In this document: positions 1-64,000 of the stretch, in pieces
How positions within the stretch are numbered: the first letter of the stretch is position 1
Layout of the letters: each line of letters begins with the position of its first letter
Origin: Bretschneidera sinensis
Taxonomy: Eukaryota; Streptophyta; Magnoliopsida; Brassicales; Akaniaceae
Reading direction: 5' to 3'
Length of the DNA stretch: 64,000 nt
NCBI GenBank assembly: GCA_023935145.1
Contig: CM043700.1
Location: forward strand, 34,629,456 to 34,693,455
Notes under the pieces: generated by a model
Told to the model about the DNA's origin: nothing
What the model saw: the letters and a program-made list of their open reading frames with translations, nothing else
Databases searched by the model: none
Made by a program: the position numbers and the translations under genes

Positions 1-2
1 AT

Positions 3-1440
3 TATACTGCCAATGAGATCCCTAGCCAACTTAGGGAGGAGGACATAGAGGTGATTCGGAAGACATACTGCATTCCAGGCGAGTACGCCCTCTGGCTAGC
101 CAGGGTGGGGGAGAGGGCCTGTGATGCCCTCCCTGACCGAGCCCCTTATGAGCTCTGTGTATATGAACACCATATGCAGGCTGGGCTACGATTTCCCCTT
201 CACCCATTTTTCTGTACCATCCTTTGGTACTTTGATATTACATTGTGTTAGCTGATACCGAACTCAGTTCTGTTGATCATGGCCTTTATCTGTGTTTCCT
301 CGATGTGGTTGATCATGACCTTGGATGTTTTCAAGGCCTATTTCCTGATCAGTAGGCACGGTCAGACCGGATGGGTGGATTTTACCACTCAACCGAGAAA
401 AAGGTTGTTGAAGAAGATGTTTTCGTCGATCAAGAGGTGGAAGAAGAACTTATTCTTCATTCAATCTGCCGAGGACTTCAGCCTTCCTCGTTCCTGGAGT
501 ATGGACAGGACTGGGAAGTGCAAGAAAGTGGGCCTTCTTCCCTACAAACAAGAGACCATGGATGCCATGGTAGCCACACCAATTGATGTCAAAGTCCTCT
601 ACGACAATGAGGAGTTGGCCAGGCACGGTCTCTGCCCCTCATACCCTGAGCCCTTGCTCGAAAGTGGTAAAAAGCTTTGGTTTTATTTTTTTTTCCTCGC
701 TTTTCTTGTTTTCTTGCATTTGTCCTTCCCTGAGATTTATACTTATGCTTTTTCTTGGTTTGTGTTTTTGAGCAGAGATGGAGGCTGCGGTGCTTGCCAG
801 AGAGTATGCCGGGAAGTTAGTCCTAGAGAAGAGGAGAGAAGCCTGGTCCGAAAAGCAACAGGCCTCAGGCTCGGGGACCAGGAAGAGGCCTCAAGCCCAA
901 TCTCCTACTCGGATCGACCTAGAGACTCTTCCGAGGCATCCCTCCCAGTCGGAGACCATTCTTGTCTCCAGTGCTGCCCCACCGGTTTCTGCCACTGCCA
1001 AACCCTCCACTGCTCTGGGTACTAGTTAGGGAGCTGCTTCTGAGGCCCCAATCTTCATGCCCAACTGGGCCATGAGGATAGATGATTCCGTCTTCGTGCA
1101 TCCTCGGATGGCACGGGAATATTTGACAAAGAGGACTCTTCCTCGGGACGTCATGGAGCTGGCAAGGAAGATCATAAAAGCCCATTGTGCAGTTGCTGAG
1201 ACGGTGACATCCCAGGTAAGTTTTTCCTCCCAGTGTTTGTTTTATTTCCTTAATCTTTCCAACTTTTGCTAACACTTTTCACCTGGTCTCAGATGGGCGT
1301 CCTCGTAGGCGCGGCCTCTCGTCGCTGCATAGAGATGGTCGAGCTTCTCGAACGTACTCAGCGTCAGCTAGAGGAGTAGACAGAGGCCACTTGCTAGCTT
1401 CAAGCCTTGTTGGATTCAGCTAACCAGGCCAGGGCTTAAG
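3..1440 (+). pseudogene. Antisense additional ORF of Tat element (putative gypsy-type transposon domain, Transposase_28-like), with two introns
   Basis: A plus-strand reading frame runs from the window edge and contains GLRFPLHPFF, typical of the plant 'putative gypsy type transposon' family, then SRHGQTGWVDF and EDFSLPRSW. Two introns fit perfectly: 667-775 (GT...AG, splitting one codon, Glu) and 1216-1292 (GTAAGT...CAG, between codons). In both cases the frame continues. In-frame TAG stops occur at 249-251, 1027-1029 and 1377-1379, and further stops follow, so it is a pseudogene. The 3' exon encodes a charged, probably coiled-coil stretch (ELLERTQRQLEE). In Tat elements such ORFs lie antisense between pol and the 3' LTR; this position fits, with element A inserted in between. 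The protein's function is unknown. The N-terminus lies outside the window. Confidence 0.72.
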
Positions 1441-1463
1441 TTGAGGCTCGTGCTCGGTGTCAT

Positions 1464-1593
1464 GTTAAAAGTTCATTACGCTATGTCAAAAGTTGACAAT
1501 CCTCCTTGTATTTACAGTTCTTCTACCATTATGTCAAAAGTTGACAATCCTCCTTGTATTTAAGCGCGTTTCCCTGGCAACGGCACCAAAATT
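1464..1593 (-). other. Extra leader with primer binding site outside LTR1
   Basis: This stretch matches the leader left of LTR2 (about 6,663-6,748). It includes the complement of a PBS at 1571-1588 (one base different from the 6,726-6,743 copy) and the same 5-base spacer before the LTR. It also carries a local direct duplication of about 30 bp (1493-1522 and 1531-1562). A leader outside the 3' LTR of element A means that LTR1 once also served as the 5' LTR of another internal region, of which only this remnant is left. Confidence 0.6.
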
Positions 1594-3100
1594 TGATTAC
1601 GCCCAAAGATTGATGCGACAGTTGTAGAACAACTTTGGGGTGTCGATTCCACAGGGAAACAAGTTAACTACAAAAGAAGGTGTGAACCTTAACACAAACG
1701 ATAAAGATCAAATGACAAAATCTGAATTGTTGATTGTGTGAAAATTGTGTAAATAATTGATGAATAATATAATAAAGAAACAACAACGTTCCAAAAATCC
1801 TCCTAGGTTCGTTGCCCTAATCCTAACTTGATTTAATTGTTTTTATCTCGATTGCAAGTTTCATATCCCAAACAGGCAATCGGCAAATATTCAATTAAAG
1901 CGCACATATAAACCCTAATGTAATTGATATGAATTATTCTTTACTTTCAAGCACAGATGACCTAATTTATAAATTATCAAAAAATGACGATATATCTAAA
2001 TGACAATACCGCAGCGATGGACAAATCTATAAAAGAGATTTACCGAACTCAATCACACCCAAACAAATACATATAAGAAGAGCATGACTAGACTTATAAA
2101 GAAAAAAAGCATGCAATCACTGGACTAATAAGAAATCTACTAATTAAATTAAAGAATAAAACACAACAATGTTTAATGAAAATAATACAAAACTACAATT
2201 GAATCAAATAAAGGAAAATAAGAACAACTACACCTAGGGATTCATCCCTTCGCCTTGCTTGGAGACTAGTCGGCCATGGGGCTCATGCGTCCTCGAGTTG
2301 CCTCTGGCCTCTCAACGATCATCTCCCCCTTGGTAGCAAAAGCTTCGGCGATTCCTCAGCTTGCCCTCCAAAAGTACTTCGGATTGCTCCTAAAGGCCCT
2401 CTGGATTGCTCCTAAAGGCCTTCTGGATTCACTTTCTGATGATCTCAGATTCTCAGATTGTCCTTAAAGCTGAAGTGGAGTGGGTCTTATATAGGCAAAT
2501 ACCATGAGTGCAATGTGTTTCCAATCCGATGTGGGATGTGGGATATAGAAATGTGTTTCCAACCGATGTGGGATGTGGGATTTAAGCTTTCACATGCCCT
2601 TCACACTGAAATCCCGCACAGCTTGACCTTTGCCTACTTAAACTGCCATAACTTTCTCTAGAAAAATCATTTTTACGAACCGTAAAATTCTCCAGAAAAT
2701 AGACTTTCGGATCTTTTTAAGAATATATGGCTCATCTCCTGGTTCTTCTTGTATCAATACATTTTAATTTTCAAAGATGATTGATCTGTACGGGCAATTC
2801 TGGCAATTTAGTGAAACTCATTTTCAGTGCAGGCAGCAGCTGTTGATCTTCTAAGCCCTCCATCTTGTCCTTTCAAAAGCATTCCTTCACTCCAATATGC
2901 CTCGAGTCTTTGTGCCTCAAGCAATGGTAACTTTTCCTCTTCTTTTGAGCTTAAAGTACCTGAAAATGCACTGAAATAGATCAATGATCCAAGAATGATA
3001 CTTTAGAGTTGTTAACGTATAAAAGTGCAATTAAAACCTAGATCAACCCTAAAATGATAACAATTAAGTAGTGTTAAGATGCATTTTATGACTCTTATTA
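1594..3100 (-). repeat. LTR1, 3' LTR of element A
   Basis: Matches LTR2 over its length, with scattered differences and an extra ~35-bp stretch near 1,766-1,800 that LTR2 lacks. On the plus strand it begins TGATTACGCCC and ends ACTCTTATTA, against ACTCTCATCA in the other copies, so the terminal CA has decayed. Inside are a short tandem repeat around 2,383-2,431 (GGATTGCTCCTAAAGGCC twice) and a doubled segment containing CGATGTGGGATGTGGGAT near 2,527-2,582. Next to it on the internal side is a G-rich minus-strand tract (AGTTGGGGGTTG), a plausible polypurine tract. Confidence 0.8.
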
Positions 3101-4726
3101 CAACCCCCAACTAGCTTATTGCTAGTCCCTAGCAATTCAAGCGGAAACAAGAGATGAATTCTACGGTGGGAATCAAAGTAAATGAAAAGAAATATTAGTG
3201 TTAACCAAGAGTAATTCACATTTTGTCTCAAAAATTGCACATAACACACGGCACAAAGAATCATCAAATTTCACCCAAATCCAAAAGTAATCCAAACATC
3301 AATCTTAAAATCATTATTGACTCTTAACATCCATCTTACCACAAACCATTAATCCGAACACCCAGATGATTTTAGGCATAACATTCATGAATACAAGTCT
3401 TGGCCTCTAAAACATGATAAATTTCGTGACATCAATCACAAAAACAAGCTTCATATGCTTACATTTCAAACCACTCCCCACTATTGTAGAAAAATCACAT
3501 TACATTGGATCAGTAGGTCTTTAATAGGCTTGTAACGTTAGGCTAAGGTAAAGGTTAAGAAAAAATGGGAAAGATTCACGAGAAAAAGAACTCAATCTCT
3601 TAGCTTTAAACACAATGACTTTTAAGCACTAGATAACCTTACTTCAGCACCCAACTTTTTCGAGCATTTTTCGAGCATTTTTCATTTTTTTTTTCAAAAT
3701 CACCACTTTTCTTTTCTTTTCTTCTTTTTTGCCGTAATTCACTTTTCTTTTGTATTTTGGCATAAGACCGTTCAACTCCTTTTTCATTTTTCTTTTCTTT
3801 TACATAATCCCCAACTAATCTCCTTTAATATACTTAGGTTATGGTAGTGATATTTTCTCATATTTCCATCCTTATTCTTTTTAAGTGCTTCTCAACAAAT
3901 GTGTATAGCTAAGTTCTTTTAAGAGAAAGGTAAGGATAAAATATTCTCTTTAGGCTCATAAAGGTGAGTAAATGGGCTATTGAAAGAAACAAGGCTCACT
4001 TCTTTTTCAAGAAAATGCTCAAATAGGTGACTAGTGGTAAATATAGCAATGGTAGGTTTAACAGGCTCAAACAGTCAAAAAATGGCGTATACATATCCTA
4101 AGTAGTGTGCATTCTAGGAATTCATCTCAAGTAATTATCAAGTAAGTTCTAGAGCTTGTCAAGACCACAAAAGTATTCATAAAATAATCACACATAAAAT
4201 TTCTCTAAATGTTTAAGACTAATCATACAATCTTACCACAAACTGAGTCTCAAACCAAATGAAAATTGATACTTAAATTAATTTCAAACTGAAGCAAGAT
4301 TTAACTTCTTCTAAATGCTATATTCTATCTCAATTAAGTTTATATCATTGACATGTAAATTTACTTTAAGGCTAACACCAAGCAAGCTAAACACAAACAA
4401 TCAAGGAAGATGACACCAAACAGTTCAATGGAGAAAGAAAAAAAAATGTATAGAAACAAAGAGATGCATTTCCTCCACCCCCTAACTTAAAAATTGCATT
4501 GACCTCAATGTAAAAGAAAGAGTAAAGGAAACTTTCCTTGTAGCCAAAGGTGCACAGAAACCGAAAATTGTGCTCCACCATTTGAACTGCTTCGTATATT
4601 TTTCCTTGAAAATGAAATACCAATTTAATACTGGAAAAAATAAAAAAAATGCGAATAATAAACAAGAAAGAAAAACAATAATAGTAAAAGGATATGCTAT
4701 GGGGTGCCTCTCATGAGCACTAAGTT
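3101..4726. other. Noncoding 3' internal region of element A
   Basis: AT-rich DNA between the gag remnant and LTR1. It has a T-rich stretch at about 3,657-3,810 on the plus strand. I see no reading frame with recognisable protein and no pol motif. The edge at 3,101-3,112 holds the candidate polypurine tract. Confidence 0.55.
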
Positions 4727-5152
4727 TTACGTCTTTAGCCAGACGCCCTTATTCTCTCCTAGAAAAACATAAGTTGAATGCACCAGCCACTGCTTCATTA
4801 CCAAATTCGGCACTTGTATGCTTTTGAGAGGCTCAAGGATGTTATCAGTAACATCTGCAAATTCTGGCTCGACATATGCTCTTGTGAAGCCATGGGTGAG
4901 GATGAACTCTAATGGATTAAGATGATAAACCTTTTCCATGAATGAGTCAATCATGCATGCTTGGTGGCTTTCGTCCACATCCTCTGATTTTTTCGTTATT
5001 AGGATGTGTAATAACTTACCACTTAGTGTCTCAATGGCATTCACCTCCTTCAAATTTTGTTGTGCCAGGTGCTGACCATGGGATGTAGATTGAGCTTGAG
5101 AATGGAACTTACCTCGCTCAGTCACACTCAAGTAACTCATTAACTTGGACAC
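4727..5152 (-). pseudogene. Gag-downstream remnant of element A
   Basis: A 141-codon open stretch downstream of gag on the same strand, separated by about 190 bp with stops in all useful frames. The protein contains EVNAIETLSGKLLH and is hydrophilic at first. No protease DSG/DTG motif or zinc knuckle is seen. In related plant gypsy elements this place holds the gag-pol linker; here it seems to be a leftover of that region. I do not recognise a specific domain. Confidence 0.4.
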
Positions 5153-5340
5153 TTGGCTCTTTACCTTTTTATTTTCTTCAACAGCCTGTGTAATTAAAGA
5201 TTCAAGTCTTTGATTAGTTTTACCCTATGCCTCAATAAAAGCATGTAAAATGTCTTCTAAAGAACTCCTAAAAGATACAGGTGCATGATATGTTCAAGAT
5301 ATGGTGCAAGGGGTTGTGCAAGCTGCTGGTTTTCAGACTT

Positions 5341-6527
5341 CTAGTTGAAATTGGGGTGATTTCGCCATCCCGGATTATAAGTATCAGAGAAGGGTGCCAA
5401 AGGCTTCTTATACATGCTTAAGGCATTACATTGTTCCTCATACATCCATCTCATCTCAGCAAATGTGGGGCACCCTTGGGCGAGATGATCTACCCCGTCA
5501 CACACAAAACATGGTTTCAAAGACGCTGCATGATTAGCTACTTGTGTTGGCTTTGAGTTTTTAGTCTTTAACACCTCTAGTTCCCTAGTGAGCATCTCGA
5601 CCTTGGCCTTAAGGTTATCCTCTTCCCTAAGATGGTAAATTCCACCACCATTTGGGTTCCCTATAGGTTGTGACCTATTTGTGCTTTCAGTAGCACTAGG
5701 TCCAGTCCAAGTGTGAGCTTTTTCAACAAGCTCATTAAGGTACTCTATGGTCTCATCAGGATCTTTCTCCAAAAATTCACCATTACACATCATCTCTACG
5801 AATTGGCACTCTCTATATGTAAGTCCCTCATAAAAATAGCTCACCAAGCACCAGTTCTCATACCCATGGTGAAGGCACATACTCAATAACTCCTTAAATC
5901 TCTCCCAAGACTGATTTAAGGTCTCACTATCCTTTTGTGCAAAGGTGGAGATTTGTCTTTTCAAAGCGTTGGTCTTATATTGGGGAAAGTATTTGTTAAA
6001 GAAAGCCCGAGTCATCTCAGTCCATGACCCAATAGATCGTGGTCTTAGTGAGTATAGCCAACTCTTGGCTTTATCCTTCAAAACGAAAGGAAAGAACTTA
6101 AGCCTCACAATTTCAAATGTTTCATCTTGACTATGAAAAGTCGCGACTACTTTCTCAAACTCTTAATGTGCACATATGGATTTTCATTATCCAAGCCATG
6201 AAATGTAGGGAGTAATTGAATCATCCCTGGTTTAAGATCTAATTGGTGAGTATTGGCTGGAAACATGATGCATGATGGTGTGGCTGTGCGTGTGGGGTGA
6301 AGGTAATCCTGAAGTGTCCTAGCAACATTCTCATTAAGGTTATCGGCCATGTTAACAAAATCCTCTAAATTCTCACTTGGGTTTCCACTATGGGTTGATC
6401 TAGGTGAGGTTTCACTATCAGACTCGGAAGGAGATGGATTATCAAATAAAGGGTTTAAAAAGTTTAATTCTGACTCTAGCACAGGCCTACCAGCAAATCT
6501 ACCCAAAGTGTCTCTATATCTGGGCAT
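5341..6527 (-). pseudogene. gag of element A (frameshifted)
   Basis: The frame begins at an ATG (6525-6527) and runs to 6,147; the protein continues in another frame from about 6,150 down to 5,341, so there is one frameshift. The N-terminal part holds QLDLKPGMIQLLPTFHGLDN, the typical lead-in of plant gypsy gag. The second part has the capsid-like domain (KDKAKSWLYSLRPRSI, FFNKYFPQYKTNALKRQI, FVEMMCNGEF) and ends with a zinc knuckle CFVCDGVDHLAQGC (CX2CX4HX4C). This gag type occurs in Athila-related and TR-GAG elements. It would form the particle that packages element RNA; without pol the element would depend on a helper. Confidence 0.8.
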
Positions 6528-6548
6528 GCAAGATCACAAAATAATAAA

Positions 6549-6606
6549 AATACTATAAAAAAAAAAGAAATAATAAAATAAAATAAAATAAAAAAATAAA
6601 AAAATT
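6549..6606 (+). repeat. A-rich AAAAT microsatellite
   Basis: A run of AAATAAAAT-like units just upstream (minus strand) of the gag start codon of element A. It lies in the leader and is a low-complexity tract. Confidence 0.8.
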
Positions 6607-6725
6607 AATTCAGCAAGCTAAAAGAAGGAACAAAGTTACTGCCTTTACAGCTGTTGAAAAAACTATTTACAGTTCTTCTACCGTCATGTCAAAAGTTGAC
6701 AATCCTCCTTGTATTTAAGCGCGTT

Positions 6726-6743
6726 TCCCCGGCAACGGCACCA
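6726..6743 (-). promoter_or_regulatory. Primer binding site of element A (tRNA-Asp type)
   Basis: The minus strand reads TGGTGCCGTTGCCGGGGA, 5 bases inside LTR2. From memory, the plant tRNA-Asp 3' end gives TGGCGCCGTTGCCGGGGA, the PBS known from Athila-like elements, so there is one mismatch. This fixes LTR2 as the 5' LTR and confirms minus-strand orientation. Confidence 0.75.
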
Positions 6744-6748
6744 AAATT

Positions 6749-8222
6749 TGATTACACCCAAAGATTAATGTGGTAGTTGTAGCACAACTTTGGGGTGTCA
6801 ATTCCACAGGGAAACAAGTTAACTACAAAAGAAGGTGTGAACCTTAACACAAACGATAAAGATCAAATGACAAAATCTGAATTGTTGATTGTGTGAAAAT
6901 TGTGTAAATAATTGATGGATAATAGGTTCATTGCCCTAATCCTAACTTGATTTAGTTGTTTTTATCTCGATTGCAAGTTTCACATCCCAAACAGGCAATC
7001 GGCAAATATTTAATTAAAGCGCATGTATAAACCCTAATGTAATTGATATGAATTATTCTTTACTTTCAAGCACACATGACCTAACTTATAAATTATCAAA
7101 AAGACGGCGATATATCTAAATAACAATACAGCAGCAATGGACAAATCTATAAAAGAGATCTACCGGACTCAATCACCCCCAAACAAATACACATAAGAAG
7201 AGCATGACTAGACTTATATGGAAAAGAAGTATGTAGTCACCGGACTAATGAGAAATCTACTAATTAAAATAAAGAATAAAACACAACAATGTTTAATGAA
7301 AATAATACTAAATTACAACTGAATCAAATAAAAGGAAATAAGAATAACTAGACCTAGGGATTCATCCCTTCACCTTGCTTGGAGACTAGCCGGCCATGGG
7401 GCTCATGCGTACTCGAGTTGCCTTCGGCCTCTCAATGATCATCTCTAACTTAGTAGCGAAAGCTTCGGCAATTCCTCAGCTTTCCATCCAAAAGAACTTC
7501 GGATTGCTCCTAAGAGCCGTCTGGATTGCTCCTAAAGGCCCTCTAGATTCACTTTCTGATGATCTCAGATTCTCCGATTGTCCTTAAAGTTGAAGTGGAG
7601 TGGGTCTTATATAGGCAAATACCATGAATGCAATGTGTTTCCAAACTGACGTGGGATGTGGGATATAGAAATGTGTTTTCAATGGATGTGGGATTTAAGC
7701 CTTCATATGCCCTTCACGTTGAAATCCCGCACAGCTCGCACTGCCTGACCTTTGTCTACTTAAACTACTATAACTTTCTCTAGAAAAGTCATTTTTACGA
7801 ACCATAAAATTCTCCAGAAAATAGACATTCGGATCTTTCTAAGCATATATGGCTCATCTCCTAGTTCTTCTTATATCAATACAGTTTAATTTGCAAAGAT
7901 GATTGATCTGTACGGGAAATTCTGGCAATTTAGTGAAACTCCTTTCCAGTGCGGGTAGCAGCTGTTGCTCTTCTAAGCCCTCCATCTTGTCCTTCCAGAA
8001 GCATTCCTTCACTCCAGTATGCCCTGAGTCTTTGTGCCTCAAGCAATGATAACTTTTCCTCCTCTTTTGAGCTTAAAGTACCTGAAAATGCACCAAAATA
8101 GATCAATGATCCAAGAATGATACTTTAGAGTTGTTAACATATAAAAGTGATATTAAAACCTAGATCAACCCTAAAATGATAACAATTAAGTATTGTTAAG
8201 ATACATTTTATGACTCTCATCA
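6749..8222 (-). repeat. LTR2, 5' LTR of element A
   Basis: On the plus strand it starts TGATTACACCC and ends GACTCTCATCA, so it has the usual TG...CA ends. Same sequence family as LTR1 and as the solo LTR at 13,608-15,124. The right flank (GCCATATTTT) is element C sequence just beyond its integrase. It includes the tandem motif GGATTGCTCCTAA near 7,502-7,550. Confidence 0.82.
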
Positions 8223-8389
8223 GCCATATTTTATCTGTACTTCGAGGTCGTTAGTTGTAACTTGTTTAAAAAATTAATAAAAATTTATTTCTATAAACTT
8301 TTGTCTTTCATACAATAGTTCCGTGTTTTTACACTTAGTTTGTTTTAAGATAACCGTTTTGGGATAACCTTCCTTCTTGGAACTCGAGC

Positions 8390-9368
8390 GCAGGCTCCAA
8401 GTTTTTATTAGTAAAAACATCGAAGGTGTTCGGCGTTTAAGGTTCGAGGAATGGGTTTCCCATTCAACTCCTCGAGCTCGAAAGTGCCAGGGCAACACAC
8501 TTTTTTGATTCGATATGGTCCTTCCTAGTTAGGGATCAATTTTCTCCTTTCTCGAGGTTGGGATACTTCGTTCTTCCATAGGACGAGGTCATGGAGCAGA
8601 AAGTGCCTTTCTTTCACTCTTGAGTTGTAATACCTAGCAGTGAGCTATTGATATGCTGCTAGTCAGATTTGAGCTTTGTCTCAGGCCTCGTCGAGGAGAT
8701 TGGCATTCATATAAATGGCTTCTTTGTTGCTCATTTCCTCAAAGCTTTGTATTCGGAAGAAAAGGTACTCCTATTTCCAAGGGAACCACGGCCTCCGACC
8801 CATAGGTCATGAAGAAAGGGGTTTCCCCCGTAGGAGCTAGAGCCATGGTTCGGTATGCCCATAGTATGTGGGGTAGATGGCTCATCCATTGTTTGTCCGC
8901 TTCGTCTAATTGCCTCTTGATGCCTTGGAGGAGCGTTCTGTTAGTTACCTCGGTTTGTCCATTAGCTTGTGGATATTCGATCGAGGAAAAGCGATGATCG
9001 ATATGCAATTCATCACATAATGTTTTGAACCGAGCACTGTCGAACTGTTTTCCGTTATCCGTTACCAATACTCGAGGTACTCTAAACCGATATACTATCG
9101 ACTTCCACACGAAACCTCGGGCCTGATGGTCGGTGATGCTGGCCAAGGGCTCGGCTTCTACCCACTTCGTAAAATAGTCTATTGCCACTATGAGGTACTT
9201 CCGCTGGCTAGCTGCTCCGGAAAAAGGTCCGAGAAGGTCCATTTCCCACATAGTGAAGGGAAGCAGACTGGTGATTGGAGTTAAGAGGTTTGTCGGTCTC
9301 TGTGGTACGACGGCATACTGTTGGCAGCTTTTACACTTTTTTACCATCTCCATTGCTTCTTCTCTCAT
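8390..9368 (-). pseudogene. Integrase and pol C-terminus of element C
   Basis: The 9,368-8,739 frame holds CKSCQQY (second half of the HHCC zinc finger), then the catalytic core: MDLLGPFSG with the first Asp, VLVTDNGKQFDS with the second, and the Glu in QANGQTEVTNRTL. A downstream frame to about 8,390 has the conserved gypsy tail (GPYRIKKVC, RTLNAEHLRCFY) after a frame change and stops. Integrase inserts element cDNA into host DNA. Here it cannot be made as one protein. Typical Tat/gypsy integrase in order and length. Confidence 0.82.
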
Positions 9369-9720
9369 TCTGGGCCAATAATAACCTTGGTGAAGGATTT
9401 TGAATGCCAGGGCCCTTCCTCCAAGATGATTTTCGCATATTCCTTCATAGACCTCTCGGAGGGGTTAAGGCATTTTAAGTAGGACATTGTGAGGCCTCTT
9501 TTATATAATCGATCATCCAAGATAGCGTACCGTTTTGTTCGAGACATGACCTTCCAGGCTTCATTTCTGTCGTCTGGAAGACGACTGTCGCACAAGTACT
9601 CAAGAATAGGACTCATCCATGTCTTTTCGCCAACCATGGGTAATACCATAGCTTCATCGATGTTGGTTACAATCAGTGTTTCGAGATAAACTGCCCACCA
9701 TGGTTAGAGTTGGCGGGAAG
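9369..9720 (-). pseudogene. Integrase zinc-binding and linker region of element C
   Basis: Translation in shifted frames gives NHLGGRALAFKILHQGYYWP, the usual sequence before the integrase core, and upstream a stretch with YAILDDRLYKRGL. Frames change several times and stops interrupt. It links the second RNase H to integrase. Confidence 0.6.
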
Positions 9721-10130
9721 ACACGAGCCGGGCCAAAGAGTCAGCCTTTTAATTTTCAGCCCGCGGATTTGACTGATGCAAAATACTTTGAACTTTGCAG
9801 CTAGTACTTTAGCCTTCTCAAGGTAACGAGCGATCTTTTCCCCTCAGGCTTTGAACTCCCCTTTAATCTGGTTTACCACTAGCTGAGAGTCACTATATAC
9901 GTTCAGGATTTTTACGTAAAGTACCTCGGCTAGTTTTATTCTTGCTAGCAAAGCTTCGTACTCGGTCTCATTGTTGAATGCCTTAAATTCAAACCTCAAG
10001 GTGTATTCAATAGTGAAGTTGTCTAGACCACCTAGGATGAGTCTGGCACCACTTCCAGTGTCAGTGGAGGACCTATCGACATGAAGAGTCTACTGAGGGA
10101 ACAGGTTTGTTTCGTCGAGCGTCTAAGGCG
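9721..10130 (-). pseudogene. Second (archaeal-type) RNase H domain of element C
   Basis: Broken frames give LHVDRSSTDTGSGARL (the first catalytic Asp in a VDGSS-like motif), NETEYEALLARI (catalytic Glu) and VYSDSQLVVNQI (catalytic Asp), in that order. A second RNase H domain after the usual gypsy one is a known mark of the plant Tat lineage. Stops occur where the family has Trp or Arg. Confidence 0.7.
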
Positions 10131-10599
10131 GTTCTTCTGGTCTTGGTAGAGTGGTTTCCATGACAAAATCGGCTAAGGTCTGGGCTTTAATAGTTGTCTG
10201 AGGCCTGTAGCGAATGTCGAACTCGCCCAGCTCTATTGATCATTTCACCATTCTGCCAGAAATATCAGGTTTGTGGAGTACTTGTTGACGGGGTTGGTTG
10301 GTGAGAAAAGTGATTGTGTGGGCTTGAAAATACGGCCTGAGCTTCCGGGCCGAGATTAAGAGAGTATACGCCATTTTTTCCACAGGAAGATACCTTGTTT
10401 CTGTTCCGTGGAGCACTTTGTTTACTTAGTACATGGGCTTCTACGTGCCCTCTTCTTCTCGAATCAAGACTGAGGCCACTACTTCGGGTCCGACCGAGAG
10501 ATACAGAAAGAGTTCTTCGCCAGCTACGGGCTTGGTGAATAAATGAGGAGTACCCAAATATTTCTTTAGTTCCCTGAATGCTTCTTGGCAATCTTCGGA
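10131..10599 (-). pseudogene. First RNase H (RT-linked) domain of element C
   Basis: Translation gives EDCQEAFRELKKYLGTPHL, then VLIREEEGT, TRYLPVEKMAYTLL and SIELGEFDIRYRPQT, the classic RT-connection and RNase H region of gypsy elements. In-frame stops include TAG and TGA at positions that are Trp in the family, and TAA at a Tyr position. Confidence 0.75.
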
Positions 10600-11619
10600 C
10601 TAAACAAAGTCTTTGGCCTTCCGAATGGCTTTAAAAAAGGGTAGGCACTTCTCGGCAGACTTTGATATGAACCGACTCAAAGCGGCTATCGTTCTAGTGA
10701 CTCGTTGGATTTCCCTCACGATCCGAGGTGGGTTCATGCTAAGGACGGCATCTATCTTTTCAGGGTTTGCTTCTATGCCTCTGTGGGTTACTATGAACCC
10801 AAGGAACTTTCCCCCAGTGACTCTAAAGGCATACTTAATGGAGTTTAACTTTATTTGATGATGGCGGAGGACGTCGAAGGCCTTTTTTAAGTCGACCTCG
10901 TGATCTCTGGCCTTGACACTTTTAACCAACATATCATCGATATAAACTTCCATATTTCGACCTATCTGCCCCTAGAAAATTTTATTCACTAACCTCTAGT
11001 AAGTGGCCTCGGCATTCTTTAAGCCGAAGAGCATGACCCTGTAGCAGTAGAGTCCTTGTTCTGTCATAAATGTTATTTTCTCTCGATTCGGTTGGTGCAT
11101 GAGGATCTGATTATAACCTGAATAGGTCTCTATGAACGTTAGTAATTCATGCCCTGAGGTTGCGTCGACAAGTTGATCAATTCTGGGTAAAGGGAAACTG
11201 TCTTTCGGACAGGCTTTATTTAGATCAGAGAAATCAATGCAGATCCACCACTTACCATTTGCCTTTTTCACCATAACTACATTAGATACCCAGTCCAGAT
11301 AGCGTACCTCTCGGATAAACTTGATCGTGAACAATTTGCCAACCTCTACTCGAACGGCTGCCTGTCGCTCGAAGGCGAATGATTCTTTCTTTTGGATGAC
11401 CGGTTTATGATTTAGATCCACACTTAATTAGTGTACTATGACCTCTGGGCTGATTCCGGGCATATCTACTGCAGTCCAAACGAATAGATCATGATTTGCC
11501 CGAAAGAAAGCGAGCAAAGACTTTTTGAGGGCTTCAAGTAAGTTTGAACCAATTTGGATGGTCCGAGAGCTATCTTCGTCGAGGGGGATAGCTGTTAGTT
11601 CTTCTATTGGTTGGCCCAT
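10600..11619 (-). pseudogene. Reverse transcriptase of element C
   Basis: From 11,619 downwards: the pre-RT region (LFVWTAVDMPGISPEVIVH), then the fingers and palm with KANGKWWICIDFSDLNKACP, SFPLPRIDQLVDATSG and the catalytic YIDDMLVKS (around 10,930-10,945). Several TAG stops interrupt, two of them between ATY and the YIDD block. RT copies element RNA to cDNA. The frame is otherwise co-linear with Tat/gypsy RT. Confidence 0.85.
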
Positions 11620-11628
11620 TGGGTTGCT

Positions 11629-12357
11629 TCATTCATCTCTAAGATCGTCCAGCTTAAGCGGGAAGGCTTCCGTCTGCTGGCCTTTTCTCACTGCACTGAG
11701 ATAGCAGGACCTTAAGGTTTGTTGATCTCCCTTGACTTCACCTACTCCTTCTTTGGTGGGGAATTTGACTTTCAGGTGATAGGTGGAGACAACCGCTCGG
11801 AGTTTATTCAGTGTTGGCTGTCCAAGTATCATATTGTAGGATGAGGACTGCTAGACGATCGGAAAGGTAGTCTGCATAGTTGTCACCTGAGGGGCTATCC
11901 CCTCAATCATTGGAAGGGTTATGCTGCCTTCTATAAAGACTGGTCCTCTTGAGAAACCATAAAGCGGGGTGGAGACCGGCTCTAATTGGGACTCTCCCAG
12001 TTGAATTTGTTGGAAAGCGTTATAGAACAAAATATCGGCTGAGCTTCCGTTATCGACCAGGACTCGCCTAACCTCGTGGTTGGCCACAATGAGGAAAATT
12101 ACGACAGCATCGTCATGTGAAGTCTGAACTCCTTGTAAGTATTCGTTCGAAAAAAAAATGGTTTCGCTCGCCTTATGCCGTTTATAGGGTTCGGAGACGA
12201 AAGCTATCGACCTGGCATAAAACTTCCCGCGGTTGTTGGACACGCCCCCAACTGCTTGCCCTCCACAAATGGTCTTGATGATTTTTTCCGTGGCCTCTGG
12301 TTTCTTCTGGCTGGGTTCTTCACGGTTCGACCCCGAGCTCTTCCGGATAGGCTGCAC
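11629..12357 (-). pseudogene. Protease region of element C
   Basis: The 12,357-11,851 frame contains VRRVLVDNGSSADILFYNAF; DNGSSAD stands where Tat elements have DGGSSAD, the aspartic protease active site (about 12,040-12,060). The following frame (11,832-11,629) has [20 protein letters not shown], the C-terminal flank of the protease. One TAG stop separates the two. Confidence 0.78.
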
Positions 12358-13607
12358 AGGCCTGTTCCGCTCGAATGGGCGTTCAGGGCTTCTTCAGGGT
12401 TGCTCTGTGAATTTTTCCAATTGTGATCCAGTAAATTCCTTTAGATATCCTCTGTTAATGAGGGCCTCGATCTAGTTCTTGAGGGTCTTACATTCTTTTG
12501 TATCGTGGCCGTAGTTTTTGTGGAACCTACACCAAGTACTTCGATCTGGATTGAGGTTTGGTGGCCTCGGGGGCCACTACAAGAGACCTTTGTCGTGGAT
12601 CTGCATTAGAATATTGTTCCTTGACGTATTCAGCGGAGTATAGTTTTTAGATGGCCCAGAGGCCCTGGGTCCGGTTTCGAAGGTTTTGGGGGTTTAAGGC
12701 CTGCCTTCGAAAGGTTTAGGAGCCTTTGGTCTTTCATCGCGAAATGGTCGTTCAGCAGGCTCATGGCTCGGGCTAGTGGGGCCTTTCTTCCTTCTTTTCG
12801 CATCTTCTTCTCGCTCTTTACAGAACGTCTAGTTGTCTTCCGTCAGCATGTATTTCTTGGCTCAGGCTAAGACTTCACTCATATCAAAGGGTGGGCGTCT
12901 GGTAAGTTTTGAACTGAAGATCCCAAATCTTAGCCCATTTTTGAAAGCCAACAGTTGAACGCTAAGATCAAGGTCTGGGATCTCCCATGTGGCAGAGTTG
13001 AACCTTGAAATATAGGCCCAGAGTTTCTCTCCTTTTAGTTGGACGATGTTGAACAGAGATTCTGAGGTCTTCTTTGGTCCTTTGCTACTGATAAAATGAG
13101 AGGCGAAGGCGTAACTTAACTCTTTAAATGTGCGGACGCCTTCTGGTTTCAAATAGGAATACCACATTTCGGCTGCCTTTTCAGTGTTAGAGGGAAGGTT
13201 TGATACATCACAGGGTCGGAATGTCTGTGGAGTGTCATCGTGGTTCTATAGTGCTTGAGGTGATCTAAAGGGTCAGTGGATCCATCATAAGGTTTAATCT
13301 GAGGCATTCTGAAATTTGGCGTGAAGGGGGCCTCGAAGACCTCCCGAGTGAAGGGGGGTCCTACATATCGAACTTGTCCATGATATTGTGACCATGGCCT
13401 TTAAGAGCTTCATTGATCCATCCTTCTATATCCTTGGCCCGCCTTCCGAGATCACCACTATGTTTGGACAAGGGACTTTCTTTGGACCCAGCCATACGGG
13501 GCTGGGAAGACGTTGTTGCGGAACAGTCGTCGGTAGAGCGTATGCGGATACCTGACATAGTATGACTAGAGTCTGGCTGAAGGGGTACTGGTAATGGCTG
13601 GTGAGCT
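12358..13607 (-). pseudogene. gag (main part) of element C, separated from its N-terminus by a solo LTR
   Basis: The capsid-like gag domain lies at 13,167-12,862 (MWYSYLKPEGVRTFKELS, AFASHFISSKGPKKTSESLF, LAFKNGLRFGIFSSKL). Downstream, in broken frames, is WCRFHKNYGHDTKECKTLK, the conserved His/Cys motif of Tat gag (about 12,480-12,540). Upstream to 13,607 the sequence is badly decayed. The coding sequence is cut at 13,607, where a solo LTR is inserted. Confidence 0.75.
13603..13607. repeat. Target-site duplication GAGCT (left)
   Basis: The five bases just before the solo LTR; the same GAGCT follows it at 15,125-15,129. This proves insertion by an LTR-element integrase. Confidence 0.85.
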
Positions 13608-15124
13608 TGATTACGCTCAAACTATCACACGGTTATTGTGTATAGATGAGGTGTCGATCACACGAGGAAACGCGTACTACAAGAGAAATTGTTAACCTTA
13701 ACACGAACGATAACGATCAAATGAAAGAATATAAGTTTTGATAATGGAATAATGTGAGAGAATTGTGTAAATATAAATGAGAATATAAACAAAACAACAA
13801 GGTTCCGGGAATCCTTCTTAGGTTCGTTGCCTTGTTCCACTCTCGATTCAATTGTTTTTATCTCGATTGCAAGTTTCACATCCCAAACAAGCAATCGAAA
13901 AATATTCAATTAAGTACATTTATAAACTCTAATGTAATTGATATAGTATACTCTTTAGTTTCGATTCAAGCACACATGATCTATCTCATAGATTATCAAG
14001 AAATGACAATATATCTTAATGACAATACCACAATAATGGACAATCTATAATATAAATCTACCGAAATCAGTCACATCTAAACAACTTGACATAAGAAGAG
14101 CTTGACTAAACTTATGTGGAAGAGGAAGATGCAATCACCGGATTAAGAGTAAAGTCTCTAATTCATACTTAATCAAAGAGTAAATCATAAACAATATTCA
14201 ACAATAAATCCTTACAACTGAATCAAGAATGGAATACAAGAACAACAACACCTATGAATTCATCTTTTTTCCTTGTTTGGAGATTAGTTGGCCATGGGGC
14301 TCATGGCTGATGAACAATGTGGAGCTCTCCTATTGATTTCCAGCCTTGAGAGACTTGGAAGAATACTAAATTAGATTATGGCTGCAAACCCTTAAGGATC
14401 TATATATAAACCATAAGGTTAGGGGGTGTCTTGGGCTCAAAAATTGCGATTTAGAAGCCCTAATTGGGTCAAGGAACCGTGTGCGCGCCTAGGCACCCAC
14501 TCACCCATGCCTAGGCACTGCCTTCATCCAAGATGGGTAGTGTGCTGGGCGGTGCGGGGCCCTCTTATTTAAGCTGCGGCACTCACTCTTGGCAGCTTGG
14601 TGTCTTCTCTGGACAGTGCGACGCTCTCTTCTCGACGCCTAGGCACCCACTCTTGGTTGAATGGTGGAGTCTCTAGACGGTGCGGCGCCCTCTTCTCCAC
14701 GCCTAGGCGCCCACTCTTGGTTGAATGGTTGAGTCTCTGGATGGTGCGGCGCCCTCTTCTCCACGCCTAGGCGCCCACTCTTGGTTTGTTATCCAAAAGC
14801 TTGTGGACTTTCTGGGCAAGGCTTGAGGTCTTGACGCACACCAGGCCTTCCGAACATGTGGACTTTTCTTGTGCCCATGACGCACAACGGGCCTTCTGAA
14901 ACTACTCTGTTCTCTCCAACATACATGAACTTTTGGCATTTTAAACATAGATAACTTCATCATCTCTTTTGAACACAAAACACTTGAAAATGCAACGAAA
15001 TAGATCAATGATCCAAGAAGGATACTTTAGAATTGTTAAGGTAAAAATGAGTAATTGAACCCTATATCAACTTTAACATGCTAACAAATAAGCACAGTTA
15101 AGATGCATTTTACGACTCTCATCA
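13608..15124 (-). mobile_element. Solo LTR of the element A family, inserted in gag of element C
   Basis: Starts TGATTACGCTC and ends ACTCTCATCA on the plus strand, with 5-bp TSDs (GAGCT) on both sides and no PBS, internal region or second LTR. It aligns with LTR1 and LTR2 in several blocks (for example TCGATTGCAAGTTTCACATC, and the right end AAGATGCATTTTA) but has a different middle with a 64-bp tandem repeat, so it belongs to a related subfamily. A solo LTR with intact TSDs arises by recombination between the two LTRs of a full element. Confidence 0.88.
14634..14788 (+). repeat. 64-bp tandem repeat inside the solo LTR
   Basis: Units starting at GCCTAGGCRCCCACTCTTGG occur at 14,637, 14,701 and 14,765: two full units plus a partial third. 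Similar GCCTAGGCACC motifs lie near 14,489 and 14,509. The unit is GC-rich compared with the rest of the LTR. Confidence 0.85.
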
Positions 15125-15129
15125 GAGCT
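15125..15129. repeat. Target-site duplication GAGCT (right)
   Basis: Matches 13,603-13,607 and belongs to the solo LTR insertion. Confidence 0.85.
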
Positions 15130-15293
15130 CCTTCGCGAATCTCAGTGGTTAGGCTGGTCACAAGTCGCGAGAGTTCTGCAAACTGCGCTTGAAGAGTGGC
15201 TATGTTGGGGCGTGCCTCAGACTCGGCTGAGGAACTCGTCTCGGTCCTCATTACACCCTTACCAAGGTCTCTGGCAGGGGTTTTGGGTGGCAT
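15130..15293 (-). pseudogene. gag N-terminus of element C
   Basis: Begins with ATG at 15,291-15,293 (MPPKTPARDLGKGV...) and includes ATLQAQFAELSRLVTSL, the heptad-like N-terminal helix usual in Tat/gypsy gag. The frame is open up to the solo LTR insertion and resumes on the other side in decayed form (13,607 downwards). Confidence 0.7.
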
Positions 15294-15344
15294 GGCAACA
15301 AATGAGTTTTTTAAACTTCTTCGTTGTTACTGTCAGTGAGAGAT

Positions 15345-16011
15345 GGTGGTTTATAAATGAGAATATAAACAAAACAACAAGGTTCTGAGGATGCTCCGAA
15401 GCTTAAATTAGAGCGTGATATGGTGTATGCAGGGGATGAACGTTCCCTTATTTTTGTTGTGAAAAGTCTGATCTTTTTGAATGCATACCTGACCTTTTTT
15501 TTATGGGGCTTTGGAGGCGGTGTTTGTCCTAAGGCGATGGTGCTATGATGCCCATAATTGGTTCATGCAATGATACCTAGGAGGTCCAGCTTGGTGGCTG
15601 AGGGCCGTTCGCTAGGGCTTTTGTCTTGCTGGCTTGATCAGGAGCCATCCAAGTATGAGAGCAGTTAGTCAGCTAACGCCCCAACTTGGTTGTGTAATGG
15701 TGTTTAAGAGGCCCAGCTGGGTGGCTGGGGACCGTCCGTTAGGGCTTCGCCTTGTTGGTTCGATCAGGAGCCGTTCATGTGCCCGAAGTAGTCTGTTGAC
15801 CTGACATCCCAACTTGGATCGACAATGATGGTCTGGAGGGTGGTGATGATGTGGAGGCCCAACTGGGGGTGATGGAGCCCTGAAGGGCGGTTTATGACCT
15901 GGAGGCTTAGCTGTTTGGTCCTGGATTGTCCACGTGTTTCCTTATGTCCTGTCATCAAGAGGGTCCACGTGTTGCCTTCCTATTAATGGGGTGTTTTATG
16001 GCAATATCACA
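15345..16011 (-). repeat. Candidate 5' LTR and leader of element C
   Basis: This stretch is clearly less AT-rich than the DNA to its right and ends sharply. The minus strand at 16,011 reads TGTGATATTGCC, a plausible LTR start. It contains a diverged tandem repeat (15,581 onward). No PBS was recognised, so the inner edge is uncertain, and without its partner LTR the call rests on position and composition. Confidence 0.45.
15579..15915 (+). repeat. Diverged tandem repeat of ~127-146 bp in the candidate LTR
   Basis: Units beginning GAGGYCCAGCTKGGTGGCTG occur at 15,581 and 15,708, and a weaker third (GAGGCCCAACTGGG) at 15,854. The first two share CGATCAGGAGCC-like ends. Such repeats are common in LTRs and untranslated regions of large gypsy elements. 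Confidence 0.65.
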
Positions 16012-16603
16012 TGTATTTAACAATATCTTTTCTTTTCCTCTTAAAATTAGGATTTTTTTATAAGTAATTGTTTGACAAAAAATTCACTACTTGACATAAA
16101 CAAGTTTTTTTTTTACAATAAATTAAAATATGATTAAATCATTAAATTAATTTTTTTAGTATAGTCAAATAATTAAGATTTAGTTTTACTCTATATAAAA
16201 AAGTTATTTATAGAAGAAAAAATTATAACTATAATTATTTGGACTATATAAAACCCAAAATAGCAAAGCTCACTCAATAGACGTCCAATGTTAAAAATCT
16301 AAGCAAGTTAAGAATAATAAACAAACTTAATTATAGTATCTATAATCTATATTCTACAATCAAACAATTCAATTATAATTAGAAGAGTATTTAAGTATGC
16401 GTTTTCACACATGTAAAAGTAGTATCTCACAAATTGATATCACTAGAAAAAAATACCAGTACTTGATAATTATCTTTTCTTTTCCTTTTAAAATTAGGAT
16501 TTAGACCAAAAAAAATATTATTTTATATAAACAAGTTCTTTTGTGAAAGAATAAATTATTATGTAACTAAATCAATTAAATTAACACTTTAGTTTCTTCA
16601 AAT
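16012..16603. repeat. Old ~446-bp direct duplication (copy 1 and left part of copy 2)
   Basis: 16,024-16,229 matches 16,470-16,603 plus 17,042-17,110, with the MITE splitting the second copy. Shared blocks include TATCTTTTCTTTTCC, TTAAAATTAGGATTT and AATTAAGATTTAGTTTTA. The DNA is AT-rich and no gene is seen. Confidence 0.65.
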
Positions 16604-17041
16604 TAGGAATGTTCACTAAACAGTTAAAATCGATTAACCGACTATATCGATCCGATTTGGTTAATTGGTTAAATTTGTTAACAAAATAAGATATATCAGT
16701 TAATTGGTTGGTTAGTGGTTAAATTTTTTTTAACTGTTTCGACCGTTTAACCGATTAGAAAAATAATTAATATTAATAATATGTTAAATATAAATATAAT
16801 ATATAATAAACTAAAAATACATTAAGTATAAATTATATGTATAATATATAATAAATTAAAAAAACTTAATTATATAAACAGTGTCAGTTAACCGATCAAC
16901 CGACTATACCAACCGAAATTAATTTAATTGGTTAATGTTGAAATACTTAGATTAATTCGGTTGAAATGGTTAAAAAAAATTTGACCCAAAAAAATCGGTT
17001 AAAATTTTTAACCGAGTGTTTTGACCGTTTGCACACTCCTA
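16604..17041. mobile_element. hAT-like MITE (438 bp) with 8-bp TSD
   Basis: Bounded by CTTCAAAT at 16,596-16,603 and again at 17,042-17,049, an 8-bp target-site duplication as made by hAT transposases. The ends form an imperfect inverted repeat: TAGGAATGTTCACTAAAC on the left, and TAGGAGTGTGCAAACGG on the complement of the right. The interior is rich in GGTTAA/TTAACC-type words. It has no coding capacity. The TAGGGGTGTGCAAAC-type end is familiar from plant non-autonomous hAT elements (from memory). Confidence 0.8.
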
Positions 17042-18198
17042 CTTCAAATAATTAAGATTTAGTTTTATTATATATAAACAAGTTGTTTATAGAATAAAAA
17101 AAATTAATTATGCTATACGAACGAGATTTTACACAAACAAGTGATCAATTTGTAATTAAATTCATTAAATTAATAAAAAATTATTACGCTTAAATTTAAG
17201 ATATTTTTTACTCATTTAAATCAAATCATGCTCTTCTATATCGATGAGGACAAAAATTCTCTTTCACTTCAAAAAAGACACGATTGAACTATTGTTTTAT
17301 TTTATTAATGATTAGCTGACCATGTTTATTAGATGAACAAGTGATTGTATTCATTTTTTTATTTATTTTATAGCGAAGATCTAACGTACAAACCCTTAAT
17401 TCTTACCCACATAAACATTGACGGATTCTAACCTATATTTTTTTTAGGGGGCCACACATAAAATATGTATTTTTATGAAAATGGATTTATTATTTTATGT
17501 GTATGTTTTTTCATAAGAACTTTATTTTTTTTTTTATTAAGAGTATGAATTATGTAAATAATTTTTTTATTAAATTGATTTGTAATGGGCCATCCTATTG
17601 AAAAATGTTATTACTATTTTATCATAAACTTACTTCTAAAAATAAAGAAAACCAACAAACTTAGTGTTTACCTACAAAATTAAATGGTGTCTCAACTTAT
17701 GGGTATATATCATGAGTTGAAAAACAAGAATTTAAAAAAAAAAGAAGAATGAATAAAGTCTTTAATGTTTACAGTTATTTGATATTAAGTTTGTATGTTA
17801 TTTTACTAGTATCAAGTACTTATAATGGATAATTTAAAAAGGGATAAATATACCACTCAAATATTAAAGCATATGTATAATTTAATTAGATTAAGTAAAA
17901 AGGATATGTTTTGATTTTATAATTTTTATATATTTATTATATGTAAATTATTTAGAATATTAATATTCTAAACATTTTACTTTAAGCCAGTCACAAGTAT
18001 ATTAAGTATAATGTATTTTTTTAGTTAAATAATATGAAAGAAATCTTGAAATGGCCCAATTCAAATTTTATGCCTATGCCATATTGCCATGAGCCCAAGA
18101 CTAGCAATGTGCCCAATATGTTCAAATATAGTTCTATTTTTTTTGAGCCAGTCAGGGCATTCTCAGTCATATTTTTTTTGAGGTCCAGAATCTTCTCT
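17042..18198. other. AT-rich intergenic DNA, no gene seen
   Basis: The first 69 bp complete the second copy of the old duplication. The rest is AT-rich with T-runs; I see no convincing coding frame, RNA gene or transposon end. Confidence 0.6.
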
Positions 18199-18224
18199 GA
18201 GAGAGAGAGAGAGAGAGAGAGAGA
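18199..18224 (+). repeat. (GA)n microsatellite
   Basis: About 13 GA units at the left edge of the duplicated CT-rich segment. Confidence 0.95.
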
Positions 18225-18756
18225 AGGAGAGACGTCTTCTTGTTCCCAAAAACCTATCTTTCTCCTCTTGTCTTCTCTCTCTCCGATTTCCTCTATTCTC
18301 TATCGGTCTCACTCTCTCGTTTCCCTCTCTCACTATTGAAAATATTAGTTCTATTTTCTCTCTTTTGCCGTGAAGGACGAGATCCATGGGCAAAGAGAAA
18401 TCAGATCAAGGTGTGGCCGGAAAATGCAGTTCGGCCACCATCAACCACCACTGTGTCCTCCTTAAATTTTTGGTAAAGAAAGAAAGAAAGAAAATGAAGA
18501 GAGGGAGAGATTTCTTGTTCTTCCAGAAAACTGATCTCTCTCTCCGATTTCCTCCCCCTCCTCCTCTATTCTCTCTCGGTCTCACTCTCTCGCGTCCATC
18601 TCTCTCTCTCTCTCTTGAAAAATTTAGTTATATTTTCTCTTTGTTGGCGTGAAGGAAGAGATCCATGGGAAAAGAGAAATCCGACCATGGTGTGGCCGGA
18701 AAATGCAATCTGTCCACCATCAGCCACCACTGTGTTCCCCTCAATTTTTTGGTAAA
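18224..18756 (+). repeat. Tandem duplication of a ~279-bp CT-rich segment
   Basis: Copy 1 (about 18,224-18,476) and copy 2 (about 18,502-18,756) share GTGAAGGA, GAGATCCATGGG, GGTGTGGCCGGAAAATGCA and CACCACTGTGT in the same order, with an offset of 279 bp. The CT-rich upper half looks like a plant 5' leader. Both copies carry an ATG (18,386 and 18,665) opening a parallel short frame (MGKEKSDQGVAGKC and MGKEKSDHGVAGKC). Whether either is transcribed cannot be told. Confidence 0.75.
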
Positions 18757-20748
18757 TTCTTATACACATTTATAGACATTTAAATGTATTTCAAAACAAG
18801 TTGATATATTTTTATATAGCTCAAATGGAAATCTATAAAATAAAAACATTGGATATTTCTGATATATATATATATTTTTTTGGGGTGGGGGGTGATTGAG
18901 TTAATTTTTGTTGGATTTCTAAGTTGAATGTAAATTGAAAAAATGTATGTATATATATATATACGATTTTTGAAGGATATATATATACGATTTTTGAAGG
19001 ACTAATATTGAAAATCACAAACCCCGTTTACTACACACCGTGAAGGAAGTGTTTTCGTTGTCTCCTAAAACGAGTTATCTTGATCAAGATCTTTCCTCTC
19101 ATCGTATTGAGACAACAATCAGCTTCTTGTTTCTCGCTGTTGCGATCGTTTTCTTTTTATTCTATTTGAAATGCAGGAGCGCATACCATTGCAGTACAGA
19201 AGCATGTTCTCTATCCATATTGGCCCACTAAGGCCCTCTTGTTTTCATTCATGGTTTCTTAACATAACTACGCCCATGTTAACTGAATAAGGCTACCTTG
19301 TCTGATATATGTGGCTAAATAGTATAATCTTTATTATAATGTGAAGATAAATTGGAAATTTTGAAGGTTTACCGCAATTTTGTATGCAGGTTTTTATAGC
19401 TTGTGGGGTTGGTATAGCAGACCAATTAAAAAAAAAGAATTTTTTTTGTTGGTGAAGCAAAGGACCTCTTCCGCAAACCCAAGACTAGGTTGTGGTGAAT
19501 TATGGAGAAACAAATCAACTCTGGCATTCCAATTGATACTGATCAGTTAGTTTCCTCTTCTTTTCTTACTTTTACTGTTACTGTTTAAATCTATTAGATT
19601 ATTTATGTCCTTTACTTGATTCCTTGAAGATTGAAAAACTTCCCAATTCTATACTAATCATCCTACTGTCAACTGTATCATATGGCTTTATTCTACAATT
19701 TGAAGATCCCTTCGACCTGGGAATTTTAATTTGAGGAGGCTCTCTTGTTCTCCATTTGTAGATCTTTTTATGTTGGTGGTGCAGCGAGGAGGGCCAATGA
19801 TATAAAATTTGCGCAGGTATTTTCAAAGTTATCAGTTGTGTATGTTCTTTGTACACAAATTATGATTTATTTTTGTTTTCTTATTGTTTTCCTTTAGTCA
19901 ATCTGCTGAAGCTACAATCCAACTGCCCTCCCAATGTGTAAGCTTAATGAAAATAAAACAGTTTTGCAACATGTTTCTTTGTTGTCCCATTCTCAATAGG
20001 ATGTGAAATGACGGTTACATAACATGAATTTGCTGATAAATTGCACGATACTTCTTTCATATAATGATTTTGGACTTCATTGGACACCACACTTGTGAAG
20101 GTGATATTTGTGCAGGCTTTAAGTTGATATCTTTCTTTGAGAAGAAAATGATGGTGTTGCATTTCTCTTGAAATAGCATACTGTAGAGAACCACAACTGA
20201 GTTATTTCCTTCATATATCATTGCTTGAAATAGTACACCAATAAAACATATTTTCCATATGGTGCATTCCATTGTTTTCCTTTTTGATGCAACTGTCCAC
20301 ACTTTTGAGTTGGCATATTACCTCTTTCTCATCATATTAAGTTTAAATATTTTGGAAGTTTCATGGTTGTTCTATCTTTTTATTTTTTTCTAGCACGACC
20401 AAGAAAAAGATATATGAACTTTTTAACTATTGGTTCTATTAAGTCAAAAGCATATTTTCAAAACTGTTTTTCTGCTTCCAGCAAGTAGGATTGAAATTTT
20501 ATTTCCATGAGGAGTACTTCGGCTCTTAAAGAATTCTTGTTACTTTTGAAATTTAGTAGATATGAAAGGGATGTAATACGTTTCATTGCAGTTGATTCAG
20601 GTATTTTGTTTTCTGTTAGTGAAAGCGAGAAGTTACAGATTGCTTGAAATTTAAATCTTTTGAAGTGAGATGTTTTCCTATTTTTGTTACTGCTGATGGG
20701 GATGCATAAATGTAGTTTCAAGGTAGTATGTAGACTTTTAAAGGTACT
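18757..20748. other. AT-rich intergenic DNA, no gene supported
   Basis: Contains a small direct repeat near 18,950-19,001 (TATATACGATTTTTGAAGGA twice) and scattered ORFs below 90 codons. I recognise none of their products. Short segments bounded by AG and GT (for example about 19,762-19,816) could be relics of exons, but they do not assemble into a protein. Confidence 0.5.
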
Positions 20749-21035
20749 GAATTGACTAATGATATGATAATCAACCGTGGTGTCTATAGAGTAGGCATGA
20801 TATGTAAGATGAGTCTTCTTTTTTTGGTACATTGGTGGGAGGGGAGATCGGATCCAGATCTCTTATATGGAGGATCCGGAAATAACTACTAAGCCAGAAG
20901 GCTTTGATCAAGATGAGTCTTTTTGCTTCAAAATAATCTGTAATAATGATATGATAATCATTTGTGGTGTAAATCGAGCCCACAAGATGTTTAAAGTGGG
21001 TGTTTTAACTTCATAATGTTATGTACACTATCTTT
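20749..21035 (+). repeat. 287-bp tandem duplication, copy 1
   Basis: Starts at GAATTGACTAATGATATGAT. Copy 2 follows directly at 21,036 with GAATTGACAAATGATATGAT. The copies differ by only a few bases and small indels in homopolymers, so the duplication is recent compared with other repeats here. It contains a SINE-like insertion. Confidence 0.9.
20818..20909 (-). mobile_element. SINE-like retroposon, copy 1
   Basis: A 92-bp insertion between direct repeats AAGATGAGTCTT (20,806-20,817 and 20,910-20,921). Read on the minus strand it starts near a tRNA box-A-like word (TGGCTTAGTAGTTA), has GGATCCGATCTCC at a box-B-like distance, and ends ACCAATGTACC followed by an A-run. Poly-A tail plus 12-bp TSD is the signature of LINE-mobilised retroposition. 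It is short for a plant SINE. Confidence 0.65.
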
Positions 21036-21327
21036 GAATTGACAAATGATATGATAATCAACCGTGGTGTCTATAGAGTAGGCATGATATGTAAGATGAG
21101 TCTTCTTTTTTTTGGTACATTGGTGGGAGGGAGATCGGATCCAGATCTCTTATATGGAGGATCCGGAAATAACTACTAAGCCAGAAGGCTTTGATCAAGA
21201 TGAGTTTTTTTGCTTCAAAATAATCTGTAATAATGATATGATAATCATTTGTGGTGTAAATCGAGCCCACAAGATGTTTTAAAGTGGGGTGTTTTAACTT
21301 CATAATGTTATGTACACTATCTTTGAA
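21036..21327 (+). repeat. 287-bp tandem duplication, copy 2
   Basis: Near-identical to 20,749-21,035, with a longer T-run and GGAG in place of GGGGAG. It ends at CTTTGAA (21,321-21,327), the same word that ends copy 1. Confidence 0.9.
21105..21196 (-). mobile_element. SINE-like retroposon, copy 2 (by segmental duplication)
   Basis: Same element as at 20,818-20,909. The flanking repeats are AAGATGAGTCTT (21,093-21,104) and a mutated AAGATGAGTTTT (21,197-21,208). It was copied with its flanks and so is not an independent insertion. Confidence 0.65.
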
Positions 21328-22734
21328 GCAAAACACATGTAGTAAACAAAATATTCAAAGTGAAGTTAATTTAGTTAATGAGTCATTCATAATTCAATCT
21401 TCCTCAACTATGTTGTGGTGGATTCTTAAACAAAAGGAATGATGATAGCTACTATGTTTCAAGGTCTTAGAAGTTTAGCTGTGTCAACTACTTTAGGAAA
21501 TAACAAAAATTATCATTTGGTGCTTTGATTATAAAATATAAATTTATAATCCATTTGAAGGTTTAACGCAATCAAAGTTGTTGTCAAAGGAAGCTACCTA
21601 ACTAGACATTTGTTTAAAACCCCACTAAGTTTCAGTTTAGGCTCATTTTTTTGTCATTTGTTGTGAGTACCTAATATATTGTGCAACATGTTCTTGAAGG
21701 TTATTCCATTTTCTTTTTATTTTTTTAAACAGTATTACATAGAAATCAGAGTATAAAGCGAAATAAATTGTCAATGCAACAACTAATGTCATGTCTTTTT
21801 ATGTTATTAATTTTTTAGGAAAAATTATCTAGATTAATCATAACTTCAACAACCAGAAGCATAGTGACATTGGCACTTATTCTTAAATTTTGGCATGTAG
21901 ATACTTCTAAGAAGAAAGAAAGTTTGGCATGTAAATAATGTGGCTCACCCTTTGCTGAAAAATAATATACATCTTGTGTGGGAGAAAATTTGAATTTTTT
22001 TTTTGTTTTGTTTATATTGAAGGATGATTTCTTTATCGTGTATTGTAGAGCTGGAACATCTCTTGTTCTTTTGTATAACATTTAGGAGGGTAAGCCGTTA
22101 AGGGGAAGGATAGGAAATTCCCCTTTGATAATCATTTGTTATTTGAGAGGGTAGCCTATCAAGGGGAAGAATGAGATGCTTCAATGCTCATAAAGTTCAT
22201 TGTAAACTTTTACTTTCTGTACTTTGATTCCACTCATTCCCAAGCATTGTTTTTTGCATTATATACAAGTTTATACACAGTTAAATTTATTTATTTATTT
22301 TTTTAGAAAATTTGTCGATTTTATAGGTCTAAAGCAGATATTTCATCTTTAGTACTTGGGTTGGAGGCTTTGGTAGGGAGCTTTCGATGATTGCATGAGC
22401 ATTCAAGGGTATTCCCTTATCTCACTAAAAGTTAATTCTATAATTTCCATTTCTTGGTTTTTGTAGAAACTTGGTGCTTCCATTTAAAATACTTTGTTGT
22501 TTAAAGAGTTTAGGGTGTTGAATTCTTGGATGATGATTTGATTGTAACTTGCGTCTGTTTGGTTCAGGATTATAGTGAGATATGATTAGAATTAACATAT
22601 GATAGGATAATGAGAGATTAAAGAGGTAACCTTAATCTTATGTTTGGTTCACGAGATTGTTGGATTGATGCTAAAGTGTGATCAGAAGTTTAATTACCAA
22701 AATATAAAATACACAATTACTATTCATCATTCTT
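21328..22734. other. AT-rich intergenic DNA, no gene seen
   Basis: No coding frame, RNA gene or complete transposon was recognised. Around 22,550-22,690 are GTCTGTTTGGTTCAGGATT and TGTTTGGTTCACGAGATT, a near-direct repeat of a type common in plant non-autonomous transposons, but no ends could be defined. Confidence 0.5.
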
Positions 22735-23285
22735 AATAATATCTAATTCTTTACAAACACTAAAATTTAATTATTATTATTATATTTTTTACTATTATAA
22801 TTATTATAATAATAAATACTAGTTATTATGAAATTATTACTTTTATCATCATAATTATAATAATTATTATTATTATAATTAATAATCAATATTATTGGCA
22901 TTATTATTATTATTATTATTATTAATATAATTATATTATACGATTATTATCAGTATTATTATAATAATTATTATCATTATTAATATATTATATATTAATA
23001 TAAATATTATAGTAATAATAGTTATTTACATTATCATTATTATAGTTATTACTATTTAATTATTTTATCATAATCATTAAAAGTATTATTACATTTACTA
23101 TCATTATAATTATAATTATTTATTATTATTATAATTCCTATTTTAATATGAATAAATAATAATTATTGTTATTATTATCATCATAATTATAATTATAATA
23201 ATTATAATGATAATAATTATCATTATCATTATTATTAATATTATAAAAATATAAGAAAATTAAGATAATAATATTATTATCAATA
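22735..23285. repeat. ATT/AAT microsatellite tract (~550 bp)
   Basis: Nearly pure A and T, made of interrupted ATT, AAT and TTATAA units. It abuts the left end of the satellite array without a spacer. Confidence 0.9.
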
Positions 23286-25322
23286 TTATTATAAAAATAC
23301 TTCGGTGGTTCCTTTCCGGGGTTTTCTAAAGGAAATACAAATTCAGAATTCTAATTGCAATTGAATTCATTATGGGAAACATTGTATTTTTTCTTTTCGA
23401 TGGTGCCTTTCATTTGGTTTTTTGAAGGAAGACCAGTTATGAATTCTAATTGTAATTGAATTCATTATGGGAAACATTGTATTTTTTTGCCCCTTTGGTG
23501 GTGTCTGTCCCTTTGTTTTCTGAAGAAAGACTAATTCTAAATTCTAATTCTAATTGAATTTCATGCTTGCAAAGATTGTATTATTTTGTCCCTTCGGTGG
23601 TGCCTTTCAGTTGGTTTTATGAAGGAAAGATTGATTTTGAATTCTAATTGCAATTGAATTCATTCTTGAAAACATTATGTTTTTCTATCCCTTTGGTGGT
23701 GCTTGTCCCTTTGTTTTCTGAAGAAAGACTTATTCTAAATTCTAATTGAATGCCATGCTAGCCAAGATTGTATTATTTTGTCCCTTCGTTGGTGCTTGGT
23801 TATTGTACTAATTCTAAATTCTAGGCGCAATTGAATTCCATCCCAGCAAACATTATACTTTCGTCCCTTCATAATGCCTTTTTGCTGGCTTTCTAAAAGA
23901 AAAAATAATTTTGAATTCTAGTTGTAAATGAATTCAATGCTTAGGAACATTATATTCTTGTCCCTTTGGTGGTGCCTTTCAGTTGGTTTTCTGAACGCTG
24001 AAGGAAAGTCTTATTCTGAATTCTAATTGAATTCATTGTTGAGAAAGATTGTATTATTTTGTCCTGATGGTGCCTTTCTGTTAGTTTTCTGAAGGAAAGA
24101 TTAATTCTGAATTCTAATTACAGTTGAATTCATTATGAGAAACATTGTTTTTTTTGTACCTTTGGTGGTCCATGTCCCTTTGTTTTTTGAAGAAAGATCA
24201 ACTCTGAATTCTAATTCTATATGAATTCCATGTTGGCAAAGATTCAAATGATTTTCATGTTGACAAACATCGTATTCTTTGGTCCTTTCAGTGGTGTCTT
24301 CCTGTTGGTTTTCTAAAGGAAAGACTAATTCCGAATTCTAATTTGCACTTGAATTCATTATGGTAAACATTATGTTTTTTTTGTCCCTTTGGTGGTCCTT
24401 GTCCCTTTGTCATTTGAAGAAAGACTAATTCTGAATTCTAAATCAAATTCAATTCCATGCTGGTAAAGATTCAAATGAATTTCATGCATATTGTTTTGTC
24501 CCTTCGGTGGTGCATTCTTGGTGGTTTTGAATTATTTATGGGAAACATTGTATTCTTTTGGTCCGTTCGATTGTGCATGTCCGTTGGTTTTCTGATGAGA
24601 GACTTATTCTAAATTCTAATTCTAATTGAATTCCATGCTGGAAAATTTGTATTATTGTCCCTTCGGTGGTGCCTTTCTATTGGTTTTTTGAAGGAAAGAC
24701 TAATTCTGAATTCTATTTGCACTTGACTTCATCATGGTAAACATTATGTTTTTTTGTCCCTTCGGTGGTCCTGGTCTCTTTGTCATTTGAAGAAAGACTA
24801 ATTCTGAATTCTAAATCAAATTGAATTCCATACTAGTAAAGATTCAAATAAATTTCATGCATATTGTTTTGTCCCTTCGGTGGTGCATTCCCGGTGGTTT
24901 TGAATTATTTTTGGGAAACATTGTTTGCTTTTGGTCCCTTCGATTGTGCATGTCTGTTGGTTTTCTGACGAGAGACTTATGCTAAATTCTAATTCTAATT
25001 GAATTCCATGATGAAAAAGTTGTATTATTGTCCCTTCGGTGGTGTCTTTCTGTTGGTTTTTTGAAGGAAAAACTAATTCTGAATTCTATTTGCACTTGAA
25101 TTCATTATGGTAAACATTATGTTTTTTTGTTCCTTCGGTGGTCCTTGTCCCTTTGTCATTTGCAGAATGACTAATTCTGAATTCTAAATCAAATTGAATT
25201 CCATGCTGGCAAAGATTCAATTGAATTTCATGCAGACAAACATCGTAATGTTTTATCCCTTCGGTGGTGCATTCCTGGTGGTTTTGAATTATTTCTGAGA
25301 AACATTGTATTCTTTTGGCCGC
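23286..25322 (+). repeat. Satellite array, monomer-only zone without psaA
   Basis: About twenty diverged monomers of roughly 95-100 bp. Each starts near CCCTTCGGTGGTGCCTTT, followed by GGTTTTCTGAAGGAAAGACT, AATTCTGAATTCTAATT, TTGAATTCATTATGG and AAACATT. Toward the right the four monomer types of the ~380-bp unit become recognisable, including the psaA-free version at about 24,570 and 24,940 (TTCGATTGTGCATGTC). No psaA sequence is present. The higher divergence fits an old array edge. Confidence 0.88.
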
Positions 25323-25530
25323 AAAGATATTTTAGAGGTTCATAAAGGTCCATTTACAGGTCAAGGCCATAAAGGACTATATGAAATCCTAACAACATCA
25401 TGGCATGCTAAATTATCTCTTAACCTAGCTATGCAAGGCTTCTTAACCATTGTTGTAGCTCACCATATGTATTCCATGCCACCGTATCCATATATAGCTA
25501 CTGATTATGGTTCAGAGCTGTCATTGTTGA
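25323..25530 (+). pseudogene. psaA: psaA fragment 1 (group alpha)
   Basis: First copy of the array. All copies encode a part from the middle of PsaA, seen as [60 protein letters not shown] and DYGTELSLF. PsaA itself is a thylakoid membrane protein of about 750 residues that binds P700 with PsaB; a 69-codon piece cannot function. The left junction is GGCCG instead of GGTCCC, and the right end is TCATTGTTGA. The frame is open. Confidence 0.92.
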
Positions 25531-26178
25531 TGTCTGTTGGTTTTCTGAAGAGAGACTTATTCTGAGTTCTAATTCTAATTGAATTCCATGCTGGAAAAGT
25601 TGTATTATTGTCCCTTCGGTTGTGCTTTTCTGTTGCTATTTTCAAGGAAAGACTAATTCCAAATTCTAATTTGCACTTGAATTCATTATGGTAAACATTA
25701 TGTTGTTTTGTCCTTTCGGTGGTCTTTTTCCCTTTGTCATTTGAAGAAAGACTAATTCTGAATTCTAAATCAAATTGAATTCCATGCTGGTAAAGATTTA
25801 AATGAATTTCATGCATATTGTTTTGTCCCTTCGATGGTGCATTCCTGGTGGTTTTGAATTATTTTTGGGAAACATTGTATTCTTTTGGTCCCTTCGATTG
25901 TGCATGTCCGTTGGTTTTTTGAAGGAAAGACTAATTCTGAATTCTATTTGCACTTGAATTCATTATGGTAAACATTATGGTTTTGTCCCTTCGGTGATCC
26001 TTGTCCCTTTGTTATTTGAAGAAAGACTAATTCTGAATTCTAAATCAAATTGAATTCCATGCGGGCAAAGATTCAAATGAATTTCATGCAGGCAAAAATC
26101 GTATTGTTTTATCCCTTCGGTGGTGTATTCCTAGTGGTTTTGAATTATTTATGGGAAACATTGTATTCTTTTGGTCCC

Positions 26179-26386
26179 AAAGATATTTTAGAGGTTGATA
26201 AATGTCCATTTACATGTGAAGGCCATACAGGACTATATGAAATCCTAACAACATCATGGCATGCTCAATTATCTCTTAACCTAGCTATGTTAGGCTCTTT
26301 AACCATTGTTGTAGCTCACCATATGTATTTAATGCTCCCTTATCCATATCTAACTACTAATTAAGGTACAGAACTGTCATTGTTCA
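26179..26386 (+). pseudogene. psaA: psaA fragment 2 (group beta)
   Basis: Has GTTGATAAATGTCC and ACATGTGAAGGCCATACA, shared only with fragment 20. Ends in the group-beta stop (ACTAATTAAGG in place of ACTGATTATGG). Confidence 0.9.
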
Positions 26387-26757
26387 TGTTTGTTGGTTTT
26401 CTGAAGAGAGACTTATTCTGAATTCTAATTCTAATGGAATTCCATGCTGGAAAAGTTGTATTATTGTCTTTCGGGTGGTGCATTTCTGTTGGTTTTTTGA
26501 AGGAAAGACTAATTCTGAATTCTATTTGCACTTGAATTCATTATGGTAAACATTATGTTTTTTGTCCTTCCGGTGGTCCTTGTCCCTTTGTCATTTGAAG
26601 AAAGACTAATTCTGAATTCTAAATCCAATTGAATTCCATGCTGGTAAAGATTCAATTGAATTTCATGCAGACAAACATCGTAATGTTTTATCCCTTCGGT
26701 GGTGCATTCCTGGTGGTTTTGAATTATTTATGAGAAACATTGTATTTTTTTGGCCCC

Positions 26758-26965
26758 AAAGATATTTTAGAGGTTTATAAAGGTCCATTTACAGGTCAAA
26801 GCCATAAAGGACTATATGAAATTCTAACAACATCATGGCATGCTCAATTATCTCTTAACCTAGCTATGCTAGGCTCTTTAACCATTGTTGTAGCTCACCA
26901 TATGTATTCAATGCCACCATATCCATATCTAGCTACTGATTATGGTACAGAACTGTCGTTGTTGA
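26758..26965 (+). pseudogene. psaA: psaA fragment 3 (group alpha)
   Basis: Open frame. Left flank GGCCCC; AAAGCCATAAAGG in place of CAAGGCCATAAAGG. Confidence 0.9.
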
Positions 26966-27711
26966 TGTCTGTTGGTTTTCTGAAGAGAGACTTATTCTGA
27001 GTTCTAATTCTAACTGAATTCAATGTAGGAAAAGTTGTATTATTGTCTCTTCGGTTGTGCTTTTTTGTTGCTATTTTGAAGGAAAGCCTAATTCCGAATT
27101 CTAATTTGCACTTGAATTCATTATGGTAAACATTATGTTGTTTTGTCCCTTCGGTGGTCCTTGTCCCTTTGTCATTTGAAGAAAGACTAATTTTGAATTC
27201 TAAATCAAATTGAATTCCATGCTGGTAAAGATTCAAATGAATTTCATGCATATTGTTTTGTCCCTTCGGTGGTGCATTCCTTGTTGTTTTGAATTATTTT
27301 TGGGAAACATTGTATTCTTTTGGTCCCTTCGATTGTGCATGTCCGTTGGTTTTCTGACGAGAGACTTATTTTAATTTCTAATTCTAATTGAATTCCATGA
27401 TGAAAAAGTTGTATTATTGTCCCTTCGGTGGTGCCTTTCTGTTGGTTTTTTGAAGGAAAGACTAATTCTGAATTCTATTTGCACTTGAATTCATTATGGT
27501 AAACATTATGGTTTTTTGTCCCTTCGGTGGTCCTTGTCCCTTTGTCATTTGAAGAAAGACTAATTCTGAATTCTAAATCAAATCGAATTCCATGTTGGCA
27601 AAGATTCAAATGAATTTCATGCAGGCAAACATCATATTGTTTTATCCCTTCGGTGGTGCATTCTTGGTGGTTTTGAATTATTTATGGGAAACATTGTATT
27701 CTTTTGGTCCC

Positions 27712-27919
27712 AAAGATATTTTAGAGGTTGATAAAGGTCCATTTACAGGTCAAGGCCATAAAGGTCTATATGAAATCCTAACAACATCATGCCATGCTCA
27801 ATTATCTCTTAACCTAGCTATGTTAGGCTCTTTAACCATTGTTGTAGCTCACCATATGTATTCAATGCCCCCTTATCCATATCTAGCTATTGATTATGGT
27901 ACAGAACTGTCATTGTTCA
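27712..27919 (+). pseudogene. psaA: psaA fragment 4 (group alpha)
   Basis: Open frame with a Trp-to-Cys change (TCATGCCATGC) that fragment 15 also has. Confidence 0.9.
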
Positions 27920-28664
27920 TGTCTATTGGTTTTTTGAAGAGAGACTTATTCTGAGTTCTAATTCTAATTGAATTCCATGCTGGAAAAGTTATATTATTGT
28001 CCATTCGATGGTGCCTTTCTGTTGGTTTTTTGAAGGAAAGACTAATTCTGAATTCTATTTGCACTTGACTTCATTATGGTAAACATTATGTTTTTTTGTC
28101 CCTTCCGTGGTCCTTGTCCTTTTGTCATTTGAAGAAAGACTAATTCTGAATTCTAAATCAAATTGAATTCCATGTTGGTAAAGATTCAAATGAATTTCAT
28201 GCATATTGTGTTGTCTTTTCGGTGGTGCATTCCTGGTGGTTTTGAATTATTTTTGGGAAATATTGTTTGCTTTTGGTCCCTTCGATTGTGCATGTCTGTT
28301 GGTTTTCTGATGAGAGACTTATGCTAAATTCTAATTCTAATTGAATTCCATGAGGGAAAAGTTGTATTATTGTCCCTTCGGTGGTGCCTTTCTGTTGGTT
28401 TTTTGAAGGAAAGACTAATTCTGAATTCTATTTGCACTTGAATTCATTATGGTAAACATTATGTTTTTTTGTTGCTTCGGTGGTCCTTGTCCCGTTGTCA
28501 TTTGCATAAATACTAATTCTGAATTCTAAATCAAATTGAATTCCATGCTGGCAAAGATTCAATTGAATTTCATGCAGACAAACATCATAATGTTTTATCC
28601 CTTCGGTGGTGCATTCCTGGTGGTTTTGAATTATTTCTGAGAAACATTGTATTCTTTTGGCCCC

Positions 28665-28852
28665 AAAGATGTTTTAGAGGTTTATAAAGGTCCATTTACA
28701 GGTCAAGGCCATAAAGGACTATATGAAATCATAACAACATCATGACATGCTCAATTATCTCTTAGAATTCATTGTTGTAGCTCACCATATGTATTCCATG
28801 CCATCGTATCCATATCTAGCTACTGATTATGGTAGAGAACTGTCGTTGTTTA
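28665..28852 (+). pseudogene. psaA: psaA fragment 5 (group alpha, internal deletion)
   Basis: About 26 bp are missing after CTCTTA and are replaced by GAATTC. A TGA stop replaces Trp in TCATGACATGC. Confidence 0.88.
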
Positions 28853-29570
28853 TGTCTGTTGGTTTTCTGAAGAGAGACTTATTCTGAATTCTAATTCTAA
28901 TTGAATTTCATGCTGGAAAAGTTGTATTGTTGTCCCTCCGGTTGTGCTTTTCTGTTGCTATTTTGAAGGAAAGATTAATTCCGAATTCTAATTTGCACTT
29001 AAATTGATTATGGTAAACATTATGTTTTTTTGTCCCTTCAGTGGTCCTTGTCCCTTTGTCATTTGAAGAGGCTAATTCTGAATTATAAATCAAATTGAAT
29101 TCCATGCTGGTAAAGATTCAAATGAATTTCATGCATATTGTTTTGTCCCTTCGTTGGTGCATTCCCGGTGGTTTTGAATTATTTATGGGAAACATTGTAT
29201 TCTTTTGGTCCCTTCGATTGTGCATGTCCGTTGGTTTTCTGGTGAGAGACTTATTCTAAATTCTAATTCTAATTGAATTCCATGATGGAAAAGTTGTATT
29301 ATTGTCTCTTCGGTGGTGCCTTTCTGTTGGGTTTTTGAAGGAAAGACTAATTCTGAATTTTCTTTGCACTTGAATTCATTATGGTAAACATTACGTTTTT
29401 TTTGTCCCTTTGGTAGTCCTTGACCCCTTGTCATTTGAAGAAAGACTAATTCTGTATTCTAAATCAACTTTAATTGCATGTTGACAAACATCATATTGTT
29501 TTGTCCCTTCGGTGGTGCATTCCTGCTGGTTTTGAATTATTTTTGGGAAACATTGTATTCTTTTGGTCCC

Positions 29571-29778
29571 AAAGATATTTTAGAGGTTGATAAGGGTCCA
29601 TTTACAAGTTAAGGCCATAAAGGACTATATGAAATCCTAACAACATCATGGTCTGCGCAATTATCTCTTAACCTAGCTATGTTAGGCTCTTTAACCATTG
29701 TTGTAGCTCACCATATCTATTCCATGCCCCCTTATCCATATTTAGCTACTGATTATGGTACAGAACTGTCATTGTTCA
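29571..29778 (+). pseudogene. psaA: psaA fragment 6 (group alpha)
   Basis: Full length, with a TAA stop (AAGTTAAGGCC in place of GGTCAAGGCC). Confidence 0.9.
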
Positions 29779-30068
29779 TGTCTTTTGGCTTTCAGAACAG
29801 AGACTTATTCTGAGTTCTAATTCTAATTGAGTTCCATGCTGGAAAAGTTGTATTATTGTCCATTCGGTTGTGCTTTTCTGTTTGTTTTTTGAAGGAAAGA
29901 CTAATTCCGAATTCTAATATGCATTTGAATTCATTATGGTAAACATTATGTTTTTTTGTTGCTTTGTCATTTGAAGAAAGACTAATTCTGAATTCTAAAT
30001 CAAATTAATTTCATGCTGGTAAAGATTCAAATGAATTTCATGCATATTGTTTTGTCGCTTCGGTGGTG

Positions 30069-31054
30069 TGTTGTTGTGAGTTTTAAATTACTTGCAAGCG
30101 CACGAATCGTTTGCAATATAGTGTTGTGCAAGTGCGAGGTCGAATCAACAGGGAATGCGTTGTGAAAATAGCTTTTTATCTAAACTAACCTTATTTTAAC
30201 CTAGTTCCGAATTGTGAATTATATTTTTGCAAAACAAATATAAACTAAACTAAACTAAACTAAATTGATTTAATAACTAATGATGAAAACACTAAGGTTT
30301 AATAATCCACCCAACCAAAGTAAAGCATATATCTTCATGTTCTATATAAAAAAAATAATCTATCTAACATTCCGTGAATCCAACAAAAACAACGAATATC
30401 CCAATTAAACCAAAAGCATCCAATGTATCTGCTTTTAACAAATCACAAAGGAAATTCAATTTAATCGAAAAAGATTCGACGTATCCATCGAATGAAACAC
30501 ACAGAATATCCAACAGAACAATTAAAACTATTAATCGTAAGATTTTACTAAAATAATTGAAATAGAACATTTAAACTAAACATATCAGAATTGTATAAAC
30601 ATATCTGAAAATACAATACTAAACAATAGCGAGGCTTCATCTTCAACCTTAGCTGAAGATTTTAGCCACTTATTATCATGAAACTAAATTTCACAATAAA
30701 AAGTGCTAAGCATTAAAAACTGGAAAAGAATTAAAACTAACTGTATATTGGGAGAAATTTCACACGTTGTTGGGCAGCACTTCCTCCGGTGGTGGCAAAA
30801 GCCTTTAGGCGATCTACTAGAATGCTAGTAGAAATCCACCAGACTGCATACTGAATAATGAGGTGGGATAGTGTTTATATAAGGGATTTCTCGGAGTACA
30901 ATGAGCTGCAAATTCGATGTGGGATACTGCCTCTTTGCGATCGATCGCAGCATGGTGCGATCGATCGCAGCATGGTGCGATGCAATGCGTCTGGCGCGCT
31001 GTAAGTGCTTCCTATCCGATGTGGGATGTGCGAGTCAACTGCGATCGATCGCAA
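30069..31054 (-). mobile_element. Partial LTR (solo, truncated) inserted in the satellite array
   Basis: About 985 bp unlike the array. The left part (TACTTGCAAGCGCACGAATC, then GAGGTCGAATCAACAGGGAA) resembles the 3' part of plant gypsy LTRs in minus orientation and parallels the TCGATTCCACAGGGAAAC part of LTR1. It also has CGATGTGGGATGTG like LTR1. The start expected on the minus strand (TGATGAGAGTC) is missing, so it is truncated. It holds a (TAAAC)n tract near 30,241-30,265. TGTTG occurs at both borders (30,072-30,076 and 31,058-31,062), but this is part of normal array sequence and not a safe TSD. Confidence 0.6.
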
Positions 31055-31056
31055 CC
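30935..31056. repeat. Palindrome-bearing short repeats in the partial LTR
   Basis: The perfect palindrome GCGATCGATCGC occurs three times; the first two lie in a direct tandem repeat of about 21 bp (GCGATCGATCGCAGCATGGT). The third lies at the right border of the insert. Confidence 0.85.
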
Positions 31057-31704
31057 TTGTTGGTTTTTTGAACGAAAGACTAATTCTGAATTCTAATTTG
31101 CATTTGAATTCATTATAGTAAATATTATGTTTTTTCTGTCTCTTCGGTGGTCCTTGTCCCTTTATCATTTGAAGAAAGACTAATTCTGAATTCTAAATCA
31201 AATTGAATTGCATGCTGGTAAAGATTCAAATGAATTTCATGCATATTGTTTGGTCCCTTTGGTGGTGCATTCTTGGTGGTTTTGAATTATATATGGGAAA
31301 CATTGTATTCTTTTGGTCCTTTCGATTGTGCATGTCCGTGGGTTTTCTGACAAGACACTTATTCTAAATTCTAATTATGATAGAATTCAATGCTTGAAAA
31401 GTTGTATTATTTTCCCTTCGGTGGTGCCTTTCTGTTGGTTTTTTGAAGGAAAGACTAATTCTGAATTCTATTTGCACTTGAATTCATTATGGTAAACATT
31501 ATGTTTTTTTGTCCTTTCGGTGGTCCTTGTCCCTTTGTCATTTGAAGAAAGACTAATTCTGGATTCTAATTCAAATTGAATTCCAAGCTGGCAAAGATTC
31601 AAACGAATTTCATAATGACAAACATCGTATTGTTTTGTCCCTTCGGTGGGGCATTCCTAGTGGTTTTGAATTATTTATGGGAAACATTGTATTCTTTTGA
31701 TCCC

Positions 31705-31912
31705 AAAGATATTTTAGAGGTTTATAAAGGTACATTTACAGGTCAAGGGCATAAAGGATTATATGAAATCCTAACAACATCATAACATGCTCAATTATCT
31801 CTTAACTTAGCTATGTTAGGCTCTTTAACCATTGTTATAGCTCACCATATGTATTCCATGCCCACTGATCCATATGTAGCTACTGATTATGGTACAGAAC
31901 TGTCATTGTTCA
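31705..31912 (+). pseudogene. psaA: psaA fragment 7 (group alpha)
   Basis: Full length, with a TAA stop in place of Trp (TCATAACATGC). It lies between the partial LTR and the LINE. Confidence 0.9.
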
Positions 31913-32078
31913 TGTCTGTTGGTTTTCTAAAGAGAGACTTATTCTGAGTTCTAATTCTAATTTGAGTTCCATGCTGGAAAAGTTGTATTATTGCCCCTTC
32001 GATTGTGCTTTTCTGTTGGTTGTTTGAAGGAAAGACTAATTCTGAATTCTAATTTGCATTTGAATTCATTATGGTAAA

Positions 32079-32091
32079 CATTATCTTTTTT
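32079..32091. repeat. LINE target-site duplication (left)
   Basis: CATTATCTTTTTT, repeated at 34,731-34,743. The array consensus here is CATTATGTTTTTT; both copies share the C, as expected of a true duplication. Confidence 0.85.
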
Positions 32092-34730
32092 TTTATCAGT
32101 AAATAAAACCTGTATTAATAAAAAATTTACAAAAGAATCCTTAGGCATACCCAGGAGATATACAGAGATCAAGCACAGAAAGCAAAATAAGCTTATAAAG
32201 AAGCCTACACAAAAGCTTACAAAATGTGCTTACAAGAGAAGCCTAATTTGGGGACAGAGGGCATACACTATTCTATATATTACAATCTGAATCTTTTTGA
32301 CAAGACTGGAAGTAAGAACAGGGGCATGGTTAAACAGTTTTGCATTTCTAGACATCCATATGCTGTAAACTGAGCATGCTAGGGCAATCCTTTTGGAAAT
32401 GGCTGGAGGGGTAGTTCCTCTCATTTTTTGGGATCACTTGACTGCACTCTCAATTCTGTTCATCTGTCTTCTGCAGCTAAGCCACCTTTTGTTGGCTTCC
32501 CATGTTTCCTTGCTGATCTTGCATGAGAAGAAGAGGTGCTCTCTTGATTCCTCCTGCTCTTTACATAGGGGACAAAGCTTGTCATCTCCTTCCAACAGGA
32601 TTCTGTCCTTGGTGAGGAGCTTGTTCTGAATGGTTGGCCATAGGATAAAAGAGTGTTTGGGCGGGGGGGGGGGGGGGCAGTGACCATACCAAACCATTGA
32701 AACCCATCTGACCTTGTGACCTTTCTGCCTAATAGAGTTATAGACCTTCTTAATGCACAAATCATCCTGAACTCTCCATTCCAAAAGTCTGTCCCTAGCC
32801 TGCAGGGTGGAGGATGATTGAGCAATAAGATCATCTCTAATCTCCAGAATTTTCTTCCAGAGTGGGGAACCATCCTTTCTTGCCATGATCTCCCAGATTG
32901 ACCTGTTAGTGAGATAGTAATGTTGAACCCACTGGATCCACAATGAGTCTTTCTTCATGTGGATGTTCCAAAGGACCTTGGTAAGGAGACCCTTGTTCCA
33001 GGCTTTCAAGTCAACCAAGCCAAGCTCACCTTCTGATTTTGGTTTACAGATATCAGCCCAGGCAACCAGAGCCTTCCTCATATCATTACTTTTACCATTC
33101 CAAAGAAATGTTCTACACATCCTAACAATTTTCTCCAGAATATTGCCAGGGATTGGGAAAATAGCCGGCCAGAAACACTCCACACCTTGAAGCACAGATT
33201 TGATTAACTCAGTTCTGCCAGCATATGATAGGGAAGATCCAGCCCATATATTTATGTAGCCAGAGATTTTTTCAATGAAGGGGAAGTAGTGAGTAGCATT
33301 TAACTTTGCTGCAGCCAAAGACACCCCCAGATATTTGAAGGGGAAGGATTCATCCTCCATTCCAGTGATCTTTCTGATTTCCAAAAGCTCTACAGCCTGG
33401 ACTCCTGCATGGAATATATTTGATTTAGGCAGGCTGGCCTGCAGCCCAGAGCACTCACTGAAATGGTTGACACAGTTCATAATCTGCCCAATAGATCTAC
33501 CATCCCCCCTGGCAAACAGAATAAGGTCATCAACAAAAGCCAGGTGAGTGATCTTGAGTTTATCACATTTTGGGTGGAATCTGAAACCATTCTCTTCTTT
33601 TAATCTCCCAAGGAGCCTGGACAAATACTCCACTACCAAGACAAACAAGTATGGGGAGAGGGGGTCTCTTTGTCTGAGGCCTCTTTTACCAACAAAAAAA
33701 CCATGCAAGCTACCATTGATGGATAGAGAGTAGGCTGTGGTAGTAACACATTCCATGATCCATTTTCTAAACTTATCAAGGAATCAAAGGCCCTCAATCA
33801 AGTTGTTCAGAAAATCCCATACCACAGTGTCATAGGCTTTTTTGAGGTTAATCTTGATTATGCATCTTGGGGAGATTCTCTTCCTACAATACTTCTTAAG
33901 TAGCTCCTGAACCAGGTATATGTTTTCAGCCATACTTCTAGCCTTGATGAAAGCAGCCTGGGCAGGGTTGACAATAATGCTCAAAATAGGAGATAACCTG
34001 GAAGCAAGGATATTGGAAATGATCTTGTAAATCACATTGCAACAGGCTATAGGTTTGAAGTCCTCCACTTTAGTGGCCTGCTTTCCCTTAGGAATCAAGG
34101 CAAGAGATGTATGGTTAAGCTGTTTAAGGAGTCTCCCATTCAGGAAAAATTCCTGCACAGCCTCTATGACATCATGGCTGACCACATCCCAAGCTTTCTT
34201 GAAGAACCTTGATGTGTAGCTATTAGGACCAGGGGACTTATCATCCCCAATACTCCAAAGTGCACCCTTAATCTCCTCCACTGTGACTTCCCTAATCAGC
34301 TGTTCAGCTTGACTCTCTTGGATTGTGGGACCATCTTTGATAATTTCCTGATCAATAGGCCTGCTACTGGCTGAGGAGCCAATGTGGACCTTGTAGAACT
34401 TCAGAAACTCCTCAGCTACTTCAGCTTCTGAGGAGGTCAGATCCCCTCTTGAGGACTCCACTACAGCTATATGGCTCTTACTAGTCTTTCTTTTAACCAA
34501 GCCATGGAAAAATTTGGAGTCCCTATCACTATTTAGAAGGTATCTGCATTTGGCCTGCTGGGAAAGAAAACTTCTCCCAACTTCAGCAAGATTGAAGGCA
34601 ATCAACTTCTGGCTAGCGACCAATGTTTGGAGTTCAGAATCAGATGGATTGTCATGGAGTTCCTCTTGGAGGCTGGACAACTTTTGTGAAACCTCAAGAG
34701 CTCTCTTTGAAATGTGACTGAAGTGTTTTT
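32092..34730 (-). mobile_element. 5'-truncated plant LINE inserted in the satellite array
   Basis: A 2.6-kb minus-strand element with an A-tail at its 3' end (T-run at 32,085-32,094), bounded by a 13-bp TSD. Only the RT and C-terminal part of ORF2 is present. ORF1 and the endonuclease are missing, as is usual after incomplete reverse transcription. Plant L1-type LINEs are generally 6-7 kb. Confidence 0.9.
32230..34728 (-). pseudogene. LINE ORF2 fragment: reverse transcriptase and zf-RVT region
   Basis: One frame is open from the 5' truncation point with two in-frame stops (near 33,784 and 32,434). Domains in order: a helical region (LNSDRDSKFFHGLVKRK); RT with DDKSPGPNSYTSRFFKKAW, LIPKGKQATKVEDFKPIACC, AFIKARSMAENIYLVQEL, INLKKAYDTVVW, GLRQRDPLSPYLFVLVVEYL and THLAFVDDLILFARG; then a zf-RVT-like part with CPLCKEQEESREHLFFSC. 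Motif A reads INLKKAYD where the family has IDLxKAYD, so a catalytic Asp is Asn. A poly-G tract at about 32,663-32,678 encodes a proline run unusual for the family. The enzyme would nick and reverse transcribe at target sites; this copy is inactive. Confidence 0.88.
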
Positions 34731-34743
34731 CATTATCTTTTTT
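34731..34743. repeat. LINE target-site duplication (right)
   Basis: CATTATCTTTTTT, matching 32,079-32,091. Array sequence (GTCCCTTCGGTGG) resumes right after it. Confidence 0.85.
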
Positions 34744-35261
34744 GTCCCTTCGGTGGTCCTTGTCCCTTTGTCATTTGAAGAAAGACTAATTCTGAATTCT
34801 AAATCAAATTGAATTCCATGCTGGTAAGGATAAGGATTCAAATGAATTTCATGGATATTGTTTTGTCCCTTCGGTGGTGCATTCTTGGTGGTTTTGAATT
34901 ATTTATGGGAAACATTGTATTCTTTTGGTCCCTTCGATTGTGCATGTCTATGGGATTTCTGACGAGAGACTTTTTCTAAATTCTAATTCTAATTGAATTC
35001 CATGCTGGAAAAACTAATTCTGAATTCTATTTGCACTTGAATTCATTATGGTAAACATTATGTTTTTTTGTCCCTTCGGTGGTCCTTGTCCCTTTGTCAT
35101 TTGAAGAAAGTCTAATTGAATTCTAATTCAAATTGAATTCCATGCTGGTAAAGATTCAAATGAATTTCATGCAGATAAACATCGTGTTGTTTTGTCCCTT
35201 CGGTGGTGCATTCCTGGTGGTTTTGAATTATTTATGGGAAACATTTTATTCTTTTGGTCCC

Positions 35262-35469
35262 AAAGATATTTGAGAGGTTCATAAAGGTACATTTACAGGT
35301 CAAGGCCATAAAGGACTATATTAAATCCTAACAATATCATGGCATGCTCAATTATCTCTTAACCTAGCTATGTTAGGCTCTTTAACCATTGTTGTAGCTC
35401 ACCATATGTATTCCATGCCCCCTTATCCATATCTAGCTACTGATTATGGTACAGAATTGTCATTGTTCA
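35262..35469 (+). pseudogene. psaA: psaA fragment 8 (group alpha)
   Basis: A GAA-to-TAA stop (TATATTAAATCC) is shared with its macro-duplicate, fragment 14. Confidence 0.9.
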
Positions 35470-35843
35470 TGTTTGTTGGTTTTATGAAGAGAGACTTATT
35501 ATGAGTTCTAATTCTAATTGACTTCCATGCTGGAAAAGTTGTATTATTGTCCCTTCGGTTGTGCTTTTCTATTGGTTTTTTAAAGGAAAGACTAATTCCG
35601 AATTCTAATTTACACTTGAATTCATTATGGTAAACATTATGTTTTTTTTGTCCCTTCGATGGTCCTTGTCCCTTTGTCATTTGAAGAAAGACTAATTCTG
35701 AATTCTAAATCAAATTGAATTCAATGCTGGTAAAGATTCAAATGAATTTCATGCAGACAAACATCGTATTGTTTTATCCCTTCGGTGGTGTATTCTTGGT
35801 GGTTTTGAATTATTTATGGGAAACGTTGTATTCTTTTGGTCCC

Positions 35844-36051
35844 AAAGATATTTTAGAGGTTCATAAAGGTCCATTTACATGTGTAGGCCATAAAGGACTA
35901 TATGAAATCCTAACAACATCATGGCATGCTCAATTATCTCTTAACCTAGCTATGTTAGACTCTTTAACCATTGTTGTAGCTCACCATATGTATTCCATGC
36001 CCCCGTATCCATATCTAGCTACTAATTAAGGTACATAACTGTCATTGTTCA
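35844..36051 (+). pseudogene. psaA: psaA fragment 9 (group beta)
   Basis: ACATGTGTAGGCC is shared with fragment 19. Carries the group-beta stop TTAATTAAGG-type end (ACTAATTAAGG). Confidence 0.9.
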
Positions 36052-36410
36052 CGTCTGTTGGTTTTCTGAAGAGTCTTATTCTGAATTCTAATTCTAATTG
36101 AATTCCATGCTGGAAAAGTTGTATTATTGTCTCTCAGGTGGTGCATTTTTGTTGGGTTTTTGAAGGAAAGACTAATTCTGAATTCTATTTTCACTTGAAT
36201 TCATTACGGTAAACATTATGTTTTTTTGTCCCTTTGGTGGTCCTTGTCCCTTTGTCATTTGAAGAAAGACTAATTCCGAATTCTAAATCAAATTGAATTC
36301 CATACTGCTAAAGATTCAAATGAATTTCATGTATATTGTTTTGTCCATTCGGTGGTGCGTTTCTGGTGGTTTTGAATTATTTATGGGAAACATTGTATTC
36401 TTTTGGTCCC

Positions 36411-36618
36411 AAAGATATTTTAGAGGTTCATAAAGGTCCATTTACAGGTCAAGGTCATAAAGGACTATATGAAAGCCTAACAATATCATGGCATGCTCAA
36501 TTATCTCTTAACCTAGCTATGTTAGGCTCTTTAACCATTGTTGTAGCTCACCATATGTATTCCATGACCCCTTATCCATATCTAGCTGCTGATTATGGTA
36601 CAAAACTGTCATTGTTCA
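36411..36618 (+). pseudogene. psaA: psaA fragment 10 (group gamma)
   Basis: Group-gamma mark ATGACCCCTTATCC (Met-Thr). GAAAGCCTAAC is shared with fragment 16. Open frame running into the flanking repeat (TCTGTTGTTTTTCTGAACAG). Confidence 0.9.
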
Positions 36619-37364
36619 TGTCTGTTGTTTTTCTGAACAGAGACTTATTCTGCGTTCTAATTCTAATTGAGTTCCATGCTGCAAAAGTTGTATTATTGTC
36701 GCTTCGGTTGTGCTTTTCTGTTGGTTTTCTGAAGGAAAGACTAATTCCGAATTCTAATTTGAACTTGAATTCAATATGGTAAACATTATGTTTTTTTATC
36801 TCTTTGGTGGTCCTTGTCCCTTTGTCATTTGAAGAAAGACTAATTCTGAATTCCCTATCAAATTGAATTCCGTGCTGGTAAAGATTCAAATAATTTTCAT
36901 GCATATTGCTTTGTCCCTTCGGTGGTGCATTCCTGGTGGTTTTGAATTATTTATGGGAAACATTGTTTTCTTTTGGTCCCTTCGATTGTGCATGTCCGTT
37001 GGTTTTTTGACGAGAGACTTATTCTAAATTCTAATTCTAATTGATTTCCATGATGGAAAAGTTGTATTATTGTTCCTTCGTTGGTGCCTTTCTGTTGGTT
37101 TTTTGAAGGAAAGACTAACTCTGAATTCTTTTTGCACTTGAATTCATTGTGGTAAACATTATGTTTTTTTGCCCCTTCGGTGATCCTTGTCCTTTTGTCA
37201 TTTGAAGAAAGGCTAATTCTGAATTCTAAATCAACTTTAATTCCATGCTGGCAAATATTCAAATTAATTTCATGTTAACAAACGTTGTATTGTTTTGTCC
37301 CTTCGGTGGTGCATTCCTGGTGGCTTTGAATTATTTATGGGAAACATTGTCTTCTTTTGATCCC

Positions 37365-37569
37365 AAAGATATTTTAGAGGTTCATAAAGGTCCATTCACA
37401 GGTCAAGGCCATAAAGGACTATATGAAATCCTAACATCCTGGCATGCTCAATTATCTCTTAACCTAGCTATGTTAGGCTCTTTAACCATTGTTGTAGCTC
37501 ACCATGCGTATTCCATGACCCCTTATCCATATCTAGCTATTGATTATGGTAAAGAACTGTCATTGTTCA
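37365..37569 (+). pseudogene. psaA: psaA fragment 11 (group gamma)
   Basis: A 3-bp in-frame deletion in the ACAACATCATGG region is shared with fragment 17. Preceded by an in-frame ATG at 37,245 in the satellite. Confidence 0.9.
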
Positions 37570-37939
37570 TGTCTGTTGTTTTTCTAAACAGACTTATTCT
37601 GTGTTCTAATTCTAATTGAGTTACATGCTGGAAAAGTTGTATTATTGTCCCTTCGGTTGTACTTTTCTGTTGGTTTTTTGAAGGAAAGACTAACTCTGAA
37701 TTCTTTTTGCACTTGAATTCATTATAGTAAACATTATGTTTTTTTGTCCCTTTGGTGGTCCTTGTCCCTTTGTTATTTGAAGAAAGGCTAATTCTGAATT
37801 CTAAATCAACTTTAATTCCATCCTGGCAAAGATTCAAATGAATTTCATGTAGACAAAGGTCATATTGTTTTGTCCCTTCGGTGGTGCATTCTTGGTGGTT
37901 GTGAATTATTTATGGGAAACATTGTATTCTTTTGGTCCC

Positions 37940-38147
37940 AAAGATATTTTAGAGGTTCATAAAGGTCCATTTACAGGTCAAGGCCATAAAGGACTATATG
38001 AAATCCTAACAACATCATGGCATGCTCAATTATCTCTTAACCTAGCTATGTTAGGCTCTTTAACCATTGTTGTAGCTCACTATATGTATTCCATGCCCCC
38101 TTATCCATATCTAGCTACTAATTAAGGTACAAAACTGTCATTGTTCA
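37940..38147 (+). pseudogene. psaA: psaA fragment 12 (group beta)
   Basis: Full length. Group-beta stop near its end; CACTATATG in place of CACCATATG. Confidence 0.9.
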
Positions 38148-38892
38148 TGTCTGTTGGTTTTTTAAAGAGAGACTTATTCTGAGTTCTAATTCTAATTGAA
38201 TTTCATGTTGGAAAAGTTATATTATTGTCCCTTCGGTGGTACCTTTCTGTTGGTTTTTTGAAGGAAGGACTAATTCTGAATTCTATTTGCACTTGACTTC
38301 ATTATGGTAAACATTATGTTTTTTTGTCCCTTCGGTGGTCCTTGTCCCTTTGTCATTTGAAGAAAGACTAATTCTGAATTCTAAATCAAATTGAATTCCA
38401 TGCTGGTAAAGACTCAAATGAATTTCATGCATATTGTGTTGTCCCTTCGGTGGTGCATTCCTGGTGGTTTTGAATTATTTTTGGGAAATATTGTTTGCTT
38501 TTGGTCCCTTCGATTGTGTATATCTGTTGGTTTTCTGACGAGAGACTTATGCTAAATTCTAATTCTAATTTAATTCCATGATGGAAAAGTTGTATTATTG
38601 TCCTTTCGGTGGTGCCTTTCTGTTGGTTTTTTGAAGGAAAGACTAATTCTGAGTTCTATTTGCACTTGAATTCATTATGGTAAACATTATGTTTTTTTGT
38701 ACCTTTTGTGGTCCTTGTCCCTTTGTCATTTGCAGAAAGATTAATTCTGAATTCTAAATCAAATTGAATTCCATGCTGGTAAAGATTCAAATGAATTTCA
38801 TGCAAACAAATATCGTAATTTTTTGTCCCTTCGGTGGTGCATTCCTGGTGGTTTTGAATTATTTATGGGAAAATTTGTATTTTTTTGGTCCC

Positions 38893-39100
38893 AAAGATAT
38901 TTTAGAGGTTCATAAAGGTCCATTTACAGGTCAAGGCCATAAAGGACTATATGAAATCCTAACAAAATCATGGCATGCTCAGTTATCTCTTAACCTAGCT
39001 ATGTTAGGCTCTTTAACCATTGTTGTAGCTCACCATATGTATTCCATGCCCCCTTATCCATATCTAGCTACTGATTATGGTACAGAACTGTCATTGTTCA
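38893..39100 (+). pseudogene. psaA: psaA fragment 13 (group alpha)
   Basis: Full length and open. ACAAAATCATGG in place of ACAACATCATGG. Confidence 0.9.
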
Positions 39101-39472
39101 TATATATTGGTTTTCTAAAGAGAGATTTATTCTGAGCTCTAATTCTAATTGAATTCCATGCCGGAAAAGTGGTATTGTTGTCCCTTCGGTTGTGCTTTTC
39201 TGTTGGTTTTTTGAAGAAAATACTAATTACGAATTGTAATTTGCTCTTGAATTCAATATGGTAAACATTATGTTTTTTTGTCCCTTTCGGTGGTCCTTGT
39301 CCCTTTGTCATTTGAAGAAAGTCTAATTGAATTCTAATTCAAATTGAATTCCATGCTGGTAAAGATTCAAATGAATTTCATGCAGACAAACATCGTGTTG
39401 TTTTGTCCCTTCGGTGGTGCATTCCTGGTGGTTTTGAATTATTTATGGGAAACATTTTATTCTTTTTGTCCC

Positions 39473-39680
39473 AAAGATATTTGAGAGGTTCATAAAGGTG
39501 CATTTACAGGTCAAGGCCATAAAGGACTATATTAAATCCTAACAATATCATGGCATGCTCAATTATCTCTTAACCTAGCTATGTTAGGCTCTTTAACCAT
39601 TGTTGTAGCTCACCATATGTATTCAATGCCCACTTATCCATATCTAGCTACTGATTATGGTATAGAACTGTCATTGTTCA
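39473..39680 (+). pseudogene. psaA: psaA fragment 14 (group alpha)
   Basis: Duplicate of fragment 8 with the same TAA stop. Left flank TTTTTGTCCC. Confidence 0.9.
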
Positions 39681-40054
39681 TGTCTGTTGGTTTTATGAAG
39701 AGAGACTTATTCTGAGTTCTAATTCTAATTGACTTCCATGCTGGAAAAGTTGTATTATTGTCCCTTCGGTTGTGCTTTTCTATTGGTTTTTTAAAGGAAA
39801 GACTAATTCCGAATTCTAATTTACACTTGAGTTCATTATGGTAAACATTATGTTTTTTTTGTCCCTTCGGTGGTCCTTGTCCCTTTGTCATTTAAAGAAA
39901 GACTAATTCTGAATTCTAAATCAAATTGAATTCAATGCTGGTAAAGATTCAAATGAATTTCATGCTGGCAAACATCATATTGTTTTATCCCTTCGGTGGT
40001 GCATTCTTGGTGGTTTTGAATTATTTATGGGAAACATTGTATTCTTTTGGTCCC

Positions 40055-40262
40055 AAAGATATTTTAGAGGTTGATAAAGGTCCATTTACAGGTCAAGGCC
40101 ATAAAGGTCTATATGAAATCCTAACAACATCATGCCATGCTCAATTATCTCTTAACCTAGCTATGTTAGGCTCTTTAACCATTGTTGTAGCTCACCATAT
40201 GTATTCCATGCCCCCGTATCCATATCTAGCTACTAATTAAGGTACATAACTGTCATTGTTCA
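40055..40262 (+). pseudogene. psaA: psaA fragment 15 (group beta)
   Basis: A mosaic: the first part is like fragment 4 (GATAAAGG, Trp-to-Cys) and the end carries the group-beta stop as in fragment 9. Confidence 0.9.
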
Positions 40263-40621
40263 CGTCTGTTGGTTTTCTGAAGAGTCTTATTATGAATTCT
40301 AATTCTAATTGAATTCCATGCTGGAAAAGTTGTATTATTATCTCTCGGGTGGTGCCTTTCTGTTGGGTTTTTGAACGAGAGACTAATTCTGAATTCTATT
40401 TTCAATTGAATTCATTACGGTAAACATTATGTTTTTTTGTCCCTTTGGTGGTCCTTGTCCCTTTGTCATTTGAAGAAAGACTAATTCTGAATTCTAAATC
40501 AAATTGAATTCCATGCTGCTAAAGATTCAAATGAATTTCATGCATATTGTTTTGTCCCTTCGGTGGTGCGTTTCTGGTGGTTTTGAATTATTTATGGGAA
40601 ACATTGTATTCTTTTGGTCCC

Positions 40622-40829
40622 AAAGATATTTTAGAGGTTCATAAAGGTCCATTTACAGGTCAAGGTCATAAAGGACTATATGAAAGCCTAACAACATCAT
40701 GGCATGCTCAATTATCTCTTAACCTAGCTATGTTAGGCTCTTTAACCATTGTTGTAGCTCACCATATGTATTCCATGACCCCTTATCCATATCTAGCTAA
40801 TGATTATGGTTCAGAATTGTCATTGTTCA
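40622..40829 (+). pseudogene. psaA: psaA fragment 16 (group gamma)
   Basis: Duplicate of fragment 10. Open frame; AATGATTATGG in place of ACTGATTATGG. Confidence 0.9.
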
Positions 40830-41575
40830 TGTCTGTTGTTTTTCTGAACAAAGACTTATTCTGTGTTCTAATTCTAATCGAGTTCCATGCTGGAAAAGTT
40901 GTATTATTGTCCCTTCGGTTGTGCTTTTCTGTTGGTTTTTTGAAGGAAAGACTAATTCCCAATTCTAATTTGAACTTGAATTCAATATGGTAAACATTAT
41001 GTTTTTTTATCTCTTTGGTGGTCCTTGTCCCTTTGTCATTTGAAGAAAGACTAATTCTGAATTCTAAATCAAATTGAATTCAATGCTGGCAAAGATTCAA
41101 ATAAATTTCATGCATATTGCTTTGTCCCTTCGGTGGTGCATTCCTGGTGGTTTTGAATTATTTATGGGAAACATTGTTTTCTTTTGGTCCCTTCGATTGT
41201 GCATGTCCGTTGGTTTTTTGACGAGAGACTTATTCTAAATTCTAATTCTAATTGATTTCCATGATGGAAAAGTTGTATTATTGTTCCTTCGTTGGTGCCT
41301 TTCTGTTGGTTTTTTGAAGGAAAGACTAACTCTGAATTCTTTTTGCACTTGAATTCATTATGGTAAACATTATGTTTTTTTGCCCCTTCGGTGATCCTTG
41401 TCCTTTTGTCATTTGAAGAAAGGCTAATTCTGAATTGTAAATCAACTTTAATTCCATGCTGGCAAATATTCAAATTAATTTCATGTTAACAAACGTTGTA
41501 TTGTTTTGTCCCTTCGGTGGTGCATTCCTGGTGGCTTTGAATTATTTATGGGAAACATTGTCTTCTTTTAGTCCC

Positions 41576-41780
41576 AAAGATATTTTAGAGGTTCATAAAG
41601 GTCCATTTACAGGTCAAGGCCATAAAGGACTATATGAAATCTTAACATCATGGCATGCTCAATTATCTCTTAACCTAGCTATGTTAGGCTCTTTAACCAT
41701 TGTTGTAGCTCACCATTCGTATTCCATGACCCCTTATCCATATCTAGCTATTGATTATGGTAAAGAACTGTCATTGTTCA
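41576..41780 (+). pseudogene. psaA: psaA fragment 17 (group gamma)
   Basis: Duplicate of fragment 11 with the same 3-bp deletion. It lies in a 157-codon open frame from ATG 41,456. Confidence 0.9.
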
Positions 41781-42152
41781 TGTCTGTTGTTTTTCTGAAC
41801 AGAGACTTATTCTTCGTTCTAATTCTAACCGAGTTACATGCTGGAAAAGTTGTATTATTGTCCCTTCGGTTGTACTTTTTTGTTCGTTTTTTGAAGGAAA
41901 GACTAACTCTGAATTCTTTTTGCACTTGAATTCATTATGGTAAACATTATGTTTTTTTGTCCCTTTGGTGGTCCTTGTCCCTTTGTCATTTGAAGAAAGG
42001 CTAATTTTGAATTCTAAATCAACTTTAATTCCATCCTAACAAAGATTCAAATGAATTTCATGTAGACAAAGGTCATATTGTTTTGTCCCTTCGGTGGTGC
42101 ATTCCTGGTGGTTTTGAATTATTTATGGGAAACATTGTATTCTTTTGGTCCC

Positions 42153-42359
42153 AAAGATATTTTAGAGATTCATAAAGGTCTATTTATAGGTTAAGGCGAT
42201 AAAGGACTATATGAAATCCTAACAACATCATGGCATGCTCAATTATCTCTTAATCTAGATATGTCAGGCTCTTTAATCATTGTTGTAGCTCACTATATGT
42301 ATTCCATGCCCGTTATCCATATCTAGCTACTAATTAAGGTACAAAACTGTCATTGTTCA
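42153..42359 (+). pseudogene. psaA: psaA fragment 18 (group beta)
   Basis: The most decayed full copy: TAA from GGTTAAGG, a 1-bp deletion in the CCCTTATCC region, and the group-beta stop. Duplicate of fragment 12. Confidence 0.88.
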
Positions 42360-43104
42360 TGTCTGTTGGTTTTTTGAAGAGAGACTTATTCTGAGTTCTA
42401 ATTCTAATTGAATTTCATGTTGGAAAAGTTATATTATTGTCCCTTCGATGGTACCTTTCTGTTGGTTTTTTGAAGGAAGGACTAATTCTGAATTCTATTT
42501 GCACTTGACTTCATTATGGTAAACATTATGTTTTTTTGTCCCTTCGGTGGTCCTTGTCCCTTTATCATTTGAAGAAAGACTAATTCTGAATTCTAAATCA
42601 AATTGAATTCCATGCTGGTAAAGACTCAAATGAATTTCATGCATATTGTGTTGTCCCTTCGGTGGTGCATTCCTGGTGGTTTTGAATTATTTTTGGGAAA
42701 TATTGTTTGCTTTTGGTCCCTTCGATTGTGTATGTTTGTTGGTTTTCTGACGAGAGACTTATGCTAAATTCTAATTCTAATTGAATTCCATGTTGGAAAA
42801 TTTGTATTATTTTCCTTTCGTTGGTGCTTTTCTGTTGGTTTTTTGAAGGAAAAACTAATTCTGAATTCTATTTGCACTTGTATTCATTATGGTAAACATT
42901 ATGGTTTTTTGTCCCTTCGGTAGTCCTTGTCCCTTTGTCATTTGAAGAAAGACTAATTCTGAATTCTAAATCAAATTGAATTCCATGCTGGCGAAGATTC
43001 AAATGAATTTCATGCAGGCAAACATCGTATTGTTTTATCCCTTCGGTGGTGCATTCTTGGTGGTTTTGAATTATTTATGGGAAACGTTGTATTCTTTTGG
43101 TCCC

Positions 43105-43312
43105 AAAGATATTTTAGAGGTTCATAAAGGTCCATTTACATGTGTAGGCCATAAAGGACTATATGAAATCCTAACAACATCATGGCATGCCCAATTATCT
43201 CTTAACCTAGCTATGTTAGACTCTTTAACCATTGTTGTAGCTCACTATATGTATTCCATGCCCCCTTATCCATATCTAGCTACTAATTAAGGTACACAAC
43301 TGTCATTGTTCA
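43105..43312 (+). pseudogene. psaA: psaA fragment 19 (group beta)
   Basis: ACATGTGTAGGCC as in fragment 9. TTAGACTCTTT and CACTATATG; group-beta stop. Confidence 0.9.
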
Positions 43313-43481
43313 TGTCTGTTGGTTTTTTGAAGAGAGACTTATTCTGAGTTCTAATTCTAATTGAATTCCATGTTGAAAAAGTTATATTATTGTCTCTTCG
43401 GTGGTGCCTTTCTGTTGGTTTTTTGAAGGAAGGACTAATTCTGAATTCTATTTGCACTTGACTTCATTATGGTAAACATTA

Positions 43482-44074
43482 TGTTGTTTTGTCCTTTCGG
43501 TGGTCTTTTTCCCTTTGTCATTTGAAGAAAGACTAATTCTGAATTCTAAATCAAATTGAATTCCATGCTGGTAAAGATTTAAATGAATTTCATGCATATT
43601 GTTTTGTCCCTTCGATGGTGCATTCCTGGTGGTTTTGAATTATTTTTGGGAAACATTGTATTCTTTTGGTCCCTTCGATTGTGCATGTCCGTTGGTTTTT
43701 TGAAGGAAAGACTAATTCTGAATTCTATTTGCACTTGAATTCATTATGGTAAACATTATGGTTTTGTCCCTTCGGTGATCCTTGTCCCTTTGTTATTTGA
43801 AGAAAGACTAATTCTGAATTCTAAATCAAATTGAATTCCATGCGGGCAAAGATTCAAATGAATTTCATGCAGGCAAAAATCGTATTGTTTTATCCCTTCG
43901 GTGGTGTATTCCTAGTGGTTTTGAATTATTTATGGGAAACATTGTATTCTTTTGGTCCCAAAGATATTTTAGAGGTTGATAAATGTCCATTTACATGTGA
44001 AGGCCATACAGGACTATATGAAATCCTAACAACATCATGGCATGCTCAATTATCTCTTAACCTAGCTATGTTAG
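43482..44074 (+). repeat. Segment identical to 25,701-26,293
   Basis: The two segments read the same base for base by eye for about 612 bp (25,682-26,293 against 43,463-44,074), including a rare short unit in which monomer (b) is fused directly to monomer (c). They lie 17,781 bp apart. Confidence 0.85.
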
Positions 44075-44167
44075 ACTCTTTAACCATTGTTGTAGCTCAC
44101 TATATGTATTCCATGCCCCCTTATCCATATCTAGCTACTAATTAAGGTACACAACTGTCATTGTTCA
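43960..44167 (+). pseudogene. psaA: psaA fragment 20 (group beta)
   Basis: The first ~115 bp are identical to fragment 2; from TTAGACTC on it is like fragment 19. A clear recombinant. Confidence 0.9.
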
Positions 44168-44913
44168 TGTCTGTTGGTTTTTTGAAGAGAGACTTATTCT
44201 GAGTTCTAATTCTAATTGAATTCCATGTTGGAAAAGTTATATTATTGTCTCTTCGGTGGTGCCTTTCTGTTGGTTTTTTGAAGGAAGGACTAATTCTGAA
44301 TTCTATTTGCACTTGACTTCATTATGGTAAACATTATGTTTTTTTGTCCCTTCGGTGGTCCTTGTCCCTTTGTCATTTGAAGAAAGACTAATTCTGAATT
44401 CTAAATCAAATTGAATTCCATGCTGGTAAAGACTCAAATGAATTTCATGCATATTGTGTTGTCCCTTCGGTGGTGTATTCCTGGTGGTTTTGAATTATTT
44501 TTGGGAAATATTGTTTGCTTTTGGTCCCTTCGATTGTGTATGTCTGTTGGTTTTCTGACGAGAGACTTATGCTAAATTCTAATTCTAATTGAATTCCATG
44601 ATGGAAAAGTTGTATTATTGTCCCTTCGGTGGTGCCTTTCTGTTGGGTTTTAGTAAGAAAGACTAATTCTGAATTCTATTTGCACTTGAATTCATTATGG
44701 TAAAAATTATGTTTTTTTGTCCCTTTGGTGGTCCTTGTCCCTTTGCAATCTTAAGAAAAACTAATTCTGAATTCTAAATCAAATTGAATTCCATGCTAGC
44801 AAAGATTCAAAATTAATTTCATGCAGACAAACATCGTATTGTTTTGTCCCTTCGGCAGTGCATTCCTTGTGGTTTTGAATTATTTATGGGAAACATTGTA
44901 TTCTTTTAATCCC

Positions 44914-45120
44914 AAAGATATTTTTGAGGTTCATAAAGGTACATTTACAGGTCAAGGCCATAAAGGACTATATGAAATCCTAACAACGTCATGGCATGTC
45001 AATTATCTCTTAACCTAGCTATGTTAGGCTCTTTAACCGTTGTTGTAGCTCACCATATCTCTTCCATGCCCACTTATCCATATCTAGCTGTTGATTATAG
45101 TACAAAACTGTCATTGTTCA
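44914..45120 (+). pseudogene. psaA: psaA fragment 21 (group delta)
   Basis: Group-delta mark: one base lost in GGCATGCTCAATT (reads GGCATGTCAATT), which shifts the frame. GTTGATTATAG at the end. Confidence 0.9.
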
Positions 45121-45651
45121 TGTCAGTTGGTTTTCTGAAGGGAGACTTATTCTATGTTTTAATTCTAATTGAATTTGATGCTGGAAAAGTTGTATTATTG
45201 TCCATTCGGTGGTGCATTCCTGGTGGTTTTGAATTATTTATTGGAAACACTGTATTCTTTTGGTCCTTTCGATTGTGTATGTTCGTTGGTTTTCTGACGA
45301 GAGACTTGTTCTAAATTCTAATTCTTATTGAATTCCATGCTGGAAAAGTTGTATTATTGTCCCTTCGGTGGTGCATTTCTGTTGGTTTTTTGAAGGAAAG
45401 ACTAATTCTGAATTCTATTTGCACTTGAATTCCTTATGGTAAACATTATGTTTTTTTGTCTCTTCGGTGGTCCTTGTCCCTTTGTCATATGAAGAAAAAC
45501 TAATTCTGAATTCTAAATCAAATTGAATTCCATGTTAGCAAAGATTCAAATGAATTTCATGCAGGCAAACATTGTCTTGTTTTGTCCATTCGGCGGTGCA
45601 TTCCTTGTGGTTTTGAATTATTTATGGGAAATATTATATTCTTTTGGTCCC

Positions 45652-45858
45652 AAAGATATTTTAGAGGTTCATAAAGGTCCATTAACAGGTCAAGGCCGTA
45701 AAGAACTACATGAAATCCTAAAAATGTCATGGCATGTCAATTATCTCTTAACCTAGCTATGTTAGGCTCTTTAGCCATTGTTGTAGCTCACCATATCTAT
45801 TCAATGCCCTCTTTTTCATTTCTAACTACTGATTATAGTATAGAACTGTCATTGTTCA
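45652..45858 (+). pseudogene. psaA: psaA fragment 22 (group delta)
   Basis: Group-delta deletion. CAAGGCCGTAAAGAACTACA is shared with fragment 23, 953 bp further on. Confidence 0.9.
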
Positions 45859-46604
45859 TGTCTGTTGGTTTTCTGAAGAGAGACTTATTCTGTGTTCTAA
45901 TTCTAATTGAATTTCATGATGGAAAAGTGGTATTTTTGTCCCTTCGGTTGTGCTTTTCTGTTGATTTTTTTGAAGGAAAGACTAATTCCGAAGTCTAATT
46001 TGCACTTGAATTCATTATGGTAAACATTATGTTTTTTTTGTTCTTTCGGTGGTCCTTGTCCATTTGTCATTTGAAAAAAGACTAATTCTGAATTCTAATT
46101 CAAATTGAATTTCATGCTGGTAAAGACTCAAATGATATTCATGCATATTGTTTTGTCCCTTCAGTGGTGCATTTATGGTGGTTTTGAATTATTTATGGGA
46201 AACATTGTATTCTTTTGGTCTCTTCGATTGTGCATGTCCGTTGGTTTTCTGACGAGAGACTTATTTTAAATTCTAATTCTAATTGAATTACATGATGGAA
46301 ATGTTGTATTATTGTCCCTTCGTTGGTGCCTTTTTGTTGGTTTTTTGAAGGAAAAACTAATTCTGAATTCTATTTACACTTGAATTCATTATGGTAAACA
46401 TTATGTGTTTTTCTCTTTGGTGGTCCTTATCCCTTTGTCATTTGAAGAAAAACTAATTCTGAATTCTAAATCAAATTGAATTCCATGTTAGCAAAGATTC
46501 AAATGAATTTCATGCAGGCAAACATTGTCTTGTTTTGTCCCTTCGGCGTTGCATTCCTTGTGGTTTTGAATTATTTATGGGAAATATTGTATTCTTTTGG
46601 TCCC

Positions 46605-46811
46605 AAAGATATTTTAGAGGTTCATAAAGGTCTATTAACAGGTCAAGGCCGTAAAGAACTACATGAAATCCTAAAAATGTCATGGCATGTCAATTATCTC
46701 TTAACCTAGCTATATTAGGCTCTTTAGCCATTGTTGTAGCTCACCATATCTATTCAATGCCCCATTTTCCATTTCTAACTACTGATTATAGTATAAAACT
46801 GTCATTGTTCA
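46605..46811 (+). pseudogene. psaA: psaA fragment 23 (group delta)
   Basis: Neighbouring duplicate of fragment 22. Adds CTATATTAGGC and CCCCATTTTCC. Confidence 0.9.
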
Positions 46812-47557
46812 TGTCTGTTGGTTTTCTGAAGAGAGACTTATTATGTATTCTAATTCTAATTGAATTTCGTGATGGAAAAGTGGTATTTTTGTCCCTTCGG
46901 TTGTGCTTTTCTTTTTATTTTTTGAAGGAAAGACTAATTCCAAAGTCTAATTTGCACTTGAATTCATTATGGTAAACATTATGTTTTTTTTGTTCTTTCG
47001 GTGGTCCTTGTCCATTTTTCATTTGAAGAAAGACTAATTCTGAATTCTAATTCAAATTAAATTTCATGCTGGTAAAGACTCAAATGAATTTCATGCATAT
47101 CGTTTTGTCCCTTCGGTGGTGCATTCCTGGTGGTTTTGAATTATTTAAGGGAAACACTGTATTCTTTTGGTCTCTTCGATTGTGCATGTCCGTTGGTTTT
47201 CTAACGAGAGACTTGTTCTAAATTCTAATTCTTATTGAATTCCATGCTGGAAAAGTTGTATTATTGTCCCTTCGGTGGTGTCTTTCTGTTGGTTTTTTGA
47301 AGGAAAGACTAATTCTGAATTTTATTTGCACTTGAATTCATTATGGTAAACGTTATGTTTTTTTGTCCTTTTGGTGGTCCTTGTTCCTTTGTCATCTGAA
47401 GAAAAACTAATTCTCAATTCTAAATCAAATTGAATTCCATGCTAGCAAAGATTCAAATGAATTTCATGCAACAAACATCGTATTGTTTTGTCCCTTCGGC
47501 GGTGCATTCTTTGTGGTTTTGAATTATTTTTGGGAAACATTGTATTCTTTTGATCCC

Positions 47558-47765
47558 AAAGATATTTTTGAGGTTCATAAAGGTCCATTAACAGGTCAAG
47601 GCCATAAAGGACTACATGAAATCCTAAAAATGTCATGGCATGTTAATTATCTCTTAACCTAGCTATGTTAGGCTCTTTAACCATTGTTGTAGCTCACCAT
47701 ATCTATTCCATGCCCCCTTTTTCCATTTCTAACTACTGATTATAGTACAGAACTGTCATTGTTCA
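47558..47765 (+). pseudogene. psaA: psaA fragment 24 (group delta)
   Basis: Group-delta deletion plus one extra T in CCCCCTTTTTCC. Left flank GATCCC. Confidence 0.9.
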
Positions 47766-48127
47766 TGTCTGTTGGTTTTCTGAAGAGAGACTTATTTTGA
47801 GTTCTAATTCTAATTGAATTCCTTGCTGGAAAAGTTGTATTATTGTCCCTTTGGTTGTGCTTTTCTGTCAGTTTTCTGAAAGAAAGACTAATTTCGAATT
47901 CTAATTTGAATTTGAATTCATTATAGTAAACATTATTTTTTTTTGTCCCTTCGGTGGTCCTTGTCCCTATGTTATTTGAAGAAAGACTAATTCCGAATTC
48001 TAATTGAAATTGAATTCCATGCTGGTAAAGATTCAAATGAATTTCATGCATATTGTTTTGTCCCTTCGGTGGTGCGTTCTTGGTAGTTTTGAATTATTGA
48101 TGGGAAACATTGTATTCTTTTGATCCC

Positions 48128-48333
48128 AAAGATATTTTTGAGGTTCATAAAGGTCCATTAACAAGTCAAGGCCATAAAGAACTACATGATATCCTTAAAA
48201 TGTCATGGCATGTCAATTATCTCTTAACCTAGCTATTTTAGGCTCTTTAACCATTGTTGTAGCTCACCATATCTATTCCATGCCCCTTTTCCATTTCTAA
48301 CTACTGATTATAGTACAGAACTGTCATTGTTCA
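48128..48333 (+). pseudogene. psaA: psaA fragment 25 (group delta)
   Basis: Group-delta deletion and a second lost base in CCCCTTTTCC. CTATTTTAGGC is shared with fragment 26. Confidence 0.9.
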
Positions 48334-49080
48334 TGTCTGTTGGTTTTCTGAAGAGAGACTTATTTTGAGTTGTAATTCTCATTGAGTTCCATGCTTGAAA
48401 AGTTGTAATATTGTCCCTTCGGTTGTGCTTTTCTGTTGGTTTTCTGAAGGAAAGACTAATTCCGAATTCTAATTTGAACTTGAATTCATTATGGTAAACA
48501 TTATGTTTTTTTGTCATTTCGGTGATCCTTGTCCCTCTGTCATTTTAAGAAAGACTAATTCTGAATTCTAATTCAAATTGAATTCCATGCTGGTAAAGAC
48601 TCAAATGAATTTCATGCATATTGTTTTGTCCCTTCGGTGGTGAATTCCTGGTGGTTTTGAATTATTTATGGGAAACACTGTATTCTTTTGGTCCCTTCGA
48701 TTGTGCATGTCCGTTGGTTTTCTGACGAGAGACTTGTTCTAAATTCTAATTCTTATTGAATTCCATGCTGGAAAAGTTGTATTATTGTCCCTTCGGTGGT
48801 GTTTTTCTGTTGGTTTTTTTGAAGGAAAGACTGATTCTGAATTCTGTTTGCACTTGAATTCATTATGGTAAACATTATGTTTTTTTGTCCATTTGGTGGT
48901 CCTTGTCCCTTTGTCATCTGAAGAAAAACTAATTCTGAATTCTAAATCGAATTGAATTCCATGCTAGCAAAGATTCAAATGAATTTCATGCAGACAAACA
49001 TCGTATTGTTTTGTCCCTTCGGCGGTGCATTCTTTGTGGTTTTGAATTATTTATGGGAAACATTGTATTCTTTTGATCCC

Positions 49081-49287
49081 TAAGATATTTTTGAGGTTCA
49101 TAAAGGTCCATAAACAGGTCAAGGCCATAAAGGACTACATGATATCCTAAAAATGTCATGGCATGTCAATTATCTCTTAACTTAGCTATTTTAGGCTCTT
49201 TAACCATTGTTGTAGCTCACCATATCTATTCCATGCCCCCTTTTCCATTTCTAGCTACTGATTATAATACAGAACTGTCATTGTTCA
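49081..49287 (+). pseudogene. psaA: psaA fragment 26 (group delta)
   Basis: Starts TAAGATAT in place of AAAGATAT (as fragment 38) and has a TAA stop (CCATAAACAGG). Confidence 0.9.
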
Positions 49288-50036
49288 TGTCTGTTGGTTT
49301 TCTGAAGAGAGACTTATTTTGAGTTCTAATTCTAATTGAATTCCGTGCCGAAAAAGTTGTATTATTGTCCCTTCGGTTGTGCTTTTCTGTTAGTTTTCTG
49401 AAGGAAAGACTAATTTCGAATTCTAAGTTGAACTTGAATTCATTATGGTAAACATTATGTTTTTTTGTCCTTTCGGTGGTCCTTGTCCCTCTGTCATTTG
49501 AAGAAACACTAATTCTGAATTCTCAATCAAATTGAATTCCATGCTGGTAAAGATTCAAATGAATTTTCATGCATATTGTTTTGTCCCATCGGTGGTGCAT
49601 TCCTGATGGTTTTGAATTATTTATGGGAAACATTGTTTTCTTTTGGTCCCTTCGATTGTGAATGTTCGTTGGTTTTCTTACAACAGACTTATTCTAAATT
49701 CAAATTTTAATTGAATTCCATGATGGAAAAGTTGTATTATTGTCCCTTCAGTGGTGCCTTTCTGATGGGTTTTTGTAGGAAAGACTAATTCTGAATTCTA
49801 TTTGCACTTGAATTCATTATGGTAAACATTATGTTTTTTTTTGTACCTTCGGTGGTACTTGTCCCTTTGTCATTTGAAGAAAGTCTAATTCTGAATTCTA
49901 AATCAACTTTAATTCCATGCGGGCAAAGATTCAAATGAATTTCATGTAGACAAAGATCGTATTGTTTTGTCCCTTCGGTGGTGCATTGTTGGTGGTTTTG
50001 AATTATTTATGGGAAACATTGTATTCTTTTGGTCCC

Positions 50037-50244
50037 AAAGATATTTTAGAGGTTCATAATGGTCCATTTACAGGTCAAGGCCATAAAGGACTATATGAAA
50101 TCCTTACAACATCATGGCATGCTCAATTATCTCTTAACCTAGCTATGTTAGGCTCTTTACCCATTGTTGTAGCTCATCATATGTATTCCATGACCCCTTA
50201 TCCATATCTAGCTACTGATTATGGTACAGAACTGTCATTGTTCA
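50037..50244 (+). pseudogene. psaA: psaA fragment 27 (group gamma)
   Basis: Open through to the flanking repeat. CATAATGGTCC and TTTACCCATTG are private changes. Confidence 0.9.
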
Positions 50245-50588
50245 TGTCTGTTGTTTTTCTGAACAGAGACTTATTATGCGTTCTAATTCTAATTGAGTTC
50301 CATGCTGGAAAAGTTGTATTATTGTCCTTTCGGTTGTGCTTTTCTGTTGGTTTTCTGAAGGAAAGACTAATTCCGAATTCTAATTTGATTATTTTCCCTT
50401 CAGTGGTGCCTTTCTAATGGATTTTTGTAGGAAAGACTAATTCTGAATTCTAAATCAACTTTAATTCCATGCGGGCAAAGATTCAAATGAATTTCATGTA
50501 GACAAAGATCGTATTGTTTTGTCCCTTCGGTGGTGCATTCCTGGTGGTTTTGAATTATTTATAGGAAACATTGTATTCTTTTGGTCCC

Positions 50589-50816
50589 AAAGGTATTTTA
50601 GAGGTTCATAAAGGTACATTTACAGGTCAAGGCCATAAAGGACTATATGAAATCCTAACAACATCATGGCATGCTCAATTCTCTCTTAATCTAGCTATGT
50701 TAGGCTCTTTAACCATTGTTGTAGCTCTTTAACCATTGTTGTAGCTCACCATATGTATTCCATGACCCCTTATCCATATCTAGCTACTGATTATGGTACA
50801 GAACTGTCATTGTTTA
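50589..50816 (+). pseudogene. psaA: psaA fragment 28 (group gamma, 20-bp internal duplication)
   Basis: TTTAACCATTGTTGTAGCTC occurs twice in a row (50,707-50,746), which shifts the frame. Fragment 30 has the same duplication. Confidence 0.9.
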
Positions 50817-51179
50817 TGTCTGTTGTTTTTTTGAACCGAGACTTATTCTGCATTCTAATTCTAATTGAGTTCCATGTTGGAAAAGTTGTATTATTGACCC
50901 TTCAGTTGTCCTTTTCTGTTAGTTTTTTTGAAAGAAAGACTAATTCTCAATTCTAATTTGACCTTGTATTCATTATGGTAAATACTATGTTTTTTTCTCC
51001 CTTCGGTGGTCCTTGTCCCTCTGTCGTCTGAAGAAAGACTAATTCTGAATTCTAAATCAAATTGAATTCCATGCTGGTGAAGATTCAAATGAATTTCATG
51101 CATATTGTTTTGTCCCTTCGGTGGTGCATTCCTGGTGGTTTTGAATTATTTATGGGAAACATTGTATTCTTTTGGTCCA

Positions 51180-51387
51180 AAAGATATTTTGGAGGTTCAT
51201 AAAGGTCCATTTACAGGTCAAGGCCATAAAGGACTATATGAAATCCTTACAACATCATGGCATGCTCAATTATCTCTTAACCTAGCTATGTTAGGCTCTT
51301 TAACCATTGTTGTAGCTCACCATATGTATTCCATGACCCCTTATCCATATCTAGCTACTGATTATGGTACAAAACTGTCATTGTTCA
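51180..51387 (+). pseudogene. psaA: psaA fragment 29 (group gamma)
   Basis: Left junction GGTCCAAAAG. ATTTTGGAGG; open frame. Confidence 0.9.
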
Positions 51388-52137
51388 TGTCTGTTGTTTT
51401 TCTGAACAGAGACTTATTCTGCGTTCTAATTCTAATTGAGTTCCATGCTGGAAAAGTTGTATTATTGTCGCTTCGGTTGTGCTTTTTTGTTGGTTTTCTG
51501 AAGGAAAGACTAATTCCGAATTCTAATTTGAACTTGAATTCATTATGGTAAACATTATGTTTTTTGGTCCCTTCGGTGGTCCTTGTCCCTCTGTCATTTG
51601 AAGAAAGACTAATTCTGAATTCCCTATCAAATTGAATTCCGTGCTGGTAAAGATTCAAATGAATTTTCATGCATATTGTTTTGTCGCTTTGGTGGTGCAT
51701 TCCTGATGGTTTTGGAATATTTATGGGAAACATTGTTTTATTTTGGTCCCTTCGATTGTGCATGTCCGTTGGTTTTCTGATGGGAGATTTATTCTAAAGT
51801 CTAATTTTAATTGAATTCCATGATGGAAAAGTTGTATTATTGTCCCTTCAGTGGTGCCTTTCTGATGGGTTTTTTTGTAGGAAAGACTAATTCTGAATTC
51901 TATTTGCACTTGAATTCATTATGGTAAACATTATGTTTTTTTTGTCCCTTCGGTGGTACTTGTCCCTTTGTCATTTGAAGAAAGACTAATTCTGAATTCT
52001 AAATCAACTTTAATTCCATGCGGGCAAAGATTCAAATGAATTTCATGTAGACAAAGATCGTATTGTTTTGTCCCTTCGGTGGTGCATTCCTGGTGGTTTT
52101 GAATTATTTATAGGAAACATTGTATTCTTTTGGTCCC

Positions 52138-52365
52138 AAAGATATTTCAGAGGTTCATAAAGGTACAATTACAGGTCAAGGCCATAAAGGACTATATGAA
52201 ATCCTAACAACATCATGGCATGCTCAATTATCTCTTAACCTCGCTATGTTAGGCTCTTTAACCATTATTGTAGCTCTTTAGCCATTGTTGTAGCTCACCA
52301 TATGTTTTCCATGACCCCTTATCCATATCTAGCTACTGATTATGGTACAGAACTATCATTGTTTA
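52138..52365 (+). pseudogene. psaA: psaA fragment 30 (group gamma, 20-bp internal duplication)
   Basis: Shares the 20-bp duplication with fragment 28, with two later point changes inside it. Confidence 0.9.
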
Positions 52366-53337
52366 TGTCTGTTGTTTTTCTGAACAGAGACTTATTCTGC
52401 ATTCTAATTCTAATTGTGTTTCCATGATGGAAAAGTTGTATTATTGACCCTTCGGTTGTGCTTTTCTGTTAGTTTTTTGAAGGAACGACTAATTCCCTAT
52501 TCTAATTTGACCTTGTATTCATTATGGTAAACATTATGTTTTTTTGTCCCTTCGGTGGTCCTTGTTCCTCTGTCGTCTGAAGAAAGACCAATTCTGAATT
52601 CTAAATCAATTTGAATCCCATGCTGGTAAAGATTCAAATGAATTTCATGCATATTGTTTTATCCCATCGGTGGTGCCTTTTTGATGGGTTTTTGTAGGAA
52701 AAACTAATTCTGAATTCTATTTGCACTTGAATTCATTATGGTAAACATTATATTTTTTTGTCCCTTCGGTGGTCTTTGTCCCTTTGTCATTTGAAGAAAG
52801 ACTAATTATGAATTCTAAATCAACTTTATTTCCATGCGGGCAAAGATTCAAATGAATTTCAAGTAGATAAACATCGTATTGTTTTGTCCCTTCGGTGGTG
52901 CATTCCTGGTGGTTTTGAATTATTTATGGGAAACATAGTTGTCTTTTGGTCCCTTCGATTGTGCATGTCCGTTGGTTTTCTGACGAGAGACTTATTCTAA
53001 ATTCTAATTCTAATTTATTTCCATGATAGAAAAGTTGTATTATTGTCCATTCGTTGGTGCCTTTCTGTTGGTTTTTTGACGGAAAGACTAATTCTGAATT
53101 CTTTTTGTACTTGAATTCATTACGGTAAACATTATGTTTTTTTGTTCATTTGGTGGTCCTTGTCCCTTTGTCTTTTGAAGAAAGATTAATTCTGATTTCT
53201 AAGTCAACTTTGATTCCATGCTGGCAAAGATTCAAAGGAATTTCATGCAGGCAAACATGGTATTGTTTTGTCCCTTCGGTGATGCATTCTTGGTGGTTTT
53301 GAATTATTTATGGGAAACATTATATTCTTTTGGTCCC

Positions 53338-53545
53338 AAAGATATTTTAGAGGTTCATAAAGGTCTCTTTACAGATCAAGGCCTTGAAGGACTAGATGAA
53401 ATCCTAACAACATCATGGCATGCTCAATTATCTCTTAACCTAGCTATGTTAGGTTTTTTAACCATTGTTGTAGCTCACCATATGTATTCCATGACCCCTT
53501 ATCCATATCTATCTACTGATTATGGAACAGAACTGTCATTGTTTA
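53338..53545 (+). pseudogene. psaA: psaA fragment 31 (group gamma)
   Basis: Has GGTCTCTTTACAGATCAAGG and CTTGAAGGACTAGATG. In a 147-codon frame from ATG 53,218. Confidence 0.9.
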
Positions 53546-53917
53546 TGTCTGTTGTTTTTCTGAACGAAGACTTATTCTGCATTCTAATTTTAATTGAATT
53601 CCATGATGGAAAAGTTGTATTATTGTCCCATCGGTGGTGCCTTTTTGATAGGTTTTTGTAGGAAAGACTAATTCTGAATTCTATTTGCACTTGAATTCAT
53701 TATGGTAAACATTATGATTTTTTGTCCCTTCTGTGGTCCTTGTCCCTTTGTCATTTGAAGAAAGACTAATTTTGAATTCTAAATCAAATTTAATTCCATA
53801 CGGGCAAAGATTCAAATGAATTTCATGTAGACAAACATCGTATTGTTTTGTCCCTTCGGTGGTGCATTCCTGGTGGTTTTGAATTATTTATGGGAAACAT
53901 TGTATTCTTTTGGTCCC

Positions 53918-54125
53918 AAAGATATTTTAGAAGTTCATAAAGGTCCATTTACAGATCAAGGCCATAAAGGACTAGATGAAATCCTAACAACATCATGGCA
54001 TGCTCAGTTATCTCTTAACCTAGCTATGTTAGGCTTTTTAACCATTGTTGTAGCTCACCATATGTATTCCATGACCTCTTATCCATATCTAGCTACTGAT
54101 TATGGAACAGAACTGTCATTGTTTA
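53918..54125 (+). pseudogene. psaA: psaA fragment 32 (group gamma)
   Basis: ACAGATCAAGG and ACTAGATG as in fragments 31 and 43. ATGACCTCTTATCC. Confidence 0.9.
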
Positions 54126-54373
54126 TGTCGTTTTTCTGAACAAAGACTTATTCTGCATTCTAATTTTAATTGAATTCCATGATGGAAAAGTTGTATTATT
54201 GTTCCATCGGTGGTGCCTTTTTGATAGGTTTTTGTAGGAAAGACTAATTCTGAATTCTATTTGCACTTGAATTCATTATGGTAAACATTATGTTTTTTTG
54301 TCTCTTCGGTGGTCCTTTTCCCTTTGTCATTTGAAGAAAGACTAATTCTGAATTCTAAATCAAATTGAATTCC

Positions 54374-54865
54374 ATGCTGGCAAAGATTCAAATGAATTTC
54401 ATGCAGGCAAACATCGTCTTGTTTTGTCCCTTCAGTGGTGCATTCTTGGTGGTTTTGAATTATTTATGGGAAACATTGTATTCTTTTGGTCCCAAAGATA
54501 TTTTAGAGGTTCATAAAGGTCCATTTACAGGTCAACGCCATAAAGGACTATATGAAATCCTAACAACATCATGGTACACTCAATTATCTCTTAACCTAGC
54601 TATGTTAGGCTCTTTAACCATTGTTGTAGCTCACCATATGTATTCCATGCCCCCTTATCCATATCTAGTTGTTGATTATGGTATAGAGCTGTCATTGTTA
54701 ACGTCTGTTGGTTTTCTGAAGAGAGACTTATTCTATGTTCTAATTCTAATTGAATTTCATGTTGGAAAAGTGGTATTTTTGTCCCTTCAGTTGTGCGTTT
54801 CTGTTGATTTTTTGAAGGAAAGACTAATTCTGAAGTCTAATTTTCACTTGAATTCATTATGGTAA
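54374..54865 (+). other. Chimeric open frame, satellite-psaA-satellite (163 codons)
   Basis: From a true ATG the frame reads about 40 residues of satellite ([20 protein letters not shown]), then 69 of psaA, then about 50 of satellite. A similar ATG frame lies at 58,026-58,517 (163 codons). Probably chance openness kept by shared ancestry; no promoter or expression evidence. Confidence 0.35.
54494..54701 (+). pseudogene. psaA: psaA fragment 33 (group epsilon)
   Basis: Open frame. Group mark GTTGTTGATTATGGTATAGAG. Trp-Tyr-Thr (TGGTACACTC) in place of Trp-His-Ala. Confidence 0.9.
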
Positions 54866-55449
54866 ACATTATGTTGTTTTTGTCCTTTCGGTGGTCCTTG
54901 TCCATTTGTCATTTGAAGAAAGTCTAATTCTGAATTCTAATTCAAATCGAATTCCATGCTGGTAAAGTCTCAAATGAATTTCATGCATATTATTTTGTCC
55001 CTACGGTGGTGCATTCCTGGTGGTTTTGAATTATTTAAGGGAAACACTGTATTCTTTTGGTCCCTTCGATTGTGCATGTCCGTTGTTTTTCTGACGAGAG
55101 ACTTGTTCTAATTTCTAATTCTAATTGAATTCCGTGCTGGAAAAGTTGTATTATTGTCCCTTCGGTGGTGCCTTTCTGTTGGTTTTTTGAAGGAAAGACT
55201 AATTCTGAATTCTATTTGCACTTGAATTCATTATGGTAAACATTATGTTTTTTTTGTCTCTTTGGTGGTCCTTGTCCCTTTGTCATCTGAAGAAAAACTA
55301 ATTCTCAATTCTACATCAAATTGAATTCCATGCTAGCAAAGATTCAAATGAATTTCAGGCAGACAATCATCGTGTTGTTTTGTCGCTTCGGTGGTGCATT
55401 CTTTGTGGTTTTGAATTATTTATGGGAAACGTTGTATTCTTTTGATCCC

Positions 55450-55656
55450 AAAGATATTTTTGAGGTTCATAAAGGTCCATTTACAGGTCAAGGCCATAAA
55501 AGACTACATGATATCCTAAAAATGTCATGGCATGTCAATTATCTCTTAACCTAGCTATGTTAGGCTCTTTAACCATTGTTGTAGCTCACCATATCTATTC
55601 TATGCCCCATTTTCCATTTCTAGCTACTGATTATAGTACAGAACTGTCATTGTTCA
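55450..55656 (+). pseudogene. psaA: psaA fragment 34 (group delta)
   Basis: Group-delta frameshift. CATAAAAGACTACATGATATCC. Left flank GATCCC. Confidence 0.9.
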
Positions 55657-56401
55657 TGTCTGTTGGTTTTCTGAAGAGAGACTTATTTTGAGTTCTAATT
55701 CTAATTGAATTCCATGCTGGAAAAGTTGTATTATTGTCTCTTCGGTTGTGCTTTTCTGTCAGTTTTCTGAAGGAAAGACTAATTCCGAATTCTAAGTTGA
55801 ACTTGAATTCATTATGGTAAACATTATTTTTTTTTTGTCCCTTCGGTGGTCCTTGTCCATCTGTCATTTGAAGAAAGACTAATTCTGAATTCTAATTGAA
55901 ATTGAATTCCATGCTAGTAAAGATTTAAATGAATTTCATGCATATTGTTTTGTCCCTTCGGTGGTGCGTTCTTGGTGGTTTTGAATTATTTATGGGAAAT
56001 ACTGTATTCTTTTAGTCCCTTCGATTGTGCATGTCCGTTGGTTTTCTGACGAGAGACTTGTTCTAAGTTCTAATTCTTATTGAATTTCATGCTTGAAAAG
56101 TTGTGTTATTGTCCCTTCAGTGGTGCCTTTCTGTTGATCTTTTGAAGGAAAGACTACTTCTGAATTCTATTTGCACTTGAGTTCATTATGGTAAACATTA
56201 TATTTTTGTCCCTTCGGTGGTCCTTGTCCCTTTGTCATTTGAAGAAAGATTAATTCTGAATTCTAAATCAACTTTGATTCAATGCTGGCAAAGATTCAAA
56301 TGAATTTCATGCAGGCAAACATCGTATTGTTTTGTCCCTTCGGTGATGCATTCTTGGTGGTTTTGAATTATTTATGGGAAATATTGTATTCTTTTGGTCC
56401 C

Positions 56402-56608
56402 AAAGATATTTTTGAGGTTCATAAAGGTCCATTTACAGGTCAAGGCCATAAAGGACTATATAAAATTCTAAAAACATCATGGCATGTCAATTATCTCTTA
56501 ACCTAGCTATGTTAGGCTCTTTAACCATTGTTGTAGCTCACCATATCTATTCCATGCCCCCTTTTCCATATCTAGCTACTGATTATAGTACAGAACTGTC
56601 ATTGTTCA
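56402..56608 (+). pseudogene. psaA: psaA fragment 35 (group delta)
   Basis: Group-delta frameshift. TATATAAAATTC gives a TAA stop shared with fragment 39. Confidence 0.9.
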
Positions 56609-57320
56609 TGTCTGTTGGTTTTATAAAGAGAGACTTATTTTGAGTTCTAATTCTAATTGAATTCCGTGTCGAAAAAGTTGTATTATTGTCCATTCGGTTG
56701 TGCTTTTCTAAAGGAAAGACTAATTCCGAATTCTAATTTGAACTTGAATTCATTATGGTAAACATTATGTTTTTTTGTCCCTTCGGTGGTCATTGTCCCT
56801 CTGTCATTTGAAGAAAGGCTAATTCTGAATTCTCAATCAAATTGAATTCCATGCTGGTAAAGATTCAAAAGAATTTTCATGCATATTGTTTTGTCCTTTC
56901 GGTGGTGAATTCTTGATGGTTTTGAATTATTTATGGGAAACATTGTTTTCTTTTGGCCCCTTCGATTGTGCATGTCCGTTGGTTTTCTAACGAGAGACTT
57001 ATTCTAAATTCTAATTTTAATTGAATTCCATGATGGAAAAGTTGTAATATTATCCCTTCAGTGGTGCCTTTCTTATGGGTTTTTTTTTGTAGGAAAGACT
57101 AATTCTGAATTCTATTTGAACTTGAATTCATTATGGTAAACATTATGTTTTTTTTGTCCCTTCGGTGGTACTTGTCCCTTTGTTATTTGAAGAAAGACTA
57201 ATTCTAAATTCTAAATCAACTTTAATTCCATGTGGGCAAAGATTCAAATGAATTTCATGCAGACAAAGATCGTCTTGTTTTGTCCCTTCGGTGGTGTATT
57301 CCTGGTGGTTTTGAATTATT

Positions 57321-57401
57321 GTTGTAGCTCACCATATGTATTCCCTGCCACCTTATCCATATCTAGTTGTTGATTATGGTACAGAGCTGTCATTGTTCAT
57401 G
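57321..57401 (+). pseudogene. psaA: psaA fragment 36 (group epsilon, 5'-truncated)
   Basis: The satellite word GAATTATT joins straight to GTTGTAGCTCACC, so about 125 bp of psaA and the satellite piece before it are lost. ATT at the joint is microhomology. Fragment 40 has the same joint. Confidence 0.88.
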
Positions 57402-58145
57402 TCTGTTGGTTTTTTGAAGAGAGACTTATTCTATGTTCTAATTCTAATTGAATTTCCTGCTGGAGAAGTGGTGTTTTTGTCCATTCGGTGTACGTTTCTG
57501 TTGATTTTTTGAAGGAAAGACTAATTCCGAAGTCTAATTTGCACTTGAATTCATTATGGTAAACATTATGTTTTTTTTTTCCTTTCGGTGGTCCTTGTCC
57601 ATTTGTCATTTGAAGAAAGACTGATTCTGAATTCTAATTCAAATTGAATTTCATGCTGGTAAAGACTCAAATGAATTTCATGCATATTGTTTTGTCCTTT
57701 CGGTGGTGCATTCCTGGTGGTTTTGAATTATTTAAGGGAAAGACTATATTCTTTTGGTCCCTTCGATTGTGCATGTCCGTTGGTTTTCTGACGAGAGACT
57801 TGTTCTAAATTCTAATTCTTATTGAATTTAATGCTGGAAAAGTTGTATTATTGTCCCTTTGGTGGTGTCTTTCTGTTGGTTTTTTGAAGGAAAGACTAAT
57901 TCTGAATTCTATTTGCACTTGAATTCATTATGGTAAACATTATGTTTTTTTGTTCATTTGGTGGTCCTTGTCCCTTTGTCTTTTGAAGAAAGATTAATTC
58001 TGAATTCTAAGTCAACTTTGATTCCATGCTGGCAAAGATTCAAAGGAATTTCATGCAGGCAAACATCGTCTTGTTTTGTCCCTTCGGTGATGCATTCTTG
58101 GTGGTTTTGAATTATTTATGGGAAACATTATATTCTTTTGGTCCC

Positions 58146-58353
58146 AAAGATATTTTAGAGGTTCATAAAGGTCCATTTACAGGTGAACGCCATAAAGGAC
58201 TATATGAAATCCTAACAACATCATGGTACGCTCAATTATCTCTTAACCTAGCTATGTTAGGCTCTTTAACCATTGTTGTAGCTCACCATATGTATTCTAT
58301 GCCCCCTTATCCATATCTAGTTGTTGATTATGGTATAGAGCTATCATTGTTAA
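58146..58353 (+). pseudogene. psaA: psaA fragment 37 (group epsilon)
   Basis: Duplicate of fragment 33; open. CAGGTGAACGCC in place of CAGGTCAACGCC. Confidence 0.9.
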
Positions 58354-59100
58354 TGTCTGTTGGTTTTCTGAAGAGAGACTTATTCTATGTTCTAATTCTA
58401 ATTGAATTTCATGTTGGAAAAAGGGTATTTTTGTCCCTTCAGTTGTGCGTTTTTGTTGATTTTTTGAAGGAAAGACTAATTTCGAAGTCTAATTTTCACT
58501 TGAATTCATTATGGTAAACATTATGTTTTTTTTGTCTTTTCGGTGGTCCTTGTCCATTTGTCATTTGAAGAAAGACTAATTCTGATTTCTAATTCAAATC
58601 GAATTCCATGCTGGTAAAGTCTCAAATGAATTTCATGCATATTGTTTTGTCCCTTCGGTGGTGCATTCCTGGTGGTTTTGAATTATTTAAGGGAAACACT
58701 GTATTCTTTTGGTCCCTTCGATTGTGCATGTCCGTTGGTTTTCTAACGAGAGACTTGTTCTAAATTCTAATTCTTATTGAATTCCATGCTGGAAAAGTTG
58801 TATTATTGTCCCTTCGGTGGTGTCTTTCTGTTGGTTTTTTGAAGGAAAGACTAATTCTGAATTCTATTTGCACTTGAATTCATTATGGTAAACATTATGT
58901 TTTTTTGTCCCTTTGGTGGTCCTTGTCCCTTTGTCATCTGAAGAAAAACAAATTCTCAATTCTACATCAAATTGAATTCCATGCTAGCAAAGATTCAAAT
59001 GAATTTCATGCAGACAAACATCGTGTTGTTTTGTCGCTTCGGCGGTGCATTCTTTGTGGTTTTTAATTATTTATGGGAAACGTTGTATTCTTTTGATCCC

Positions 59101-59307
59101 TAAGATATTTTTGAGGTTCATAAAGGTCCATTAACAGGTCAAGGCCATAAAAAACTACATGATATCCTAAAAATGTCATGGCATGTCAATTATCTCTTCA
59201 CCTAGCTATGTTAGGCTCTTTAACCATTGTTGTAGCTCACCATATCTATTCCATGCCCCCTTTTCCATTTCTAGCTACTGATTATAGTACAGAATTGTCA
59301 TTGTTCA
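59101..59307 (+). pseudogene. psaA: psaA fragment 38 (group delta)
   Basis: Duplicate of fragment 34. Starts TAAGATAT; CTCTTCACC in place of CTCTTAACC. Confidence 0.9.
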
Positions 59308-60054
59308 TGTCTGTTGGTTTTCTGAAGAGAGACTTACTTTGAGTTCTAATTCTAATTGAATTCCATGCTGGAAAAGTTGTATTATTGTCCCTACGGTTGT
59401 GCTTTTTTGTTGGTTTTCTGAAGGAAAGACTAATTCCGAATTCTAAGTTGAACTTGAATTAATTATGGTAAACATTATTTTTTTTTTGTCCTTTCGGTGG
59501 TCATTGTCCATCTGTCATTTGAAGAAAGACTAATTCTGAATTCTAATTGAAATTGAATTCCATGCTGGTAAAGATTCAAATAAATTTCATGCATATTGTT
59601 TTGTCCCTTCGGTGGTGCATTCCTGGTGGTTTTGAATTATTTATGGGAAATACTGTATTCTTTTAGTCCCTTCGATTGTGCATGTCCGTTGGTTTTCTGA
59701 CGAGAGACTTGCTCTAAATTCTAATTCTTATTGAATTCCATGCTGGAAAAGTTGTGTTATTGTCCCTTCAGTGGTGCCTTTCTGTTGATCTTTTGAAGGA
59801 AAGACTACTTCTGAATTCTATTTGCACTTGAATTTATTATGGTAAACATTATATTTTTTTGTCCCTTCGGTGGTCCTTGTCCCTTTGTCATTTGAAGAAA
59901 GATTAATTCTGAATTCTAAATCAACTTTGATTCAATGCTGGCAAAGATTCAAATGAATTTCATGCAGGCAAACATCGTATTGTTTTGTCCCTTCGGTGAT
60001 GCATTCTTGGTGGTTTTGAATTATTTATGGGAAATATTGTATTCTTTTGGTCCC

Positions 60055-60261
60055 AAAGATATTTTTGAGGTTCATAAAGGTCCATTTATAGGTCAAGGCC
60101 ATAAAGGACTATATAAAATTCTAAAAACATCATGGCATGTCAATTATCTCTTAACCTAGCTATGTTAGGCTCTTTAACCATTGTTGTAGCTCACCATATC
60201 TATTCCATGCCCCCTTTTCCATATCTAGCTACTGATTATAGTACAGAACTGTCATTGTTCA
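60055..60261 (+). pseudogene. psaA: psaA fragment 39 (group delta)
   Basis: Duplicate of fragment 35 with the same TAA stop. TTTATAGGTC. Confidence 0.9.
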
Positions 60262-60971
60262 TGTCTGTTGGTTTTATAAAGAGAGACTTATTTTGAGTTC
60301 TAATTCTAATTGAATTCCGTGTCGAAAAAGTTGTATTATTGTCCATTCGGTTGTGCTTTTCTAAAGGAAAGACTAATTCCGAATTCTAATTTGAACTTGA
60401 ATTCATTATGGTAAACATTATGTTTTTTTGTCCCTTCGGTGGTCCTTGTCCCTCTGTCATTTGAAGAAAGGCTAATTCTGAATTCTCAATCAAATTGAAT
60501 TCCATGCTGTAAAGATTCAAAAGAATTTTCATGCATATTGTTTTGTCCTTTCGGTGGTGAATTCTTGAAGGTTTTGAATTATTTATGGGAAACATTGTTT
60601 TCTTTTGGCCCCTTCGATTGTGCATGTCCGTTGGTTTTCTAACGAGAGACTTATTCTAAATTCTAATTTTAATTGAATTCTATGATGGAAAAGTTGTAAT
60701 ATTATCCCTTCAGTGGTGCCTTTCTTATGGGTTTTTTTTGTAGGAAAGACTAATTCTGAATTCTATTTGAACTTGAATTCATTATGGTAAACATTATGTT
60801 TTTTTTGTCCCTTCGGTGGTACTTGTCCCTTTGTTATTTGAAGAAAGACTAATTCTGAATTCTAAATCAACTTTAATTCCATGTGGGCAAAGATTCAAAT
60901 GAATTTCATGCAGACAAAGATCGTCTTGTTTTGTCCCTTCGGTGGTGTATTCCTGGTGGTTTTGAATTATT

Positions 60972-61050
60972 GTTGTAGCTCATCATATGTATTCCCTGCC
61001 ACCTTATCCATATCTAGTTGTTGATTATGGTACAGTGCTGTCATTGTTCA
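60972..61050 (+). pseudogene. psaA: psaA fragment 40 (group epsilon, 5'-truncated)
   Basis: Same truncation joint as fragment 36, without that copy's 2-bp insertion. TACAGTGCTG is private. Confidence 0.88.
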
Positions 61051-61796
61051 TGTCTGTTGGTTTTCTGAAGAGAGACTTATTCTATGTTCTAATTCTAATT
61101 GAATTTCATGCTGGAAAAGTGGTGTTTTTGTCCATTCGGTGTACGTTTCTGTTGATTTTTTGAAGGAAAGACTAATTCCGAAGTCTAATTTGCACTTGAA
61201 TTCATTATGGTAAACATTATGTTTTTTTTGTCCTTTCGGTGGTCCTTGTCCATTTGTCATTTGAAGAAAGACTGATTCTGAATTCTAATTCAAATTGAAT
61301 TTCATGCTGGTAAAGACTCAAATGAATTTCATGCATATTGTTTTGTCCTTTCGGTGGTGCATTCCTGGTGGTTTTGAATTATTTAAGGGAAAGACTATAT
61401 TCTTTTGGTCCCTTCGATTGTGCATGTCCGTTGGTTTTCTGACGAGAGACTTGTTCTAAATTCTAATTCTTATTGAATTTCATGCTGGAAAAGTTGTATT
61501 ATTGTCCCTTTGGTGGTGCCTTTCTGTTGATTTTTTGAAGGAAAGACTAATTCTAAATTCTATTTGTACTTGAATTCATTATGGTAAACATTATGTTTTT
61601 TTGTTCCTTTGGTGGTCCTTGTCCCTTTGTCATTTGAAGAAAGATTAATTCTGAATTCTAAATCAACTTTGATTCCATGCTGGCAAAGATTCAAATGAAT
61701 TTCATGCTGGCAAACATCGTACCATTTTGTCCCTTCGGTGATGCATTCTTGGTGGTTTTGAATTATTTATGGGAAACATTGTATTCTTTTGGTCCC

Positions 61797-61994
61797 AAAG
61801 ATATTTTTGAGGTTCATAAAGGTCCATTTACAGGTTAAGGCCATAATAAAATTCTAAAAACATCATGGCATGTCAATTATCTCTTAACCTAGCTATGTTA
61901 GGCTCTTTAACCATTGTTGTAGCTCACCATATCTATTCCATGCCCCCTTTTCCATATCTAGCTACTAATTATAGTACAGAACTGTCATTGTTCA
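61797..61994 (+). pseudogene. psaA: psaA fragment 41 (group delta)
   Basis: Group-delta frameshift plus a further deletion of about 9 bp (CATAATAAAATTC) and TTAAGG stop. Confidence 0.88.
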
Positions 61995-62732
61995 TATCTG
62001 TTGGTTTTATGAAGAGAGACTTATTTTGAGTTCTAATTCTAATTGAATTCCGTGCCTGAAAAGTTGTATTATTGTTCCTTCGGTTATGCTTTTCTGAAGG
62101 AAAGACTAATTCCGAATTCTAATTTGAACTTGAATTCATTATGGTAAACATTATGTTTTTTTGTCCCTTCGGTGGTCCTTGTCCCTCTGTCATTTGAAGA
62201 AAGACTAATTCTGAATTCTCAATCAAATTGAATTCCATGCTGGTAAAGATTCAAAAGAATTTTCATGCATATTGTTTTGTCCCTTCGGTGGTGAATTCTT
62301 GATGGTTTTGAAGTATTTATGGGAAACATTGTTTTCTTTTGGTCCCTTCGATTGTGCATGTCCGTTGGTTTTCTGACGAGAGACTTATTCTAAATTCTAA
62401 TTTTAATTGAATTCCATTATGGAAAACTTGTATTATTGTCCCTTCAGTGGTGCCTTTCTGATGTGTTTTTTTGTAGGAAAGACTAATTCTGAATTCTATT
62501 TGCACTTGAATTCATTATGGTAAATATTATGTTTTTTTGTCCCTTCGGTGGTACTTGTCCCTTTGTCATTTGAAGAAAGACTAATTCTGAATTCTAAATC
62601 AACTTTAATTCCATGCGGGCAAAGATTCAAATGAATTTCATGTAGACAAAGATCGTATTGTTTTGTCCCTTCGGTGGTGCATTCTTGGTGGTTTTGAATT
62701 ATTTATAGGAAACATTGTATTCTTTTGGTCCC

Positions 62733-62940
62733 AAAGATATTTTAGAGGTTCATAAAGGTACATTTACAGGTCAAGGCCATAAAGGACTATATGAAATCCT
62801 AACAAAATCATGGCATGCTCAATTATCTCTTAACCTAGCTATGTTAAGCTCTTTAACCATTGTTGTAGCTCACCATAAGTATTCCATGACCCCTTATCCA
62901 TATGTAGCTACTGAATATGATACAGAACTGTCATTGTTTA
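62733..62940 (+). pseudogene. psaA: psaA fragment 42 (group gamma)
   Basis: Open. ACAAAATCATGG, CACCATAAG and GAATATGATAC are private changes. Confidence 0.9.
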
Positions 62941-63686
62941 TGTCTGTTGTTTTTCTAAACAGAGACTTATTCTGCATTCTAATTCTAATTGAGTTCCATG
63001 CTGAAAAAGTTGTATTATTGACCCTTCGGTTGTGCTTTTCTGTTAGTTTTTTGAAGGAAATACTAATTCTCAATTCTAATTTGACCTTGTATTCATTATG
63101 GTAAACATTATGTTTTTTTGTCCCTTCGGTGGTCCTTGTCCCTCTATCGTCTGAAGAAAGACTAATTTTGAATTCTAATTCAAATTGAATTCCATGCTGG
63201 TAAAGATTCAAATGAATTTCATGCATATTGTTTTGTTCCTTCGGTGGTGCATTCCTGGTGGTTTTGAATTATTTATGGGAAACATTGTTTTCTTTTGGTC
63301 CATTCGATTGTGCATGTCCGTTGGTTTTCTGACGAGAGACTTATTCTAAATTCTAATTTTAATTGAATTCCATGATGGAAAGGTTGTATTATTGTCCCAT
63401 CGGTGGTGCCTTTTTGAGGGGTTTTTATAGGAAAGACTAATTCTGAATTCTATTTGCACTTGAATTCATTATGGTAAACATTATGTTTTTTTGTCCCTTC
63501 GGTGGTCCTTGTCCCTTTGTCATTTGAAGAAAGATTAATTCTGAATTCTAAATCAACTTTAATTCCATGCGGGCAAAGATTCAAATGAATTTCATGTAGG
63601 CAAACATTGTATTGTTTTGTCCCTTCGGTGGTGCATTCCTGGTGGTTTTGAATTATTTATGGGAAACATTGTATTCTTTTGGTCCC

Positions 63687-63894
63687 AAAGATATTTTAGA
63701 GGTTCATAAAGGTCCATTTACAGATCAAGGCCATAAAGGACTAGATGAAATCCTAACAACATCATGGCATGCTCAATTATCTCTTAACCTAGCTATGTTA
63801 GGCTCTTTAACCATTGTTGTAGCTCACCATATGTATTCCATGATCCCTTATCCATATCTAGCTACTGATTATGGTACAGAACTGTCATTGTTCA
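63687..63894 (+). pseudogene. psaA: psaA fragment 43 (group gamma)
   Basis: Last copy in the window. ACAGATCAAGG and ACTAGATG as in fragments 31 and 32. The array continues to the window edge. Confidence 0.9.
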
Positions 63895-64000
63895 TGTCTA
63901 TTGTTTTTCTGAACAGAGACTTATTCTGCGTTCTAATTCTAATTGAGTTCTATGTTGGAAAAGTTGTATTATTGTCCCTTTGGTTGTGCTTTTCTGTTGG

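Follow-up and report, generated by a model that had tools for sequence, protein, structure and literature searches.

Array architecture and identity of the psaA piece

The window, the whole 64,000-nucleotide stretch of DNA analysed here, carries a tandem satellite array whose units occur in two forms, empty and filled with a piece of the plastid gene psaA (Table 1). The same site occurs with psaA 41 times and without it 31 times, in each case behind the same 63-bp left flank, and these 72 sites follow one another on one strand with mostly regular spacing, in the head-to-tail arrangement of a satellite. Successive sites run from empty to filled in 28 cases (median distance, 384 bp), from filled to empty in 27 (570 bp), from filled to filled in 13 (577 bp), and from empty to empty in 3; irregular distances of 286, 329, 354, 358, and 548-559 bp are also present. 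Given these medians, the 957-bp unit described in an earlier note stands as a pair of about 954 bp but not as a single unit, since it comprises one empty unit of ~384 bp and one filled unit of ~570 bp, and filled units also adjoin each other directly. That note began the array at 25323, which holds for the psaA copies but not for the repeat, whose diverged ~98-bp monomers without psaA start at about 23,300. The array holds two non-satellite inserts and extends beyond the end of the window. The best named match of the LINE protein is from Actinidia (49%), and that of a gag protein is from Juglans (71%).

We obtained the copy coordinates by BLASTN of one 210-bp psaA copy (copy 4) against the window. 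All 43 matches lie on the + strand and, as had been counted before, two are shortened: 41 copies are nearly full (alignments spanning 189-229 positions at 83-100% identity with the query), and those at 57318 and 60969 are cut to 81 bp. The piece is about 207 bp long, and the copies run from 25322 to the last at 63684-63893. The query copy yields a 70-residue translation, which from residue 2 to residue 70 aligns with the PsaA chains in solved structures of photosystem I, the best being 9s1l_A (residues 320-388, E 6e-39), and an open reading frame with another copy matches Pfam PF00223 (E 1.6e-30). The psaA identity proposed for a ~208-bp piece is thus confirmed by peptide, and on this sequence comparison a chance match is excluded. 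The piece combines two properties of a NUPT, namely, homology to a plastid gene, given by the same peptide match, and a nuclear location, given by a 146.5-Mb contig that carries retrotransposon gag, integrase, and LINE domains in the vicinity. Plastid DNA was not found among the plasmids, phages, viral contigs, and genome contigs searched; the phage search returned two records of one Prochlorococcus phage (76%), and the viral contigs returned one relative (78%).

The main array continues past the window; between 34.65 and 34.81 Mb of the window's contig it comprises 77 psaA pieces, which fall into one block at about 34.65-34.72 Mb and another at 34.76-34.81 Mb, separated by ~40 kb that lacks the unit. 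The same 146.5-Mb contig has a second locus, inverted and 9.3 Mb distant (25.37-25.38 Mb), which contributes 10 more pieces; six of its nine psaA spacings measure 578-581 bp. The satellite therefore occupies at least two loci on one contig, a lower bound because the genome search scored 3 of 149 candidates. Within the window, two block duplications stand out (Table 1): the remaining 28 pairs of blocks listed reach 88.7-91.3% identity, below both duplicated blocks, and such multi-unit blocks, more alike than the rest of the array, characterize a higher-order repeat.

Table 1. Positions in the window of the satellite array, its duplicated blocks, and the psaA copies
Feature	Coordinates	Strand	Method
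Left edge of array: ~98-bp satellite monomers, diverged and lacking psaA	23300..24502	+	
Tandem array of empty (~373-387 bp) and psaA-filled (mostly ~570-582 bp) units	24503..64000	+	
First empty unit detected (second starts at 24876)	24503..24875	+	
Inserted LINE (RVT_1, zf-RVT) after psaA copy 7; approximate ends	32090..34740	-	
Block duplication, 4.45 kb, lag 4,210 bp, 95.8% identical	35029..43673	+	
Typical empty unit, 384 bp	36918..37301	+	
Typical filled unit, 575 bp	37302..37876	+	
Block duplication, 6.2 kb, lag 3,652 bp, 94.3% identical	54144..63995	+	
psaA copy 1	25322..25528	+	BLASTN
psaA copy 2	26176..26385	+	BLASTN
psaA copy 3	26755..26963	+	BLASTN
psaA copy 4, query copy	27709..27918	+	BLASTN
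psaA copy 5, 20-bp internal deletion	28662..28850	+	BLASTN
psaA copy 6	29568..29777	+	BLASTN
psaA copy 7	31702..31911	+	BLASTN
psaA copy 8	35259..35468	+	BLASTN
psaA copy 9	35841..36050	+	BLASTN
psaA copy 10	36408..36617	+	BLASTN
psaA copy 11	37362..37568	+	BLASTN
psaA copy 12	37937..38146	+	BLASTN
psaA copy 13	38890..39099	+	BLASTN
psaA copy 14	39470..39679	+	BLASTN
psaA copy 15	40052..40261	+	BLASTN
psaA copy 16	40619..40828	+	BLASTN
psaA copy 17	41573..41779	+	BLASTN
psaA copy 18	42150..42358	+	BLASTN
psaA copy 19	43102..43311	+	BLASTN
psaA copy 20	43957..44166	+	BLASTN
psaA copy 21	44911..45119	+	BLASTN
psaA copy 22	45649..45857	+	BLASTN
psaA copy 23	46602..46810	+	BLASTN
psaA copy 24	47555..47764	+	BLASTN
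psaA copy 25	48125..48332	+	BLASTN
psaA copy 26	49078..49286	+	BLASTN
psaA copy 27	50034..50243	+	BLASTN
psaA copy 28, 20-bp internal tandem duplication	50586..50814	+	BLASTN
psaA copy 29	51177..51386	+	BLASTN
psaA copy 30, 20-bp internal tandem duplication	52135..52363	+	BLASTN
psaA copy 31	53335..53543	+	BLASTN
psaA copy 32	53915..54123	+	BLASTN
psaA copy 33	54491..54699	+	BLASTN
psaA copy 34	55447..55655	+	BLASTN
psaA copy 35	56399..56607	+	BLASTN
psaA copy 36, shortened to 81 bp	57318..57398	+	BLASTN
psaA copy 37	58143..58351	+	BLASTN
psaA copy 38	59098..59306	+	BLASTN
psaA copy 39	60052..60260	+	BLASTN
psaA copy 40, shortened to 81 bp, cut identical to copy 36, 3,651 bp apart	60969..61049	+	BLASTN
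psaA copy 41	61794..61993	+	BLASTN
psaA copy 42	62730..62938	+	BLASTN
psaA copy 43	63684..63893	+	BLASTN

The insertion site and its history

Filled units differ from empty units by ~206 bp of psaA in place of 10 bp of satellite, a net gain of 196 bp. The unoccupied site has the consensus TTTTGGTCCC-TTCGATTGTG-CATGTCCG and reads exactly TTTTGGTCCCTTCGATTGTGCATGTCCGTTG in 14 of 31 cases. The left junction, TTTTGGTCCC to AAAGATATT, is exact in 26 of the 41 copies, and the right junction, CTGTCATTGTTC to ATGTCTGTTG, is exact in 19; the remaining 15 and 22 copies, respectively, differ by substitutions, and one right-junction variant (the copy at 53915) also has a 4-bp deletion just outside the junction. 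With one insertion site and common junctions, psaA sits at a constant place in the repeat unit, as the earlier note maintained. At the right end, ATTGT and CA are common to filled and empty sites, and at the left end GGTC is compatible with a Gly-Leu codon pair. NUPT integration is described as end joining with micro-identities of 1-7 bp (PMC7037861). The 10 bp of the empty site align with the same place in the other sub-monomers, with two to three positions different; the empty state is therefore the older one, as excision could not restore these bases. An origin of the empty units by psaA excision was accordingly rejected, since they keep the satellite's own 10 bp.

The flanks of filled and empty sites form separate lineages. 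IQ-TREE analysis of the 72 flanks splits them with none misplaced at moderate support (UFBoot 71), which rises to 92 after the removal of four mosaic copies chosen after the first tree had been seen. FastTree recovers 3 label changes for the window flanks (shuffled mean, 23.5; minimum, 16), 5, 3, and 2 for parts of the flanks, and 4 for both loci together (162 of 163 sites; shuffled, 54.3; minimum, 46), where the best split misassigns 7 of the 162 sites. We take the extra label changes and misplaced sites to be mosaics formed through exchange between units. The copies also share a mark: one PsaA alanine is replaced in all 41 window copies (Val in 40, Ile in 1), and Val occupies this position in 78 of the 81 full copies at both loci. 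The same position in 89 homologues with the motif holds Ala in 83, Asn in 4, Ser in 1, Thr in 1, and Val in none. Because filled and empty flanks separate, single capture and co-amplification is the best-supported history, and the proposal that one organelle insertion multiplied with its satellite monomer gains support from the single site, the common junctions, the 31 empty counterparts, the flank trees (2 to 5 label changes versus about 23.5 when shuffled), and the common residue change. Distances among inserts correlate with those among left flanks (Mantel, 0.365; 0 of 1,000 permutations as high) and weakly with those among right flanks (0.184; 53 of 1,000), and diversity is higher in the right flank (12.4%) than in the left flank (9.1%) or the insert (8.1%). 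The weak right-flank correlation fits shuffling by exchange and weakens pure block copying.

Organelle DNA reaches plant nuclei frequently (PMC7037861), which would allow many independent psaA insertions into a satellite hotspot, but the copies have both junctions, the replaced bases, and the residue mark in common, and the filled and empty lineages separate; we rejected repeated insertion on these junctions and trees and regard it as extremely improbable. Satellites are difficult to assemble, and 5,000 N bases lie near the far end of the sequence examined around the array, so the array or its alternation of filled and empty units might have been created by the assembler. This is scarcely more credible, as the psaA copies diverge pairwise by a mean of 8.1% and a maximum of 16%, the array is broken by a LINE, and the second locus on the same contig has a different arrangement, although the copy number and order of units may be inexact in the assembly. 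As for the donor, plastid DNA is reported from plant mitochondrial genomes. The sequence fits either donor; a mitochondrion with a resident plastid fragment is considered an unlikely source and the plastid itself the probable one.

A nuclear satellite thus very probably captured a psaA fragment once, after which the unit and its neighbours multiplied with the piece as a passenger. Four monomers of ~98 bp would have made up a unit of ~375 bp. In a single such unit, a double-strand break was presumably repaired with organelle DNA as filler, ~206 bp of psaA replacing 10 bp of satellite, probably by short homology at both ends. Unequal exchange, the likely engine, and block duplication would then have multiplied the filled unit and its neighbours into ~954-bp empty-filled pairs, ~577-bp filled runs, blocks at 3.65- and 4.2-kb lags, and the inverted locus 9.3 Mb away.

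Decay and possible roles of the piece

The psaA reading frame is decaying in the manner expected of a sequence free of selection. Among the window copies, 99 nonsynonymous, 37 synonymous, and 11 stop changes are observed, against 106.1, 33.5, and 7.4 expected. Intact frames number 14 of 41 in the window, 16 of 30 elsewhere in the main array, and 7 of 10 at the second locus, a higher share outside the window. One frameshift is common to 11 window copies. Transitions affect G/C positions at 0.66 in the insert, 0.68 in the filled flanks, and 0.64 in the empty flanks, and A/T positions at 0.18, 0.23, and 0.19, respectively. C-to-T changes occur at 8 of 8 CHG versus 42 of 69 CHH cytosines (Fisher P, 0.045), a weak difference that we do not rely on.

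Fused satellite-psaA open frames reach 166 amino acids and, together with the intact frames, could point to a coding element under selection. The substitution and stop counts agree with neutrality, however, the shared frameshift also speaks against a coding element, and a coding function, rejected on those counts, is very improbable. In a protein search with a fused frame (163 matches), the 13 inspected among the 120 listed have PsaA and lack the satellite part, and the best match continues with PsaA residues past the shared stretch. It is doubtful that the piece was favoured, and filled units enabled to spread, through its fit to the chromatin spacing of the array: the added 196 bp lengthens a unit from the span of some two nucleosomes (384 = 2 x 192) to that of some three (570-577 = 3 x 190-192), so that filled units would stay in register. 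The second locus, with filled units as almost the only tandem unit, could be read likewise, with as little confidence. Some site distances (286, 329, 354, 358, and 548-559) do not match this spacing. As a passenger of the satellite, the piece would mutate like the remaining unit and not be kept as protein, probably with no function at the DNA level.

Relation to known plastid-derived repeats

Nuclear plastid DNA, also in tandem copies, is already known; what is new here is that a plastid fragment forms a constant segment of a satellite unit and that units lacking it stand next to those that have it. Tandem organelle DNA in a nucleus is reportedly also found in the domestic cat, where the unit of the Numt of Lopez et al. 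1994 is said to be the kilobase-sized mitochondrial fragment itself, unlike the present unit. Searches of an open-access library, as limited evidence, yielded no satellite with a plastid fragment built into its unit and no named satellite with psaA in its unit, nor does any plastid fragment inside a satellite unit appear in the available portions of PMC11049143, PMC9372453, PMC6387171, and PMC12244726.

The closest systems, as far as the accessible portions of their reports describe them, share some features with this array. NUPTs multiplied in tandem, as in Asparagus officinalis (PMC7037861) and in the "tandemly arrayed clusters" of PMC11110229, are likewise nuclear plastid DNA in tandem copies, but their repeat is the organelle DNA itself, whereas here it makes up about one-third of the filled unit of a pre-existing satellite. 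On the papaya Y^h, a plastid-derived rps15 sequence has 23 copies, a proliferation ascribed to neighbouring retrotransposons (PMC7037861), and the HSY-R29 repeat has chloroplast-like flanks (PMC4035066); both resemble our case in having plastid-like DNA in many copies on one chromosome, but no satellite unit in filled and empty forms is described in those portions. Bd49, a B-chromosome tandem repeat of Brachycome dichromosomatica, is similarly linked to or interspersed with chloroplast-like DNA, which in some clones flanks the repeats, with a retrotransposon suspected, and does not form a constant component of the unit (PMC6210368). The Allium centromeric repeats AfCen1K and AcCen1K likewise have chloroplast insertions near a long satellite, but these lie near the arrays (read pairs and FISH) and are not described there as amplified within the monomer (PMC7644871).

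The entry of foreign sequence into satellites is usually inferred once the unfilled state has already been lost. Here, filled and unfilled units alternate in one array, so that the insertion, the replaced bases, and later exchange are directly legible. In addition, the insert serves as a marker whose starting sequence is nearly known, because its parent gene psaA is highly conserved, and together with the species' plastid sequence it would let mutation, exchange, and homogenisation in a satellite be measured.

Empty and filled satellite units

A BLASTN search of the window with one 210-bp copy identified 43 psaA-like segments, all on the + strand, of which 41 are essentially full and two span only 81 bp. 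The tally of the earlier note, 43 copies including two truncated ones, is thus exact. The translated query copy matches residues 320 to 388 of PsaA, a chloroplast photosystem protein (chain 9s1l_A; E = 6e-39), and a fused ORF matches PF00223 (E = 1.6e-30). The array starts at about 23,300 with diverged ~98-bp monomers that lack psaA, and an AT-rich tract adjoins it there; ATT-rich simple sequence of 475 bp (22770 to 23244) lies immediately to its left.

From 24,503 onward, the array comprises two kinds of unit: filled units, which carry the psaA piece, and empty units, which are the same satellite unit without it. Ahead of the insertion site lies a 63-bp stretch that is present 72 times, with psaA next in 41 cases and satellite in 31; the two 81-bp copies have lost this stretch and fall outside the 72 sites. 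The median site spacing is 384 bp from empty to filled (n = 28), 570 bp from filled to empty (n = 27), and 577 bp from filled to filled (n = 13), with three empty-to-empty spacings. The 957-bp unit proposed previously exists as a period (954 to 957 bp), but it represents one empty plus one filled unit. The empty-unit consensus (21 units) is 384 bp long, with pieces of 96, 99, and 189 bp, and because the last contains two monomers, we read the empty unit as four-part.

Capture of the psaA piece

The empty site reads TTTTGGTCCC TTCGATTGTG CATGTCCG, and the filled site reads TTTTGGTCCC, psaA (AAAGATATT through CATTGTT), and then CATGTCTG. Ten base pairs of satellite are exchanged for ~206 bp of psaA, a net gain of 196 bp, and the end positions could each shift by a few bases. 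Of the 41 copies, 26 have the same left junction and the other 15 have substitutions there; the right junction is the same in 19 of 41, the others having substitutions and one a 4-bp deletion just outside. Closely similar satellite sequence occupies the insertion place in other sub-monomers, which makes the empty form the older state. Passages of a review describe organelle DNA as break filler joined via 1 to 7 bp of identity (PMC7037861). The psaA piece may likewise have been filler at a DNA break, joined by short identity: ATTGT and CA are common to filled and empty sites at the right end, and GGTC at the left end is compatible with a psaA Gly-Leu codon pair.

A single capture event most probably lies behind all filled units. 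Trees of the 72 sites were built from ~170 bp to the left and ~150 bp to the right, excluding psaA, and they separate filled from empty sites. The FastTree phylogeny of the flanks requires 3 label changes, compared with a mean of 23.5 and a minimum of 16 in 500 shuffles; the left flank alone requires 5, the right alone 3, and the first 75 right columns 2. In IQ-TREE, the filled/empty split misplaces none of the 72 sites (UFBoot 71), and its support is 92 without four copies dropped as mosaic-looking in the first tree. An 11-base left-flank indel is concordant in 67 of 72 sites, being present in 37 of 41 filled and absent from 30 of 31 empty ones. The full window copies also share Val (40) or Ile (1) at one PsaA position, where homologs with the motif have Ala in 83 of 89 cases and Val in none. 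At a second position, the 41 copies have Glu (31), Lys (6), a stop (2), or Gln (2), and 30 homologs have Gln (27), Leu (2), or Glu (1), the single Glu homolog probably being the window's own copy.

A coding role for the insert was rejected, as the counts of distinct changes match those expected from the observed mutation spectrum. The 41 copies hold 99 nonsynonymous changes, 37 synonymous changes, and 11 stops (expected, 106.1, 33.5, and 7.4), and the 81 full copies of both loci hold 173, 67, and 13 (expected, 179.7, 60.1, and 13.1). The psaA frame is intact in 37 of these 81 copies and more commonly outside the window (window, 14/41; rest of the main locus, 16/30; second locus, 7/10). The mutation spectrum is common to insert and flanks: transitions occur at 64 to 68% of G/C and 18 to 23% of A/T positions, as would be expected for methylated nuclear DNA. 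Pairs of filled units differ on average by 8.1% across the insert, compared with 9.1% for the left flank and 12.4% for the right flank.

Spread within and beyond the window

Many copies have their closest relative at a fixed lag. Self-comparison reveals two recurring blocks, one of 4.45 kb with a lag of 4,210 bp (95.8% identity) and one of 6.2 kb with a lag of 3,652 bp (94.3%); the remaining 28 block pairs listed have 88.7 to 91.3% identity. Unequal exchange or block duplication would produce such lags and blocks. The 81-bp copies at 57318 and 60969 share a deletion, and their spacing of 3,651 bp is the block-duplication lag. In copies 50586 to 50814 and 52135 to 52363, 20 bp are tandemly duplicated internally at one shared site, with a single base difference between the two, which likely signals common descent.

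A whole-genome search placed the window at 34.63 to 34.69 Mb of a 146.5-Mb contig in the 1.21-Gb assembly; all 69 matches fall on this contig, with 3 of 149 candidates scored, and genome abundance is a lower bound. The main locus contains 77 psaA pieces: the 43 of the window plus a further 34 outside it, of which 30 measure at least 180 bp and 4 are shorter. They form two blocks with ~40 kb without the unit in between. A second locus on the same contig (25.37 to 25.38 Mb) holds 10 psaA pieces in the opposite orientation and in the order EFEFFFFFFEFF, with the left flank attached to 9 of 10. Six of its nine psaA spacings are 578 to 581 bp; several filled units come in succession at this distance (25376001 to 25386000), so that the unit with psaA serves as the tandem monomer there. 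A two-locus tree of 162 of 163 sites (11 atypical ones set as empty, one dropped) requires 4 changes, compared with a shuffled mean of 54.3, and its best split misplaces 7. Because the difference between second-locus and window copies equals that among window copies (0.081 each), these comparisons suggest that the capture predates the separation of the two loci.

Relation to known repeats and neighboring elements

The portions of the literature consulted already report tandem clusters of nuclear plastid DNA (PMC7037861, PMC11110229), a plastid sequence at 23 copies in papaya (PMC7037861), chloroplast-like DNA alongside the Bd49 repeat (PMC6210368), chloroplast insertions near Allium centromere repeats (PMC7644871), and chloroplast-like flanks of the HSY-R29 repeat (PMC4035066). 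Tandem plastid DNA and plastid DNA near satellites are known; what appears to be new is a plastid fragment as a fixed part of the satellite unit, as we found no description of such a segment with filled and empty forms in the open-access texts, seen in part.

Other elements in and around the array
Feature	Position	Strand	Details
LINE (RVT_1, zf-RVT)	32090-34740	-	behind psaA copy 7
Remnant LTR-type retrotransposon	5341-11421	-	gag, integrase, two sub-threshold RVT_1 pieces
Rfam snoR71 match	5861-5968	+	45.5 bits (gathering 40); antisense to retrotransposon gag ORF
Tandem repeat outside array	20748-21327		287 bp x 2, 97% matches
Tandem repeat outside array	14545-14786		64 bp x 3.8

The LINE is flanked at both ends by CATTATCTTTTTT, an apparent 13-bp target duplication. 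The array also includes ~1 kb of unclassified non-satellite sequence with the repeat TGCGATCGATCGCAGCATGG (30080 to 31060). The snoR71 match is possibly due to chance.
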